Source: Bolinopsis microptera
Lineage: Eukaryota > Ctenophora > Tentaculata > Lobata > Bolinopsidae
Reading direction: 5' to 3'
DNA length: 64,000 nucleotides
Assembly: GCF_026151205.1 (NCBI RefSeq)
Contig: NC_087076.1
Coordinates: 7,910,902-7,974,901 of the forward strand
The notes under the pieces were generated by a model. That model ran no database searches. It was not told where the DNA came from and saw nothing but the letters and a program-made list of their open reading frames with translations. This document shows, piece by piece, positions 1-64,000 of this stretch. Position numbers and translations under genes: made by a program. Within the stretch, counting starts at the first letter, position 1, and each line of letters begins with the position of its first letter.

Positions 1-229
1 ACCACCTATGTATTTAGCCTAATATTTAGTGTTTTACAGGTAGACATTGACTTAGGTAGGTATTTTTCTCTTAAGGTAGATATTAAGAATTTGGTAAATT
101 TCTTAATTGTATGACTATTTCCATTGTTGAGACGTTTTAAATATTTGATTTAAGAGGTTTTTTTTATAGGACTGGTTCACAGTGTGAACAGATTCCAGAT
201 TTATATATTTTTTAAGTGATATTTAATAA

Positions 230-535
230 ATGATTAAAAGAACCAATTTTAAAGTTGCCATAGTAAAGCCTTTAGGTCCAAAAATATACCCATTATGCTC
301 ACTTAAAAACAACTCTAAATCAGTAGGCTGTCACTCTATTAATGCACCACACCGCTTCCTCCACTGCACTAAAAGTTATACAATAAATTCTACAATCCTA
401 ATTTTGTATCGTGATGGAGACCGGTGTCCATACAAAACATTTACTAGGTTGCCGTTTGGTGTGAGCAATAGCGAACAGCACGCACACTCCTTTGCCCCGT
501 CAACCTATATCTAATCTATTTAAAGAGTGACAACC
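230..535. repeat. Dispersed repeat, shared with ~11.72-11.83 kb
   Basis: About 90 bases here (roughly 440-530) recur in reverse orientation at about 11720-11830, both containing a block reading approximately TTTGGTGTGAGCAAT on one strand. The short open frame across this stretch has no recognisable domain and I do not treat it as a gene. The rest of 1-700 is AT-rich, with a threefold 17-base repeat (TTTTTGTTTAACTGAAT-like) at about 617-670. Confidence 0.5.
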
Positions 536-705
536 ATACTACACATTGAATTAGGATTCCTTTAAATATCAAATTGATTTTTTGTAAACTTGTTTACTCT
601 GTAATAAATGGCATAAAATTGAATTTTGTTTAACTGAATTTTTGTTTAACTGAATTTTTGTTTAACTGAGTTAGGAGAGGGCGGAAAACTAAGGTAAAAT
701 AATCA

Positions 706-782
706 TTGGAGGACTTCGCCGCTTCGACGCGCCGCGCAAACTAGCAGAGCAACGATCTCGACGGATTGACGTCGTCAATCAA
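706..782. mobile_element. 77-bp mini-element with 9-bp target duplication
   Basis: The element is bounded by the direct repeat AAATAATCA at 697-705 and 783-791. It starts TTGGAGGAC and ends GTCAATCAA, an imperfect terminal inverted repeat. It is GC-rich in an AT-rich setting and contains the blocks GACTTCGCCGC and GCAGAGCAACGATC, which recur in reverse orientation in the 113-bp element at 11126-11238. A 9-bp duplication is usual for Mutator-type transposition, but there is no coding content to assign a superfamily. Confidence 0.65.
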
Positions 783-1195
783 AAATAATCATTATCAAGA
801 CGTACATTTTTAAAACTTTGCTGCCTAGGAGATATTAACTCTTTTTAGTAAGTAGAAGATGACGATCAGACCTCATGATAGAAATTGCGGTCTGTTTGGA
901 CTGAGAGAGTTCATACTTTTGCACCAATTTACGTTAGCCGTAGGAACGTGTTACACTAGTAATTATAAAATATCATGAGCGACCCTTGGATTTTTAGTGC
1001 TATGATAAATTTTCTGATAAAGCCTTAAATTCTATTTGTATCTTTCTTGATAATTGCTTTGAGGTCTCCTAGATTTGTTTATGTAAATTTTGTTTATATA
1101 TCCTGTCATCACTCCTGGAGTAATGGATATTATATGTTTATTGCAATAAATATAATAATCAATAAATTATAATAGAAACTTGTCTTCTTTTCAGC

Positions 1196-1843
1196 TCACT
1201 CTTCTGAAACCTCTTCCTCTACATTCTCAGCCTCATCATCAACTTCATCATCTTCATCATCAACATCATCACCCCTGTCTTCATTGTTGGTGGTGTGTGC
1301 AAGATTTAGGTCCAGTTCGTCAACAGGTATTACTTTCTCATAATACCGTCCTCTGTGTCCTCTTACTGCAATCAAAACTGTCTTAAGTAGCTCAAACTGC
1401 AAACGACGTCTTAGATTTGCCATAATGAGGCTTTTGTCCTGGCTGGTCTTGGCTGCCAGAAGTGTTGCTACTCGTTTAAGGAACATGGTAGCCTGTGGGC
1501 CCATACCTCCGGTGGTCGAGAATACAAGGCCATTACAGGTTCCTTTTTCAATCTGTACACAGCGGTCTCCATATTTTCTTTCTTTCTCTCTCTCATGCTT
1601 GCTGTACATCTTTGCTGGGGTGTTGTAATTAGCGTTGGATTTGGCTCCGGGGTGTAAAACCCTAATATCAAAAAATGCCATCTCCATTGGTGACCTCAAA
1701 CCTCTAGCTGCTATGTCGAGCCTACAACAACGTAATGTATGTAAATTTTGTAGATATTTCACTGTACTGTTATATTTTGTATACAATTTATTTTGTTTAA
1801 TTTTAATATTTATATTTTTAAATATGCAACCTACCAAAACCAA
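1196..1843 (-). mobile_element. Retroelement-derived ORF, C-terminal fragment
   Basis: A minus-strand open frame of about 215 codons carries the stretches FFDIRVLHPGAKS, KHEREKERKYGDR and VFSTTGGMGPQATMFLKR, followed by LRRRLQFELLKTVLIAVRG and a very acidic tail. From memory, the series FFDxRVxxP, then xVFSTxGGMGxxAxxxxKRLA, then an RxRLxFxLL helix, is typical of the region C-terminal to the reverse transcriptase in retroelement polyproteins common in cnidarians and other invertebrates. No RT catalytic motif is present here, so this is a fragment. The acidic C-terminus could be native or read-through into flanking DNA. The first ~45 residues look like read-through of AT-rich DNA; the real homology probably begins near residue 50. 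Confidence 0.55.
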
Positions 1844-2109
1844 TTGTGCCTTCTCCGGGATCTTTCTTCTCGCATTTGCAAGAGTTGTCTTCTATGGTGT
1901 AAAAGGAGGTCAGGATCTGTTCACATTAAGCTCCAATATCGCTATTTGTTGACCATCAGCCTTTACTAAAGGTAAGTTTATAAGGAGTGGAGGCCGACAG
2001 TCAGTTTGGGATGCAGGGCCAAGTGGGAAAAAACCTCAAGGCCCCCTCCTGTTGGTTTTGGCAGATACTTTAGTAATGAAATATGAAAATAGCTAGTAGT
2101 GTACTACAA

Positions 2110-2670
2110 CAGAGGCGGCTCGTGGGAGGTGGCTGGCAGTTTTGTTGGGTGTCCAATCGACGGACTGGGGAGGGGAGTGGGTGGGGGGATTTGGGGCCGG
2201 CCCAAGCTCCCTCCAAACTACCGATTTCATTACACACAGGGCCTCATGTATGTAATGTGTCACACTTCACAGGCGACAGCAAAAAAACAAAAACTTACAA
2301 TATGGGTGAAACAAGACACCACACGTGTACGATCTCAGCCGCGCAGTATCATAACCGTCGAGAGTTCAAATTGGACGAGCAAATCATGTCCTGATTACCT
2401 GTAGTGGGATGCGCTTGATGTGCTTTGTACCGTTTACAATTCACTATGTGTTAAAACTGCGCGGCTTAGTCGTCCAACATAGGATTGGACAACCAACAAC
2501 ACAAAATTTCACAAAGATCATGCGTGCGCTTTCATTCGAACGTTTGAGTGAATAAAGAGTATTATATTGCGATAAGATATATTTCCGAACACTATTTCTA
2601 ATCACTATTTCTATTTTTAAGCACCAGCCACCAGATGGGTGTCCACGGACGCCCTCAATAGCCGCCTCTG
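2110..2670. mobile_element. hAT-type non-autonomous element, copy 1 (561 bp)
   Basis: The termini are CAGAGGCGGCT and its complement AGCCGCCTCTG, flanked by the 8-bp direct repeat TACTACAA (2102-2109 and 2671-2678). An 8-bp duplication with a CAGRG-type terminus is the hAT signature. Internal sequence, including TTGGGTGTCCAATCGACGGA near the left end and AACGTTCGAATG near the right, recurs in the element at 13917-15816. No transposase is visible, so it is probably non-autonomous. It ends about 120 bp upstream of the acyltransferase-like start codon at 2790. Confidence 0.85.
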
Positions 2671-2789
2671 TACTACAAGATAGTAACAATAACCATTAAG
2701 TAATAAAATATCATTGACAGCAATAATAAAGTAGACATTATTATATTATTTTTATTTAAAATGTAACGATACAATTCCAGTGAGACAAC

Positions 2790-4209
2790 ATGGCTCTACA
2801 CGGACCTGATGACCCTACTCTCTGGATCACTCGTAGGTTAGGTTACTGGGAGAATCAGCTGTTTGGAAACCTGGATCACACCTCGAACTGTAATATTGTA
2901 ATGAACATGTGCATCTAGTCGGATCACATTGACCCTGCTAAGCTTGAGGAAGCAGTCAGGGCTCTCATTTACAATCAGCCTAACTTTAGAGCAGATGTGA
3001 GGAAGGGAGAAGATGGAGTCATATGCTTTACTCCTGCCACTGATTTCTCTGATGTGTTTGAGTTCATTGACCAAAGTGGAGATACGGGAGGGATTACAGG
3101 TTACACCGGCTGCTGGGAGCTCTCAGAGAAGTTAGTCAACACACCCTTCTCCTGTGGATCGGGGGCTCAACTCCACAAAACCTACCTTGTAAAGAGACCT
3201 GACTGCTATATGCTGCTTAACCGATACCACCACGGCATTGGTGACGGGACCACAGGGTTCCGCATAATCAACGAGATACTGAGGCAATATGATCTGTTGG
3301 TCTCTGGGAAGGCAGTGGATCTGTCACCAGCTGCAGTGCTGATATCAGGCGAGGACATGTCCAAGTTTGTGAAGAACGACGAGCTAGTTGAGAAGATGAT
3401 TGATGCTAGAATGGAACGAGCCAAGGTTCAGGAGATGCTCATGCCGCTCAACCGTGAAGAACTGGCGGCATCTCAGGCAGGCAACCCTTGGATTAATAAA
3501 ACTCTGCATGCAATAGGAACTGTAGAGGGTCTGACCAAGTTGAAAGCCCTGTGCAAGAGATCAGGGGTGACTGTTGGTTGCTGCAGCTTTGTTCTACGTG
3601 GTAGCTGCAGTTCACATTAAGAGAAAAGGAGGAGAGTTTCCCGAAGAGGGGGTTCCAAAATTGTACACCGATGTTGTTGCTAACCTCAGGAGCCGGGTAG
3701 ATCCAGATCCCGGGGATGAGAGCTTTATGCTCTGCATTGCTGAGGTTGAAACAAGTGAGAAGATAACCAAAGAAACCACGCTCTTGGAGACAGCTAAAAA
3801 GATCAGCCACCAGCTCAAATCTTGTATCGAGGAGAAGAGGTTTCCTTTGTTTGCGAAGTACAAAGAAGGAGTGGAGACAGGGACACACTCCGAGTACTTC
3901 AACTCTCACCCAGAAGGAACCTACTGCGAGTTCCTGCCGAGTAACCAGGTAGGGTTCAAGTACCCCACCAAATACAGCTGGGGTGAGATGACTTCAACCC
4001 ATACGGTGGGATCTTACTGGTGTCCTTTTTCAAACCAAGTGGTGCTGTATCACAGTGTTAACGGGGCCTTAAACTACACAACTTGCTGCTGTGACGGAGA
4101 CAATAATTGCAAAGATGCCCAGGAAGTCCAGGATTTGTTTGTTTCCGTCATGGAAAATGCAGATAGGGTGAACGAAAATACTCGAGTTATGGACATTGTC
4201 AATTTTTAA
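2790..4209 (+). pseudogene. Condensation/alcohol acyltransferase-like gene, intronless, broken
   Basis: A single uninterrupted stretch encodes about 472 residues of a condensation-domain (CoA-dependent acyltransferase superfamily) protein. The catalytic motif HHxxxDG is intact as HHGIGDG at 3228-3248, in the context NRYHHGIGDGTTGFRI, and the N-terminus (WITRRLGYWENQLFG, then DPAKLEEAVRALI) is typical of the alcohol O-acetyltransferase/WES branch. Two lesions break it: an in-frame TAG at 2916-2918, where a Glu- or Gln-like codon is expected, and one extra T near 3580, which moves the frame so that the rest continues in the second frame to a TAA at 4207-4209. Both frames on either side stay similar in composition, so the lesions look recent or could be assembly errors. 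The lack of introns, unlike its neighbours, fits a retrocopy. The expected reaction is acyl transfer from CoA to a small alcohol or amine; the substrate cannot be told. Confidence 0.75.
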
Positions 4210-5411
4210 AATGAAGTCAATTATCGGGTAAATTTCTGTAGTGGTTGTACAGCAATACTAAGGCAATGGGACTACTGCGGGAAGTTAATTATAATAATAA
4301 TAATAACTAGAAATTTATACAAGTTTTTAATAAATGCTAAATATTAATATAAATATATGTATATTATACATACTACAACGGAAGTAGGTTTGCTCTGAGC
4401 CAGGTAGCGACAGCTTCAAGACATGGGCAATGAAAATACCTTTATTTCGACTTCTTATTGGTGTCATTACTCGAGGACTTGTTGTATTGAGGTGGGAAGA
4501 GTGATTAAGGCTATCTGAGGATGAGGTGTACCTGGTATGACATCAGTTTTCCTATGAGATATAGTTGTTTATTGCTCTGAATATTCTGGTGTTTGGGCAT
4601 ATGTTTTAACCCCTTCCGATTTCACGTCTGTGTGAGCTATATTAATTTACCGTTTCTCCTTATCATTTTATACTTTTATACTTGAGTGTGCATGTCAGTT
4701 ATATTTCACTTGTTTTTATAACTTAAGATATTTGCCAGATGTTATGGGCTGGTTTTTATATATTTTTAAAGATTTTTAATTTTAACAATCACTAATTTCC
4801 TCTGGGTTAAACTTTTACATCCTTCTTAAATTATTAGTTTGTTTGGCGGGAGATTGTTATATCATTATTTATAACAATGCTCTTATTTAGGACAGGATGT
4901 CAAGTTTCGTTTCCACCTAGTGGTGAGTTTGTATGCTTTCGAGTACTATGTTTTAGAGTACTATTAGCCGTTTTATAAATCCCGTTTTATGATGTATTCT
5001 TGACTATTGAGCAATGAATATTGGATTATGTATTTCTAATACGTTTTCTATTTCAGATTGTTATAACTGTCATTTGGTCGTTTTATTGCATTAAACAGGG
5101 GTCTGTTGCTTTGATATTTATTATTTTATGATTTCGTATATACTTTGGGAGTTGCATTCTGTGGGCACGGTGATAAGACCTCCCTCTTAAAGTAGGAGGC
5201 CAGAAACCGTTGACCAGAACAGAGAGAGAGAGAGAGATGGAAAGGTTTATTTTTATGTTTAACTAGTGTCAAAAAAGCCACTGTTTTCTAGTGTTTTTCA
5301 TACAAATTTATTAACATTGTAAATAAGCTCGGGTTATAAATGGAACATTATGTTCATTAGGTCCATTAGCACCTTGGTGATCAATTAACTCGCTTAGGAA
5401 AGTTGTCCGTC
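4210..5411. other. AT-rich intergenic stretch
   Basis: I see no open frame or repeat of note apart from a short GA dinucleotide run near 5222-5236. The 5' flank of the V-ATPase gene must lie at the right end. Confidence 0.5.
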
Positions 5412-8198
5412 ATGGCTATACCTGATACAGAAGTTGAGAGGCAAATCCAGCAGATGATTCAATTTATTGACCACGAGGCAGATGAGAAGGAGGTCGAAAT
5501 TCTTGCCAAGGTTCGTTTAAATATTTAATTATCCCATGTACATTAACTACTAGCAAAGTGCAGAAAATTGCTTAACTGGATTTTATAAACTACTCCAAAG
5601 TTGTTCAATTTTGATTGATTCTGATAATAATTTGATGATGTAAATAAAAAATAATGCACAATTTTTGAAGGCTGATGAGGAGTTCAACATTGAGAAGGGC
5701 AGATTAGTCGAACAGGAAAAGCAAAAGATACGATCTTTTTACGAGAAGAAAGAAAAGAATGCTGAACTCCAGAAGAAAATGTAGGTTAAAATGTTTAATT
5801 TGTATTTTGTAACATCAATTCCTTGATGCTAAGATTTGATGATATACTTCATTTTAAAAGTTTGTACGTCAACCACTGGTTCACATATATTAAGTTAAGT
5901 TTTGGTAGAATTCAATGGAACATGCAACTGATCTCAATTGTCAGTCATAGATACCTTTACAACCATGATATCCTTAAAATATTTGTTACTTGTATAAACA
6001 CTACTAGCATAATATTGATTGGTTAAGAAGTAGGCATCTTCACGGCCATCACGCAATCTGCGGAACACCTCCTTGACTGCACCAGTCTATTATCGAGTTA
6101 GAGTTTTCTGCACTGTATCCAGGAGTAGGGGGTTTGTCTGGAAGGGTGTCTAGGAAGTTTCCAAGAGATGTCTTGAAGCTTGTCAAAGTCCTTTGAGTAT
6201 TGACAATTTTGGGGAGAACATTCCAGAGTCTTCCAGCTCTCACTGCGAATGAGTGGTCGTAGGTGGAGCGTGCAGCAGCTGATGCTTTTTTTGTGAGAGA
6301 AGGGAGTATAACTTTAACTCCCAGTCTGGCATTTTCTCTGAACTGTACATCTAGGTCATTTGGACATATACCCTGGAGAACTTTCCACAGATGTATGATG
6401 GTGTAGCGTTCTCGGCGTCTTTGCAGTGATGTAAGTTTCGGTTCCTTCAGTCTATTCCAATATTCGGTGTCTCTGAGCCCTAGAATTCGTCTAGTGAACT
6501 GGCGTTGTATGCTCTCGATAGACTGGATATCATAGATCTTGTTTGGATTCCAAAGCGGGCAGCAGTACTCCACTCTAGACCTTGTCCTGTCTTTGAATAC
6601 TCCAAGAACCCAAGATGCCATCTGACGAATGATATTACGTAATATGTAACGAACCCTAAGTTACACTGTTGAAAATGATTCATCTTGAAACTTTCTTTCA
6701 GACAGCTTAGCAATCTGCAGAACCAGGCCCGTCTGAAGCTGCTCAAACAGAGAGAAGATCATCTCGACGTGAGTAGAACATTCTAGAACATTCTAGAACA
6801 CCACACCTCGTGTCCTCGTGATCAGATACAATATACCTCGTGATACATCTTAATCTATCTATCCACAATCTTCTTTACTTCTCTTATATATTATAAGATA
6901 ATGAATCCATTGTCAAACCTAGTAGATTTCAACTGAACAAATCTAGAATCTGAAAATTTATCGAGAGAAATTCGATCTTCGTGTAGCTGATATTACCTTG
7001 ATTCTCTGTAACCTCCTGGTTCTTAATTCTTTGTGTTGCCCCATCTCAAATTATGTTTATTTCATAGCTGTCACATGTTCATTGTTAAAGTTCAGTAGTA
7101 AAACACAGTTTTCTCTTGCAGGAAGTTGTGGTAAACACAACAGAAAAGCTGCGGTCCATGACCAGCGACATTGGCAAATACCAGAACATGTTGCAAGGGC
7201 TCATTACTCAAGGATTGTGCCAGCTTCTCGAACCCAACGTTCTCATCCAGTGCAGACAGAAAGATCTGCAGCTGGTTAAGGTTTCTTATCTTATCTTCAT
7301 TTTACATTTTAAGCTGATTTCAAATTATGTTCGCAAATGGTTTGATTTAGGTCACATTTTATTGCCTGCCTCCACTTAAAATCATGTTGCTAATATGTAT
7401 AATACGCATTTAATTGTGATTCTTTTCATTCCAAATTGTAACAGGAAGTATTGGATAAAGCATTGAAACGATACACAGAACTCAGCAAACTAGATGTTGT
7501 TATTAAAGTGGACGAAAAGACTTTCCTTGCCTCCGACATGTGGGTGACAAGGGTTCATTTATCTTTTGTCACATAACTGAACGGAATGTTTATACATAGT
7601 ACACCCCGTTAATATGTTAGAATGACACAGAAAGGCTCGTACACTACTTATGTGTGTCCAATGTTTTCGTGTGTGGGACACGTCCAAAGAATTAACTCTT
7701 GTACTAGCCGGAAATAGTTCGCGTTTGCATACAAATTTGCGCGGCTTTAAAGTCAGCGCACAACAAAAACACGTACGTACAGTGCACTATACTACTTGCA
7801 CTAGCTGGATCGAACATTTTACTTAACGCGCCGATTACAGAGCCGGTGGAGTTCAATTGTCTGCACGAGACGGAAAACTGCTGGTAACGAATACTTTGGA
7901 GGCTAGACTCGACCAAATAGTCAAACAGGTGAGTAATTTAATTTTTATTACTGTTTTATATGAGAAATAATGGGAAGTAAGGACTTTCAGTCGAATACAG
8001 TCAACGTAGACAGAATATTATGTTACCTAAATAAATATGCAGTTCACAGATAGAGCTGGATATTGTTTGTTGTTTAATGTTTCTGTGGGATCGATGATCT
8101 AAATATTCAATATCAGTATAACAAATAACTTTCAGAAAATCCCTGAGGTCCGAACAATGCTGTATGGCAACAATCCGAACCGACGATTCTTCGACTAG
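5412..8198 (+). CDS. ATP6V1E: V-type proton ATPase subunit E (7 exons)
   Basis: Exons: 5412-5510, 5671-5780, 6702-6768, 7122-7280, 7445-7539, 7841-7928 and 8136-8198. All junctions are GT-AG and phases agree. The product is 226 residues, the usual length of animal subunit E. Recognisable stretches are [74 protein letters not shown] and the C-terminus [19 protein letters not shown]. Subunit E forms the peripheral stalk with subunit G in the V1 sector, tethering the catalytic head to the membrane sector of the proton pump; it is cytosolic and housekeeping. The N-terminal half is the long charged coiled coil, the C-terminal half the globular domain that contacts the head. The stop is TAG, which argues against TAG being a sense codon here. 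Intron 2 contains an antisense LINE tail. Confidence 0.96.
6033..6640 (-). mobile_element. Truncated LINE 3' end in V-ATPase intron 2
   Basis: A minus-strand open frame of 190 codons has the C-terminal signature of a Jockey/CR1-type reverse transcriptase [63 protein letters not shown], then [15 protein letters not shown] and [14 protein letters not shown]. The RT catalytic core is absent, as expected of 5'-truncated LINE insertions. It lies antisense to the host gene, about 60 bp before the exon 3 acceptor. The frame is open throughout, so the insertion is probably fairly young. Confidence 0.85.
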
Positions 8199-9847
8199 AT
8201 GCACCCCTACAAATGGACGAACTGAAAACTTTTTACATTGGGACATTGAATTAGACATTGACTGATATCTGTGAAGTTGCTAAGTATTCGCTGAATTAAG
8301 ATTGATTACGTATGAGAAGATTTAGACTATCATGTTTTAGACCTTTCGCAGTTTCTCTGGGACCATGTGAATTGGTTATGATATGGAACAGTTATCGATA
8401 GTGGTGGTCTGCAGGCAGACACAGCATTTGTGAATTGTTAATTATACCTTGATTAGATTTGATGTTATTCCAGTAATTCAATTTTATACAAGCATGTCCC
8501 TCTTGTTGTACATAAGGTTATGACAAATCAAACAAGCTGTGTAATTTCACGACGTTTAAATATATATCCTCAAAGTCACATGACTCATAAAATAACAGTG
8601 CAATAAACGCTATTAAACAAAAGTCGCAGGTATCTAGATAAGATAAAGGTAAAAGACTATCTGAGAGTAAAGGCCCGTAAAAATAACAAAAACACGTTAT
8701 AAAATCTAAAATACTCTCTAATGTTCCACGAGAAATCCGCCCCAAACAATAAACTCAGAAGGTATAACTGAGTGATAACTTATACAGGAAGGTATGTAAA
8801 TGGTTAAGATAGAGTACTTAAATGTGTTAGGTCCATTAAAATGAATCTGCCGAAAATAAAATAAAAATTAGTAAATTAAATCAATTTTTTTGAAATGTTG
8901 GCTGCATCATGTTCAACAGTAAAAAAATAAATTTTACGCGACTAAACTTAATAATATCAGTAGTCAATGACTAGATAGGGTTATTGAAAATACAAAGAAT
9001 AAAATGGCGTCTGGACTTGGGACCAGCTCATAGTACATTTCATTAATGCCCTCTACTCTAAAAACCATTCTGCTAGCTCAAATTATTTGTTATATTGTAG
9101 TGTTGAAAGTATTAAAACTCAAAACTATTAAATATATCTCACAAATTCAAAATCTAAAGTAAATACAATCGAAAATCGCTCAAAGTTATGGATATCGCAT
9201 TCTTAAACTGTAAATTTCGTTAATTTTCAAAACTAACCATTTCAAAAAAAATTGCACACGCTTAAACGTCTTTACATTTCCAATTACATACTATTGTGTT
9301 TAAATTAAAATCAAATATAATCTACTTTAATAACCATTTACCGTTCCGGAGTCAAATATACATCGAAAAGTAATACCATAAAAACTTCGTAATAATAATG
9401 ATAATAGTAAGTAATAACATAATAATCATCATCATCCATATTTTCTCTAAATCTACTCATAACAACATCGCGTTAACTCTAGTTCCAAAACAAATTGAAA
9501 ACCTAAACCGTGATTGTAAACATATCTCCTTAATAGCTTCCGGACATTTTTGAGCTGCTTAAATTCTGTGATACCCGCAAACCTTGCTCTACCCGTTTGA
9601 TGTACAACTTGAATAATTCCTTAATTAAAATCTAGTTAAAACGCTACAAAACGTGGCATCGGAAGCTGTGAGGTATCCTTGACGTCACGCCCTGTGCTCT
9701 GACACGTGAGACGCATCATATCATGACGTCACGTGGTACTGGACGTGGACATCACAAATGGTGACACTGAATCTTATGGCACATGATGCATGAAAATGTT
9801 GATATTATTTGAAAATGTTGATATAATTTGACCCTCCAAGTTTTTAC
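8199..9847. other. AT-rich intergenic stretch
   Basis: No exon, RNA or repeat that I can support. Near the right end, 9680-9745, TGACGTCA/CACGTG-type motifs cluster (GACGTCAC, ACACGTGA, TGACGTCACGTGG), close to the IP3-receptor exons. IP3-receptor pore exons, which should lie in this direction, were looked for and not found. Confidence 0.45.
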
Positions 9848-10576
9848 CTTCCACCATGGGGAATGGGTAGAAGAGAGCGACCAGTGAGTTACAGATAACA
9901 GCTAGTAAGAAGACGATTTTTGCCCACAGGGGCATGTTCCTACTGATAGCATACAACAGCGGGTTATCTGAAATGTTATATGTGAATAATGTAAAATATT
10001 TAAAATAATAATATGAAGAATTTGATTCACTTCTAGATGAAATGCTCTTATATGTCATAATTATCGGATAATTAGAAATATTTCATTAGCAAACTAGAAC
10101 CAGTGTCCAAAACACAAACCTCGGAGTTTCTTCTGCTAGATCATCTCGTTAAAGAGGTCATCAGTACGGGAGAAGAAGTCAGTGACCTTGCTGCCCTGTT
10201 CATCTCGCTCAGCTGTAAAGAGGACCTTCAGTTTACTGGTTTTAGTCAGGTAATTACAGATGGGCGGAACCTGGAACACGATCCTTTCCAGTGATCTGTC
10301 GTATCGTACAACCTGAAAGTGAAAGTGATGTAGAAAAATTTGTGTGGGGTTCAGTTACCCTTAGGTTCATACGATATCCTCTTCTGACCCATCATTTTGG
10401 ATCAGAGGACAGAGATATTTTAAATAAATTCTGATCCATTGTTGGACCTGAAAAATAACCTCAATCTGAGCAGTTCGTTTAGAATAGTAATCGAGAGCAG
10501 GGTCTGAGAGTCTGCTAGCTTCGTTAATAAATTCTTTACACAACAAGTGAGCCAGCTCCTTGTTATACTCTGATAG
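9848..10576 (-). pseudogene. ITPR: IP3 receptor exons, three, with premature TAG
   Basis: Minus-strand exons in order: 10576-10460 (39 codons), 10312-10120 and 9967-9848, joined by consistent phases (0, then 1) and GT-AG sites. Key stretches are [52 protein letters not shown] and MPLWAKIVFLLAVICNSL. They match in order the segment of the inositol trisphosphate receptor just before and through its first transmembrane helix (family: ...AQIEIVRLDR..., ...[15 protein letters not shown]..., ...NLAVLMNLLVAFFYPF). The conserved Trp codon before QKKLR is TAG at 10139-10141. Neither the ligand-binding exons upstream nor the pore exons downstream were found; the V-ATPase gene lies on the downstream side. 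It is probably a truncated duplicate or pseudogene; a sequencing error at the TAG plus very long introns is the alternative. Confidence 0.85.
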
Positions 10577-11130
10577 CTGAAAGTGAGAGACATTGTCAAC
10601 TTGTTATACTCTGATAGCTGAAAGTGAGAGACAATGTCAACTTGTTATACTCTGATAGCTGAAAGTGAGAGACAATGTCAACTTGTTATACTCTGATAGC
10701 TGAAAGTGAGAGACAATGTCAACTTGTTATACTCTGATAGCTGAAAGTGAGAGACAATGTCAACTTGTTATACTCTGATAGCTGAAAGTTAGAGCCTAAA
10801 CTGTGTATGATTCGCCTCTCCAAACAAATCTAAAGTTAGAGATAATGTCTACTACCACACAACCTTTTGCTGAATATGTACAGAATGACTTGACTTTGAG
10901 ATGCTTATCGTGATCCCGACTTTGTTTCGAGCCAAAATCTTTTTCAAGTTAACATAATAAATTAAACGATAGCTGAAAGTTAGAGACAATGTCAACTTGT
11001 TATACTCTGATAGCTGAAAGTTAGAGACATGACAATGTCTACTTGTTATACTCTGATAGCTAAAAGTGAGAGACAGTGTCAACTTGTTATACTCTGATAG
11101 CTGAAAGTTAGAGCCTAAACTGTGTTTGGT
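10576..11130. repeat. ~41-bp minisatellite made of an ITPR 3' splice site
   Basis: The unit CTTGTTATACTCTGATAGCT plus GAAAGTGAGAGACAATGTCAA recurs about five times at 10590-10790 and several more times, more diverged, at 10970-11120. On the minus strand each unit holds TCTCACTTTCAG followed by CTATCAGAGTATAACAAG, which is the acceptor and first 18 coding bases of the ITPR exon at 10576-10460. The stretch 10800-10975 between the two blocks has a near copy at 11245-11415, so there is also a larger tandem duplication. Confidence 0.9.
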
Positions 11131-11238
11131 TGACGATGTCAACCCATCGAGATCGTTGCTCTGCGTCGCAGAGCAACGATCGACGAACTAGCAAGAATAC
11201 TAGTTCGCGCGGCGCGTCGATGCGGCGAAGTCATCCAA
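11126..11238. mobile_element. 113-bp hairpin mini-element, 9-bp target duplication
   Basis: It is flanked by AAACTGTGT at 11117-11125 and 11239-11247 and starts TTGGTTGAC and ends GTCATCCAA. It contains two perfect hairpins: GTTGCTCTGCG/CGCAGAGCAAC with one base between, and CGAACTAG/CTAGTTCG with an 8-base loop. The paralogous sequence near 10798 reads AAACTGTGTATGATTCGCC without the insert, an empty site next door. It is related to the 77-bp element at 706-782. Confidence 0.85.
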
Positions 11239-11415
11239 AAACTGTGTATGATTCGCCTCTCCAAACAAATCTAAACCCTAAAGTTAAAGATAATTATGTC
11301 AACTACCACACAACCTTTTGATGAATATGTACAAAATGACTTGAGATGCTTATCGTGATCCCGACTTTGTTTCGAGCCAAAATCTTTTTCAAGTTAACTT
11401 AATAAATTCAACGAA

Positions 11416-13030
11416 AAAAATAAGATCAGTGGTCAAACCAAACGCTCGACAAATGTTAATCGGTACCCTCGAGACTAGCGCTCAAAGACGCAAACGAACA
11501 GGAATTAACAAATAATAAAGAATATTGAACTGAACATTCCAGTCGTATATCTACTTAAAACTGCAACGTGGCCGCGTGGCGGTGCAACGCGCGTCTGTGG
11601 CGACGTGGCGTACCACGTGACACGCCATCTGGCGCCCCAATGAGCGAATAGCAGTTTCATGGGGCTTTTACTAAATTGTAAATCGCTCGCCCAAACCATA
11701 CGACCAATTTCAACTTTTGCGCGTCTCCTCTTTAAATAGATTTAATGTTAGATATAGGTTGACGGGGCAAAGGAGGACGCGTGCTGTTCGTTATTATTAT
11801 ATTGCTCACACCAAACGGCAACAGCTAGTAAATGATTACTGGGCCGCGCATTGACATACGTTGCATGCCACTTTTCGAAGCGCGCTCAGCCTGTCATTCC
11901 GCCTAATCTTTATGTTTATAAACATGATAGCCTTAGGTTTGTAGGTTTACAACCTACCAGGACGCGCGCCGAGTTGGACTCGTCGACGGTCCAATATATG
12001 GAACAATTAATATTTTACGAGTGTCACCCGTTAACCTGTGGTCCACAGGTAAGTAAATGATGGCAAGTGTTGTAGCGCGATGCACTACTGGGCAGCGCCG
12101 CGCATCCAATAATGCTTCTCGCAACCACAAATCGGCGAGATGCGAAAGATTGACATCGTGAATCAATGGCAAGTGCTACGAAGTACAAAGTAGCACGCGC
12201 CGGACCAGACTGGCCATTAAAAATGGTCAATTCCGATTTATTATATAGTATTCACAACCAAAGCTATACAATGTAAAATATACATGTGATTGACACATTG
12301 TTCATTGTAGTCAACGGGCACAAAGAAGCACTACTAGCAATTGTGTCCTTTACCCTCCTACATAATTTGAACATTTTTGTGGCTAACTCATTGAACAACA
12401 TCTGAATTAAAATGTGTCTAGTATTAAAAGATTCAGTAAGTAATTTTTCATGTACGCTGTACACTGTAGTTAGTAAATCAAATCAAACTTTTTCGATCAG
12501 CCGCGCGCTGAACCAGTGTTGCACTAGGTAAAAATTGTGTATATTTTGTTCATTTTTGAGTGTAAATTAATTTATTAATTTATCACAAATTATTTTATTA
12601 TAATATAACCACTTATGTAAATGGTTATTTTGACTTTAAATATTTGAACTAAATATGAATTGATTGTGGGTATAAAATAAAATTTGTTTTACTGTTGATG
12701 AAAAATTTTTGGAGGACATAATAAAAAACAATTTCATTGGCCTCTATGAGTCCAAAAACTGTTTCCTTGTTTGCTTTCATTAAAAGTTTTGAAAATTACA
12801 CTTAAACATTAAACTCACAAAAACCTTCCGGGGGCTTCACCTAACACGCCACCGGGCTGCGCTTGGGGGCTCTGCTCCCAGACCAATTGCCCCCTGCTCC
12901 AAACTCATGACGTGAGTCATTGTTGTAGGTTTATAACCTACCAGGACAAATATTTTACGAGTATCACCCGTTAAGAGTCATTGCAATTAAATGTATGTTT
13001 AAGTAATTCATATTGTGATTCTATCTGGTT
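11416..13030. other. Repeat-rich intergenic stretch
   Basis: It holds short dispersed repeats, including the block shared with ~440-530 and a pair (TATTTTACGAGTGTCACCCG-like) near 12010 and 12955, each close to a copy of AACCTACCAGGAC. A GC-rich patch at 12825-12895 is unlike its surroundings. I find no gene. Confidence 0.4.
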
Positions 13031-14221
13031 CATAAATACTTACTTACTTGTACTTGATTAGGTTTCCTCAATCATTGGTATGCTCCAATGAACTCCTGTT
13101 GGTATCGTATCATCTTTCTCCAATGTTTGTGGTCACTAACCAGGTCGCTCGCTCCTTCTAGATCTAAATCAGTGTTTTCTGAAAACGCTGCAGCATCTTC
13201 CCGCAAGCTTTTCGTCCAGTTCTTTCTTGGACGACCCCTAGATCTTCTCATATGCGCAGGAGTTCAATTAAGCAGGTACTTAGGAAGCCTGGTGTCTGGC
13301 ATTCTGATGACAAGGCCAAACCAGCGCAATCAGTTTCCTATGTATGTCTCTACTAGATTTATCCTTGCACGCTTGAGCACTTTAGTGTTTCTAACTTGGT
13401 CGAGCCATCTTATCCTCTTATCCTTTGTATTCTCCTCAAGCAATGCTGATGGAACACCTCAAAGCGATGTAGCTGCTTTTTGGTTGTGTTCCAAACCTCA
13501 ATAATTATAACAATATTGTCAAAACTGAATCCTAGCAAACAACTCACGGTCGATAGTGTCGTCGCTGGAAATAATTGTACCTAAGTACGTAAAGTCACTA
13601 ACTTTCTGCACTGGCGTGTCTTCAACAGCAATGTTCACTGTGGCTTCTTTCAAGTATGGCCGTCCAGAGGTTGATTTACCAATTACCATAACCTCAGTCT
13701 TTTTACCATTAATTCTGAGACCTCCCTGGGCAGCATACATACTCAAAAGGTCAGTAGTTTTTTGAAGACCTTCCTCGCTGTTATCTAGTACAGCCATGTC
13801 ATCTGCATAATCCGTATCTAACACAGTGATATCATCAACAAATGGACTAATGGATCTTTGAAGAACTGCTCCTTGAGACACCACTTTGCTGCTTTCTGTT
13901 AGCTCAGCAGCCACATCAGAGGCGGCTATTGAAGGCGTCCAGCCGCCCGTGGACACCCTAAAATTATTATCTGGTGGCTGGTGCTTGAAAATAGAAATAG
14001 TAATTAGTAATAGTATTCGGTTATTTAGAATATATATTCGCATGTATCCACACTATATTTACATTACACGTTCAACGTGATATCATTATCAGTGCAGTGT
14101 GTACAACACCAACTACACCGATGATTGCCAATCTGCGAAACATTTAATTATTATTATCACTTCGAGATGGCCAGGCCTACTCTCATGCTGTCTATATGTG
14201 ATGATTAATTCTGAAAAACTA

Positions 14222-14293
14222 GGGACAACTGGGGAATGATCCCAGAGTCTCGAGATTTCGCGTCTCTTGCTCTACCAATTGAGCTACTGACCC
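14222..14293 (-). ncRNA. tRNA-like sequence, inverted copy
   Basis: The complement of this stretch gives the 72-nt cloverleaf seen in the two forward copies, with the ending of the variable region slightly different (GAGACTCTGG rather than GAGGTTCTGG). The same non-canonical T loop applies. Confidence 0.45.
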
Positions 14294-14758
14294 TGATTCT
14301 CAGAGCGAAATCACCACTCATATACAGCACAATTTCATGCTTTGTGTGGAATATCATTTATCAGTTATTTAGAATATATATTCGCATGTATCCACACTAT
14401 ATTTACATTACACGTTCAACGTGATATCATTATCAGTGCAGTGTGTACAACACCAACAACACCTGGGATCATTCCCCAGTTGTCCCTAGTTTTTCAGAAT
14501 TAATCATCACATATAGACAGCATGAGAGTAGGCCTGGCCATCTCGAAGTGATAATAATAATTAAATGTTTCGCAGATTGGCAATCATCGGTGTTGTTGGT
14601 GTTGTACACACTGCACTGATAATGATATCACGTTGAACGTGTAATGTAAATATAGTGTGGATACATGCGAATATATATTCTAAATAACTGATAAATGATA
14701 TTCCACACAAAGCATGAAATTGTGCTGTATATGAGTGGTGATTTCGCTCTGAGAATCA

Positions 14759-14830
14759 GGGTCAGTAGCTCAATTGGTAGAGCAAGAGACGCGAAATCTC
14801 GAGGTTCTGGGATCATTCCCCAGTTGTCCC
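14759..14830 (+). ncRNA. tRNA-like sequence, forward copy 1
   Basis: A 72-nt cloverleaf can be drawn: acceptor GGGTCAG with TTGTCCC (one mismatch, one wobble), D arm GCTC-AATTGGTA-GAGC, anticodon arm GAGA-CGCGAAA-TCTC, T arm CTGGG-ATCATTC-CCCAG. The A-box-like TAGCTCAATTGG is good. The T loop is not the canonical TTCRANY and the base before the presumed CGA anticodon is G rather than T, so it is probably a tRNA-derived repeat head or pseudogene rather than a working tRNA. Confidence 0.5.
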
Positions 14831-15102
14831 TAGTTTTTCAGAATTAATCATCACATATAGACAGCATGAGAGTAGGCCTGGCCATCTCGAAGTGATAATA
14901 ATAATTAAATGTTTCGCAGATTGGCAATCATCGGTGTTGTTGGTGTTGTACACACTGCACTGATAATGATATCACGTTGAACGTGTAATGTAAATATAGT
15001 GTGGATACATGCGAATATATATTCTAAATAACTGATAAATGATATTCCACACAAAGCATGAAATTGTGCTGTATATGAGTGGTGATTTCGCTCTGAGAAT
15101 CA

Positions 15103-15174
15103 GGGTCAGTAGCTCAATTGGTAGAGCAAGAGACGCGAAATCTCGAGGTTCTGGGATCATTCCCCAGTTGTCCC
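15103..15174 (+). ncRNA. tRNA-like sequence, forward copy 2
   Basis: Identical to the copy 344 bp upstream, with the same cloverleaf and the same non-canonical T loop. Confidence 0.5.
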
Positions 15175-16121
15175 TAGTTTTTCAGAATTAATCATCACAT
15201 ATAGACAGCATGAGAGTAGGCTTGGCCATCTCGAAGTGATAATAGTATTCGGAAATACATAATCGCGATATAAAGCTTTTTATCCTACTCAAACGTTCGA
15301 ATGTAAGCGCACGCATGATCCTCGTTTAGACGACTCAGCCACGCAGTTTTAACATGTAACGGCTACAAAGCACATCATCGCATCAACGTACTGTTAATTT
15401 ATATGATCAGGTTGTCCAGGACACCCTGCAATTTGAACTATAAGTATCTGCTATCATTTTGCGCGGCTGAGATCGTTCACGTGTGGTGTCCTATTTCACT
15501 AATTTTAAAAGTTTCCGTTTTTGTTAATTTTGCTATCGCCTGTTACACATTATATACCGGCCCTGTGTGTAACTGTAATGTGTAAAACATGTGGGCGTGT
15601 GCTAGTATATATGCATGGTAATTTCTAGCTTCGATGTAATATTGGAAATCTTGCCTTATACGTTATAATAATTTAATTAATTAATTAATTATCTTTCTAC
15701 TGTGGTATTATATATGCAGTCATCGGCAGTTGGGGGAGGGGGCCGCGCCCAAGCCCCTGAGTCCGTCGATTGGACACCCAACACAACTGCCAGCCAGCTC
15801 CCACGAGCCACCTCTGAGCCACATTAATATAATATGCAGATATTAAAAAGCGGGGGACCCTGAATGTCTCCTTGGACACTGTCAGAACTTCCTTCAAACC
15901 ATTCTGACAATTCACCGTTGTGTCTGACAGCACTGACAGTTCCATTAAAGAATGTCTGTATAATTTGAATGTATTTACATGGTAGGCCATAACGACTGAA
16001 TGCTTTCCAAATATAATTCCTATCGATTGTTTATTTTTAATTCAAAAATGTTTATTCTTAACTCTGGTTATTCATAAGTTATATACCTTTAGCAAGGGTA
16101 TTTGAACTAAATCGTCCTGTA

Positions 16122-19100
16122 ATGGGGTGTAAGAAGAATATTATAAAACTCCTCTTGGTGGTTTTCAATGTTATTGCTGTGGTAAGTTTCATCTAAAATA
16201 TTATTGACATTTCTTTGGTCGTTCAGTTAAAAGTTGGTTAGGGTTCATAATTTCTTCCCAACATGCAGGAGAAACTTACTTATGAAAAATATTCCTCTAG
16301 ATAATCGGTCTTGCTTTACTTGGAATTGGAGCTTACTCGAAATACGAATATGGAGACGTTCTAGCGATAACTGATAGCGCTTTTACCAGCATACCTGCCA
16401 TGCTAATGATAATCGGGGTTCTTGTCTTCATTCTCGGATTTTTGGGATGTTTTGGATCGTTCAGAGAAAACCGAGTTGTTCTCATTGTCGTAAGTTGTAA
16501 TACTGTGATATTTTTAATCTTTCTTGTTAAAATATATCCGCATATTGTTTCACAAACGATCTACACTGTCCAAAGAAAGGGAATTAGTACAATAAGTGTA
16601 ACACGCAGCTGGCCGAATGATTAGCATGTCTGGAGACTGACCCATATCGAGTGACTTATAATCACCATATAATAATAGTGATTGTATTCAACCTCACACC
16701 ACGTGACCATGTTTCAGTACACTATCCTCCTGGTCCTGGTCCTTATGGGAGAGGTTGTGGCTATCATTATATCTATGATCTACAAGGGAAAGGTTTGTTT
16801 AATTATGCATTATTTCATTATATTATTTTTGTATTATAATTACATATGAGTGCAGATTGCAGTGCACCCACTAAGGTGTTGTTATGGTTATTGAAAGGAT
16901 GGATAATATCCATTGAATATAGCAGGTCATGGAGTGTCCATGTGTACAAATTAATACTTTTATTGAGTGATTGCAACATCACGCAGTTTATGAGTGTATC
17001 TTCATTGTTTGAATGAAGCTTATCATCAAATATAGCGTTTTATCGCAGCATATCACGAATATTTGCAACTCATGTAATAAACTATAAGTTAATAGAATTT
17101 ATATTTATATACAGTACAATACAATGCACAGGACGTGAATTATTATTGTAAACTAAAACACACCGTATTGACATTCAATCCTAACTTACAAAATATATAT
17201 ATTTTTTCCCCCGAGCTTTTCATTCAGAATTAAAACAAGTCCTTCATATTATGGAACCAGGATGTGGACTGGCTACACCTGGTTGAAGCATCCCATTACA
17301 TAATACTGAAATTTACAATAAATTATGCAATCATAAAATTATGATCAACGAAATATATTCAATCATTTAATCATTTAATTTAATTATGTCATGTGATATG
17401 TCTTTCTTGTCTATTATCCTCGTTTACAGGGATTGGTAGCTGTGCATCTCTTCGTCCATGCTTACAAGAAGCACTCTGATCTTCAGAGGGCCTTTACTAG
17501 CTCCATTTACCTTCTTGTAAGAGTATTTAGCATTCTTTAGTATTGGGCTGAATTCTACATCCATATACCTTAGGGCCAACAAATTTGGGTCACAATAAAT
17601 TTGGTTAAGTTATAATTTTGGTTACCATAATTTTGGGCACAAATTTCGCAAATTTTTAGTCTACAACAATTTTAGTCGAAATTTTTGACTTTTCGAGACC
17701 ATTTTCCATTCCATTTATTTGATTTTTCCATTATAAGGAGTTTTTTTTTAAATTTCGCATATAAAGTCATACTTTATAGTGAACTAAGTACAGACAACGG
17801 AACACATAGTTCAAGGGGGCTATATTTATGAGTCGCATTCGAACTTGATTTCTCTTGGAGAATTTCTCTTTACACTCTTAACTTGCGAACAAATTGAAGC
17901 AGCAGACTTTAAGCTAGAAACTTTATTGAATAGAAATAATCATTCCACGTAACTACGTCTTCTTCAGTTCTGTAATAAAATTGTTAAACATGTGTAAAAT
18001 TAACGACGGAAAGAAATTTAAAATAACATTAAAACAAAAACAGAGAAATAAAATTTACGAAATTTTCTCCAAAAATGTAATTGAAAAAATTCAAAACAAC
18101 AAAAAATACGACAAGAAGAAATGTAAGCTAATACAACTAAATACTGTACTACTCATGATACTATACTAATTAGTAAACGTAAAACTGGTTGAACAGAATT
18201 CACAATTCATGTGTCAAAACTATTGATAAACTCAGCACTTAAGCAACGATAACTCGGTTGTCATGGTTACTATCCAAGATAGTCCTATCAATACATTACT
18301 TACTAGTTAAATATCGACTAAATATTTGTACAAATAACTCAACTCAGAATCCTAGAGCACATCCAGACTCCAGAGAATGGGGTTGGACAGCACTACGCAG
18401 TGCTGCTGAGTTTATCAATAGTTTTGACACATGAATTGTGAATTCTGTTCAACCAGTTTTACGTTTACTAATTAGTATAGTATCATGAGTAGCAGTGGCG
18501 TAACGAAAGGCCCTGCTGACCCCGCTGTGCAGGGGGGCGCCGTCTTAGGGGGGCGCCAAATCGTCGTTTGAATGTGGGACAATTTCGAAAACTTAACTAA
18601 AGTACTAGCAAAACTGCGCGTTTTGCTCTAGATACACACTTTTTTAGAGATTTTACCGGCGTATTCTTTAAAATCACCTAATTTGTTCAATTTTAGGGAG
18701 GGGCACCAAAAGGGGAGGGGGCGCCAACAGGGGGGCGCTTTTTTCGGCAGGGGGGCGCCAACAGGCAACGTTACGCCACTGATGAGTAGTACAGTATTTA
18801 GTTGTATTAGCTTACATTTCTTCTTGTCGTATTTTTTGTTGTTTTGAATTTTTTCAATTACATTTTTGGGTCATATTTCGTAAATTTTATTTCTCTGTTT
18901 TTGTTTTAATGTTATTTTAAATTTCTTTCCGTCGTTAATTTTACACATGTTTAACAATTTTATTACAGAACTGAAGAAGACGTAGTTACGTGGAATGATT
19001 ATTTCTATTCAATAAAGTTTCTAGCTTAAAGTCTGCTGCTTTAATTTGTTCGCAAGTTAAGAGTGTAAAGAGAAATTCTCCAAGAGAAATCAACGGAACA

Positions 19101-21386
19101 CATGTATCAGAAATTTCCCATGGGCCCACGTGCACACCGCGCGCCAAACGGTCACGTGGACAAATTATCAACCGAGCGTGATCCTGTAACTTACACCATA
19201 CGCCCGTATTTTGGTTAGGAGGAAGGATAGCATACAGTTTCTTATTACACGCAGTAGGGACCTGTGTACAGTTAGCGATATTTAACTGTTCATCATAAAC
19301 ATATGATAAAGAATGTAAGCTCAATGAAATTTAATTCATATATGCTCTGCTATACTTAAAGTTTGGTCTACTTCAAAATTAGTCGCCAAAAAATTTAGTC
19401 ACATGAAATTTGGTTTACAACAATTTTAGTCAAAAGTTTGACTAAATTTATGGTAGACTAAATTTGTCGTTCTTAAGGTACTGGGTAATAGTGTAAACTA
19501 GCAGAAAGCCCGTCCTCCGGACGGTTATTATTGGTTAATATCCCATTCTGCCCTCCTCGCCCCTCTCATATTTCCTCGCTTTCTCTCTTTACCCCTAAAC
19601 CTTAAGCTTTTCTCTCTGCTTTTCAGTTTAATCTCTTTTTACTCTTCATTCATATAATCTCTATCACAAGACTTTTCTGTAAGGAGGACTTGTACGAGGA
19701 TCATTCGAGAAGATGTAATATTTTAACTTTTCAAGGAATGTTAAGATTTATTGTACATACAGGCGGGTGATGCAATGTAGTATTGTTATGCGCGTTTAGG
19801 GTGCACTAAATACCTAAACATTGCTCACGTTACATAACAAATACTTAGTTCTACCCTGTTAAAGTGTACTGACACCCCACACTCGTATAGTATACCCCGA
19901 TTTACTGCGGAGTTAGTACTAATGTACAATATACACTGTTCATTCCGTGAGCAGCTTCTTTTTGCGCTAAATAGTACACAATAACTCAGCATCTGAGAAC
20001 AAAAGGCCCTGCTCAGTGTACTACTGAACATGGCACGTGACTGGAGAAGCTAGCTCTACACTTAGTACACTATGTCACGTGTCACACACACGTCTATTGT
20101 CTCGCCTCAGCGTCAATACCTTTACTATTCACAGAATTGAAGGCTGGGCCTTTCTGTTGTACAAACAATAGCCATGCTCGTGTAGCTTTAGTCTGGAAGT
20201 GGCTGGTAGTGGCTCCACTCACAGCTAGCTCACATTATCAAGAAAGGTATTCAATATAATATGCTGCTCAATTTCTAGCTGCTCGCGTTCCCAAATATGG
20301 ATTAATCATTCCTTGCAAGAAGTAATGATTATAAGGCATAAGCTGGTATTTGTACTACAAAATGCGTCCTCTCAACTCTAGATCTACACTTTCAGGAATC
20401 ACGTGACACAAGTGATACCTGGTAATATTATATTGATAGAAACCTATCTGCACAAAAGTAAGATAGGTAAGAGAGGGTTCACTCTTTAAATATTCCGCTT
20501 AATTGCTAACTTTATTACGTTAACCTTAAGAATATCCCATCTAAGGAATATCCCATCTTAAGAATATCCACCTGGACAATGTCCACCTGGATAATATCCA
20601 CCTGGACAATGTCCACCTGGACAATGTCCACCTGGACAATACACACCTGGATAATACCCACCTGGACAATATCCACCTGGACAACACCCACCTGGACAAT
20701 ACACACCTGGATAATACCCACCTGGACTATGTCCACCTGGATAATACCCACCTGGACAATATCCACCTGGACAATATCCACCTGGACAATATCCACCTGG
20801 ACAATATCTAGCTGGACAATGTCCACCTGGAAAATATCCACCTGGACAATATCCACCTGTATAATATCCACCTGGATAATACCCACCTGGACAATATCCA
20901 CCTGGACAATATCCACCTGGACAATATCCACCTGGACAATGTCCACCTGGACAATATCCACCTGGACAATATCCACCTGGACAATATCCACCTGGACAAT
21001 ATCCACCTGGACAATATCCACCTGGATAATGTCCACCCGGAAAATATTCACCTGTACAATATCCCACTTTTCACTCCTTGAATAATCAGGAGAATTAAGT
21101 GCGATGTGGCGTTGTATAGCAGCTGGGCAATGTGAAATAAATAACTGGGTCAGGTCCAATAATATCTAATACATATCTGTAAATGTTATTTATTGTTATT
21201 ATAACATGATTGATTTTATTGCAGATCGAAGAGTCGGTCGAAGACGGACTTGAGCTGAAAGTTGAGGGATACGTAACTGGGATAGCTGACGATATCGAGA
21301 TCATGGACAAGATACAGGTGCTCTATATATCAATACTTTTACTTTCACTTTCATTTTCACTTTCAATTTCCCTTTCACTTTCAATT

Positions 21387-21435
<49 letters not shown>

Positions 21436-22682
21436 CACTTCACTTTCACTTCACTTTCACCATTATAACTCACTAAACATCCTAATTTCTTGTTTGTACG
21501 TTGTTTGTAAAATATAATATTTCAGGATACACTACAGTGCTGTGGTATTCACGGTCCGGAGACGTACACCAATAACACAGAGTGGCTTAAGAATCACAGT
21601 AACGTTACTGTACCCGCTAGTTGTTGTGGTTCGGTCACTGAACGCGATCCTATAAGACGCACCTGCAAAACCTCCAACGACCTGCTCTACACTGAGGTTA
21701 GCTTTCACTTTCACTTTCACTTTCTGCTGTTTTACTCACTGTTGAGTTTTGTCACTGTGACACACTCCCGGTCAATAAGTAAGCAGTAAGTACACTTATT
21801 CCTTATAAAATTATTTTGCTAAATTTATAAAAATGTTAATTTATAGTCGATAAATTCCAGGACGCCCGATGAATATTTATTTTTATTGTACGGATACTTT
21901 AATGAAGTTAAAGGGAAATTAACATCAAACAGTACACTTCTGAAACCCTAGTTTTTAGAAATATTTGAGAGTATCAGTCGATCGAGACCTGGAAATGTAT
22001 GACAATTTGCGTAGTACTATCTAACCTCATAGTCAAACCACTGCCTCCCCACACCTATAGGTTCAATAAATTCTGACTAAGAGTGTGTATCTCAGTAAGA
22101 GTGAGTAGCTGTACATTGTACCTCACAGCTACTCACAGCTACTCAAGCCTTACTTTCGGTCGGCAAAAAATATACAAGAGAAACATCTATTGTGTGGAAT
22201 GAGAATGTACATATTTTTAGCTATAGAGAAGCTTTTAGTAATTATGTTAGCTTGAAGTTAGCAGTTACTGTTGAGAAGGTAATGATAGAGTTAATGAAGT
22301 TTGTGTTACGTTGGTATGTAACCAGATGTTGCAGTATTTCAACATTCTGAAGCAGCGAGATTAAGGATCTCATCTGCACAATATTTTACCGCTCAGTAGA
22401 AAATTTAGGACCGAAAGTGTTCGCGACCCTTGAAAAATGAAAACTTGTTAAAAGCCATCTGTTTTAATATTCTGAAAATTAAAAACCATCTGTTTTAAGA
22501 TTCGGAAAATTAAAACTGAAATATTTCAGGGCTGTCTGGATCTGACAACCCACACGCTGAAAGACAACACAGGTCTTATTATTGGGATCACAATGGGCTT
22601 CATCGTCATTCAGATAATTGGGGTGTGTCTGGGCTGTGTCTTCTGCCAACGTATCGCACGTGACGGTTACAAGGAGGTCTAA
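16122..22682 (+). CDS. Tetraspanin
   Basis: Exons: 16122-16181, 16301-16489, 16718-16792, 21225-21317, 21526-21696 and 22530-22682; every intron is phase 0 with GT-AG ends. The product is 246 residues. TM1 spans exons 1-2 ([22 protein letters not shown]), TM2 is [17 protein letters not shown] (the GCFG turn is typical), TM3 is [19 protein letters not shown] and TM4 is [19 protein letters not shown]. The large loop has the hallmark CCG at residues 144-146 and the PASCC at 170-174, plus later cysteines in RRTC and GCLD. It ends with a short cytoplasmic [10 protein letters not shown]. Tetraspanins organise membrane microdomains with integrins and other partners; no specific partner can be named. 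An extra in-frame cassette exon may lie at 17430-17516. The 4.4-kb third intron holds a transposon and a minisatellite. Confidence 0.92.
17430..17516 (+). CDS. Possible in-frame cassette exon of the tetraspanin
   Basis: An 87-base segment (29 codons) is preceded by a pyrimidine-rich acceptor ending TCGTTTACAG and followed by GTAAGA. It is open in phase 0, the phase of both neighbouring junctions, so it could be spliced in without a frame change. It would add [19 protein letters not shown] and [10 protein letters not shown] right after TM3. Without it, TM3 joins [17 protein letters not shown], which already fits the family, so it would be alternative or cryptic. Confidence 0.45.
17846..19092. 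repeat. Large inverted repeat (arms ~390 bp)
   Basis: The arm at 17846-18236 is repeated in reverse at 18404-19092 once the 289-bp insert at 18493-18781 and its duplication are taken out. A direct repeat CAACGGAACACAT lies outside both arms near 17793 and 19092. Both arms encode [20 protein letters not shown] in one orientation, so the palindrome came from an inverted duplication of the end of a reading frame. Confidence 0.75.
18493..18781. mobile_element. hAT-type miniature element (289 bp)
   Basis: Perfect 12-bp terminal inverted repeats CAGTGGCGTAAC/GTTACGCCACTG are flanked by the 8-bp duplication ATGAGTAG (18485-18492 and 18782-18789). The interior is GC-rich with repeated GGGGGGCGCC blocks. 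The other arm of the surrounding palindrome lacks it and so provides an empty site. Confidence 0.92.
19481..20555. other. Tetraspanin intron, no gene seen
   Basis: No exon or large repeat found. A CTAGCAGAAAGCCCGT block near 19498 resembles CTAGAAAGCCCGTGG near 59465 and may be the end of a dispersed repeat. Confidence 0.4.
20565..21055. repeat. 15-bp minisatellite (~33 units)
   Basis: The unit CCACCTGGACAATAT with minor variants (AATGTCC, AATACCC, AACACCC) fills the interval. Because 15 is divisible by 3, several frames stay open on both strands and produce artificial repeat proteins. It sits in the tetraspanin intron about 170 bp before the exon at 21225. Confidence 0.95.
21335..21465. repeat. 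CTTTCA/TTTCAC hexamer tract beside an exon
   Basis: An uninterrupted run of TTTCAC-type units follows the tetraspanin exon ending at 21317. A shorter run of the same unit follows the next exon at 21700-21723. Confidence 0.9.
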
Positions 22683-22800
22683 ACACGTGACGTCATCACA
22701 ACACCACGTGACGTCATCACAAAACCACGCGACGTTATCACAACACCACGTGACGTCATCACAACACCACGTGACGTCAACACAACACCACGTGACGTCA
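22683..22800. repeat. Tandem CACGTGACGTCA array after the tetraspanin stop
   Basis: Starting at the stop codon, a ~20-bp unit CCACGTGACGTCATCACAAC is repeated about six times. Each unit overlaps an E-box (CACGTG) with a CRE (TGACGTCA). One unit has CACGCGACGTTA and one TGACGTCAACA. It lies in the presumed 3' UTR or just beyond. Confidence 0.85.
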
Positions 22801-23815
22801 CATTTTATTATCTGTAACTATCAATGTAGCTGTAGATATTATCTAGTTATATGTTTTAAGTCTTATTTTATTGGACTGGAAGTAAAATGAACCCTGGACT
22901 AATCAAATTGCAAATCTCGAGAGTTTGTGTAAATAACCAATGTTTTTCATCTTTTAAAATATTATTACCAGATTAATTTAACAAGATTCTCAAGTAAAGC
23001 GAGCTGACAATAAATAGTAATAACACTTATTTACACATGCTGTAAAAACTTTCTTATCGGTCTTGCCTGTTGTTAATATTGAAACTGATTTTATTATTTC
23101 ACCATCAACTTTGCAATAAATCACAAGACTTTTAATCAAAAGAATCGCATTTTGTAGAATATTTAACGTACACTGCTAACTGTATAGAAGGTTTAAAGAT
23201 AATTTGTGAAGATTTAGATATTCGATTGTAAGAATCCTTTTTGCCACGCGACACCTTGGTAATTCAAAATGTTAATTTAAATATCTCAAATTCGTGCTGT
23301 AATTGTTTTACGTGCTAATCACAATCACTAGCTGTTTATTTCATTGTATTCTGTGTCCATTTAGTTTAAGTGCCGGGTGATCAGATTTTTCTGTTTTCAA
23401 AAACTTTTCGTTCAATTTGCTTTTTCATTTGTTTTTTTACGTAAAACATACCGCTTCAGTCCGTTATATTCCTTAATTTAAATGGGCCCGTTTGTCACCG
23501 GTGAAACTTGAGTTGATCAGATAATTTAATGGATTTGTGAATAAAGTTTCCGTAACCTAGCTTAGTAGTAACTACAGTGTAAGGCGGCAGAATGTATCAA
23601 ACTCATGAGATTATCTTGCAGGCTGCCACATAGCATCTCTCTAAACGAGTTAATTAAACCATAATTAACCGTTATCAAACCATATGCAGGTAGTTCTTTT
23701 GGCTTTAAATAATTAAATTACAAATTCGGTTAGATCAATTCAAATAATCAACTGTAAATGCGCTCACTTAACATTAAATATCTTGTGCCGTTTTTTGTTA
23801 AATCGCAGCTAATCC
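22801..23815. other. AT-rich 3' flank of the tetraspanin gene
   Basis: No gene seen. GACAATAAATAG near 23007 could serve as a polyadenylation signal. Confidence 0.35.
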
Positions 23816-23819
23816 CTTT

Positions 23820-24100
23820 ACCCTCCTACTTAGGATACTTAGGAGAGATTTGTAGATTCCTCTACTGGGTCTTCGACCTTCGTAGAGTGAAGATCTGATA
23901 GAATAGTGTTCCATAATGATTCATCCATAACGCTCTCTCCTCCTTTGCATCGACATTAAATTTAGTGCATTAAGCCGCTGCCAATAGTCAAGATGTTGAA
24001 CACCCCAAATCCTTGAGGTAAAAGTACGCTGTACTCCTTCAATCTGTTTGAGATTTTACTGGAACTCGGTAGTACTCCAACTTAACTACGGACAACAATT
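23820..24100 (-). mobile_element. Degenerate LINE RT C-terminal fragment
   Basis: The minus strand at about 24060-23930 reads LKQIEGVQRTFTSRIWGVQ, LDYWQRLNALNLMSMQRRRE then RY before frame loss. This is the same C-terminal motif series (IExVQRxFTRRI, YWxRLxxLxLxSLxRRRERY) as the fragment at 6049-6621, but with stops and frameshifts. Confidence 0.75.
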
Positions 24101-25780
24101 TTTCTAAAGCAAAATTCTGCTCCTGTCCGGCGTCCGCAACTCATTGACCGTAATAACTAAATAATTTGGAAAAACTTGAATTAGGAAAGTAAGTGAAACA
24201 TTCTATAAACTGTCTAATCTTAATATTGGTTTTATTAAAGTTAAACTTGTTGTTATATTACCACTGTGTGCCCAGAGAATGTTGCTGGACCACTTGGCAG
24301 CTTGCCCGGGAGACAGGAGTAATACAGGTTGAGAGTGTACATTGTGAGTTCCAGGTGATGTCCAGACCAGCTTGTACTGACACCTTGCTCCCAGAGGTCA
24401 CGTGACCTCCACTCTGTCACGTGACATTCATCCAGCAATAACGAGATCTGACCGATTATCCCTTATATGGACATGTCATGTGGCGTGTGTTCCACGGATA
24501 TAAAGATGGAACATTTGCCAAGATTTTGAGTTAGACTTCCATTGCTAAGTATAAAAGAAATCTTTGTATTGTTAAAGTAATATTATAAATACAAAGTAAT
24601 AATTATAAAGTAATGAATAAAAAAGTTACTTCACATAATATACGCTCTATTCTTGTAAGAAGAAGTACTTTAAAGCTGCGACATATGTATCCAAGGTAAG
24701 TAATGTATACTAGAGATCAGAGTGTTGTAAACTAAGTTTCCTCTGAGCTGGAACCACATTATAGGCTTCTCAAGCTCAAGGATACGTATCATTATACTCA
24801 TAGAAAACCTTACACACACACTGGAATTTGTTATGTGGCCAACAAATGTGGAGACAATGAAGCAGTGGCTCACTATTTTCATTCGCATAGTTACTGACGC
24901 AATGTCAAGTAACTACTGGTCCTGAATGGAATTTAAAGAATGGCAAGGCTGCTTTTACGAAGATCTAATACGAGGCTCTGGTCTCTGTTCACCATCAACC
25001 AATGTCACCATTTTAATGACAGCTAAAAAGGTGCCACGCCCTGTCTCATTCCCACGTGGAACTATCATCCCTAAAATTATTGTATCTGGTAGCTGTTCGA
25101 TGTGGTCGCACAATCCCGTGTGATAAAGTTCTGCAGCAATTACTCTGTCAGTCTTCAATTGGCTAGTAAAAGCTCTACACCACCACCCGATGTATCGTAC
25201 AACTTCAGTCAGCACAGGTGCCCGCGGCTAACAGGTGCATGGTAAATGGTATGTAAATGGTAAAGACGACGTCTTATTTTGCAATAGTAGGTGATATATT
25301 ATTAGCGCGCATTTATAATAGTGCGCGCGAAGAAAAAATATCTGACGAAAGTATAACTTTTTGAACGTTAGCAACCAGTTTGACAGTAATCGTTTATATA
25401 TTGTACTATTTCGTAATTCATTTTGTCATAAATAACCAGCATTACTCCTTAGTTGATAGAGTTGAAATTAAATACAGTTCTTCCACGGTGCCAGGCATAT
25501 CACACTCCAAGGGAGGAAATCTGACCCACAAACAGGACACAGTCTCCAATCTGTGGGGTTGAAGGATATATCTAGACGACTAATAGACTTGTCAGTAATT
25601 GTCTTCCGACATACAACAAGTCAACTCATTGTCTTGAACATAATTAAATTAGTGGCATCCAGTGATATTGATTGAGATGCAACCGGAAGCCTCCTTGTTA
25701 CTGGGGATTCTAGGGATACCAATATCTAGCTAACATCAGACATCCTGACCATGTGGGTACTAACCAATCTGGGTGATTTA
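24101..25780. other. Intergenic stretch, no gene supported
   Basis: Several short open frames occur, none with a recognisable domain. Two CACGTGAC motifs lie near 24397-24424. Confidence 0.35.
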
Positions 25781-26622
25781 CGTACTCTAGTTCGACATGC
25801 ACTATAGTTCGACAACTTAACTTCGCCAGATATCATCCCTGTCGAACTTCGGTACGTGTCGAACTAGAGTCCAGGTAGCGTACTCTAGTTCGACAAATAG
25901 TTTCTGCCATGCACTTGTGATCCAACGGTTATTGCTGAGTCCTAATTATAGGATCACAGCTGTTTCAATGGCAGATAAAGCAATTTTCTGACATCTAGCA
26001 ACCAGCGGTTAGAAATTTCAGAACCTTTCAGTATAGTTTTAATTCTCCTGTGTGCCACTCAGTTCTGGTCAAGCAAACAGGAAAATAGATTGATATTTGA
26101 TATTTGACTGTTTCCGGTTCAGCAGCCAAATCTCTAGATACCGGTAAGTTAGTCGTTTGTGATAATATAAAGTGTGGTATTATGGTAGATATTCATATAG
26201 CGTACTCTGCAATCTATATATATAAAACGGAGTACAAGTTATCTCTCCGCTAAGTTTACAATTCTGCTAACTAACAATTGAGTCAGAGGTCAACTTAAAT
26301 GTTCATAGTCGATATGGATTAAAGAATTAAGAAATTACATTCACACATAGCTCAACAGCATGGAACAAGTAGAAAACAAACAAACGAATAGATTTCAAGC
26401 TTGTAAAGGATCGCGGATCGTTGCTTGAGATCGGAGATATCAAAACTCTATATAGTTCGACAGTCGAAGTTCTCTTGTCGAACTTTAGTACGTGTCAAAC
26501 TTGAGTCCAGGTAGCGCACTTTAGTTCGACAGAGTCGAACCTTAGTATAGGGTTTGTCGAACTAGAGTGTGTGTCGAACTAGAGTGTGTGTCGAACTAGA
26601 GTGTGTGTCGAACTTGAGTACG
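25781..26622. mobile_element. Element built from GTCGAACT(A/T)GAGT motifs
   Basis: The left end ACGTACTCTAGTTCGACA is mirrored by TGTCGAACTTGAGTACGT at the right end. Related motifs occur in both orientations at 25795-25905 and 26455-26620, including three tandem TCGAACTAGAGTGTGTG units near 26567-26608. A near-identical 12-mer (ATCTGGGTGATT, ATCTGGGTCATT) lies just outside both ends at 25768-25779 and 26630-26641 and may be the target duplication. No coding frame. Confidence 0.55.
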
Positions 26623-26641
26623 TGTACCCATCTGGGTCATT

Positions 26642-29212
26642 AGATCTTAAAATTAAAAATGCCCAGTACTTTAAAATTAAACTGTGTAATTGTAAAATGT
26701 GCTCATACGCCAAGAAGATTTAATTTTATAGGTCTAACCAGAGCCTCAAAGGATAACTTTGAGCCTGCGTAGCATTACATTTAATTTTAAGGTTTTGTTA
26801 AGCTATTTTCATGTCTTATTATTCCTAAGTATAACTGAAACTGTCAACAATTTACCGTTTACCGTTAATTAAAAATGTTGGAGCGAAATTATCTCCTTTA
26901 TGCTTTATCACTGTTATAATGTAATTACAGGGCATGTATCAACAATTTTTCAACTAGGGTATCCATTATTGGTACGAAATCTTTTATCTAGATGAAAAGA
27001 TAACGATAACGATATATCTTACTATATATAAAGCGAGACGATATATATATATCTGTGCCATTTTACTGACACCACGGCATCGACTTTAACGCAACTTTCT
27101 ACAAAAACCGTAAAAGATATACAACTGAAACATTTTTGGCTGGGTCAAATGCTTTAATATCCTCCAAATCAGCATGAAAAAATAAAAAATTGGCCGAGGA
27201 ATAATGATTTTAGAGCCGGAAATTTGGACCCCCAAGTGGTGTCAAAAACGCCAATTAAATAGGTAATAATTATTTCAGTATCTTGAGTCTTGACACCGTT
27301 TAGGGTTATATTTCACGGGTTCCTGCTAGTCTAGATAAAGGCTAAAGCCGATAATTTTTCTGCAGAAGGAAATCCGATCTATTTTGAGACCTGTTGTGGT
27401 GTCTTTCATTTTTTAATTTTGAAGCCTTGCCGTCTTTAAATTTTGTTCATTTGAAGGCTTTGTCTTTATAAAGATTAAAGGGCGTCTTTATAAAGCAAAC
27501 TGAGTGTATTGTACTAAAATTAGATAGATCGCTTCGGTTAAGTAAGGACAAGGACTTAAATTAACAAGAATTGCGCCCGTTTTTTATCGTTGTGGCGGAT
27601 TTCCGTTCACTACAAGCTCAGCTTTAACTTCATTGTATTATACTTTAATTTTAAATACGGGACGGGGAAACACTTGCAACTTGCGATCCACTGATCCAAT
27701 TCAATTGCCGTCGCGTAGAACTTAACTTCTATCTGAAATTGTAAGTGTAATTTAAGAAATTGGAAGCAAAAACTGAACTATACTCATGTCTTATAGTTAT
27801 ACACATCAGTACCTGTAAGTGTAATACTATAACATGTGTCACGTACAAATTGGGCTTATTGCATAATACATTTAAGCAACCCTCGCGCCCTGAGCTGAAG
27901 ATGATTTACACATTTATTTTGAAAGCCCCTGCTAAAACAAACTCTTCGTTTCACTCATATGTTTTAAACCGTACTATAATGTATTTTCCTATTTTCTATC
28001 ACCTGTATTTTTAGTAATTGTTATGGAGGAGAATCTTTAGCTCAGAGATTGGTTGGTTACAAACTACCATGGCCGGTACTGAGATTGCATACTCGCCTAC
28101 TAATTATCACACGTCTTGGGGCCCCATCAAGGCAAGTGGATGAATTTACAGAGCTAAAATGAAGGTTGGATTTGTGGGTAGGAAAATGGCCGCCGCGGAG
28201 TAAAACATTCAGTAGAGTGCATGCATCTAGCACGTGTTAGTTAATCTGGCACGTGTTAGTTAATCTGGCACGTGTTAGTTAATCTGGCACGTGTTACTGT
28301 TAGTTAATCTAGATATTCATTTGTAATTTAATCAAGAACCTGTTCGTTTTCAGGTATGAAAATATTCTTAATGAATGATTTATTCTACGGAAATTTCTAA
28401 AAACCATTTTAACCGCGGTTGTTAACCAATTCCTGATGCCATAAATAGCCATGTTTTTTAGAAACTATCCACCAGGCACCTGCCAGGTCGGTGGAATACT
28501 GTTGGTTAAATAAATCAAACTATTCTACAGGTGAGACATGCAATTTGGTGGTCTAGGATAATCGAGTTTCAAGTTTGCTGGTATTTGTTGGTTTTCACTA
28601 GGAGGCTCCCAGAGACTTTCTGATGGTTATCGTGATGGTCCGGTACAAGATTACATACGACCCTGGATAGCTCAAACGATAAGCGTTTTAGGGCAAATTT
28701 TGATTCGTAAGTCGTATATTAACTTGGCTATTGCTGATCGATTAAACTCATCAAAAAGTCTCTGGGAGCTTCCTACTCATAGCCAAAAACTCAAAAATCT
28801 CAACAAATTGTTGGGAAAAACCAATGTTTCTTGAATAACTCAAAAGATAAGCGTTTTAGGGCAACTTTGATTCATAAGTAGTATATACTATATATAGCCT
28901 TGTTTATATATAAACATGGCTATTGTTTGTCGATTTAACTCATTGGAAAGACTCTGGGAGCTTCACAGAACTCAGTAAAGGATCTTCCTCAGTCACTACA
29001 CAAAGGCCAACACAGTAAATTTTAAAGCTAAAGATTTTTGACTGCAAGGAGTACTCTAAAATTTGGATCAGAATAATAAAGAATGAACACTATAAACTGT
29101 TTTTGAAGTTTAAGAAGTTTTTGTAAATTTTTAAATGTTATACATATATCACGTCACTTGTCTAATAATTACGATCGAAAAACATTTAGATAAAATAGCA
29201 ACATATCAATTT
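26642..29212. other. Non-coding stretch with short tandem repeats
   Basis: GCACGTGTTAGTTAATCTG is repeated about four times at 28225-28310. A ~170-bp unit with GATAAGCGTTTTAGGGCAA and GTCTCTGGGAGCTTC occurs twice in tandem at about 28665-28975. No gene found. Confidence 0.5.
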
Positions 29213-29213
29213 T

Positions 29214-32200
29214 AGGGCCTGTCGTGATATCATGGATCGCTTAGGTTCCACCAGGATCTGGTAGTCCTCATAATTCTGCGGCCTCTATGTGTCGTCATCT
29301 TGCACAACTCCGAAAAACCGTTGTGAGTTTGGCATGTGAAAATTTGCAGCCCTCCAGACATCGATTGGGTTAACGAGTTGTCGTACGTCACCTCGAGATC
29401 GGGTGACAGGGGGCTGAACAGGCCAGAACCCAATTTATTGGGTCTGAGGTCACGTGATTATGAGCCTGAGGTCACGTGACTATGACGTCACCAGAGCTCG
29501 TTCTCCGTTTCCCGCTCTTTGGACCAGGTGAGCTTGCATGCTTGTGAAAGTGGGTGTAAGACGTAAGTACAGCTGTACTGTAGTTACATCCAATTACCCC
29601 TAATAGAATGAAGATTTATTTTCTGACAGAAAGCTATATAGAAATTTACCAAAATATCGACTTAGTTCAAAATTTATTTTGATGACCACTCCTGACCAAA
29701 AATTGCACGAGAAATCGATTAAACTTGGTTTCAGAACTAAACAATGCTCCCTTATGCCTTAAAATCCATTTTTATCGATACAATAAACATTTTGATCCTG
29801 TGGATTAATTAGTATAACAGGTAACAAATGCACAAAAAAAACCATCGCACTTACATTGCATTCTTAACGGGTCGATTTCGAGTGACCAATAATCGTCGTG
29901 ATGATATTTATACGTCATGCGTTCCTGATCATCATCAGCAATCAAGAGACAGGAGCGGCGATTGCTTTAAATCAACGGTTTACGTTATTTTTGTGAATTC
30001 GACCCCTGTTTTAACGGTTATCACACTTTGTCATTGAATGTATTGAGGATAGCTTTACAAATAAGAGGACCAGTAATTAAAATTGTCACAAATGTTTCTC
30101 TCATTCACTTTCGATAAGACACAATGAAAATTCTTACTTAACCATAAGATTCGGAATTTTTCAACCTTTGAAGAATATCGGAATTTTATAAAATGTAAGG
30201 AATATAAGGAATATAATTTCTTGCGGGAATAATTCCTGAAATATTGTCGACAGGTTCAAGTCTACTAGCAGGAACCCGTCTAACCCATTTTGACAGGTCT
30301 CGGGACCACCACGAATTGAATTATAAAGATCTATCTAAATTCCACGAAGACTACGGACCAAGTTTAAATACTTCATTATAGTTGGATTCGGGAAGTAGTT
30401 CAATTGTGCTTTGCACGGAACAACTTATATCACGAGACCGCCATTTCTGTTGAACCGAGAGATTGCAAATCAAACTAGTTTCAATTTCAGATCACCTTTT
30501 ATGTGTTCATTTGTGGTGGACTGGTCAGTATACAAACGTGGCACGTGCGGGCATATTTCTCAGTTTGAGTTACGAATTCCTTCATGCCTGAGTTAAGTAA
30601 TTCTTTGTGGTCGACTTGCTTTCGATCAAAACTTCATTAAATGAAATCGCTTTAGGGACATGTGTCATAACTTCATTACTACCAACGCGCACCAATTAGA
30701 CACCACCCTTGCAGTTGCTCTATGTAGTCGAGTTTTTCTCAGTCAGATTTGGTTGACTGTTATTTCTTTTTGAGGTCTCGACAAACAGCTGATCATACGG
30801 TAGGCATATGCGCGCTATATCTACGCCTTTGGCAAGATCATAGGACATAGAAGTTCAAGGAAATTTAACAACCATAACTTTAAACTTACTTGCTGGACAA
30901 CAAACGCAGCCACGTCGTAATTCTCCCAATAACTGCTGTGTAGAAGAGCTGGCAGGATGAGAGAAGGAAAAGAGCGCAGAGCTTCAGGATAGCTTTACAA
31001 ATAAGAGGACCAGTAAATAAAATTGTCACAAGTGTTTCTCTCATTCACTTTCGATAAGACACAATGAAAATTCTTACTTAACCATAAGATTCGGAATTTT
31101 TCAACCGTTGAAGAATATCGGGCATTTTTCAGAATTTGGCCGCCAAATTTTTTTAAAGGCCTAACTCAAAATTCTAATACAAAACTTAAGGTCATGAGGC
31201 GATTCTACGTCGATTCTGAAAATTTCATGAAAAAATATTGAAACCCTATTGAGTTCTATTGTTTTGCAAATATCGCGAACTGATATATGGGCGATTTTGT
31301 TCATTTTTTGCAACTATTTGAACACAGAATCCACAGTTAGGTAGATATTGAGCTGATAATCATAGATAATGTGTAGTATAAGCTTACCTTCCATATAAAG
31401 TTGGTTTCATTCAAAAATATTGATATTGGACCAATTTATGGGCCAAAATCGATCAAATTTGGTGCGTATGCCCAAATATGGTCATATGGTTTTTGGCTCA
31501 TAACTCAGTCATTTTTTGTCCAATCTTGATGAAAATTCATATACGAGTTCAGGGGACCACTAGCTACAAAAAAAGGGTTTTGGGCATGTTCAGGGTATTT
31601 GGCTAAATTGGGCCTGATTTGGACCAAATATGGGCGTGGCTGCCCCGCGGGCACCGTTTGGCGGTTGGGGTCCGGGACCCCTCAAAAGTTCGGTTGACAT
31701 CGGTCCTAGTTTGTTGGTTAACTGCTATCCCCCCCCCCTTAAGGCATAAGGAAGCATTGTTGAGTTCTGAAACCAAGTTTAATCGTTTTCTCGTGCAATT
31801 TTAGGTTAAGAGTGATCATCAAAATACATTTTGAACAAAGTCGATATTTTGGTAAATTTCTAGCTTTCTGTCAGAAAATAAATCTTCATTCTATTAGGGG
31901 TAATTGGATGTAACTACAGTACAGCTGTACTTAACCCACTTTCACAAGCATGCAAGCTCACCTGGTCCAAAGAGCGGGAAACGGAGAACGAGCTCTGGTG
32001 ACGTCATAGTCACGTGACCTCAGGCTCATAATCACGTGACCTCAGACCCAATCAATTGGGTTCTGGCCTGTTCAGCCCCCTGTCACCCGATCTTGAGGTG
32101 ACGTACGACAACTCGTTAACCCAATCGATGTCTGGAGGGCTGCAAATTTTCACATGCCAAACTCACAACGGTTTTTCGGAGTTGTGCGAGATGACGACAC

Positions 32201-32275
32201 ATAGAGGCCGCAGAATTATGAGGACTACCAGATCCTGGTGGAACCTAAGCGATCCATGATATCACGACAGGCCCT
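29214..32275. mobile_element. Foldback element with ~540-bp inverted repeats
   Basis: The arms 29214-~29763 and ~31737-32275 are near-perfect inverted repeats with outer ends AGGGCCTGTCGTGATATCAT and complement. The flanking direct repeat ATATCAATTT lies at 29203-29212 and 32276-32285. Long inverted repeats with a ~10-bp duplication suit a Mutator-type element. Internally a ~135-bp block (GATAGCTTTACAAATAAGAG onward) occurs at 30045-30180 and 30985-31123 in direct orientation. Each arm has an identical 67-codon frame, a by-product of the repeat. No transposase is visible. Confidence 0.8.
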
Positions 32276-33385
32276 ATATCAATTTACCAACATTCATTAT
32301 TCTAATTTGGAAGTAAGGATTGGTATTGTTTTTTATTACTATACCATGGAACGGATCGTATGCCCGTCAATTTGATTGTTTCAATTGTTCGAAATAATAA
32401 TAATCATATCTATATATAATATATATTGATTATTGATAATATGTATAATAATACAATAATATAATATATAATAATAATATCATCATTTCTGTTCTTGCTT
32501 ATCGTATCTTTTCTTAACATTAATATTCAGACTTCTCCTCCGACCAGACATTGTGATAATTTGGTTGCCTTCTTTTTGATTAATTATCGAGCTTTTCTTC
32601 GGCATCGTTTACTACTTTATAACGTTTACTGTTTATAACGTTAATCATATTTTACTATTTATAGTTTTTTATTTATAAATAAAAAGTTACTTTTCTTTCT
32701 TATGATCGAGATCTTTTAGGAGCTTTTTTTCCCTGATCCTGCCAGATCTTTTCATTAAGTTGTTGTTGTTACTTTCAAGTTTAAGTTTCAAAGTGAAAAT
32801 GAAAGTGAGTTTGTTACTTTCACAAATTTTCTTAGTTAAAGAGAGGTAAGAAATTGAAATAAAGTGTGAGCGGGTATGATAAAAAACAGAATATCAAAAT
32901 CTTATATCAGTTAGAAAAAATAGAATTAGAAATCACCACAACTGTCACCACAAATACAAACAGGTCAGTTTGATTGTTCAGCAGATTGAATAAAGCGCTA
33001 CATTTCGTACATCACACACTGATACATTCCTCTTTAGAATATCTAAGCTAATCTGCATTTTTGATAAATAATAAATAATTTGAAAACATCAAACTGGAGC
33101 TGAATTGTGAAAGAACTCCCAAAAATCTTCTGGTGAGCAGCCAATAAGAATTAAAATATCAAATATGGTCTCGCCCCGAAGAATATTAAACTTTCTCTTA
33201 ATCTTTACTTTTCATACTATTAGCTTAAAAGAGTAGGTCTGTGTAATATGTTTCTATAAAAATAGTTATGCCTGAAGTTCTAGTAGGTTGTAGAATGTTG
33301 TAGAATGTTGTAGTAGGTTGTAGTAGTTGAAGTAGGTCCCCAGTTTCCGAATTTAACTTTGGTGTTTGATCCATACTGACGATAG
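32276..33385. other. AT-rich intergenic stretch
   Basis: Dinucleotide-rich (TA/ATA) around 32400-32490. No gene seen. Confidence 0.4.
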
Positions 33386-36300
33386 TTAGTGGCTAAGAAG
33401 AAGTGAAGTAAAGAAGGGTAGTAAGAAGGTGGTGAGCACGGTGAAACTGGTTTGCAAACATGCTGATGTTGTATTCTTGCTCATCTCCATGATTACTTCT
33501 TCCAATGTATCATCAGTAGCCTTTACTCGTGGAGGTATTGGGCCCGGAGTGGTAGTGGCAGGGGAGGTGGTAGTAAGCCCCTGTGTGGTGGGATCATCTC
33601 CGTTCACACAGGTTACCATAACTAAACAGGTTTGAACACAACCTGCATCTATAGAACACTCTGATGATAAAATATTACATTACTCATTTTATTAAATTAA
33701 TTTATTTAATCATCCTACAGCAGTTGTTACTGCTGTTTTCTGACCAATGTGCTTAATTAAAGAATTCAAAGTTTTAATTTTATGGGTTTCAAAAGTGGTT
33801 TCTGGGTGTCGAGGATTGTTTCGCTTGCGACCGAATTAAAAACAACCTAAATGAAAATCACTAATAATACAGATTACAGATTTATAATTGCACAAACTGC
33901 CATAAATCAAGCTAACTGATAAATGTGTACCACTAGTAACCTGAACCACTAGTAACCACTGAATTAATGAGAACTTGCCTGGACCGTTTTCAGAATCAGA
34001 ACACCGATACTCCACTGTTTCCACTGTTTCGTCACTGTACGTGATCTTAAAGCAATCACCTTGCTCGCCACAATTCTGAACATCGGCGCTACATTCTCCT
34101 TGTTCTATTTCTAAGTTGTCAACCTCCTGCGCCGACGTGGTGGTTGCCTCCACATCAAAAACTAAGGTTTTGTTTGTTAGAGGCTTGGTTGTTTGAGGCT
34201 TGGTTGTTGGAGGCTTGGTTGTTGGAGGCTTGGTGGCTGGAGGTTTGGTGGCTGGAGGCTTGGTTGTCGGAGGCTTGGTTGGCACTCCACTGAATTCAGT
34301 AGCAGTAGTGATCGCCGCCATTTTTGTAATGACCACCTCGCTGTCTGTAGTGATCTCCGGTTTGTTTGTAGTGATCTCCGGTTTGTTTGTAGTGATCTCC
34401 GGTTTGTTTGTAGTGATCTCCGGTTTATTTGTAGTGATCTCCGGTTTGTTTGTAGTGATCTCCGGTTTGTTTGTAGTGATCTCCGGTTTGTTTGTAGTGA
34501 TCTCCGGTTTGTTTGTAGTGATCTCCGGTTTATTTGTAGTGATCTCCGGTTTGTTTGTAGTGATCACCTCTACAATCGTTTCTGTTGATGGAAGTTCACT
34601 CGGTGCGGTACTTTCCGTTTCCCCCATCACACGGAATTTACCAGTACATTTACTGTGACTGCACCCTGTAAAGTCGTCGTATTTAAACAGTACAGTTATA
34701 ACTTTATAACTTTATAAGCATAGTTGATGTTTTTGGTTTGGTTCGCTTGCGCGGCTCATTATTTGTATTTTAATTGTGTAGTGTATACTTGGAGCCACGC
34801 AAGCGAACCAAACCAAAAAACAAACCAAACCTGCACTAAAAGTAAAATGAAAGTTTCACGTGAATGTTCACGAATTATGTCACGTCAAAAGTGGCAAAGG
34901 TGGCAAAGGTGGACAGTGGACTTGTAGGCCAAGTGACGGGGAATAAATGGTCTTCACGTCTAGAAGCAGAACGTAGTTTCGCTTACCTCTTTGCCTTTCC
35001 ACAAGTTCATTTTGTTCACATTTGATGATGTTATCGAAGGTAATGCGGGGACGAGTGTTGGTTAAGTGTACATGAACAGAGCCGCTCAGTTCAAACAACC
35101 AGCAGGAGTCACCCTCCACACACCTCTCTGTTTTATATATGTCATCTATACACGTCAGCTTACTCAGATCCGGCCTCATGCAAACAGGACAGTTTTCTCT
35201 GTTGTAATCTGAGAATTATGTGGAACCCTTAGTACCCTGTTTTTAGAATTTTGCATTTTATAAGCGAAATTATTTAAATTTCATATTGAGTTCGTCTGAA
35301 AATTGTTCACATGTAAGGGAGGTTGTTATGTACTAATAATGGATTGCTTAAACGGTTTATATTTGGTATTTCTTCGTCCGCCAAGCATTCCTTGTTAATG
35401 ACAACTATTGCTTACTTGGTATACTCTCATCTAAATAAACCCCTTAAGGCCCTTATCTGTTGTTTGATGGTTGCCATGGTTACTCATAATTACTTATTAT
35501 TACTAATTATTGCCATGGTCACTAATTATATGTACCTGATAGGGGAGGTTCCGTCTTCTTTTCCACTGAATTCATATCACCTAAATAAACGGTGGTAAAA
35601 TTGCTAAACTAAGGTTGTTAATCAATTTTAAATTTCAAAAGTCAGTGCAACAAAATAATGGTTTAGGTTACTTATCAGATCTTTAAGATGTTCATTTATG
35701 TTCTATTTTTGATTTGAATAAAGTTATATAATAAATAAAATGATTATTTGGTTTTATGTTTTAGCTGACCGAATCCTACCGCTTAAGGGGACATACACCA
35801 AAACCTTTTTTGCCGGGACAAAAACTTAGCTAAAAAACGTTTAAAATGACTGAAATATCGGTATTACAATGACAGACTTCTCAAAATTTCCAAAACTTTC
35901 GGAAAAGAAAATAATTTTTTTCGAATCATGTGCGTACTCTCAAAAAATTTGTTCAATGCCTTAAATCTTACAGTTATAATATAATCTATACTTTCATAAT
36001 ATGAAGTCAAATCCCGGGTCCCGGCAAAAAAGGTTTTGGTGTATGTCCCCTTAATACTTAATAGCAATACCTATTACCAGTAGGAATAGGGGTGGGGTGA
36101 CAGTTACGGCTGGGTTAAGCCTAGGGTTAAGCCTATAATCTATATACTAGGGTAAGCTATAGGGATTCGGTTCACCAACTGGATTATTTTACAAATACAT
36201 TTTAATAAAACAAATTGTATTGTCAAACCTCTTACGTAAGGCCAAGGCAGAAGAGTTCCTTCGTAGCCATGAATAACATGTCGTTCACAACCGCTGTTTT

Positions 36301-38051
36301 CGTTGAGGTTACACAAACTACCTGCAATTTGTTGCTATAGTTACACAAACTATTTGTAGTTTAGTTGCTATAGTTCCTCAAACTACCCGTTGCTATACAG
36401 ACTAACTTTCTACGCATTTTAAATAGTTGTTACTTACTAATTGGAGCACATATATAGGATGTGTGTTTAGTGTTGTCCGGATCCTGACTCCGCAAGCAAT
36501 TATCGGGTCTGTGACAGTTCGTCTGAAGAAATAAGCGTTACAAAACACTATCTTGGTATGCAAAATATAATAAATATTGATAAATAAAACCTGCACTTTT
36601 ACAATTAATATAATCATCACTGCACAATAACAAATAAACTATGACATTTTTAATTAAGAACGGAGAAAAAACTCGCAAATCAACATATAATATAAATAAA
36701 TAATATAGTTATCAGTTATAATTATATTCAAATTTACTTACGTCGCAATGTTTCGCCATGCGCGTCTCCTCCGCAAACTTTCCTGGGGCTACCTCTCTCA
36801 CCGTAGTTCCCAGCTCCTGATCCCAGACACAATTCGTTGGACACAATTCGCTGTCTACATTTCTGGACGACAATTTTCCATGATGGTGTTTCCCTTTGGC
36901 TTTTCCTTTGGCTTTTCCTTTTGCTTGTACGAGCGATAAAATTATCACCACAAACTCTGCAAAACAAACTGTTTATGAACACTACGAGCAGCTTTGCTTG
37001 CTTTGAGCGACACAAACATGCTGTAAATTATTTGAGCGATTGACTACCTTAGTTCCCAAAAATTTGGGCGACCAAAAATTTGAGCGGGCCTCTCGCCCAA
37101 ATTTTTTGCAGACCAAATTAATTGCATAAATCTTTTCCGTCTGCTAAATTTTTTGCTAACCAAACTTTTGGCATTTGGCCTGTGGCCCTGAAATCTATAG
37201 AAAGATGGCTTTTTCTTCATATCCAAGTGAAATAATATTTGAAATTTTAGTTTTCTAATCTGTCATTCATGGCTTGACCAAGTAAAAAGGCTTATATTTT
37301 AAATGATTAGAAATAACTGGAATTAGACTTCAAGACCTTTGGTCCGGGTTTACAGTAGTTCGCTACACACAATTATGTACACCTTTGTTTCCCCCAAAGC
37401 TAAGCGTATGTGCCGCTTAGTTTGATAGATCATGATGTAAACCTTCTAATTTTCTTCCAAACCTTTCGACCATCTGTTGAGGCGTCATAATGATAATTGT
37501 ATGTGAAAGGGGTATGATAAGATATGCTGAGTGTAAGTAGACTAAACTATCTGATTGAGAGACTAAATATCACTATTGTATATCTATCATTTTGTACTGT
37601 GCCTGGTGCCATCATCACTGTATTTTTAGTAGTTACTGGGCAGATCGTAAATTTCATAATGTGAAACAACTCAGACTACCACCTACATGCTTAATATTGA
37701 AAGCAAAATGACTGGAATAATAAGGAATAATAATGAACTAAGGCAAATATCTAACTGACATTTTAGTGGAAAATCGTTCATTTTTCGAAGAATTTGTGCC
37801 CAAATTTTCGGTCGCCCAAATGAGTTCAAATTTTCTGCCCAAATTTTTCGGGCTCAAATAAATTGTGCTCAATATAATGGCACACAAATTTTTGGGAACT
37901 AAGGTATACTAAACTTATAGAAGATGTGCCGAATTTAATGAAACGGTCCCAATAATTGAAAGTAGTGGTGCCAAAAGTTACAACATCTTGTAAACACTAA
38001 ACAAGGATAATATAAAATCTCACCTAATAGTTTGATGAGGCGGGATGACAT
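33386..38051 (-). CDS. Secreted Cys/Thr-rich, probably GPI-anchored protein (6 exons)
   Basis: Minus-strand exons: 38051-38024, 36956-36742, 36522-36438, 35208-34987, 34665-33979 and 33642-33386. Phases agree at every junction and the product is 497 residues. The intron after 33979 begins GCAAGT (a GC-AG intron); the others are GT-AG. Residues 1-21 form a signal peptide split by intron 1 (MSSRLIKLL then EFVVIILSLVQA), followed by KGKAKGKAKGKHHHGK. Then come Cys-rich segments (LCPTNCVWDQ, TNCHRPDNCL, ENCPVCMRPDL, RCVEGDSCWLFE), ten copies of TTNKPEI at about 219-288, a TKPP-rich stretch, a second Cys cluster (NCGEQGDCF, GCVQTC, VTCVNGDD) and a C-terminal hydrophobic tail (SFTVLTTFLLPFFTSLLL) without a following cytoplasmic segment, as in GPI signals. 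The Cys pattern loosely recalls Ly6/uPAR domains. Function unknown; a cell-surface mucin-like stalk protein is likely. Confidence 0.8.
34320..34572. repeat. 21-bp coding minisatellite
   Basis: The unit TTTGTTTGTAGTGATCTCCG plus G is repeated about ten times and encodes TTNKPEI on the minus strand. Variation is nearly absent (two units have TTATTT in place of TTGTTT), so copy number is probably polymorphic. A neighbouring ~15-bp degenerate repeat at 34185-34285 encodes TKPPx. Confidence 0.95.
35787..36050. mobile_element. TTAA-flanked miniature element (264 bp)
   Basis: A perfect 33-bp terminal inverted repeat begins GGGGACATACACCAAAACCT, and TTAA lies on both sides (35783-35786 and 36051-36054). 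TTAA duplication points to a piggyBac-like mobiliser. It lies in the intron between the exons at 36522-36438 and 35208-34987 of the minus-strand gene. Confidence 0.9.
37047..37904. mobile_element. TA-flanked element with CCTTA ends, member 2 (858 bp)
   Basis: The 20 outer bases at each end are identical inverted copies, CCTTAGTTCCCAAAAATTTG, and TA flanks both sides. Subterminal DNA repeats AAATTTxxGG(G/C)C motifs, as in member 1. It sits in intron 1 of the minus-strand gene that ends at 33386. Confidence 0.85.
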
Positions 38052-39139
38052 TATAAGTATTTTGCGAAGATTACAACGACAACAAAAAGCATAGACTGTT
38101 GTTGAATGTGGCGCGGATTACACCCTTTCTGATAAATCCCAAGAGATGGTCAAATAGCTGACAAGAATGTTGGGGTTTAAGGAATGTCATTGTCTGACTG
38201 ATTGACGGATACCTGGATACAGAAACAGACAATGCATAGCCAAATAGTTCCACTCAATCCTCATTATAAAGTCATCTACAATAGTACGATTATACAATAG
38301 TAGTTGCTTTGAGCTGTGCGATTGTCACGTCTGAGTCATGTCTCTGGTCATGTGGGAAGAGGAATGATTCCCAGCTAACGCGCTCCTCTGGATATACACG
38401 TGGGCGGTTGGACCATTCCCACATGACACCTGCTGAGATCTGATCAACAGTTCTCAGTACTGTTACATATAACACAATCGTTTAACTTTTGGTGATCTGT
38501 AAATTCAATATTATCATGAGAAATCCCATACCGCCTACATTGAGCATTATAACGTGAACAAAGGACAGTTTACGATACGGATATGTCAGCCAAACAAAAA
38601 CGGCCGTAACGTTAACTCTTAATATATTTTCCCATTCGAAGTCCTCATCCTATGGCTATATAATACACCCTATATACCCAAATCAAGTTGGAGTTTATAT
38701 TTGAAGTTTTACTGGATAATGGCTGCATAAAGGCAAAGCGCCTCTCCCTTATATCATGTTATATTCGAAGAATCAGAAAAATGCGTTGATCTTTAATTAG
38801 GTATTCTTTATACTCTAGTAGCAGGGAGTAATTGATCTTTATATTTATTACACGATTTCAAACGACCACCTAGTCTCACCAACTGATTTGTAAGCAAACG
38901 TGAAACGTGCTATAAATTAAAAGTAAAATAGTGGTTACCAGTTAAGCAGTTACCGTATTATCAAGTTAAATGTATTCTTAAGATTTAGTGAAAGCACAGC
39001 ATCGATCAATATGCTCATGATTCATTCCGTTTTGAAGGATTAGAACCCTTCTTTCGTTATACTTATTCAAAGATTCGTCGCGAGGGTCCGAATCCTTCTG
39101 TTCCGATAAGACCATTTTTAAATCATCACTTATATTTCT

Positions 39140-42100
39140 TTCAACTATAGGTGGCATATGACACGATTAATGTACTGGATCTTCATTTTCGGTCGGAGGA
39201 AGCCCGCAGCAACAAAACGAAAATATGTATTCTTGCTCAAAAACCAATTAGTCAGTTAATTGATGATGGTATGGAACCGAATTGAGGTACTGAAACTCAA
39301 ATCCCGAAGAAAATTGCAAAATCATATTGTCCTATTTTCTGTCCCATTTTCAGTTTTCGAAGATGAAATTTCCAGGATCGAAATTTTACAGCTTTGACTG
39401 AATTTATCACCCGCAACCATTACCAATTAGTTAGTCAACCATAGGTGGCATATGACACGATTGAGGTGCTGGAACTTTGATTTCGGTCGGAGGAAGCTCA
39501 CAGCAGAAAACTTAACGAAACGAAAATTTGTATTTTCCAAACTCTGTCCCATTTTCAAATATCAAAATTTCTGAACACATTTTGACAGATTGGGTGAACA
39601 CAATTGGGGTGAACACAATTTGACAGATTGGGTGAACTTTTTGCTCAGAAACTAATTAGTGAGTTGATTGATGATGGTATGAAACCAAGTTGAGATACTG
39701 GAACTCAAAATCCCGAAGGAAATTGCAAAATCATATTGTCCTATTTTCTGTCCCATTTTCAGTTTTCAAAGATGAATTTCCAAGACAGAAATTTTACAGT
39801 TTTGACTGAATTTATCGCCCGCAACCAATAAGTCAGTTAACTATAGGTAGCATATGACACGATTGAGGTGCTGGAACTTTGATTTCGGTCGGAGGAACCC
39901 CACAGCAGAAAACTTAACAAAACGAAAATTTGTATTTTCCAAACTCTGTCCCATTTTCAAATATTTTACAGTTTTGACTGAATTTATCGCCCGCAACCAA
40001 TAAGTCAGTTAACTATAGGTAGCATGTGACACGATTGAGGTGCTGGAACTTTGATTTCGGTCGGAGGAAGCCCACAGCAGAAAACTTAACAAAACGAAAA
40101 TTTGTATTTTCCAAACTCTGTCCCATTTTCAAATATCAAAATTTCTGAACACAAATTTGACAGATTGGGTGAACTTTTTGCTCAGAAACCAATTAATGAG
40201 TTAATTGATGATGGTATGAAACCAAATTGAGATACCGGAACTCAAAATTTCGAAGAAAATTGCAAAATCATATTGTCCTATTATATTTTCTGTCCCATTT
40301 TCAGTTTTCGAAGATGAAATTTCCAGGATCGAAATTTTACAGCTTTGACTGAATTTATCGCCCGCAACCAATAAGTCAGTTAACTATAGGTGGCATATGA
40401 CACGATTGAGGTGTTGGAACTTTGATTTCGGTCGGAGGAAGCCCACAGCAGAAAACTTAACAAAACGAAAATTTGTATTTTCCAAACTCTGTCCCATTTT
40501 CAAATATCAAAATTTCTGAACACAAATTTGACAGATTGGGTGAACTTTTTGCTCAGAAACCAATTAGTGAGTTAATTGATGATGGTATGAAACCAAATTG
40601 AGGTACTGCAACTCAAAATCGCGAAGGAAATTGCAAAATCATATTGTCCTTTTTTCTGTCCCATTTTTAGTTTTCGAAGATGAAATTTCCAGGATCGAAA
40701 TTTTACAGTTTTGACTGAATTTATCGCCCGCAACCAATTAGTCAGTCAACTATAGGTGGCATATGACACGATTGAGGTGCTGGAACTTTGATTTCGGTCG
40801 GAGGAAGCCCACAGCAGAAAACTTAACAAAACGAAAATTTGTATTTTCCAAACTTTGTCCCATTTGCAAATATCAAAATTTCTGAAAACAAATTTGACAG
40901 ATTGGGTGAACTTTTTGCTCAGAAACCAATTAGTGAGTTAATTGATGATGGTATGAAACCAAATTGAGATACCGGAACTCAAAATTTCGAAGAAAATCGC
41001 AAAATCATATTGTCCTTTTTTCTGTCCCATTTTCAGTTTTCGAAGATGAAATTTCCAGGATCGAAATTTTACAGTTTTGACTGAATTTATCGCCCGCAAC
41101 CAATTAGTCAGTCAACCATAGGTGGCATATGACACGATTAAGGTGCTGGAACTTTGATTTCGATCGGAAGAAGCCCACAGCAGAAAACTTAACAAAACGA
41201 AAATTTGTATTTTCCAAACTCTGTCCCATTTTCAAATATCAAAATTTCTGAACACAAATTTGACAGATTGGGTGAACGTTTTGCTCAGAAACCAATTAGT
41301 GAGTTAATTGATGATGGTATGAAACCAAATTGAGATACCGGAACTCAAAATTTCGAAGAAAATTGCAAAATCATATTGTCCTATTTTCTGTCCCATTTTC
41401 AGTTTTCGAAGATGAAATTTCCAGGATCGAAATTTTACAGCTTTGACTGAATTTATCGCCCGCAACCAATTAGTCAGTCAACCATAGGTGGCATATGACA
41501 CGATTGAGGTGTTTGAACTTCGATTTCGGTCGGAGGAAGCCCACAGCAGAAAACTTAACAAAACGAAAATTTGTATTTTCCAAACTCTGTCCCATTTTCA
41601 AATATAAAAATTTCTGAAAACAAATTTGACAGATTGGGTGACCTTTTTGCTCAGAAACCAATTAGTGAGTTAATTGATGATGGTATGAAACCAAATTGAG
41701 ATACCGGAACTCAAAATTTCGAAGAAAATTGCAAAATCATATTGTCCTTTTTTCTGTCCCATTTTCAGTTTTCGAAGATGAAATTTCCAGAATCGAAATT
41801 TTACAGCTTTGACTGAGTTTATCGCCCGCAACCAATTAGTCAGTCAACCATAGGTGGCATATGACACGTTTGAGGTGTTGGAACTTTGATTTCGGTCGGA
41901 GGAAGCCCACAGCAGAAAACTTAACGAAAGGAAAATTTGTATTTTCTAAACTCTGTCCCATTTTCAAATATCAAAATTTCTGAACACAAATTTGACAGAT
42001 TGGGTGAACTTTTTGCTCAGAAAGGGGGGGGGGGGGGGGGGGGGGGGGATTATGTTATTTTTTGTCCGTTTTTGTCCGTTAATTTTTGTCCGTTTTGAAA

Positions 42101-45100
42101 ATATAGCTGCCAAACGGACAAAAACGGACAAAAACGGACAAAAACGGACAAAAATTGTAACTTTTTATTTAAATTTTTGTCCACAATTTGTAATAGGCTA
42201 TCTGCAGAAATGGGTAGCCCGGTTAACGACCATGGTCCTTTCTCTTTTAATCCTCAATTAGGCAAAGAATAGTCTAAACATTTTTTAATAACATAAAAAG
42301 CTAAAGGGATGAAAAGTTTTATTACTGGAGAGTAAAACTTTGTTAAACACAAAGATTCTTGAGCACATTTTGAGTCAGACTCAAATGCGTTTAAAAACGT
42401 TTTAGTATATAACAATAAATTATGTAAACAATAACACCAACAATAATTATAAGAAGAAGGAGGACTGATGAGGCTAGGAGGATGAGGATGAGGAGGAGGG
42501 TGACTGGGGGGAGGATTGAGGAGGAGGAGGAGGACTGAGGAGGAGGAAGAGGAGAAGGACTGAGGAGGAGAAGGACTGAGGAGAAAGAAGAGGAGGAGGA
42601 TTGAGGAGGAGTTTTATTACTGGAGAGTAAAACTTTGTTAAACACAAAGATTCTTGAGCACATTTTGAGTCAGACTCAAATGCGTTTAAAAACGTTTTAG
42701 TATATAACAATAAATTATGTAAACAATAACACCAACAATAATTATAAATTGAACAAATTATTGAGAGATGAAATAGAGGAAGAGGAGGAGGGGGACTGAG
42801 GAGGGGGACTGAGGAGGAAGAGGAGGGGGACTGAGGAGGAGTGAGACTGAGAAGGAGAACTGAGAAGGAGGAATGAATAGGAGGAGGAGGAGGAGAAGAA
42901 GGACTCAACAGGAGGAGGACTGAGGAGGAGGAGGACTAAGGAGAAGGATGAGGACCCAAGAGGAGGAGGACCCAAGAGGAGGAGGACCCAGGAGGAGGAC
43001 CCAGAAAAATTCCCCATGAGGAGGACTGGGGAGGACTGGGGAGGAGGAGGACTGATGAGGACTGATGAGGACTGATAAAGAGGACTAAGGACAAGGAGGA
43101 GGAGGAGGAGGAGAAGGACTGAGGAGTGAGGAGGAGGACTGATGAGGAGAAGGAGGTGTTTGAGGAGGATGAGGAGGAGAAAGGAGATGGAGGATGAGGA
43201 GAAGGAGGACTGAGGAGGAGGACTGATGAAGAGGACTTATGAGGAGGAGGACTGAGAAGTAGGAGTAGGAGGAGGACTGGGGAGGGGAGGACTTAGGATA
43301 AAGAGGAGGATTGAGGAGGAGGAGGACTGAGGAGTAGAAGGAGGACGAGGACTGAGGAGGATCAGGAGGACCCAGGAGGATGAGGAAGAGGAGGAGGACT
43401 GAGGAGGAGGACTGAGGAGGAGAAAGAGGACCCAGGAGGAGGAACCAGGAAGAAGAGGAGGAGGAGGAGGACTGAGAAGGAGGACTGAGAAGGAGGACTG
43501 AGAAGGAGAAGGAGGACTGATGAGGCTAGGAGGATGAGGATGAGGATGAGGAGGAGGGTGACTGGGGGAGGATTGAGGAGGAGGAGGAGGACTGAGGAGG
43601 AGGAAGAGGAGAAGGACTGAGGAGGAGAAGGACTGAGGAGAAAGAAGAGGAGGAGGATTGAGGAGGAGGACCCAGGAGGAGGAGGACCCAGGAAAAGGCC
43701 CCAGGAGGAGGAGGACTGATGAGGAGGAGAAGGAAGTGGATGAAGATGATGAGGAGGAGGAGGACTGAGGAGGAGGAGGAGGACTGATAAGGAGGAGGAC
43801 TGAGGAAACATGAGGAGGAGGAGGAGTGAATAGGAGGAGGAGCACTGGGGAGGACTGAGGAGGAGGAGGACTAAGGAGAAGGATAGGAGGAGGACTAAGG
43901 AGGAGGATGAGGATGAGGACTGAGGAGGAAGCATCTAAATGTTATTTCCATTTTTGTTATTTTTTGTCCGTTTTTGTCCGTTTTTGTCCGCTCGTTTTTT
44001 TTGTCCGTTTTGAAAATATAGGGTTGGGACTGAAGAGGACTGAAGAACTGAAGGAGGACTGAAGAGGGCTGAGGAGAAGGATGAGGTGGAGGACTAAGGA
44101 GGAGGACTGAGGAGCAGAACTGCAGACTGAGGAGGAAGAGGAGGAGGATGAAGAGGAGGAGGATGAAGAGGAGGAGGAGGAGGACTCAGGAGGAGGAGGA
44201 CCCAGGAGGAGGACTCATGAGGAGGAGGAGGACTGAGGAGGATGACTGAGGAGGATGACTGAGGAGGAGATGGAAGAGGAGGAGGAGGAGGAGGAGGAGG
44301 AGGAGGACTGAAGAGGAGGAGGACTGACGAGAAGGATGAGGAGGAGGACTGAGGAGGAGGACTGAGGAGGAGGACTGAGGACTGAGGAGGAAGAGGAGGA
44401 GGATGAAGAGGATGAAGAGGAGGAGGAGAACCCAGGAAGAGGAGGATTGAGGAAGAGGATGAGGACTGAGGAGGAGGAGGACTGAGGAGGACTGAGGAGG
44501 ACTGAGGAAAACTGAGGAGGATGGCTGAGGAGGATGGCTGAAGAGGATGGCTGAGGAGGATGGCTGAGGAGGATGGCTGAGGAGGATGACTGAGGAGGAT
44601 AACTGAGAGGGAGGAGGAGGAGGACTCAGGAGGAAGAGGAGGAGGAGGAGGAGGAGGAGGAGGAGGAGGAGGAGGAGGAGGAGGAGGAGGAGGAGGAGGA
44701 GGACTCAGGAGAAAGAGGAGGAGGAGGACTCAGAAGGAGAAATGAGAAGGAGGAGAACTGAGGAGGAGGAGGAGGACTGAATAGGAAAAGGAGGGGGACT
44801 GGGGAGGACTGAGGAGGAGGAGGACTGACGAGAAGGATGAAGAGGAGGACTGAGGAGGAGGACTGAGGAGCAAGAGGAGGAGGATGAAGAGGAGGAGGAG
44901 GACCCAGGAGGAGGAGGACTGAGGAGGAGGATGAGGACTGAGGAGGAGGAGGAGGACTGAGGAGGACTGAGGAGGACAGAGGAGGATGGCTGAGGAGGAT
45001 GGCTGAGGAGGATGACAGAGAGAGAGAGGGGGAGGAGGAGGAGGAGGACTCAGGAGGAGGACTGAGGAGGAGAACTGAGGAGGACTGAGAAGTGAGAAGG

Positions 45101-46310
45101 AGGAGGACTGAGGAGAACTGAGGAGGAGGACTGAATAGGAGGAGGAGGGGGACTGGGGAGGACTGAGGAGGAGGAGGATTGAAGAGGACTGAGGAGAAGG
45201 ATGAGGAGGAGGACTCAGGAGAAGGACTGAGGAGGAGGATGAAGAGGAGGATGAAGAGGAGGAGGAGGACTCAGGAGGAGGAAGACCCAGGAGGAGGACT
45301 CATGAGGAGGTGGAAGAGGAGGAGGAGGAGGAGGAGGAGGAGGAGGAGGAAGAGGAGGAAGAGGAGGAGGAGGAGGAGGAAGTATCTAAATGTTATTCCA
45401 TTTTTGTTATTTTTTGTCCGTTTTTGTCCGTTTTTGTCCGCTTTATTTTTTGTCCGTTTTGAAAATATAGCTGCCAAACGGACAAAAACGGACAAAAAAC
45501 ATGATCCCCCCTCAGAAACCAATTAGTGAGTTAATTGATGATGGTATGAAACCAAATTGAGATACTGGAACTCAAAATTTCGAAAAAAATGCAAAATCAT
45601 ATTGACCTATTTTGAATTTTCTGTCCCATTTTCAGTTTTCGAAGATGAAATTTCCAGGATCGAAATTTTACAGCTTTGACTGAATTTATCGCCCGCAACC
45701 AATTAGTCAGTTTACTATAGGTAGCATATGACACGATTGAGGTGCTGGAACTTTGATTTCGGTCGGAGAAAGCTCACAGCAGAAAACTTAACGAAACGAA
45801 AATTTGTATTTTCCAAACTCTGTCCCATTTTCAAATATCAAAATTTCTGAACACAAATTTGACAGATTGGGTGACCTTTTTGCTCAGAAACCAATTAGTT
45901 AGTAAATTGATGATGGTATGAAACCAAATTGAGATACCGGAACTCAAAATTTCGAAGAAAATCGCAAAATCATATTGTCCTTTTTTCTGTCCCATTTTCA
46001 GTTTTCGAAGATGAAATTTCCAGGATCGAAATTTTACAGTTTTGACTGAATTTATCGCCCGCAACCAATTAGTCAGTCAACTATAGGTGGCATATGACAC
46101 GATTGAGGTGCTGGAACTTTGATTTCGGTCGGAGGAAGCCCACAGCAGAAAACTTAACAAAACAAAAATTTGTATATTTCAAACTCTGTCCCATTTTCAA
46201 ATATCAAAATTTCTGAACACAAATTTGACAGATTGGGTGAAATCTTTGCTCACAAAATTAGTAAGTTAATTGATGATCGTATGAAACCAAATTGAGGTAC
46301 TGGGAGTTTG
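39140..46310. repeat. ~366-bp satellite array, interrupted
   Basis: A unit starting near ATAGGTGGCATATGACACGA recurs with spacing of about 365-367 bp (for example near 40386, 40752, 41119, 41486 and 41851), with some truncated or fused units near 39440-40020. The array stops at 42023 and resumes at 45511 after the inserted element, with about two more units. Copies diverge by a few per cent. The short open frame at 41470-41661 is a by-product. Confidence 0.95.
42024..45510. mobile_element. 3.5-kb polypurine element, 8-bp target duplication
   Basis: The left end is 25 G followed by ATTATGTTATTTTTTGTCCG and the right end is the complement of GGGGGATCATGTTTTTTGTC. The satellite sequence CTCAGAAA is duplicated outside both ends (42016-42023 and 45511-45518). 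Subterminal TTTTTGTCCG units are arrayed in both orientations, with an internal copy of this end at 43945-44022. The interior from about 42450 to 45390 is almost pure GA on the plus strand (GAGGAGGAGGACTGA variants). An exact ~140-bp block is duplicated at 42312-42450 and 42611-42748. No transposase is visible and superfamily is unknown. Confidence 0.85.
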
Positions 46311-47800
46311 GTTTCAGTTGGAGGACGGGAGGAAGTTCACGGCTGAAATCTATCAAGCATTTCTACAGCAGGGCCTAATAATATAAGGAGTTTTTCATTA
46401 TTTCAACCTTACGGCTCGATACTTACTATTAATTACAGTAGTGACAACGGAAACATCTTATAAATTCAGAAATTTTTATATTCAACTTAATTATTACAAA
46501 ATTTCTGATCAGTCTCAAAACCATTTAATCAAACGTACTAGTATTTCAATTTGTTGCCAATATCATGAAATGAAAATAATCAAACGTATTTAAAAACCAA
46601 TCTTACGAAAACTATAGCTACGATCATCACAAAGAAAAGCTCGCAAACATTCATCCCCAATCAATATATTTATATATAAATCTATATATATGTTAACAAC
46701 CACACATGCTCAAACTGTCAACACTTGTGCTAATACTTATATACTAAATATACTATGGTATACAACCAATCATTCTATAGATGATAGAAGCACCCTGAAT
46801 ATTGGTGTAAAGATTCAACAACCCCCTTCATAATAAAACACATCTGAAAACTGGTTCTAACAGTATCATTACTAAACTTTAACTATGAAACTAAGCAGAC
46901 TGGTCACTAATGACCAATCTTCTTAGTGACAGGGCTGAGATTTATACAATGGACTCTTTGTGACAGCTTGTCATGTAGCGTGTATTAGTAGGAAACCACA
47001 CAGTTGCTATTTCGTTCATATATACATAGAGGTTAACTGAGTTCATAATATGTTCCTGCTTGTTTTGACATGTATGAAGTATTCCGGAAATGTCTACGAG
47101 AATGCCATTACGCCACGTAGACACCCAAAGATTTTAAAAATATTTATCGAGATTTCCCAAACTTGACAATTTTTGAGGCAGAATACAGCGACAAATTTTT
47201 TTAATTTGGCTCTCGGCTAGACAATATTCAGGGTAAGTTTTCCATAAATACCAATAATCGATGATGTAATGCAATGTGTGCATACATAATGAAACGTTAA
47301 TTATAAAACTTTCGCGGAAGAATATTCCCGAACTTAAAGGTTAATTATAAGATCAGGGTCCCATACTTTGAAACGCAGCTTAACTTGAAAACACACCCTT
47401 AAAGTTAATGTGTTTAGAATATGGAAGTGACGCCAAACTTTAATTCGCTTCTGCATTCGGTAAAGATATCAGAGCTACTGTGATTTCTCATTAAACTGCT
47501 TCATTTTATTAACGCGGCAATGGTTTGCAATCATTTGATTATTCTTTAATTTCCGAAAATCTTGACTATATTTGGATTACTTCCTGTTGTAGAATTAAAA
47601 CTTCAGAAAATCGGTGGCTGCTGCTAGTTGATACATGATTTATCAAACTTAAACTAACTAAATAATTCCCTACTGGTTGCTTTTAAACAGCATATTAATT
47701 ATTATCCCCATAAAACTCATAACTTATAAACTATAAATGGTAAAATTTAGGTTATGATTATGATAAAAGATGCCCGCGTCATGTGGGAATTGGGATAGTG
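46311..47800. other. AT-rich stretch, no gene seen
   Basis: I find no exon, RNA gene or repeat array here. Confidence 0.4.
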
Positions 47801-47804
47801 TTCG

Positions 47805-47950
47805 CTAGGGTTCCAGAGTGCAGAAGTAGATTCCAGCGAGCGCAACACACAATGCTAAGAGTGCTGATATCTTAGCACCGTGATTGGAAATGAAGGAGGG
47901 TTGAGAGGGCTCCTCCGTCTTCTTCCGTCCTCTCCATCTCCTCTTGGGTC
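47805..47950 (-). CDS. Candidate terminal exon with a membrane helix
   Basis: On the minus strand a strong acceptor (TCTCCTCCCCCAG) precedes 48 codons that begin PKRRWRGRKKTEEPSQPSF and end ISALLALCVALAGIYFCTLE plus P and a TAG. A basic segment followed by one C-terminal helix fits the tail of NFXL1, which as I recall ends in a predicted membrane anchor, and the zinc-finger exons lie upstream on the same strand. The exon starts in phase 1 whereas the last zinc-finger exon ends in phase 0, so at least one linking exon is needed and was not found. It could belong to another gene. Confidence 0.4.
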
Positions 47951-48008
47951 CTGGGGGAGGAGACAAGTTAGTGTTTAAAGTTTAAACATCTTGTCAAGAA
48001 TTTAAGTT

Positions 48009-48063
48009 CCCGAAATAAATAAATGTGTATATATATATATATATACACATTTATTTCTTTCGG
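48009..48063. repeat. AT-rich hairpin
   Basis: CCGAAATAAATAAATGTG and its complement flank a TA run, giving about 25 bp of stem. Confidence 0.6.
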
Positions 48064-48396
48064 AAATAATATAGTAGTGATGATTTCCGAGTGCTTTTCA
48101 TCCTTTTGTGAATTAGAGTTCTATCAATTTTATAAAGATTTTATTCGAAGTTTAATACTCATTCGTTGACTCATAGCGGGAAATATTGGTTCTTGATCTT
48201 GTCCCATAGTTCGACATAATATTGGGATTCAATCATATAATTCAATCATAGAATTCTGGTCACCCAAGAAGACTTAATAGGAAAAGAAAGAAATTATGGA
48301 GTTAAACAGACTTGAAACAGCTCAAAATGTTGAAGATATAACTTCGAACGTTATTATTTCAATCATAGAATTCTGATTTGACGTGATGAAACCTTC

Positions 48397-48715
48397 ACAA
48401 TACCGGCGACGAAGAGGAGACTGTCTCCCACCTTCTTGGACAGTGCCCGGCTATTGCCCAAATGAGAGGGCAATATTTCCAGGACTATTACCTCACCATC
48501 AATGACATATTCGACAACCAACAGGTCACCCAAGAAGACTTAATAAGAAAAGAAAGAAATTATGGATTTAAACAGACTTGAAACAACTCAAAATGTTTTA
48601 GATATAACTTCGAACGTTATTATTTATTGATGTTATCGCATTTTTAAATTTAATCGATTTATCAGCGTTGGAGTCTGGAGATCAAAATTAGAGCCTACTA
48701 GACTTGGAATGGCAT
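48397..48715 (+). mobile_element. LINE C-terminal fragment and 3' tail
   Basis: The plus strand reads EEETVSHLLGQCPAIAQMRG then QYFQDYYLTINDIFD, a typical LINE C-terminal xExxxHLLxxCPAxAxxR motif. It is followed by a tail that recurs after 48270 and after 50125 (AAGAAAGAAATTATGGA, then ACTTCGAACGTTATTATT and GCCTACTAGAC). Confidence 0.75.
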
Positions 48716-49536
48716 CCCGAATGTGAATTTTTAAAGATGGGTTTTAACTGAGTGTCATTTAACTGAGAGGAGACTTTCTCACACTTTCTTGCCCGGCTAT
48801 TGCTCAAGTAGGGGGGTGACCAACCCAAAAAAACCCAAAAAACCTTTCCCAAAATGGAAATTTCACGTAAAGTTGGGTTTTTTTTGGGTTTTTGTGGGTT
48901 TTTTAAAGAGTAAAGAGTAAAGAGTGTAGTAAAAAAGGTACACTTTTTAACACTTTTAATTACACTTAACAAAATTATCTTCTAAAAATCTTCTTTTTTT
49001 CCTATTATTTTCCAATCAGTCTTTACATTAAGTGCATTTCCAAAGGTAAAACATACCATTGCTTTGGTTAGAAAAAAATGTCACTTTTTAGCATTTTTAA
49101 GGCTATTTTAGGCTATTTTACACTACACTTTTTTACACTACAGTTTTGCCTTTTTTATGCATGGTGTAACCTTCCCCAGGGTTGCCATATATATAATACC
49201 CCAGAGGCGGGCAGAGCATCCTCATGCTATCCTCTCGTGGGCTATCCAAGCTCAGCCTCTCATTAAAAAAACCGTCACAATGTCAATAATGGGTCCTCAG
49301 GTCCTGTATCAAATTGTGCACGCGAATAAGTTCATATAAAATACAGTAAATGATAAACTACATATTAAATGGATACCTCGTACTTGAACAACATAATACA
49401 ACAAGATACGTCAGAGCGTGACGTCACTCGTCAGAGCGTCATGACGACCGCGGAAGAAACATGTTATTTGAAGGAGCAACACTCTTAAGTCTGTTATTGT
49501 TAAGAAGCACTCTAACAGGAGCCAGTCTGCAGATTT

Positions 49537-50139
49537 ATGTTCATTTTATTCACATTCTTCATCTTTGAATGTATCCGGCTCGTTGTTGAAATAATGATTG
49601 CTCTCTCTGCAGTTCTCGCAGCTTTCTGTATCACCTGCACCAGTTCAACTGAGGAGCTGAACCACAGTGCAACTGCTTTAGTTGGAGAAACTGGAGGAAG
49701 TTGCCTGGAGTTGTGCATGTCAGAGGGGGTCTGTATAGGGGAGATGTGTGATGAGCGGTGTACAGCTAGATGTACTACGGGGGTAGGTGAGATGGTTCAA
49801 ATATCAGACAAAAGTAGAATCTGTATGAAGAATTGTACGCAGGTCACTGAATGTAACGCTAGATGCATCACGGGTGACAGGATTGAAAAATCAAGAAATG
49901 TTAAAAAATGTATGAAAAACTGTTTACAGTTCACCGAATGTTGCACCAATGAGTGCGTAAAGGAGTGCAAAAAGGCGTGCTGGATTAATTATACTGGTAT
50001 TAACAAGGAGCAGAGCCGCAACAGAGAGAAGGTGAGTAGCAGAAGAAGGGAACTGGTAAAAAGGACGGACGGACGGGATACAAGAAGAATAGGAAGGCGA
50101 CCAAAGCAGAGAAAGGCTCATCAAAGAAGACGTAATTAA
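49537..50139 (+). CDS. Small Cys-rich secreted protein, Arg-rich tail
   Basis: Up to 200 codons are open. Translation could start at 49537 or, more like a normal signal peptide, at codon 20 (49594), giving MIALSAVLAAFCITCTSS. The body has a repeated Cys pattern: CLELCMSEGVCIGEMCDERC, ICMKNCTQVTECNARC, and KCMKNCLQFTECCTNECVKE then CKKAC. The tail is very basic (RRRELVKRTDGRDTRRIGRR, PKQRKAHQRRRN). The last few codons and the stop lie in sequence matching the LINE tail described at 48397-48715, so the natural C-terminus may be earlier or spliced (a GTGAGT lies at about 50032). I do not recognise the family. Confidence 0.5.
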   Translation: MFILFTFFIFECIRLVVEIMIALSAVLAAFCITCTSSTEELNHSATALVGETGGSCLELCMSEGVCIGEMCDERCTARCTTGVGEMVQISDKSRICMKNCTQVTECNARCITGDRIEKSRNVKKCMKNCLQFTECCTNECVKECKKACWINYTGINKEQSRNREKVSSRRRELVKRTDGRDTRRIGRRPKQRKAHQRRRN

Positions 50140-50912
50140 GAAAGAAAGAAATTATGGATAAACAGACTGGAAACAGCTCAAAATGTTTTAAGTATAACTT
50201 CGAACGTTATTATTTATTGATGTTATCGCATTTTGAAATTTTATTTATTTATCTGCGTTGGAGCCTACTAGACTGTTAATGGCTATATTTTTGCGACATA
50301 ATAATAATAGTGTGTATTATGTAATATGCACATATAATGCACATATAATGCACACATAATGCACATATAATGCAAATATAATGCACATATAATGCACATA
50401 TAATGTACATATAATGCACTATGAGAACCTCTTTAACTGTCTGGCTGGTCACGTGACAAAACCAATCAACTACCTTACTCGGGATTATTACGACGGGTTT
50501 ATTAACGACCGGTTAAAATATGGTTCGGGAAAAATATGGCGAAATTGCTCAAAACCCACCACATTTTCCCGGTCGCCATTTTACCGGTGTCCAACCTTTC
50601 AATTTTAGATTCAAAAATTTTGTCTGAGATGTAAATTTCCTTATTAGAGATAAGCAGGTTCAGAAATTTTCGCATTGCTAAAACTTGTGAAACAAGTCGA
50701 ATTATCAATAATTGTTGAAAGTAGACTCTAGCAAATTCGTTGTTTTGAATTAGCATTACATGTCACAGTGCTGGCAAGCACGACCGTTGCATTTATTGTG
50801 GGTATACTATGTACCCCATTTACTATTATACCCCCTTTACTATTATACCCCCTTTACTAATATACCCCCTTTACTATTATACCCCCTTTGGTACACGTTA
50901 CTAGCCTCTTTC

Positions 50913-50966
50913 GTGCACGCGAAGCGTGCACTCCGGTGGGAGGCGGCGGCCGAAGGCCGCCGCCTC
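50913..50966. other. Two adjacent perfect hairpins with GAA loops
   Basis: GTGCACGC-GAA-GCGTGCAC at 50913-50931 is followed by GAGGCGGCGGCC-GAA-GGCCGCCGCCTC at 50940-50966. The block is GC-rich in AT-rich surroundings. Confidence 0.9.
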
Positions 50967-52370
50967 CGGCAAAAGTTTTTCAGGCATTAAGACTCATCGG
51001 AAGTCGTTCAGCAGATTTATTTTTAGTTCAAAACATACTAATTTGATGTCAAAGATGACAGGAATAAAAAATAAAATAGTTAAGTTGAGATTTTTAAGAA
51101 ATTTGCATAAAATACTCGTCAGCACTGTTATACGAAATTCGGTAAAAAACCCAAAATCGCCATATTCAGGTGCCTTAAAAACCATGTTAAAATTGAGTTA
51201 GAGATTTGAAACTTTGCAGGGCGTCTAGACGTTGACCAAATCGACTGTAAAAAAAATTTCGTGTTTCAGGAGCATCGGGAAATGGGTTTTCTGGAACCCC
51301 TGTTTTACGACAGATTGTCGTGATACATACATACATACATATATTCAGGGATAGACGCTTTGCCAGTCAATTGTAGCCTGTATTTAATTGTCTATAGATT
51401 CAAAAGTATAAAAGATACAGCCATTTCCGACCACAGGTCTTGAAGATAATTGTTTACACTTTAGTTTACATTGTATAAACAAATTATTTGACGTCATGAA
51501 CACCCCTTGATGACGTCATCAAGTTAACTGTTTTTAAAACTTGAATTTTGAAAAAGTAATAACTTTTAAAAATGATTTTACATCATTAAAAAGTAATTGT
51601 ATTCAAAATCTGAGGAAATTTTCACCTCAGATAATTGTTCAAGCATTCTGAAAATCTACCAGAAAGTTTTTCTAGCTTGCTCCTTCATAAAGATATTCGT
51701 CATTGAAGTTTGTGCTTTTTTGAAGAATTATTTTATAAAAACGTCAATTTTGCGATTTAGTATTCTCTGGTGTTGGGCCATGCCTTGGGTTGTGGAGCTC
51801 AGTTCTGCTTTCTATAGGTATTAATTGTGCATTAGGCTAGTTTTAAAGTTGAAAGTCAAAAAGTTGCACACGTGGGGACACGCCCAAATTGATAGAAAAT
51901 TGCTAAAATCACTGAAAATTGCTGTTTTCGTCATTTTCTGTCAACTTTAGAGTGCCGTTGTGATTACAGTTCTTCTTGAAATACTTTCAAACTTTGCATG
52001 CTTATTAAACTATATATAAAACAATTACATGCAAATATTTACGGCGATTCAATATTAGATGCGCACGAAACGTCCGCTCAAAGTTTGCACGTGCGAAAGG
52101 TGAGAATTTTGCTCATTCGTGATTTCCAACAAATTCTGCTTTGCCACGACAGTTTAATGTCATTACATATGAATTTAATGCCAACTTGAATGAGTATTAA
52201 GTGGCATATTCAGTCAGTGATCGACCGATATGCTTACCTAAACACAAGGAAATGTTTTTAAAGGAAAAATTTCGAAATCGTTGAAACTTCCTCCTTATTA
52301 ATGAAGATATCAGAACTTTATATTTCGACTTTATAAAGTACCCTGACATTATAATCAAAAAGAGATGATA

Positions 52371-52874
52371 TTTGACCAAAACCCATAATCATGGGTAGAG
52401 TGGACCGCTGCCAGTGTCTCTCTTTCCCAAACAAAAGGAAATGATATTAATTTGATTGACCGTTCTCAAATGCAAAATGATACCGAGAATGAAATCGGTC
52501 GCTCGCTTTTCCCATTCATTTACAATTGTAATAGATTAAGAAGAACTACCCAAAGGCAGCTGTACTTGGCAATAAAGATTCAATAAACTTCAGCTAATTC
52601 AATAAGTAATAACTACCACCCTTACCCCGAAATACAAGGTATCGACCCGAACGCAACCCAAAGAGATTTTTACAGCATCCGATTGATGTAATCAATCGAA
52701 ACTTATTACAATTCGTAAGCCGTGAATGAATGGGAAAAGCGAGCGACCGATTTCATTCTCGGTATCATTTTGCATTTGAGAACGGTCAATCAAATTAATA
52801 TCATTTCCTTTTGTTTGGGAAAGAGAGACACTGGCAGCGGTCCACTCTACCCATGATTATGGGTTTTGGTCAAA
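52371..52874. mobile_element. 504-bp inverted-repeat element
   Basis: Arms of about 150 bp, starting TTTGACCAAAACCCATAATC, are near-perfect inverted copies (52371-52522 and 52726-52874). No clear target duplication was found. It lies within the 2.9-kb TA element. Confidence 0.75.
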
Positions 52875-53527
52875 TTTACGTGTATCAAATAACCATTATG
52901 ACTCAATTTGTAGAAAATCTTCGAAAGAATGCATCGTTCACATTGTTTAGAATTATGAATAAATGACTGATGAAACTGATTCATGTTATTGACCGTTTTA
53001 ATTAATTCGAGTTTTAATTTAACTGTTACTTTTACTTTGAGTCCTATTTCATTATGTAAAGATATTCACTACCTAAGAAATTAAAAATTGGCCTATTTAA
53101 ATCAACTTTGACAATAAGGATATATGACAAGAATTGGGCAAAAAGGTGAATTTTTTGCAATTTTAGCCAAATGAAGTCGAAAAACCTACAACAAGTGTCC
53201 CAATAGTCTTCTTTAGTGAATACAAGACAACCATTAAAATATGAGCACCCATACCCCTTGGGAACCCTAAAAGCTGAGTCGGCGGGTTTATTAACGACCG
53301 GTGAAAATGTGGTTCGGGAAAAATATGGCGAAATTACCCTAAACCCGCCACTTTATCCCGGTCATAATAATCCCGAGTAAGGTAATCAATATTGAACGTT
53401 TCGCAAGGCATGACGTAATTTACGGCTGTTAACTCATATTCTATTTGGCCGTTTCTTTAGCAGAGTAAGAACTGCAGGATCACGAGCCCTTTAACTGGTT
53501 TATAGATATAACCATTGAAAGTGATTA

Positions 53528-54056
53528 CCTTAGTCGGTAATATTATTGGGGGGGGGGGGGGGGGGGGATTATGGGAGCTAAAAATATGGACTGTTATAAA
53601 TATGCCAATATGGTTCTTTGGCCCAAAAAGAACCAAATTCGACCCCCCACAATTTTAACTGCGACTTTCCTTTCGTGAAAAAATCTCAAATCGAATTGTA
53701 CACTGCAACGAAACAGCTGCTGCTGAACTTGTATTATTCATCTGAAGTTGCTGATCTGAAATTTAAATTTAAATTGTTCCTAGTTAACCCCTCAAATTGA
53801 AAGGATGGTGGGAATAGTAGACAAATCGGACTTTTTGAACCAGAACTAGCTTCAATTCAGCAAACAATAACGTAAGCATACTTCTGGACGTAAATGAAAG
53901 AAACGTTAATCATATTATGACTGATATACCAAAAGGAACACCAAAATTTGACTCGGGGGGTTAAATTATGGGGGGTAAAAATATGGACTGTTATAAATAT
54001 AGTTCTTTGGCCCGAAAAGGACCAAATTAGACCCCTCATAATATTACCAACTAAGG
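53528..54056. mobile_element. TA-flanked element with CCTTA ends, member 4 (529 bp)
   Basis: Ends CCTTAGTCGGTAATATTAT and CCTTAGTTGGTAATATTAT are inverted copies with TA on both sides. A 21-22 base G run follows the left end. The pieces AAATATGGACTGTTATAAAT and TTCTTTGGCCC occur near both ends. It begins only 145 bp after member 3. Confidence 0.85.
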
Positions 54057-54619
54057 TAGTTAGTTTAGTGGGTGATTAGTGAGCAGGGTTATGTTTTTAT
54101 ATTTCATTAATAATAAATAAGTAATTTCTTTTGTAGTTCAAATTCAGTCCTTAATCTCTTGTAATGAAGCAAAAGCTTGTTAAGTGGCCTAGGCTTTCGA
54201 CTGGAATCTAACGTCCCCAGTCGCAAGAACTAATAAGACAATGAACACAAGAGGGGAGAATAACTTTGCTTGGATTGGGTTAAGTTTAATTCAAACATAG
54301 TTCGACATATTGGGATTCACCATAGTTAGACATATTGGGATTCATCATTCAATCATAGAATTCAATCATAGAATTCTGATTTGACTTGACTTGGATTTAG
54401 TTTAATTCAATACTATCAAAATTCATTACAAATATCGACAGGTTTATCGGATGATTTATTGGTGCAGTATTTAACTTTAGACAGGTATGTTACAAGGTAT
54501 TAGAAAGTATTTCGATATGTCTCGACAGGAATCTCAGTATCTTTGTGTCTCGACAGAGCTATTAGAGGTGTCCGGTCGGGGGGTTCTTATTCAGTTGACA
54601 GTTCCTGTCTCATCAGTTA

Positions 54620-54786
54620 GGGGTCGTTCACATATTATTGCGTAATCATTTTTTGGAACATTTTACCCCCCCCCCCCTCCCCTCCGTAATCAGTTTTACA
54701 CGTAGCTATTGTGTCAAAATTACACTAGCGTTATCATTCAGAAACCCCCCCCCTCTCAGCTGATTACGTAATATGTGAACGATCCC
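54620..54786. mobile_element. TTA-flanked miniature element (167 bp)
   Basis: Terminal repeats GGGGTCGTTCACATATTA and complement (one base different) are flanked by TTA on both sides. A 3-bp TTA-type duplication fits PIF/Harbinger. Confidence 0.82.
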
Positions 54787-55149
54787 TTACTCAGATTGTC
54801 TTGTATTCTTCGCGTGTGGCCTTGTTGCCAATAGATTTAATACTAATTGACAGGGCCGAAATTCGATAATACTCGTCAAATTGTTTCAAGAATTAGAGTT
54901 CTACCACTTTTATAAAGATTTTATTTGAAGTATAATACTCATTCGTTGACTGATTGCGGGATATATTGGTTTTGATCTTGTCAAGAATAATGCCCATAGC
55001 TCGACATATTGGGATTCAATCATAGAATTCAATCATAGAATTCTGATTTGACGTGATGAAACTGTCCCTATACGGATAGATGATGTCTTCAAATGGGTCC
55101 TTTAACAAATTGTGCACGAGAATAAGTTCATATAAAATATAGTAAATGA

Positions 55150-55430
55150 TAAACATAATCTTACTGCTGTCTCACAAGGCATTGCTAGGATTGACACCAA
55201 CTTATCTGTAAGACATGTTTATTGTTTAGGTACTCACATCATGGTCACACATTGGAACTAATTGTACCATCTTTTAACTCTAAGTTTGGTGAGCGTAGCT
55301 TCTCTGTAGTGGCTCTCTCTAAATATCTACAATCGTCTGCCTGGTACTATTTCATCGGCTCAATCACTGGAATCCTTTAAAGCATTTCTAAAAACTTTTC
55401 TGTTTAAACTGCCCTTCATGAACTTGAAAA
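55150..55430 (+). mobile_element. LINE C-terminal remnant
   Basis: Plus strand IYNRLPGTISSAQSLESFKA then FLKTFLFKLPF is the usual WNxLPxxIxxAxSLxxFKxxLKTxLF ending of LINE ORF2 proteins. Upstream sequence is out of frame. Confidence 0.75.
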
Positions 55431-56640
55431 ACTTTATCGATAATTTATTTTGGTCAATATTGGTGTTAGATTTTTACATATAAGTATCATTTTCTGTCAT
55501 TAGACTTAGCGATATATTTTCAAGCATACGTTACCAGTCCTTATCTTATTCAAGTACTTTTCTGGGATGTTTAGATTGAACACTGCTGAGTTTTATCAGT
55601 TTTATCAGTTTTATCTTAAAAGTGGTGTTAATAAACTTCGATTTCTTATTATTATAATATATATCACGTATTTTCCTAAATTATGACTTTATCGATTTAC
55701 TATCAACTTATCAATATAGTAAGTTTTAAATATGATTCATCAAACAATTAATGAACACTATTATTCGATCATGAATTGCTTTAAAAAATGATTTTCTGGA
55801 GTAGTGGAAGATAACAAACACTGTCGGTCTCCTATACCCTCTGGAGGATTATAAGTTAAGTTGAGGCCAACTTTCAAAGGCTCCGGAGAAATTGTTTACA
55901 AGATGAAACAGCTGATCAGAGAAGATCTTTGTATTCAATTTTCTCACATATTGGGTTTCATTTTTGTAAAATAAGGAGATGAAAAATCCCCACATACAAC
56001 ATTGGAGTTGTAGAGGGAGTTATGTGCCTCGCCGGGCTAAAGTAGTGGATGACCTTGCTGTACGGCAAGTTAAACAAGGATCTGAAACTACTAGGTTCCG
56101 TACAGACTCAACTCTGCACCCGTGTCAATATGTTCATTATATGCAAGCCTCTTGATTTATACCATGATTTAATTTGGGGTACGAAATGTGGCGGTTTTCG
56201 GAAAAGATTCCCATATTTTCGTTCCCAAATCATTTAGGTCACCAGAATTATGTCGAACATAAATATGTCTCGTAAGGTATGACTACATATAATAACCATT
56301 ATGATTATAGGATCTGATATGAGATCGAACAAACACTACATAAAAAGGAGGGGTCTGAGATTTGTCTGTCAATTCAGCTCTCTACAAACCTTGTTCGGGT
56401 TCCTCTTTGTTAGATACATATTTCTCAACATCGCTATGCTTTATCGGCTGCTTTGGAATCTGGGCAGAAAACGTAATATCATGACCAATGTAATTAACAT
56501 TAATCATCGGTTAAATGTAAGTTAATTATATTAATTTATGAAAGATCGGTGTGCCTGACCGTGGGATGTCCGGCATGCTTGTTCTACTTTCACACAGTCA
56601 TAACAATTTCAAATTTTTAAAAGTTAGAAAAGTGTTATAG
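55431..56640. other. Downstream intron or flank of the NFX1-type gene
   Basis: No exon found on either strand. If the exon at 47805-47950 belongs to the zinc-finger gene, this is intronic. Confidence 0.35.
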
Positions 56641-56672
56641 AAAGTGAAAGTGAAAGAGAAACTACTCCTCAC

Positions 56673-59600
56673 CTTACACTCCTCTCCACACTTGGGTGAC
56701 AGTTCGTCCTCTTTCCCACACGCCTCCCCACATTTGTAATCCTTCTTAACTTTACGGCACGCACAGTAGAGTGATACCTAAAAGAAAATAAGATAATAAT
56801 AATTGATTAATTTTAACAAAACTTCTATAGTTGAAAGTTGGAACCAACTTAGAGATTATTAAATGGAAAACGGGGGGAAAGTGGATTTAAGGCGAAGACT
56901 AATAATAATATAACTGGCGAAATCATATTATTTCAATTTGAACTTGTTTGAACATATCTGAATTCGGACATAAACGCCCCTTCGAAAAATCCATATATTT
57001 AACCCTGTAGTGCCCTGTTACCCCTGTAGCTTCACCTTTTTCTTGCACTCCGTTGGTTTGGAGCAGCTGCCCAGATGACAGGTTTTCCTGCAGGTGTGCT
57101 GACAGGAGATTAGTTTACTACACTGACTTCCACAACCCAGCAGAGTCTCTAAATCCTTCTTCTCTGCGGAATTACAAGTTTAGTGTAAGATAGCCCAGTT
57201 TGTAACATAGGCCCAGTTATTCCTGACAATCGAGTATTGAGTTTTCCAATTTAAAGCACCAGAAATAATAAATATAGAATTCCCAAATACTGAAAAAGAG
57301 TAAGACTATAAAGACAGTGTTTATGGATTCTGAGACCGGACTTGAATTGGCTGAGTTTTATTATTCAGTGATATAAGACTTAAGAGAATATAATATAGTG
57401 GTAATAAGATAAAAAGCTGACCAGAGAAGAGGGTGCATTTAACAGAGAGATGTAGAATGCCACAGTGACAAGGTAATCTGAGGTACTGTCTGCACGGGGG
57501 ACAGGAACCGGGGTGACACGCACGTGTACACTGGTGCGGGCAGTCCCACGTGCGCGCGCACATCTCCTCGCACGTGCTGCATCTGCGGTTACGTTATGAG
57601 TCTATCTTAATGTTAAACTGGCCTATAAATAATGGATAACTAGCTCGCCAGATCGGTTGTCTCTTCAATAAGAAAAAAGTCACATTTCAATTTATGTTTA
57701 TTTTTGCTGCATTTGTTGCACATTTATTGAAATTCTATTTATTGTTGAGGCAGTACATTTTCCGAATTATTTGGTTACTATTAGAAAGATTGATCTTTAG
57801 TATTGTTAAAGCACTTGATAGGAGCTCTCACCACAAACTGCCTACAATTGACAGAGCTATACAGCCGGAAAGAAGCTAAGTCTACAAGAGAACATACAGG
57901 GTGTGTGTGTTCACATATATGTGACATCTCGTCTCTCCCATGATAAAAGCAGCTCTGATATTGATTACGTGAACTTGTTTCCTGAGAACTGGAACTAGTA
58001 GTCGACACCCCAGTCTGGATACTACTTGGTACTCTGTTTAACTCTGTACTGGCGAGACAACGATAGTAGATCACGTGATAACAGATTTAATCGCTGGGAA
58101 CGGAGCTCTTTCTAAAGTACCATGCAGATCTTAATGCCTGATTACTGATTAGATTAAATAGGCGGCAGTAGTCAGGTGGCAATACCTCCAGCGCATCCTA
58201 AATATTTGTCTTGTGCAGTATCTTTGGTGCCTGAAAGTTTGCTAGATCCTCATTTTAAGCACATTTTTCAACATAGAATAAATTGATCGATGGCACACGC
58301 GGACTTAGTATTTCTACTCGTTTATTGAACATAATCTGCTTGAGCCCGTAGTCAAGGAAGTCTACCTTATCAGAGTTCTCTGACTCAAGGGGCAAGCTAT
58401 TGAGACGGTTTGGGTGCTCTAGATCAGCCGCTCTCTCAGATGCGCCAGACAGAACTATAAGTTATCAAATCTACAGTGTAGATTTGATAACTTGAAATTA
58501 GGCGCACTAATACAATGGGGCGCGACAAGATGTTTATCTGAACTCTTTACAGTGTTACTTGATAATATAATAGCGGGAAATTTGTTGCGTTATTTCAGGA
58601 CACTTCACCAGAACTCACAGCACGTGATCCAGGTGGAGTCTACAAGCCACTATTAGCTTGGCTGGTTAAGGGCTAATGTAGCACTACGTAACAGTGGTAG
58701 CAGCTTGGTAGCAGCTTAGTGGCTCTATTTCGACCATATATGGCCATCATCATGTGCCTGGAGTCTATACATTAATATAAGACCCAGTTAGAGTTAGACG
58801 GCATGTAACGTGGGACCCAGCGCCAGTCGCTGATTCGCCGCCTAAATGTGCATATTATTGATTATTTTTATTTCTTTTCAACAAATTTCATTCTTAAAGG
58901 GGAATATCATCCGATAATATTTGTCTTAATAACTTCTTTGAATCTGTATTACAAGAGCTGGCTGCAGCCTGATCCCCCTATGAACAAATCCTGGCTACAG
59001 CCTTTTAAACATTTAACGCCATGGTATGAATGATACAGGATCGTTAAGCTTGTATCAGGGTCTGATTGTTGAGGAGTAAGCGAGGAACAGGATGGGTCAT
59101 GAACGAGCTCAAGGTCTCAATAACGAGCAGGGTCTGTAGTGTCATGTCACCAATCTGCAACTAGCTGCTTATCACATAGTGTGTTTAGTGCAGCTTGTCA
59201 TACTCATTACTCATAGTTAGCATTCTTTAGTTATGTCAGTGCTAATATTCTTCTTTATAATTGTGTTCCTTCCTCTCGACATTACAGGGTGTTCCGATAA
59301 AAGATAACAAAGTTATCGCACATTTCGGAACATCATTGCTTATGACCTGCGACGCGTGAAGTCGTTAAGTGAAAGATGAAGTGTATTGTTAATATTAATA
59401 AAAACCGATTGGTTTCCTTTTTGGACTCCTGTGTATAATAAGAATCAGAACGAGTTTATAATGTACTAGAAAGCCCGTGGTCACAGGAAGCTACTATTCT
59501 TTGGAAGTCAGATTTTATCGCATCAAAAAATATCCATCACATGCACAACCGAAGATACAGCCGATAATTTGTAAAACACTCTCCACACAACTCAATCTTT

Positions 59601-62600
59601 GCACGTGCACGTGCGTGTTACAACCCTCGTTACTATGTAATGGTTATTGGTTACTTTGCAACTTCTTATTTTTCATCTAATTTGCACGTGGGCGGTCGTA
59701 CAGACAGACAGACAGACATAAAGAATTCTCTGAATTATAGTATTGATGATGACAATTTGCAAAGCTTTATAATGTTGCTGTTATTTAACCCATGACTGGT
59801 TAAAGTTAACTTTAACAACGTTTGGCATACCCACAGCGTTTTGATTATCTCAGATATATAAGAGAGCCTCTGATTTTTGAGCAGGATCACTTGTAGAGAC
59901 TTTCGCAGGTCTTATTTAGCGACATATGAGGTAGTATCAGTCAAATAGTGATGAACTAATTAAAGCTTTGCTTTTTTTGACAGTTTACGATCATAGCAAT
60001 CAAATTTGCCGAGCATATTGTTTTTATAGCAACCATATATGTCAAACGGAATATAGACTGGAACGAATATTAACCAATTACTCTCCTATTTTTAAATTTT
60101 AAGTTAATCGATATGCCCTTAAAATTATGAGATATCGCGCTGAAATCAGTATTTAAGGAATTTCTTATTATTTCAGTCTCATATCTACAGTTTGCCTTTA
60201 GGAGATGGTCAGTAAAGCATCCATTTAAATTGTTTTGATCTTGAAATGTTTAAAATTTCAAACAATTTAATTTGAATCCAATTAGTCGGAAGAATATTTT
60301 AAAGAGAGCGGCTAGCCGGATAGTTTTAAAGTTTTAAATGACCTATTATCTATAACCTATCATATATAAGAAACCTTAATTGAATCTTTTATTAACTTTT
60401 ATTGATTATTTTAATTTGGCTTATTTTTGGTTTGCATCTCCCTTCATTATATCAAAATTTGGCCAATAAGAAACACTTGTCCAAGCAACAGCTCTATAGT
60501 TACTAGGTGGGCGATCATTTACATAAATTGACAGATAATTTATATGGTTGTTCAGGAAGTCTTTACCATATTAATTTATATGGTTGTCCAGGAAGTTATT
60601 AGTCCACACCCCTACGAGTTGTTACATTTCGGCCTCCGATTGGAAAATGGAGCTCAACCTGGGCATGAAAATGTTCGGAATCATAGCATTAATTAAGGGG
60701 GGTAGAGATTTAGAGCTTATTTACTGTTTGTACTGGACAAACCTTCTTTTTTTTCTGGTGAAAGATTCAATTTTAGTGTATTTCTCTGATTTCAAGGGCC
60801 GTTTACAAACACAGCTTTAAGCAGACACAATAAATGTTGTGAAAAATACATTTGTTTGACCATTTTACTCATTTAATCCCGATTATATAATGTACTGCTT
60901 ATTGACGATCCTAGTGTAGCTTTAACTGAACTTTAGACTGAAAATTTGAGAATATTTGACATCCCACGTTTACCGCATACTTTTACTTTTAGTAAGCTAA
61001 GTTGGGGCACACAAAACGCAAAATCTAAATGTTAACTTGGTTGGAAAACATTTGAATCCATTTTAATTTCTCGACTTGTTAGTAATTTATATAAGTGAGT
61101 ATTAAAACTATTATAATATATATAATTATATATCTGAAAAATATTTGAGCTTGCAAAATCATAATTTTGTCCTGGAGGTTTAAATCAAGCTGATAACCGC
61201 CGTCCACTCTTCAGATTTTAGAGTTAAATGGTAATATTTTTTAAGAAGTTGGTACAAAAACATTATTCAAATTAGAGTTAAATGGCAATATTTTTTAAGT
61301 AGTTGGTATAAAAACATAATTCAAATTAGAGTTAAATGGCAATATTTTTTAAGTAGTTGATATAAAAACATAAATTGTTTCCGGCTTGATCCTTCTTGAA
61401 AGAAACCATTTAAAATTTCAGACAAATTGATTTTAATTACTCAGTTAAGAATAAGTTTTAAAGAGCGAACGGCTAGAAACTTCTTGTACCAGCTTGTATC
61501 GAGACCTTCGTGCAAATTGCTCGAATTTTTAAAGACTCTCTTGAGAAGGTTCTGGTGAGCAGTCCTCTCATTGGCTCCCCAGTAAACCACTAAATGATTT
61601 AACTAAAGTTGCAAAACGGTTCTTGCTGTTAATGCCTGTAGTAAATTACTTGCAGTTTGTCGAATATGGTTTCTGTTATTGTTGCAGTTGTTAGTCGGAA
61701 CTTTATTTTACGGAATATTCCATCAGTTTGTTAAGTTTTCTTTACATCGCCTTTTTTCTCATCGGTATTCGGTCAATTTGATAATTTAATTTGATTGGAA
61801 GCTTCATTAACAGAATAACAAATCAACCCCAAAATTGTAAATTTGCTTTCGTTTAAAGGACAAATACGTATCGCCAGTATACCTTAATAAATATATTATT
61901 GCGTTACGAAATTCAATCATCCGATATCTCAATATCTGGGTATTAATGCGATTTAGTTAACTTAATTTCGTTTCCTGAATCTTCTAGCTCGAACACTAAA
62001 CTATGATTTCAGAAGTTAGTTCAACGCTTGATGATTATAGACCAATAGTTTACACAACTAACTCATTTGTTTTCCCCAGCATTTTATCATATTAACAACT
62101 AATTATATTGAGAACTATTATATTAACCACTAATTCCTTCTAGCAAGAACTACAATAACAAATATGTCAAAGTTATTGGGAGCAGCAGCACAACCTGTTG
62201 AACTAGTCATGGTAATTGCAGTGCTGATGATACTAGCAATCTTGGGAATCATCACTAACGCATTCGTTATTAGGTAAATAATGATAATAATTGTTTTGTT
62301 AAATAATTGTCTAATTAAACTAACGTAATTTTTAACCTTTCCGCTTATTTGATTTGCTTTATGGTTGACTGGCTGGGATGGCAAAATTATTTTCAATTTT
62401 GAAGTTATATTTTATTTTATTTTATTTTATTTTTTCATTTTGAAGATATTAACCTATCACTACCTCAGGTTTTACTGGACCACCCGTTTCAAGTTTGTCT
62501 CCAGAATCTTCATCATCCGCAGTTTCCTGCACGGTCTCATCAGTATAACAGCTCTCTTCAACTGCGTGAGCTTCTTCACCTACTACTGCAAACTGGGAAC

Positions 62601-64000
62601 AGTCTTCGGCAAACATCACACTACTGACAATTTCATGTTTACCCACCACATGTTCCTGATACTCCTCCAGAGACTCACTGTCTTCGTCAGCATGACTCTT
62701 AGTTTCATGAGAACAGTTACCATTCTGGTGCCCTTCAGGAAGATAGCCAGCTGCAAGATCTACGCTGCTTGCGCTATCTACGGGGTTATTATTGTTGTGC
62801 TCCAACTCTTTGGGGGCACCTTCGACGCTGGCTCCAGAGAAAGCCTGGCTACCAACATTTTCATACTGGCACCGGACAATATCAGTTTCTTTTACATATT
62901 CTACGTTATGCCATTCCTTATCGCTGGACTAGTTATACTAGCCTCCATTATCATAGCCACCTGGAAGTTAAATATAAAGAAGAACAGGTACAGAAACCAG
63001 AAGAGAGAAAGTAAAGTAAGACAGGAGATGACAGCAACAATCCGTCTAATAGGCTTCATATTCCTGCTCTGCAACATGGGCTTCCCCACATTCCTGATCT
63101 ACATGTCTGCTACATCAACCCAAGCAGAGATGAAGACAACCCTGAGCAGCAAGCTGGAGTACGCCTGGGCTGCTTATATCCTGGGCAGTGTGATGAGCTT
63201 CCTGGATGCGGCTGTAACACCCATCATCCTCTCCGTCAGGGGGTCCCAGCTGAAGAAGGTCCACAGGGAGAACCTCCAGAGAGCTTTGAAGACCATATCC
63301 AGCAGACGAGAACTGGCTAAAGCAGATGGACCAGACAGACTTACTCTACAGTTCCTGGCAGCTTCCAGCATGCAGCTTAGTGGCCTGTGCCAGGAGGTTG
63401 TGGATACCAACTGTGTTATGAAGAGGAAGGTGACGAGAAAAAGTAGATCTCTTCAGACCAGGATAACTAGGTCCCACAGTGCGGACTTCAGTCTGAAACA
63501 GTTACCTGTCGTTTCTGAAGAAAGTGGAACTTCTTTGACCTGTAGCAATGCTACTGTTTGTACTTAGTTTTTATCCGTCTTTAATTTATTATATTATTTT
63601 TTTGTTTTTTGACTGGAAGTCAGGATGATTAATTTAAATTTTTTTGCAAAGCTTTTAACAATATTGTGAATTGTATCAATTTTTTCTTTAAATTTCACCC
63701 CTTGAATTTCATACTTTGAATAGTTTACGAATTATACAAGTTTCTTTCTTCTAATCACACTCATCACTAGTGCTAAAGTTGCTGCCCAAAATATCAAAAA
63801 AATCTACGATTCAGGAATGTTTTCAGTTATGCTATTAAATTGGGACTTTTCAGTTCGTGTTTCAGTATAACCTGTACTCTACACAATTACAGTTAAAATG
63901 TGCATACTAGTAATAGTTAAAATAACGTACCCGTCGCCCGGATCGTGGCACTCTTTATCACAAGTATGATTACCACACGGTAAGAGTCTACCACACGGTC
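56673..64000 (-). CDS. NFXL1: NFX1-type zinc-finger protein (partial, four exons seen)
   Basis: Minus-strand exons: 64000-63931 (continues past the window), 57582-57422, 57163-57036 and 56777-56673. All phases match, including a Gly codon split across the 6.3-kb intron. The sequence has the NFX1-type Cys/His spacing: CGRLLPCGNHTCDKECHDPG, CSTCEEMCARTWDCPHQC, CHPGSCPPCRQYLRLPCHCG, CGSQCSKLISCQHTCRKTCH, YCACRKVKKDYKCGEACG. Such fingers bind DNA (X-box) in NFX1, and some members act with E3 ligase activity. I favour NFXL1 over NFX1 because of the YCxCxxxKKxxxC ending and a possible C-terminal membrane exon at 47805-47950, but no R3H region is covered, so NFX1 is not excluded. A GPCR gene lies inside its largest visible intron on the other strand. 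Confidence 0.82.
57583..62163. other. Intron of the NFX1-type gene, non-coding part
   Basis: It contains a 17-bp perfect palindrome at 58459-58493, a ~54-bp unit (TTAGAGTTAAATGGCAATAT...) repeated three times at about 61215-61370, and a GACAGACAGACAGACA run near 59700. No exon is supported. Confidence 0.5.
62164..63567 (+). CDS. Rhodopsin-like orphan GPCR (two exons)
   Basis: Exon 1 is 62164-62273 and exon 2 is 62469-63567, joined through an Arg codon (AG/G), giving 402 residues. Exon 1 is almost all TM1, ending LAILGIITNAFVIR, with the Asn expected in class A TM1. Later helices are visible: ISITALFNCVSFFTYYCKL, LTVFVSMTLSFMRTVTIL, IYAACAIYGVIIVVLQLFGG, FFYIFYVMPFLIAGLVIL, LIGFIFLLCNMGFPTFLIYM and AAYILGSVMSFLDAAVTPII. 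The DRY position reads MRT and the NPxxY position VTPIILS, so it is divergent. Loop 3 and the tail are basic with many Ser/Thr, as for G-protein and arrestin contact. A longer frame opens upstream of exon 2, but the exon 1 splice restores a normal TM1. The ligand is unknown. Confidence 0.85.

Follow-up and report, generated by a model that had tools for sequence, protein, structure and literature searches.

CCTTA-tipped short elements of the ctenophore Bolinopsis microptera as probable derivatives of pogo-like transposons with a separate HIRAN-domain gene

Five transposon families (A-E) with CCTTA tips and TA flanks were found in the Bolinopsis microptera genome, each carrying a DDE_1 (pogo-type) transposase together with a separate HIRAN-domain ORF, and complete two-gene elements with TACCTTA/TAAGGTA ends were among them. 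Four elements with the same tips (el1-el4) lie in the 64,000-nucleotide stretch of DNA analysed here (the window). Taken as a whole, our results are best explained, with high confidence, by el1-el4 being non-autonomous, MITE-like derivatives of pogo-like (IS630-Tc1-mariner) cut-and-paste transposons with DDE_1 and HIRAN genes.

As described in the earlier note, the four window elements share TA flanks and CCTTA tips: all begin with TACCTTA and end with TAAGGTA, with matched inverted ends (Table 1). When the window was searched for TACCTTA/TAAGGTA pairs less than 4 kb apart with at least 12 of 20 matching tip-adjacent bases, five pairs were obtained, namely el1-el4 and one cross pair (50471/54058), against a mean of 0.005 and a maximum of 1 in 200 dinucleotide shuffles. 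Nested repeats were recognized in el1, where the repeat is bounded by a 13-bp direct repeat (17795-17807 and 19091-19103), and in el3, where it is missing at the corresponding point in locus L025; the reference copy of family 3 (L027) is 805 bp. Because of these repeats, the range of 0.5-2.9 kb given earlier has to be corrected to about 0.5-0.9 kb, with el1 and el3 being shorter than they appear, and part of the difference between the interiors of the elements is due to foreign sequence.

Table 1. CCTTA elements and related features in the window. Coordinates of el1-el4 count the flanking TAs.
Feature	Positions	Strand	Description
el1	17566..19480	.	TA-flanked CCTTA element; about 619 bp once the nested insert is subtracted
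Nested repeat in el1	17795..19103	.	312-nt inverted arms; both copies of the 13-bp direct repeat included; foreign to el1 proper
el2	37045..37906	.	MITE-like, 862 bp; derived from the family A transposon (L038) by internal deletion
el2 left terminal ~130 bp	37045..37174	.	matches L038 end with 16-base rows
el2 right terminal ~130 bp	37777..37906	.	matches opposite L038 end
el3	50471..53384	.	member of family 3; about 797 bp once the nested insert is subtracted
Nested repeat in el3	50760..52876	.	very abundant, about 2.1 kb; foreign to el3 proper
el4	53526..54058	.	533-bp CCTTA element; run of about 20 G near left end

All four elements belong to interspersed multicopy families. With up to 3 mismatches allowed over 22 bases, the el2 tip was found at 518 genome places versus 6 for the reversed pattern, and the el3 tip at 1277 versus 0 (24 bases, up to 3 mismatches) or 568 versus 0 (20 bases, exact). 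Among the 100 el3-tip places listed, neighbours less than 10 kb apart were oriented '+-' in 36 cases, '-+' in one, '++' in one and '--' in none, and the commonest pair length was 805 bp. DNA matches in the genome numbered at least 54 for el2, at least 25 of which, including the window copy, span 1-862 at 91-100% (40 of 281 candidates scored), and at least 68 for el4, at least 7 of which, again with the window copy, are essentially full length at 77-100% (40 of 90 candidates scored). For the left 240 bases of el1, there were at least 44 matches, at least 30 of them starting exactly at TA (40 of 349 candidates scored).

One copy nested in another family provided a paralogous empty site (L022) with an exact 2-bp TA duplication. 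TA is present on both sides of all 29 tabulated elements, a count which is not independent of the search since most elements were found via the TACCTTA tip, and the flanks are otherwise uninformative. The flank table left out, for example, L007, L020, L029, L037+L053, L041+L049, L050 and L054+L036, as well as L006, whose left end is missing; L010 and L011 have one changed base each, in one tip. A TA target duplication, as in the pogo superfamily, is seen at the one empty site and agrees with the TA flanks of the tabulated elements, and the original view of genuine transposon families that have CCTTA tips and duplicate TA is right.

Copies with a DDE transposase, which the earlier note proposed to look for, do exist in the form of the DDE_1-bearing copies of families A-E. 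The transposase is encoded in one uninterrupted frame in families A (489 aa), B (518 aa) and C (501 aa), while the frame is split by an insertion in family D and consists of two open stretches in family E. Pfam DDE_1 scores were 36.8 (A), 38.4 (B), 33.7 (C) and 48.7 bits (E) against a cut-off of 22, and family D scored 33.4 bits in the genome scan. With the catalytic residues identified by motif, the spacing between the second and third D is 35 residues in all five families (D-D35-D), which falls inside the published pogo range of DD29-59. The N-terminal domains typical of pogo proteins (CENP-B_N, HTH_Tnp_Tc5, HTH_psq, BrkDBD and HTH_ABP1_N) were detected neither in A and C (Pfam E up to 10) nor in B (Pfam E up to 1), and the N-terminal pieces from families D and E gave no such match either; for this reason we use the name pogo-like. 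This domain is not an exclusive criterion, since Mover is also reported, in the available text of a pogo survey, to have no detectable N-terminal DNA-binding domain (PMC7386202). DDE_3, the domain of Tc1/mariner proper, gave no match in the CCTTA-flanked transposases, a PDB search with the transposase profile gave none, and neither did a search of viral_contigs with the transposase and HIRAN protein alignments.

Among the short elements, el2 consists of both ends of the family A element L038 at 96-97% identity and has arisen from family A by internal deletion. Like a MITE, it is short, non-coding and multicopy and shares its ends with a transposase-bearing element. Of 100 listed el2 tips, 13 have a DDE_1 match no more than 2 kb away, versus 0 of 100 listed el3 tips. 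A transposase-bearing parent was sought in the genome for the el1, el3 and el4 families and none was found; these elements were assigned to the group by their ends, and a fragment of the HIRAN gene survives in a diverged el3 relative. Several other candidates were rejected as sources, including the DDE_3 elements L012 and L013 (tips TACAGGGTG; paired TACCTTA/TAAGGTA absent in the 7-8 kb examined), L055 (a 384-aa DDE_1 ORF with no TACCTTA in 6 kb), and L032 and L034 (DDE_1 ORFs with a Psq domain, without paired tips). Three apparent long elements were likewise set aside: the 9.4-kb span L001 is a large palindrome, the 6.1-kb el3-tip pair L020 consists of a diverged relative in inverted arrangement, and the 4.1-kb el3-tip pair L021 is a copy with a nested insertion.

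The second ORF spans 178-234 aa from stop to stop across the five families. In A it points the same way as the transposase gene; in B-E the two are divergent. Its HIRAN domain scores above the Pfam cut-off of 24.7 bits in A (26.3), C (25.7-25.9) and D (26.9) and below it in B (23.0) and E (20.4), both of which align with the others along the core; other Pfam domains above cut-off were not detected in this ORF. The core aligns with the PNNPYD stretch of HLTF, where the residues at the aligned Asn pair, which is probably N90-N91 of HLTF, are NN in C and D, DN in A and B, and ND in E. Searched against PDB, the HIRAN profile gave a weak match to HLTF (4s0n, 4xzf, 5bnh and others; E value 0.15-0.2). 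According to the accessible part of one report, the HIRAN domain of HLTF binds 3'-OH ends, and changing the Asn pair in its 3'-end binding pocket disables HLTF (PMC11237066). No report of HIRAN in pogo-like transposons was found in the literature searched.

The degenerate AAATTT blocks noticed earlier near the ends look like family-specific arrays of degenerate units of about 16 bp behind the shared tip, a resemblance that holds for five of the eight families in a post hoc test made at a single terminal length of 130 bp. This period was absent in family E and el4 and marginal in family 3, and its P values are post hoc since the test followed inspection of the positions from the 6-mer analysis. 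With dinucleotides kept, enrichment of a single 6-mer was not significant in six of the eight families and passed in family D and el4 only, in el4 owing to its G-run. Inverted units summed to 185 over 15 ends, compared with a shuffle mean of 159 and a maximum of 167 (100 shuffles); individually, 4 of the 15 ends had P<=0.01, 6 had P>0.1 and 5 fell between. The left end of el4 was omitted from both the periodicity and the inverted-unit tests. The outermost bases are therefore not all that is common, as had been assumed, because the array layout of these units is also shared by several families (the same five of eight, post hoc).

The transposase would bind the family-specific arrays and then cut at the fixed TA/CCTTA tip, and internal deletions retaining the ends could move in trans. 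By analogy with HLTF, the HIRAN protein may bind 3' ends that are left free on the excised element or at the donor site and may help to hold, join or repair them. We tentatively propose a pogo-like lineage whose two defining genes encode a transposase of the DD35D type and a dedicated partner, HIRAN, which captures cleaved 3' ends and gives the transposon its own end-binding repair module. In this lineage the site arrays, with units possibly direct next to the tip and inverted further in, would diverge together with the transposase, and the CCTTA tip would not change. It is unlikely that the HIRAN ORF has no role in transposition, being a passenger or a gene captured from the host, and that the elements are otherwise ordinary pogo-like ones. 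Transposase copies without a nearby HIRAN match (e.g. C12:8590539), the different gene orientation in family A and the weak domain matches in B and E would fit such a passenger. However, a homologous HIRAN ORF is kept in all five families despite widely diverged transposases, which points to long retention, and HIRAN matches in the genome scan are almost confined to CCTTA-ended elements (exact TACCTTA and TAAGGTA ends enclose 12 of 14 matches, and DDE_1 lies within 6 kb of 9 of 14). HIRAN-only copies were set aside as a sign of selection for HIRAN, since they were found by searching for HIRAN and form a biased sample.

The earlier suggestion of one transposase recognising very little does not agree with the five families having their own diverged transposases (28-48% identical to that of family A over the aligned part) and their own repeated end units, for which co-divergence is the simpler reading. 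A single lax enzyme moving all families is accordingly very improbable, although no bases other than TA and CCTTA are shared by all of them, and some of el1, el3 and el4, for which no transposase copy was found, could be moved by the enzyme of another family. A set of diverged families with tip and target in common is the better fit, with el1, el3 and el4 lacking a source among the copies found. Membership in a different group that duplicates TA, whether PHIS/Harbinger-ISL2EU (PHISTA) or CMC (ESTA, Mirage), is extremely improbable. The genome does hold 114 DDE_Tnp_4 matches, and PHISTA and ESTA make TA duplications in fungi, as stated in the available text of one paper (PMC12730594), but copies with TACCTTA/TAAGGTA ends match DDE_1, their tips are CC..GG and not CA..TG, and L038 largely refutes this assignment for family A. 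The six DDE_Tnp_4 Harbinger-type loci (L014-L019) were rejected as a source, none having paired TACCTTA/TAAGGTA ends in the 7-8 kb examined, and the ISL2EU/PHIS lead was dropped; DDE_Tnp_4, the PHIS transposase domain, gave no match in the proteins between CCTTA tips.

In Bolinopsis there are at least five families of pogo-like elements, and tips of their short derivatives occur at many hundreds of places; a literature search for CCTTA-tipped transposons found nothing. If our reading of a dedicated HIRAN partner is true, its retention through wide divergence would give the pogo superfamily a new accessory function and connect transposition to the repair of 3' ends and replication forks. With a fixed tip and family-specific site arrays, these families can also be a useful set in which to study the evolution of end recognition.

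Stowaway-type and other Tc1/mariner MITEs are short, non-autonomous and TA-targeting and have inverted ends; the window elements differ from them in the CCTTA tip and the probable two-gene pogo-like origin. The transposon HIRAN resembles that of HLTF in its Pfam match, which is above cut-off in A, C and D, in the alignment of its core on the PNNPYD stretch and in the Asn-Asn kept in C and D, whereas it is a stand-alone ORF. The pogo survey, in its available text, lists Passer, Fot/Fot-like, Tigger, pogoR, Lemi and Mover, gives element lengths of 1.2-5.2 kb and a DDxD triad with 35 residues for Passer and Fot/Fot-like within an overall range of DD29-59, and found no pogo in ctenophores (PMC7386202). 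As far as that text allows comparison, the CCTTA elements are like these members in TA duplication, DDE_1, 35-residue spacing, short inverted ends and length (except L042, which holds an insertion), and differ in CCTTA tips, extra HIRAN ORF, end period of about 16 bp and ctenophore host, and in that Pfam scans of their proteins showed no N-terminal DNA-binding domain. Two-gene PHIS transposons, of which the accessible part of one paper describes Harbinger with Myb/SANT and ISL2EU with YqaJ, differ in DDE_Tnp_4, in TWA or AT duplication and in the partner protein, but are alike in working with a transposase and one separate accessory DNA-binding or DNA-end protein (PMC4482050).

The TA flanks, CCTTA tips and well-matched inverted ends that the earlier note had described for four elements of the window (el1 to el4, see the table) are all present, and tip pairs of such quality are not expected by chance: the window (GC 37.9%) holds 5, and dinucleotide shuffles gave a mean of 0.005 and a maximum of 1 (n=200). 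In the genome containing the window (232 contigs, 264.65 Mb in total), each of the four is a member of an interspersed family, most counts given here being parts of the candidates scored or listed. For example, the exact el3 tip occurs at 568 places; among the 100 listed, 36 of 38 neighbour pairs closer than 10 kb are inverted, and their commonest length is 805 bp, as in the reference copy of this family (family 3) in locus L027. Where they overlap with the reference, the other fetched family-3 copies are 95-100% identical to it; L020 holds a diverged relative at about 79%. At L029:101-1719, two full-length family-3 copies lie in opposite orientation with 9 bp between their TAs, and L001:1-9863 is a large palindrome in which a 9.4-kb span reads the same at its two ends and in its flanks, with el2-family pieces at both ends.

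A search for copies with a DDE transposase between CCTTA ends, as proposed in the earlier note, was successful: five families (A to E) have TACCTTA and TAAGGTA ends and carry two ORFs, a DDE_1 transposase and a second ORF resembling HIRAN. El2 corresponds to both ends of the family A copy L038 at 96-97% identity and, at the sequence level, is shown to be a deletion derivative of family A. Of 220 DDE_1 candidates in the genome, 150 were scored and gave at least 123 matches, and such a match lies within 2 kb of 13 of the 100 el2 tips listed and of 0 of the 100 el3 tips listed. The transposase is a single open frame in L038, L039, L040, L041 and L046; it is broken in L042 by an insertion of about 3.7 kb with a 1004-aa frame, in L047 by a stop and in L048 by an insertion near its start, and in family E it consists of two open stretches, perhaps separated by an intron. 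Each of the five families has DQTP at the first Asp, with the second Asp separated from the third by 35 residues, and identity to family A over the aligned part is 48% in B, 37% in E, 32% in D and 28% in C. By Pfam, DDE_1 was matched and no known N-terminal domain was found; N-terminal of the catalytic part, A, B, C and E have a GRP motif, which in all of these but A reads RGRP, and we speculate that it might make AT-hook-like contacts with the A/T blocks. The elements are very probably pogo-like derivatives. In the available parts of the sources, pogo is described as absent from Ctenophora (PMC7386202), and Ctenophora were excluded for Tigger (PMC9219625). Separately, two DDE_3 elements of about 1.42 kb (L012:3547-4966 and L013:3567-4986; 98.9% identical, 398-aa frame) have inverted ends starting CAGGGTGTT, with TA adjoining the L013 copy, and are of ordinary Tc1/mariner type.

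Positions of the four elements (window, TAs included), of repeats nested in them and of their longer relatives (L, loci; C2 and C12, copies; all from the same genome)
Feature	Position or copy	Remarks
el1	17566-19480	
el2	37045-37906	
el3	50471-53384	
el4	53526-54058	
Repeat nested in el3	about 50760-52876	independent, very abundant, ~2.1 kb; 2950 candidates in genome, 40 scored
Foldback-like repeat nested in el1	17795-19103	312-nt inverted arms, 13-bp flanking direct repeat
Family A	L038, 4104 bp	el2 tips
Family B	L039, 3303 bp; L048, 3647 bp; C2 (L037+L053)	
Family C	L046, 4132 bp; L047, 4146 bp; C12 (L049+L041), 4159 bp; L040	one end seen in L040
Family D	L042, 6822 bp	
Family E	L054+L036, 3486 bp	
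Open HIRAN frame kept, transposase lost	L043:1327-2766; L044:1494-2753; L045:1209-2713; L051:2803-3682	

Target duplication was read at one empty site, in L022, where a family-3 copy has received an el2-family insertion: without the insertion family 3 reads GTCATATATCC, and the filled site is GTCA-TA-[CCTTA...TAAGG]-TA-TATCC, an exact duplication of the 2-bp TA. All 29 tabulated elements have TA on either side, and their flanks reach at most 0.54 bit at any position. The DDE_1 protein would cut and paste at TA, and the short copies would be moved in trans.

The 'AAATTT' and 'GGTAATATT' blocks noted near the ends exist; they look like parts of arrays of a degenerate unit of about 16 bp, periodic in 5 of 8 families. 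In the terminal 130 bp, the period is 16 bp in A, C, D and el1 and 14-16 bp in B (reached by 0 of 200 shuffles); by the same post hoc test it is marginal in family 3 (0.055) and absent in E and el4. Written in 16-base rows, the C and D ends show two direct units, a spacer and then inverted units. Inverted-unit matches summed over 15 ends reach 185 against a shuffle maximum of 167, and end by end 6 of the 15 are not above shuffles (P above 0.1). The end units may be family-specific binding sites behind a common cleavage tip.

The range of 0.5-2.9 kb reported earlier has to be corrected for two elements. The interior of el1 is a separate, abundant repeat (2726 candidates in the genome, 40 scored) and that of el3 an independent repeat, missing at the corresponding point of L025, so that el1 proper measures about 619 bp and el3 proper about 797 bp. 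Several copies of the repeat in el3 are clustered in direct or inverted orientation, and at one end of this repeat lies an inverted repeat with 154-nt arms (52370-52875). Judged by eye, the start of these arms resembles that of the 153-nt end repeats of L016:1421-4764, a 3.3-kb element that has both a DDE_Tnp_4 transposase and a Myb/SANT ORF, so the inverted repeat looks like a Harbinger MITE. Elsewhere in the window, 14017-15247 carries three tRNA matches and repeated units, some direct and some inverted; at 29213-32276, two 343-nt arms that are 99% complementary and separated by 2.4 kb form an inverted repeat; and the strands are strongly asymmetric at 42000-46000 (GC skew about 0.6, AT skew about 0.35), where the minus strand has long S/P-rich frames that are probably simple repeats.

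The second ORF scores above the Pfam HIRAN cut-off (24.7 bits) in A (26.3), C (25.7-25.9) and D (26.9) and below it in B (23.0) and E (20.4). Genome-wide, HIRAN gave 14 matches at E up to 0.1, 10 of them above the cut-off; the family E HIRAN, found as an ORF, is missing among them, so the scan is incomplete. All 14 loci were inspected: 12 matches are bounded by an exact TACCTTA and an exact TAAGGTA end, L040 has one end and L052 none. A DDE_1 match lies within 6 kb in 9 of the 14, the others being the family C copies L043, L044 and L045, whose deletion junctions differ, the family D copy L051, and L052. In addition, the diverged family-3 relative in L020 retains a fragment that shares 55% identity over 76 aa with the HIRAN protein of family E; by eye, one open frame of the L027 copy ends in an acidic tail like those of the HIRAN-ORF proteins, and the end rows of families 3 and E look alike. 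These likenesses tie family 3, and el3 with it, to the HIRAN-bearing group. No family-3 transposase was found in the genome search.

In the literature listings searched, with most subscription papers and Repbase outside their scope, we found no eukaryotic DNA transposon reported to contain HIRAN; the available part of PMC7325037 mentions neither HIRAN nor ctenophores, and that of PMC2292703 suggests that HIRAN might derive from mobile elements, bacterial restriction systems among them. That the ORF is a passenger in these elements seems to us unlikely. Tentatively, the HIRAN protein could hold the 3' ends during transposition, and the remaining probability goes to some other role, such as regulation or replication-coupled movement. 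A profile from six HIRAN-ORF proteins had HLTF HIRAN as 5 of its 6 best PDB matches (10 matches, E up to 10), a weak match (E 0.15-0.2) and hence a lead only. According to the available part of PMC11237066, HLTF HIRAN binds the 3'-OH end and N90A-N91A disables binding; compared with HLTF, the pair aligned in the transposon proteins reads NN in C and D, ND in E and DN in A and B, with an additional N adjoining the pair in B.
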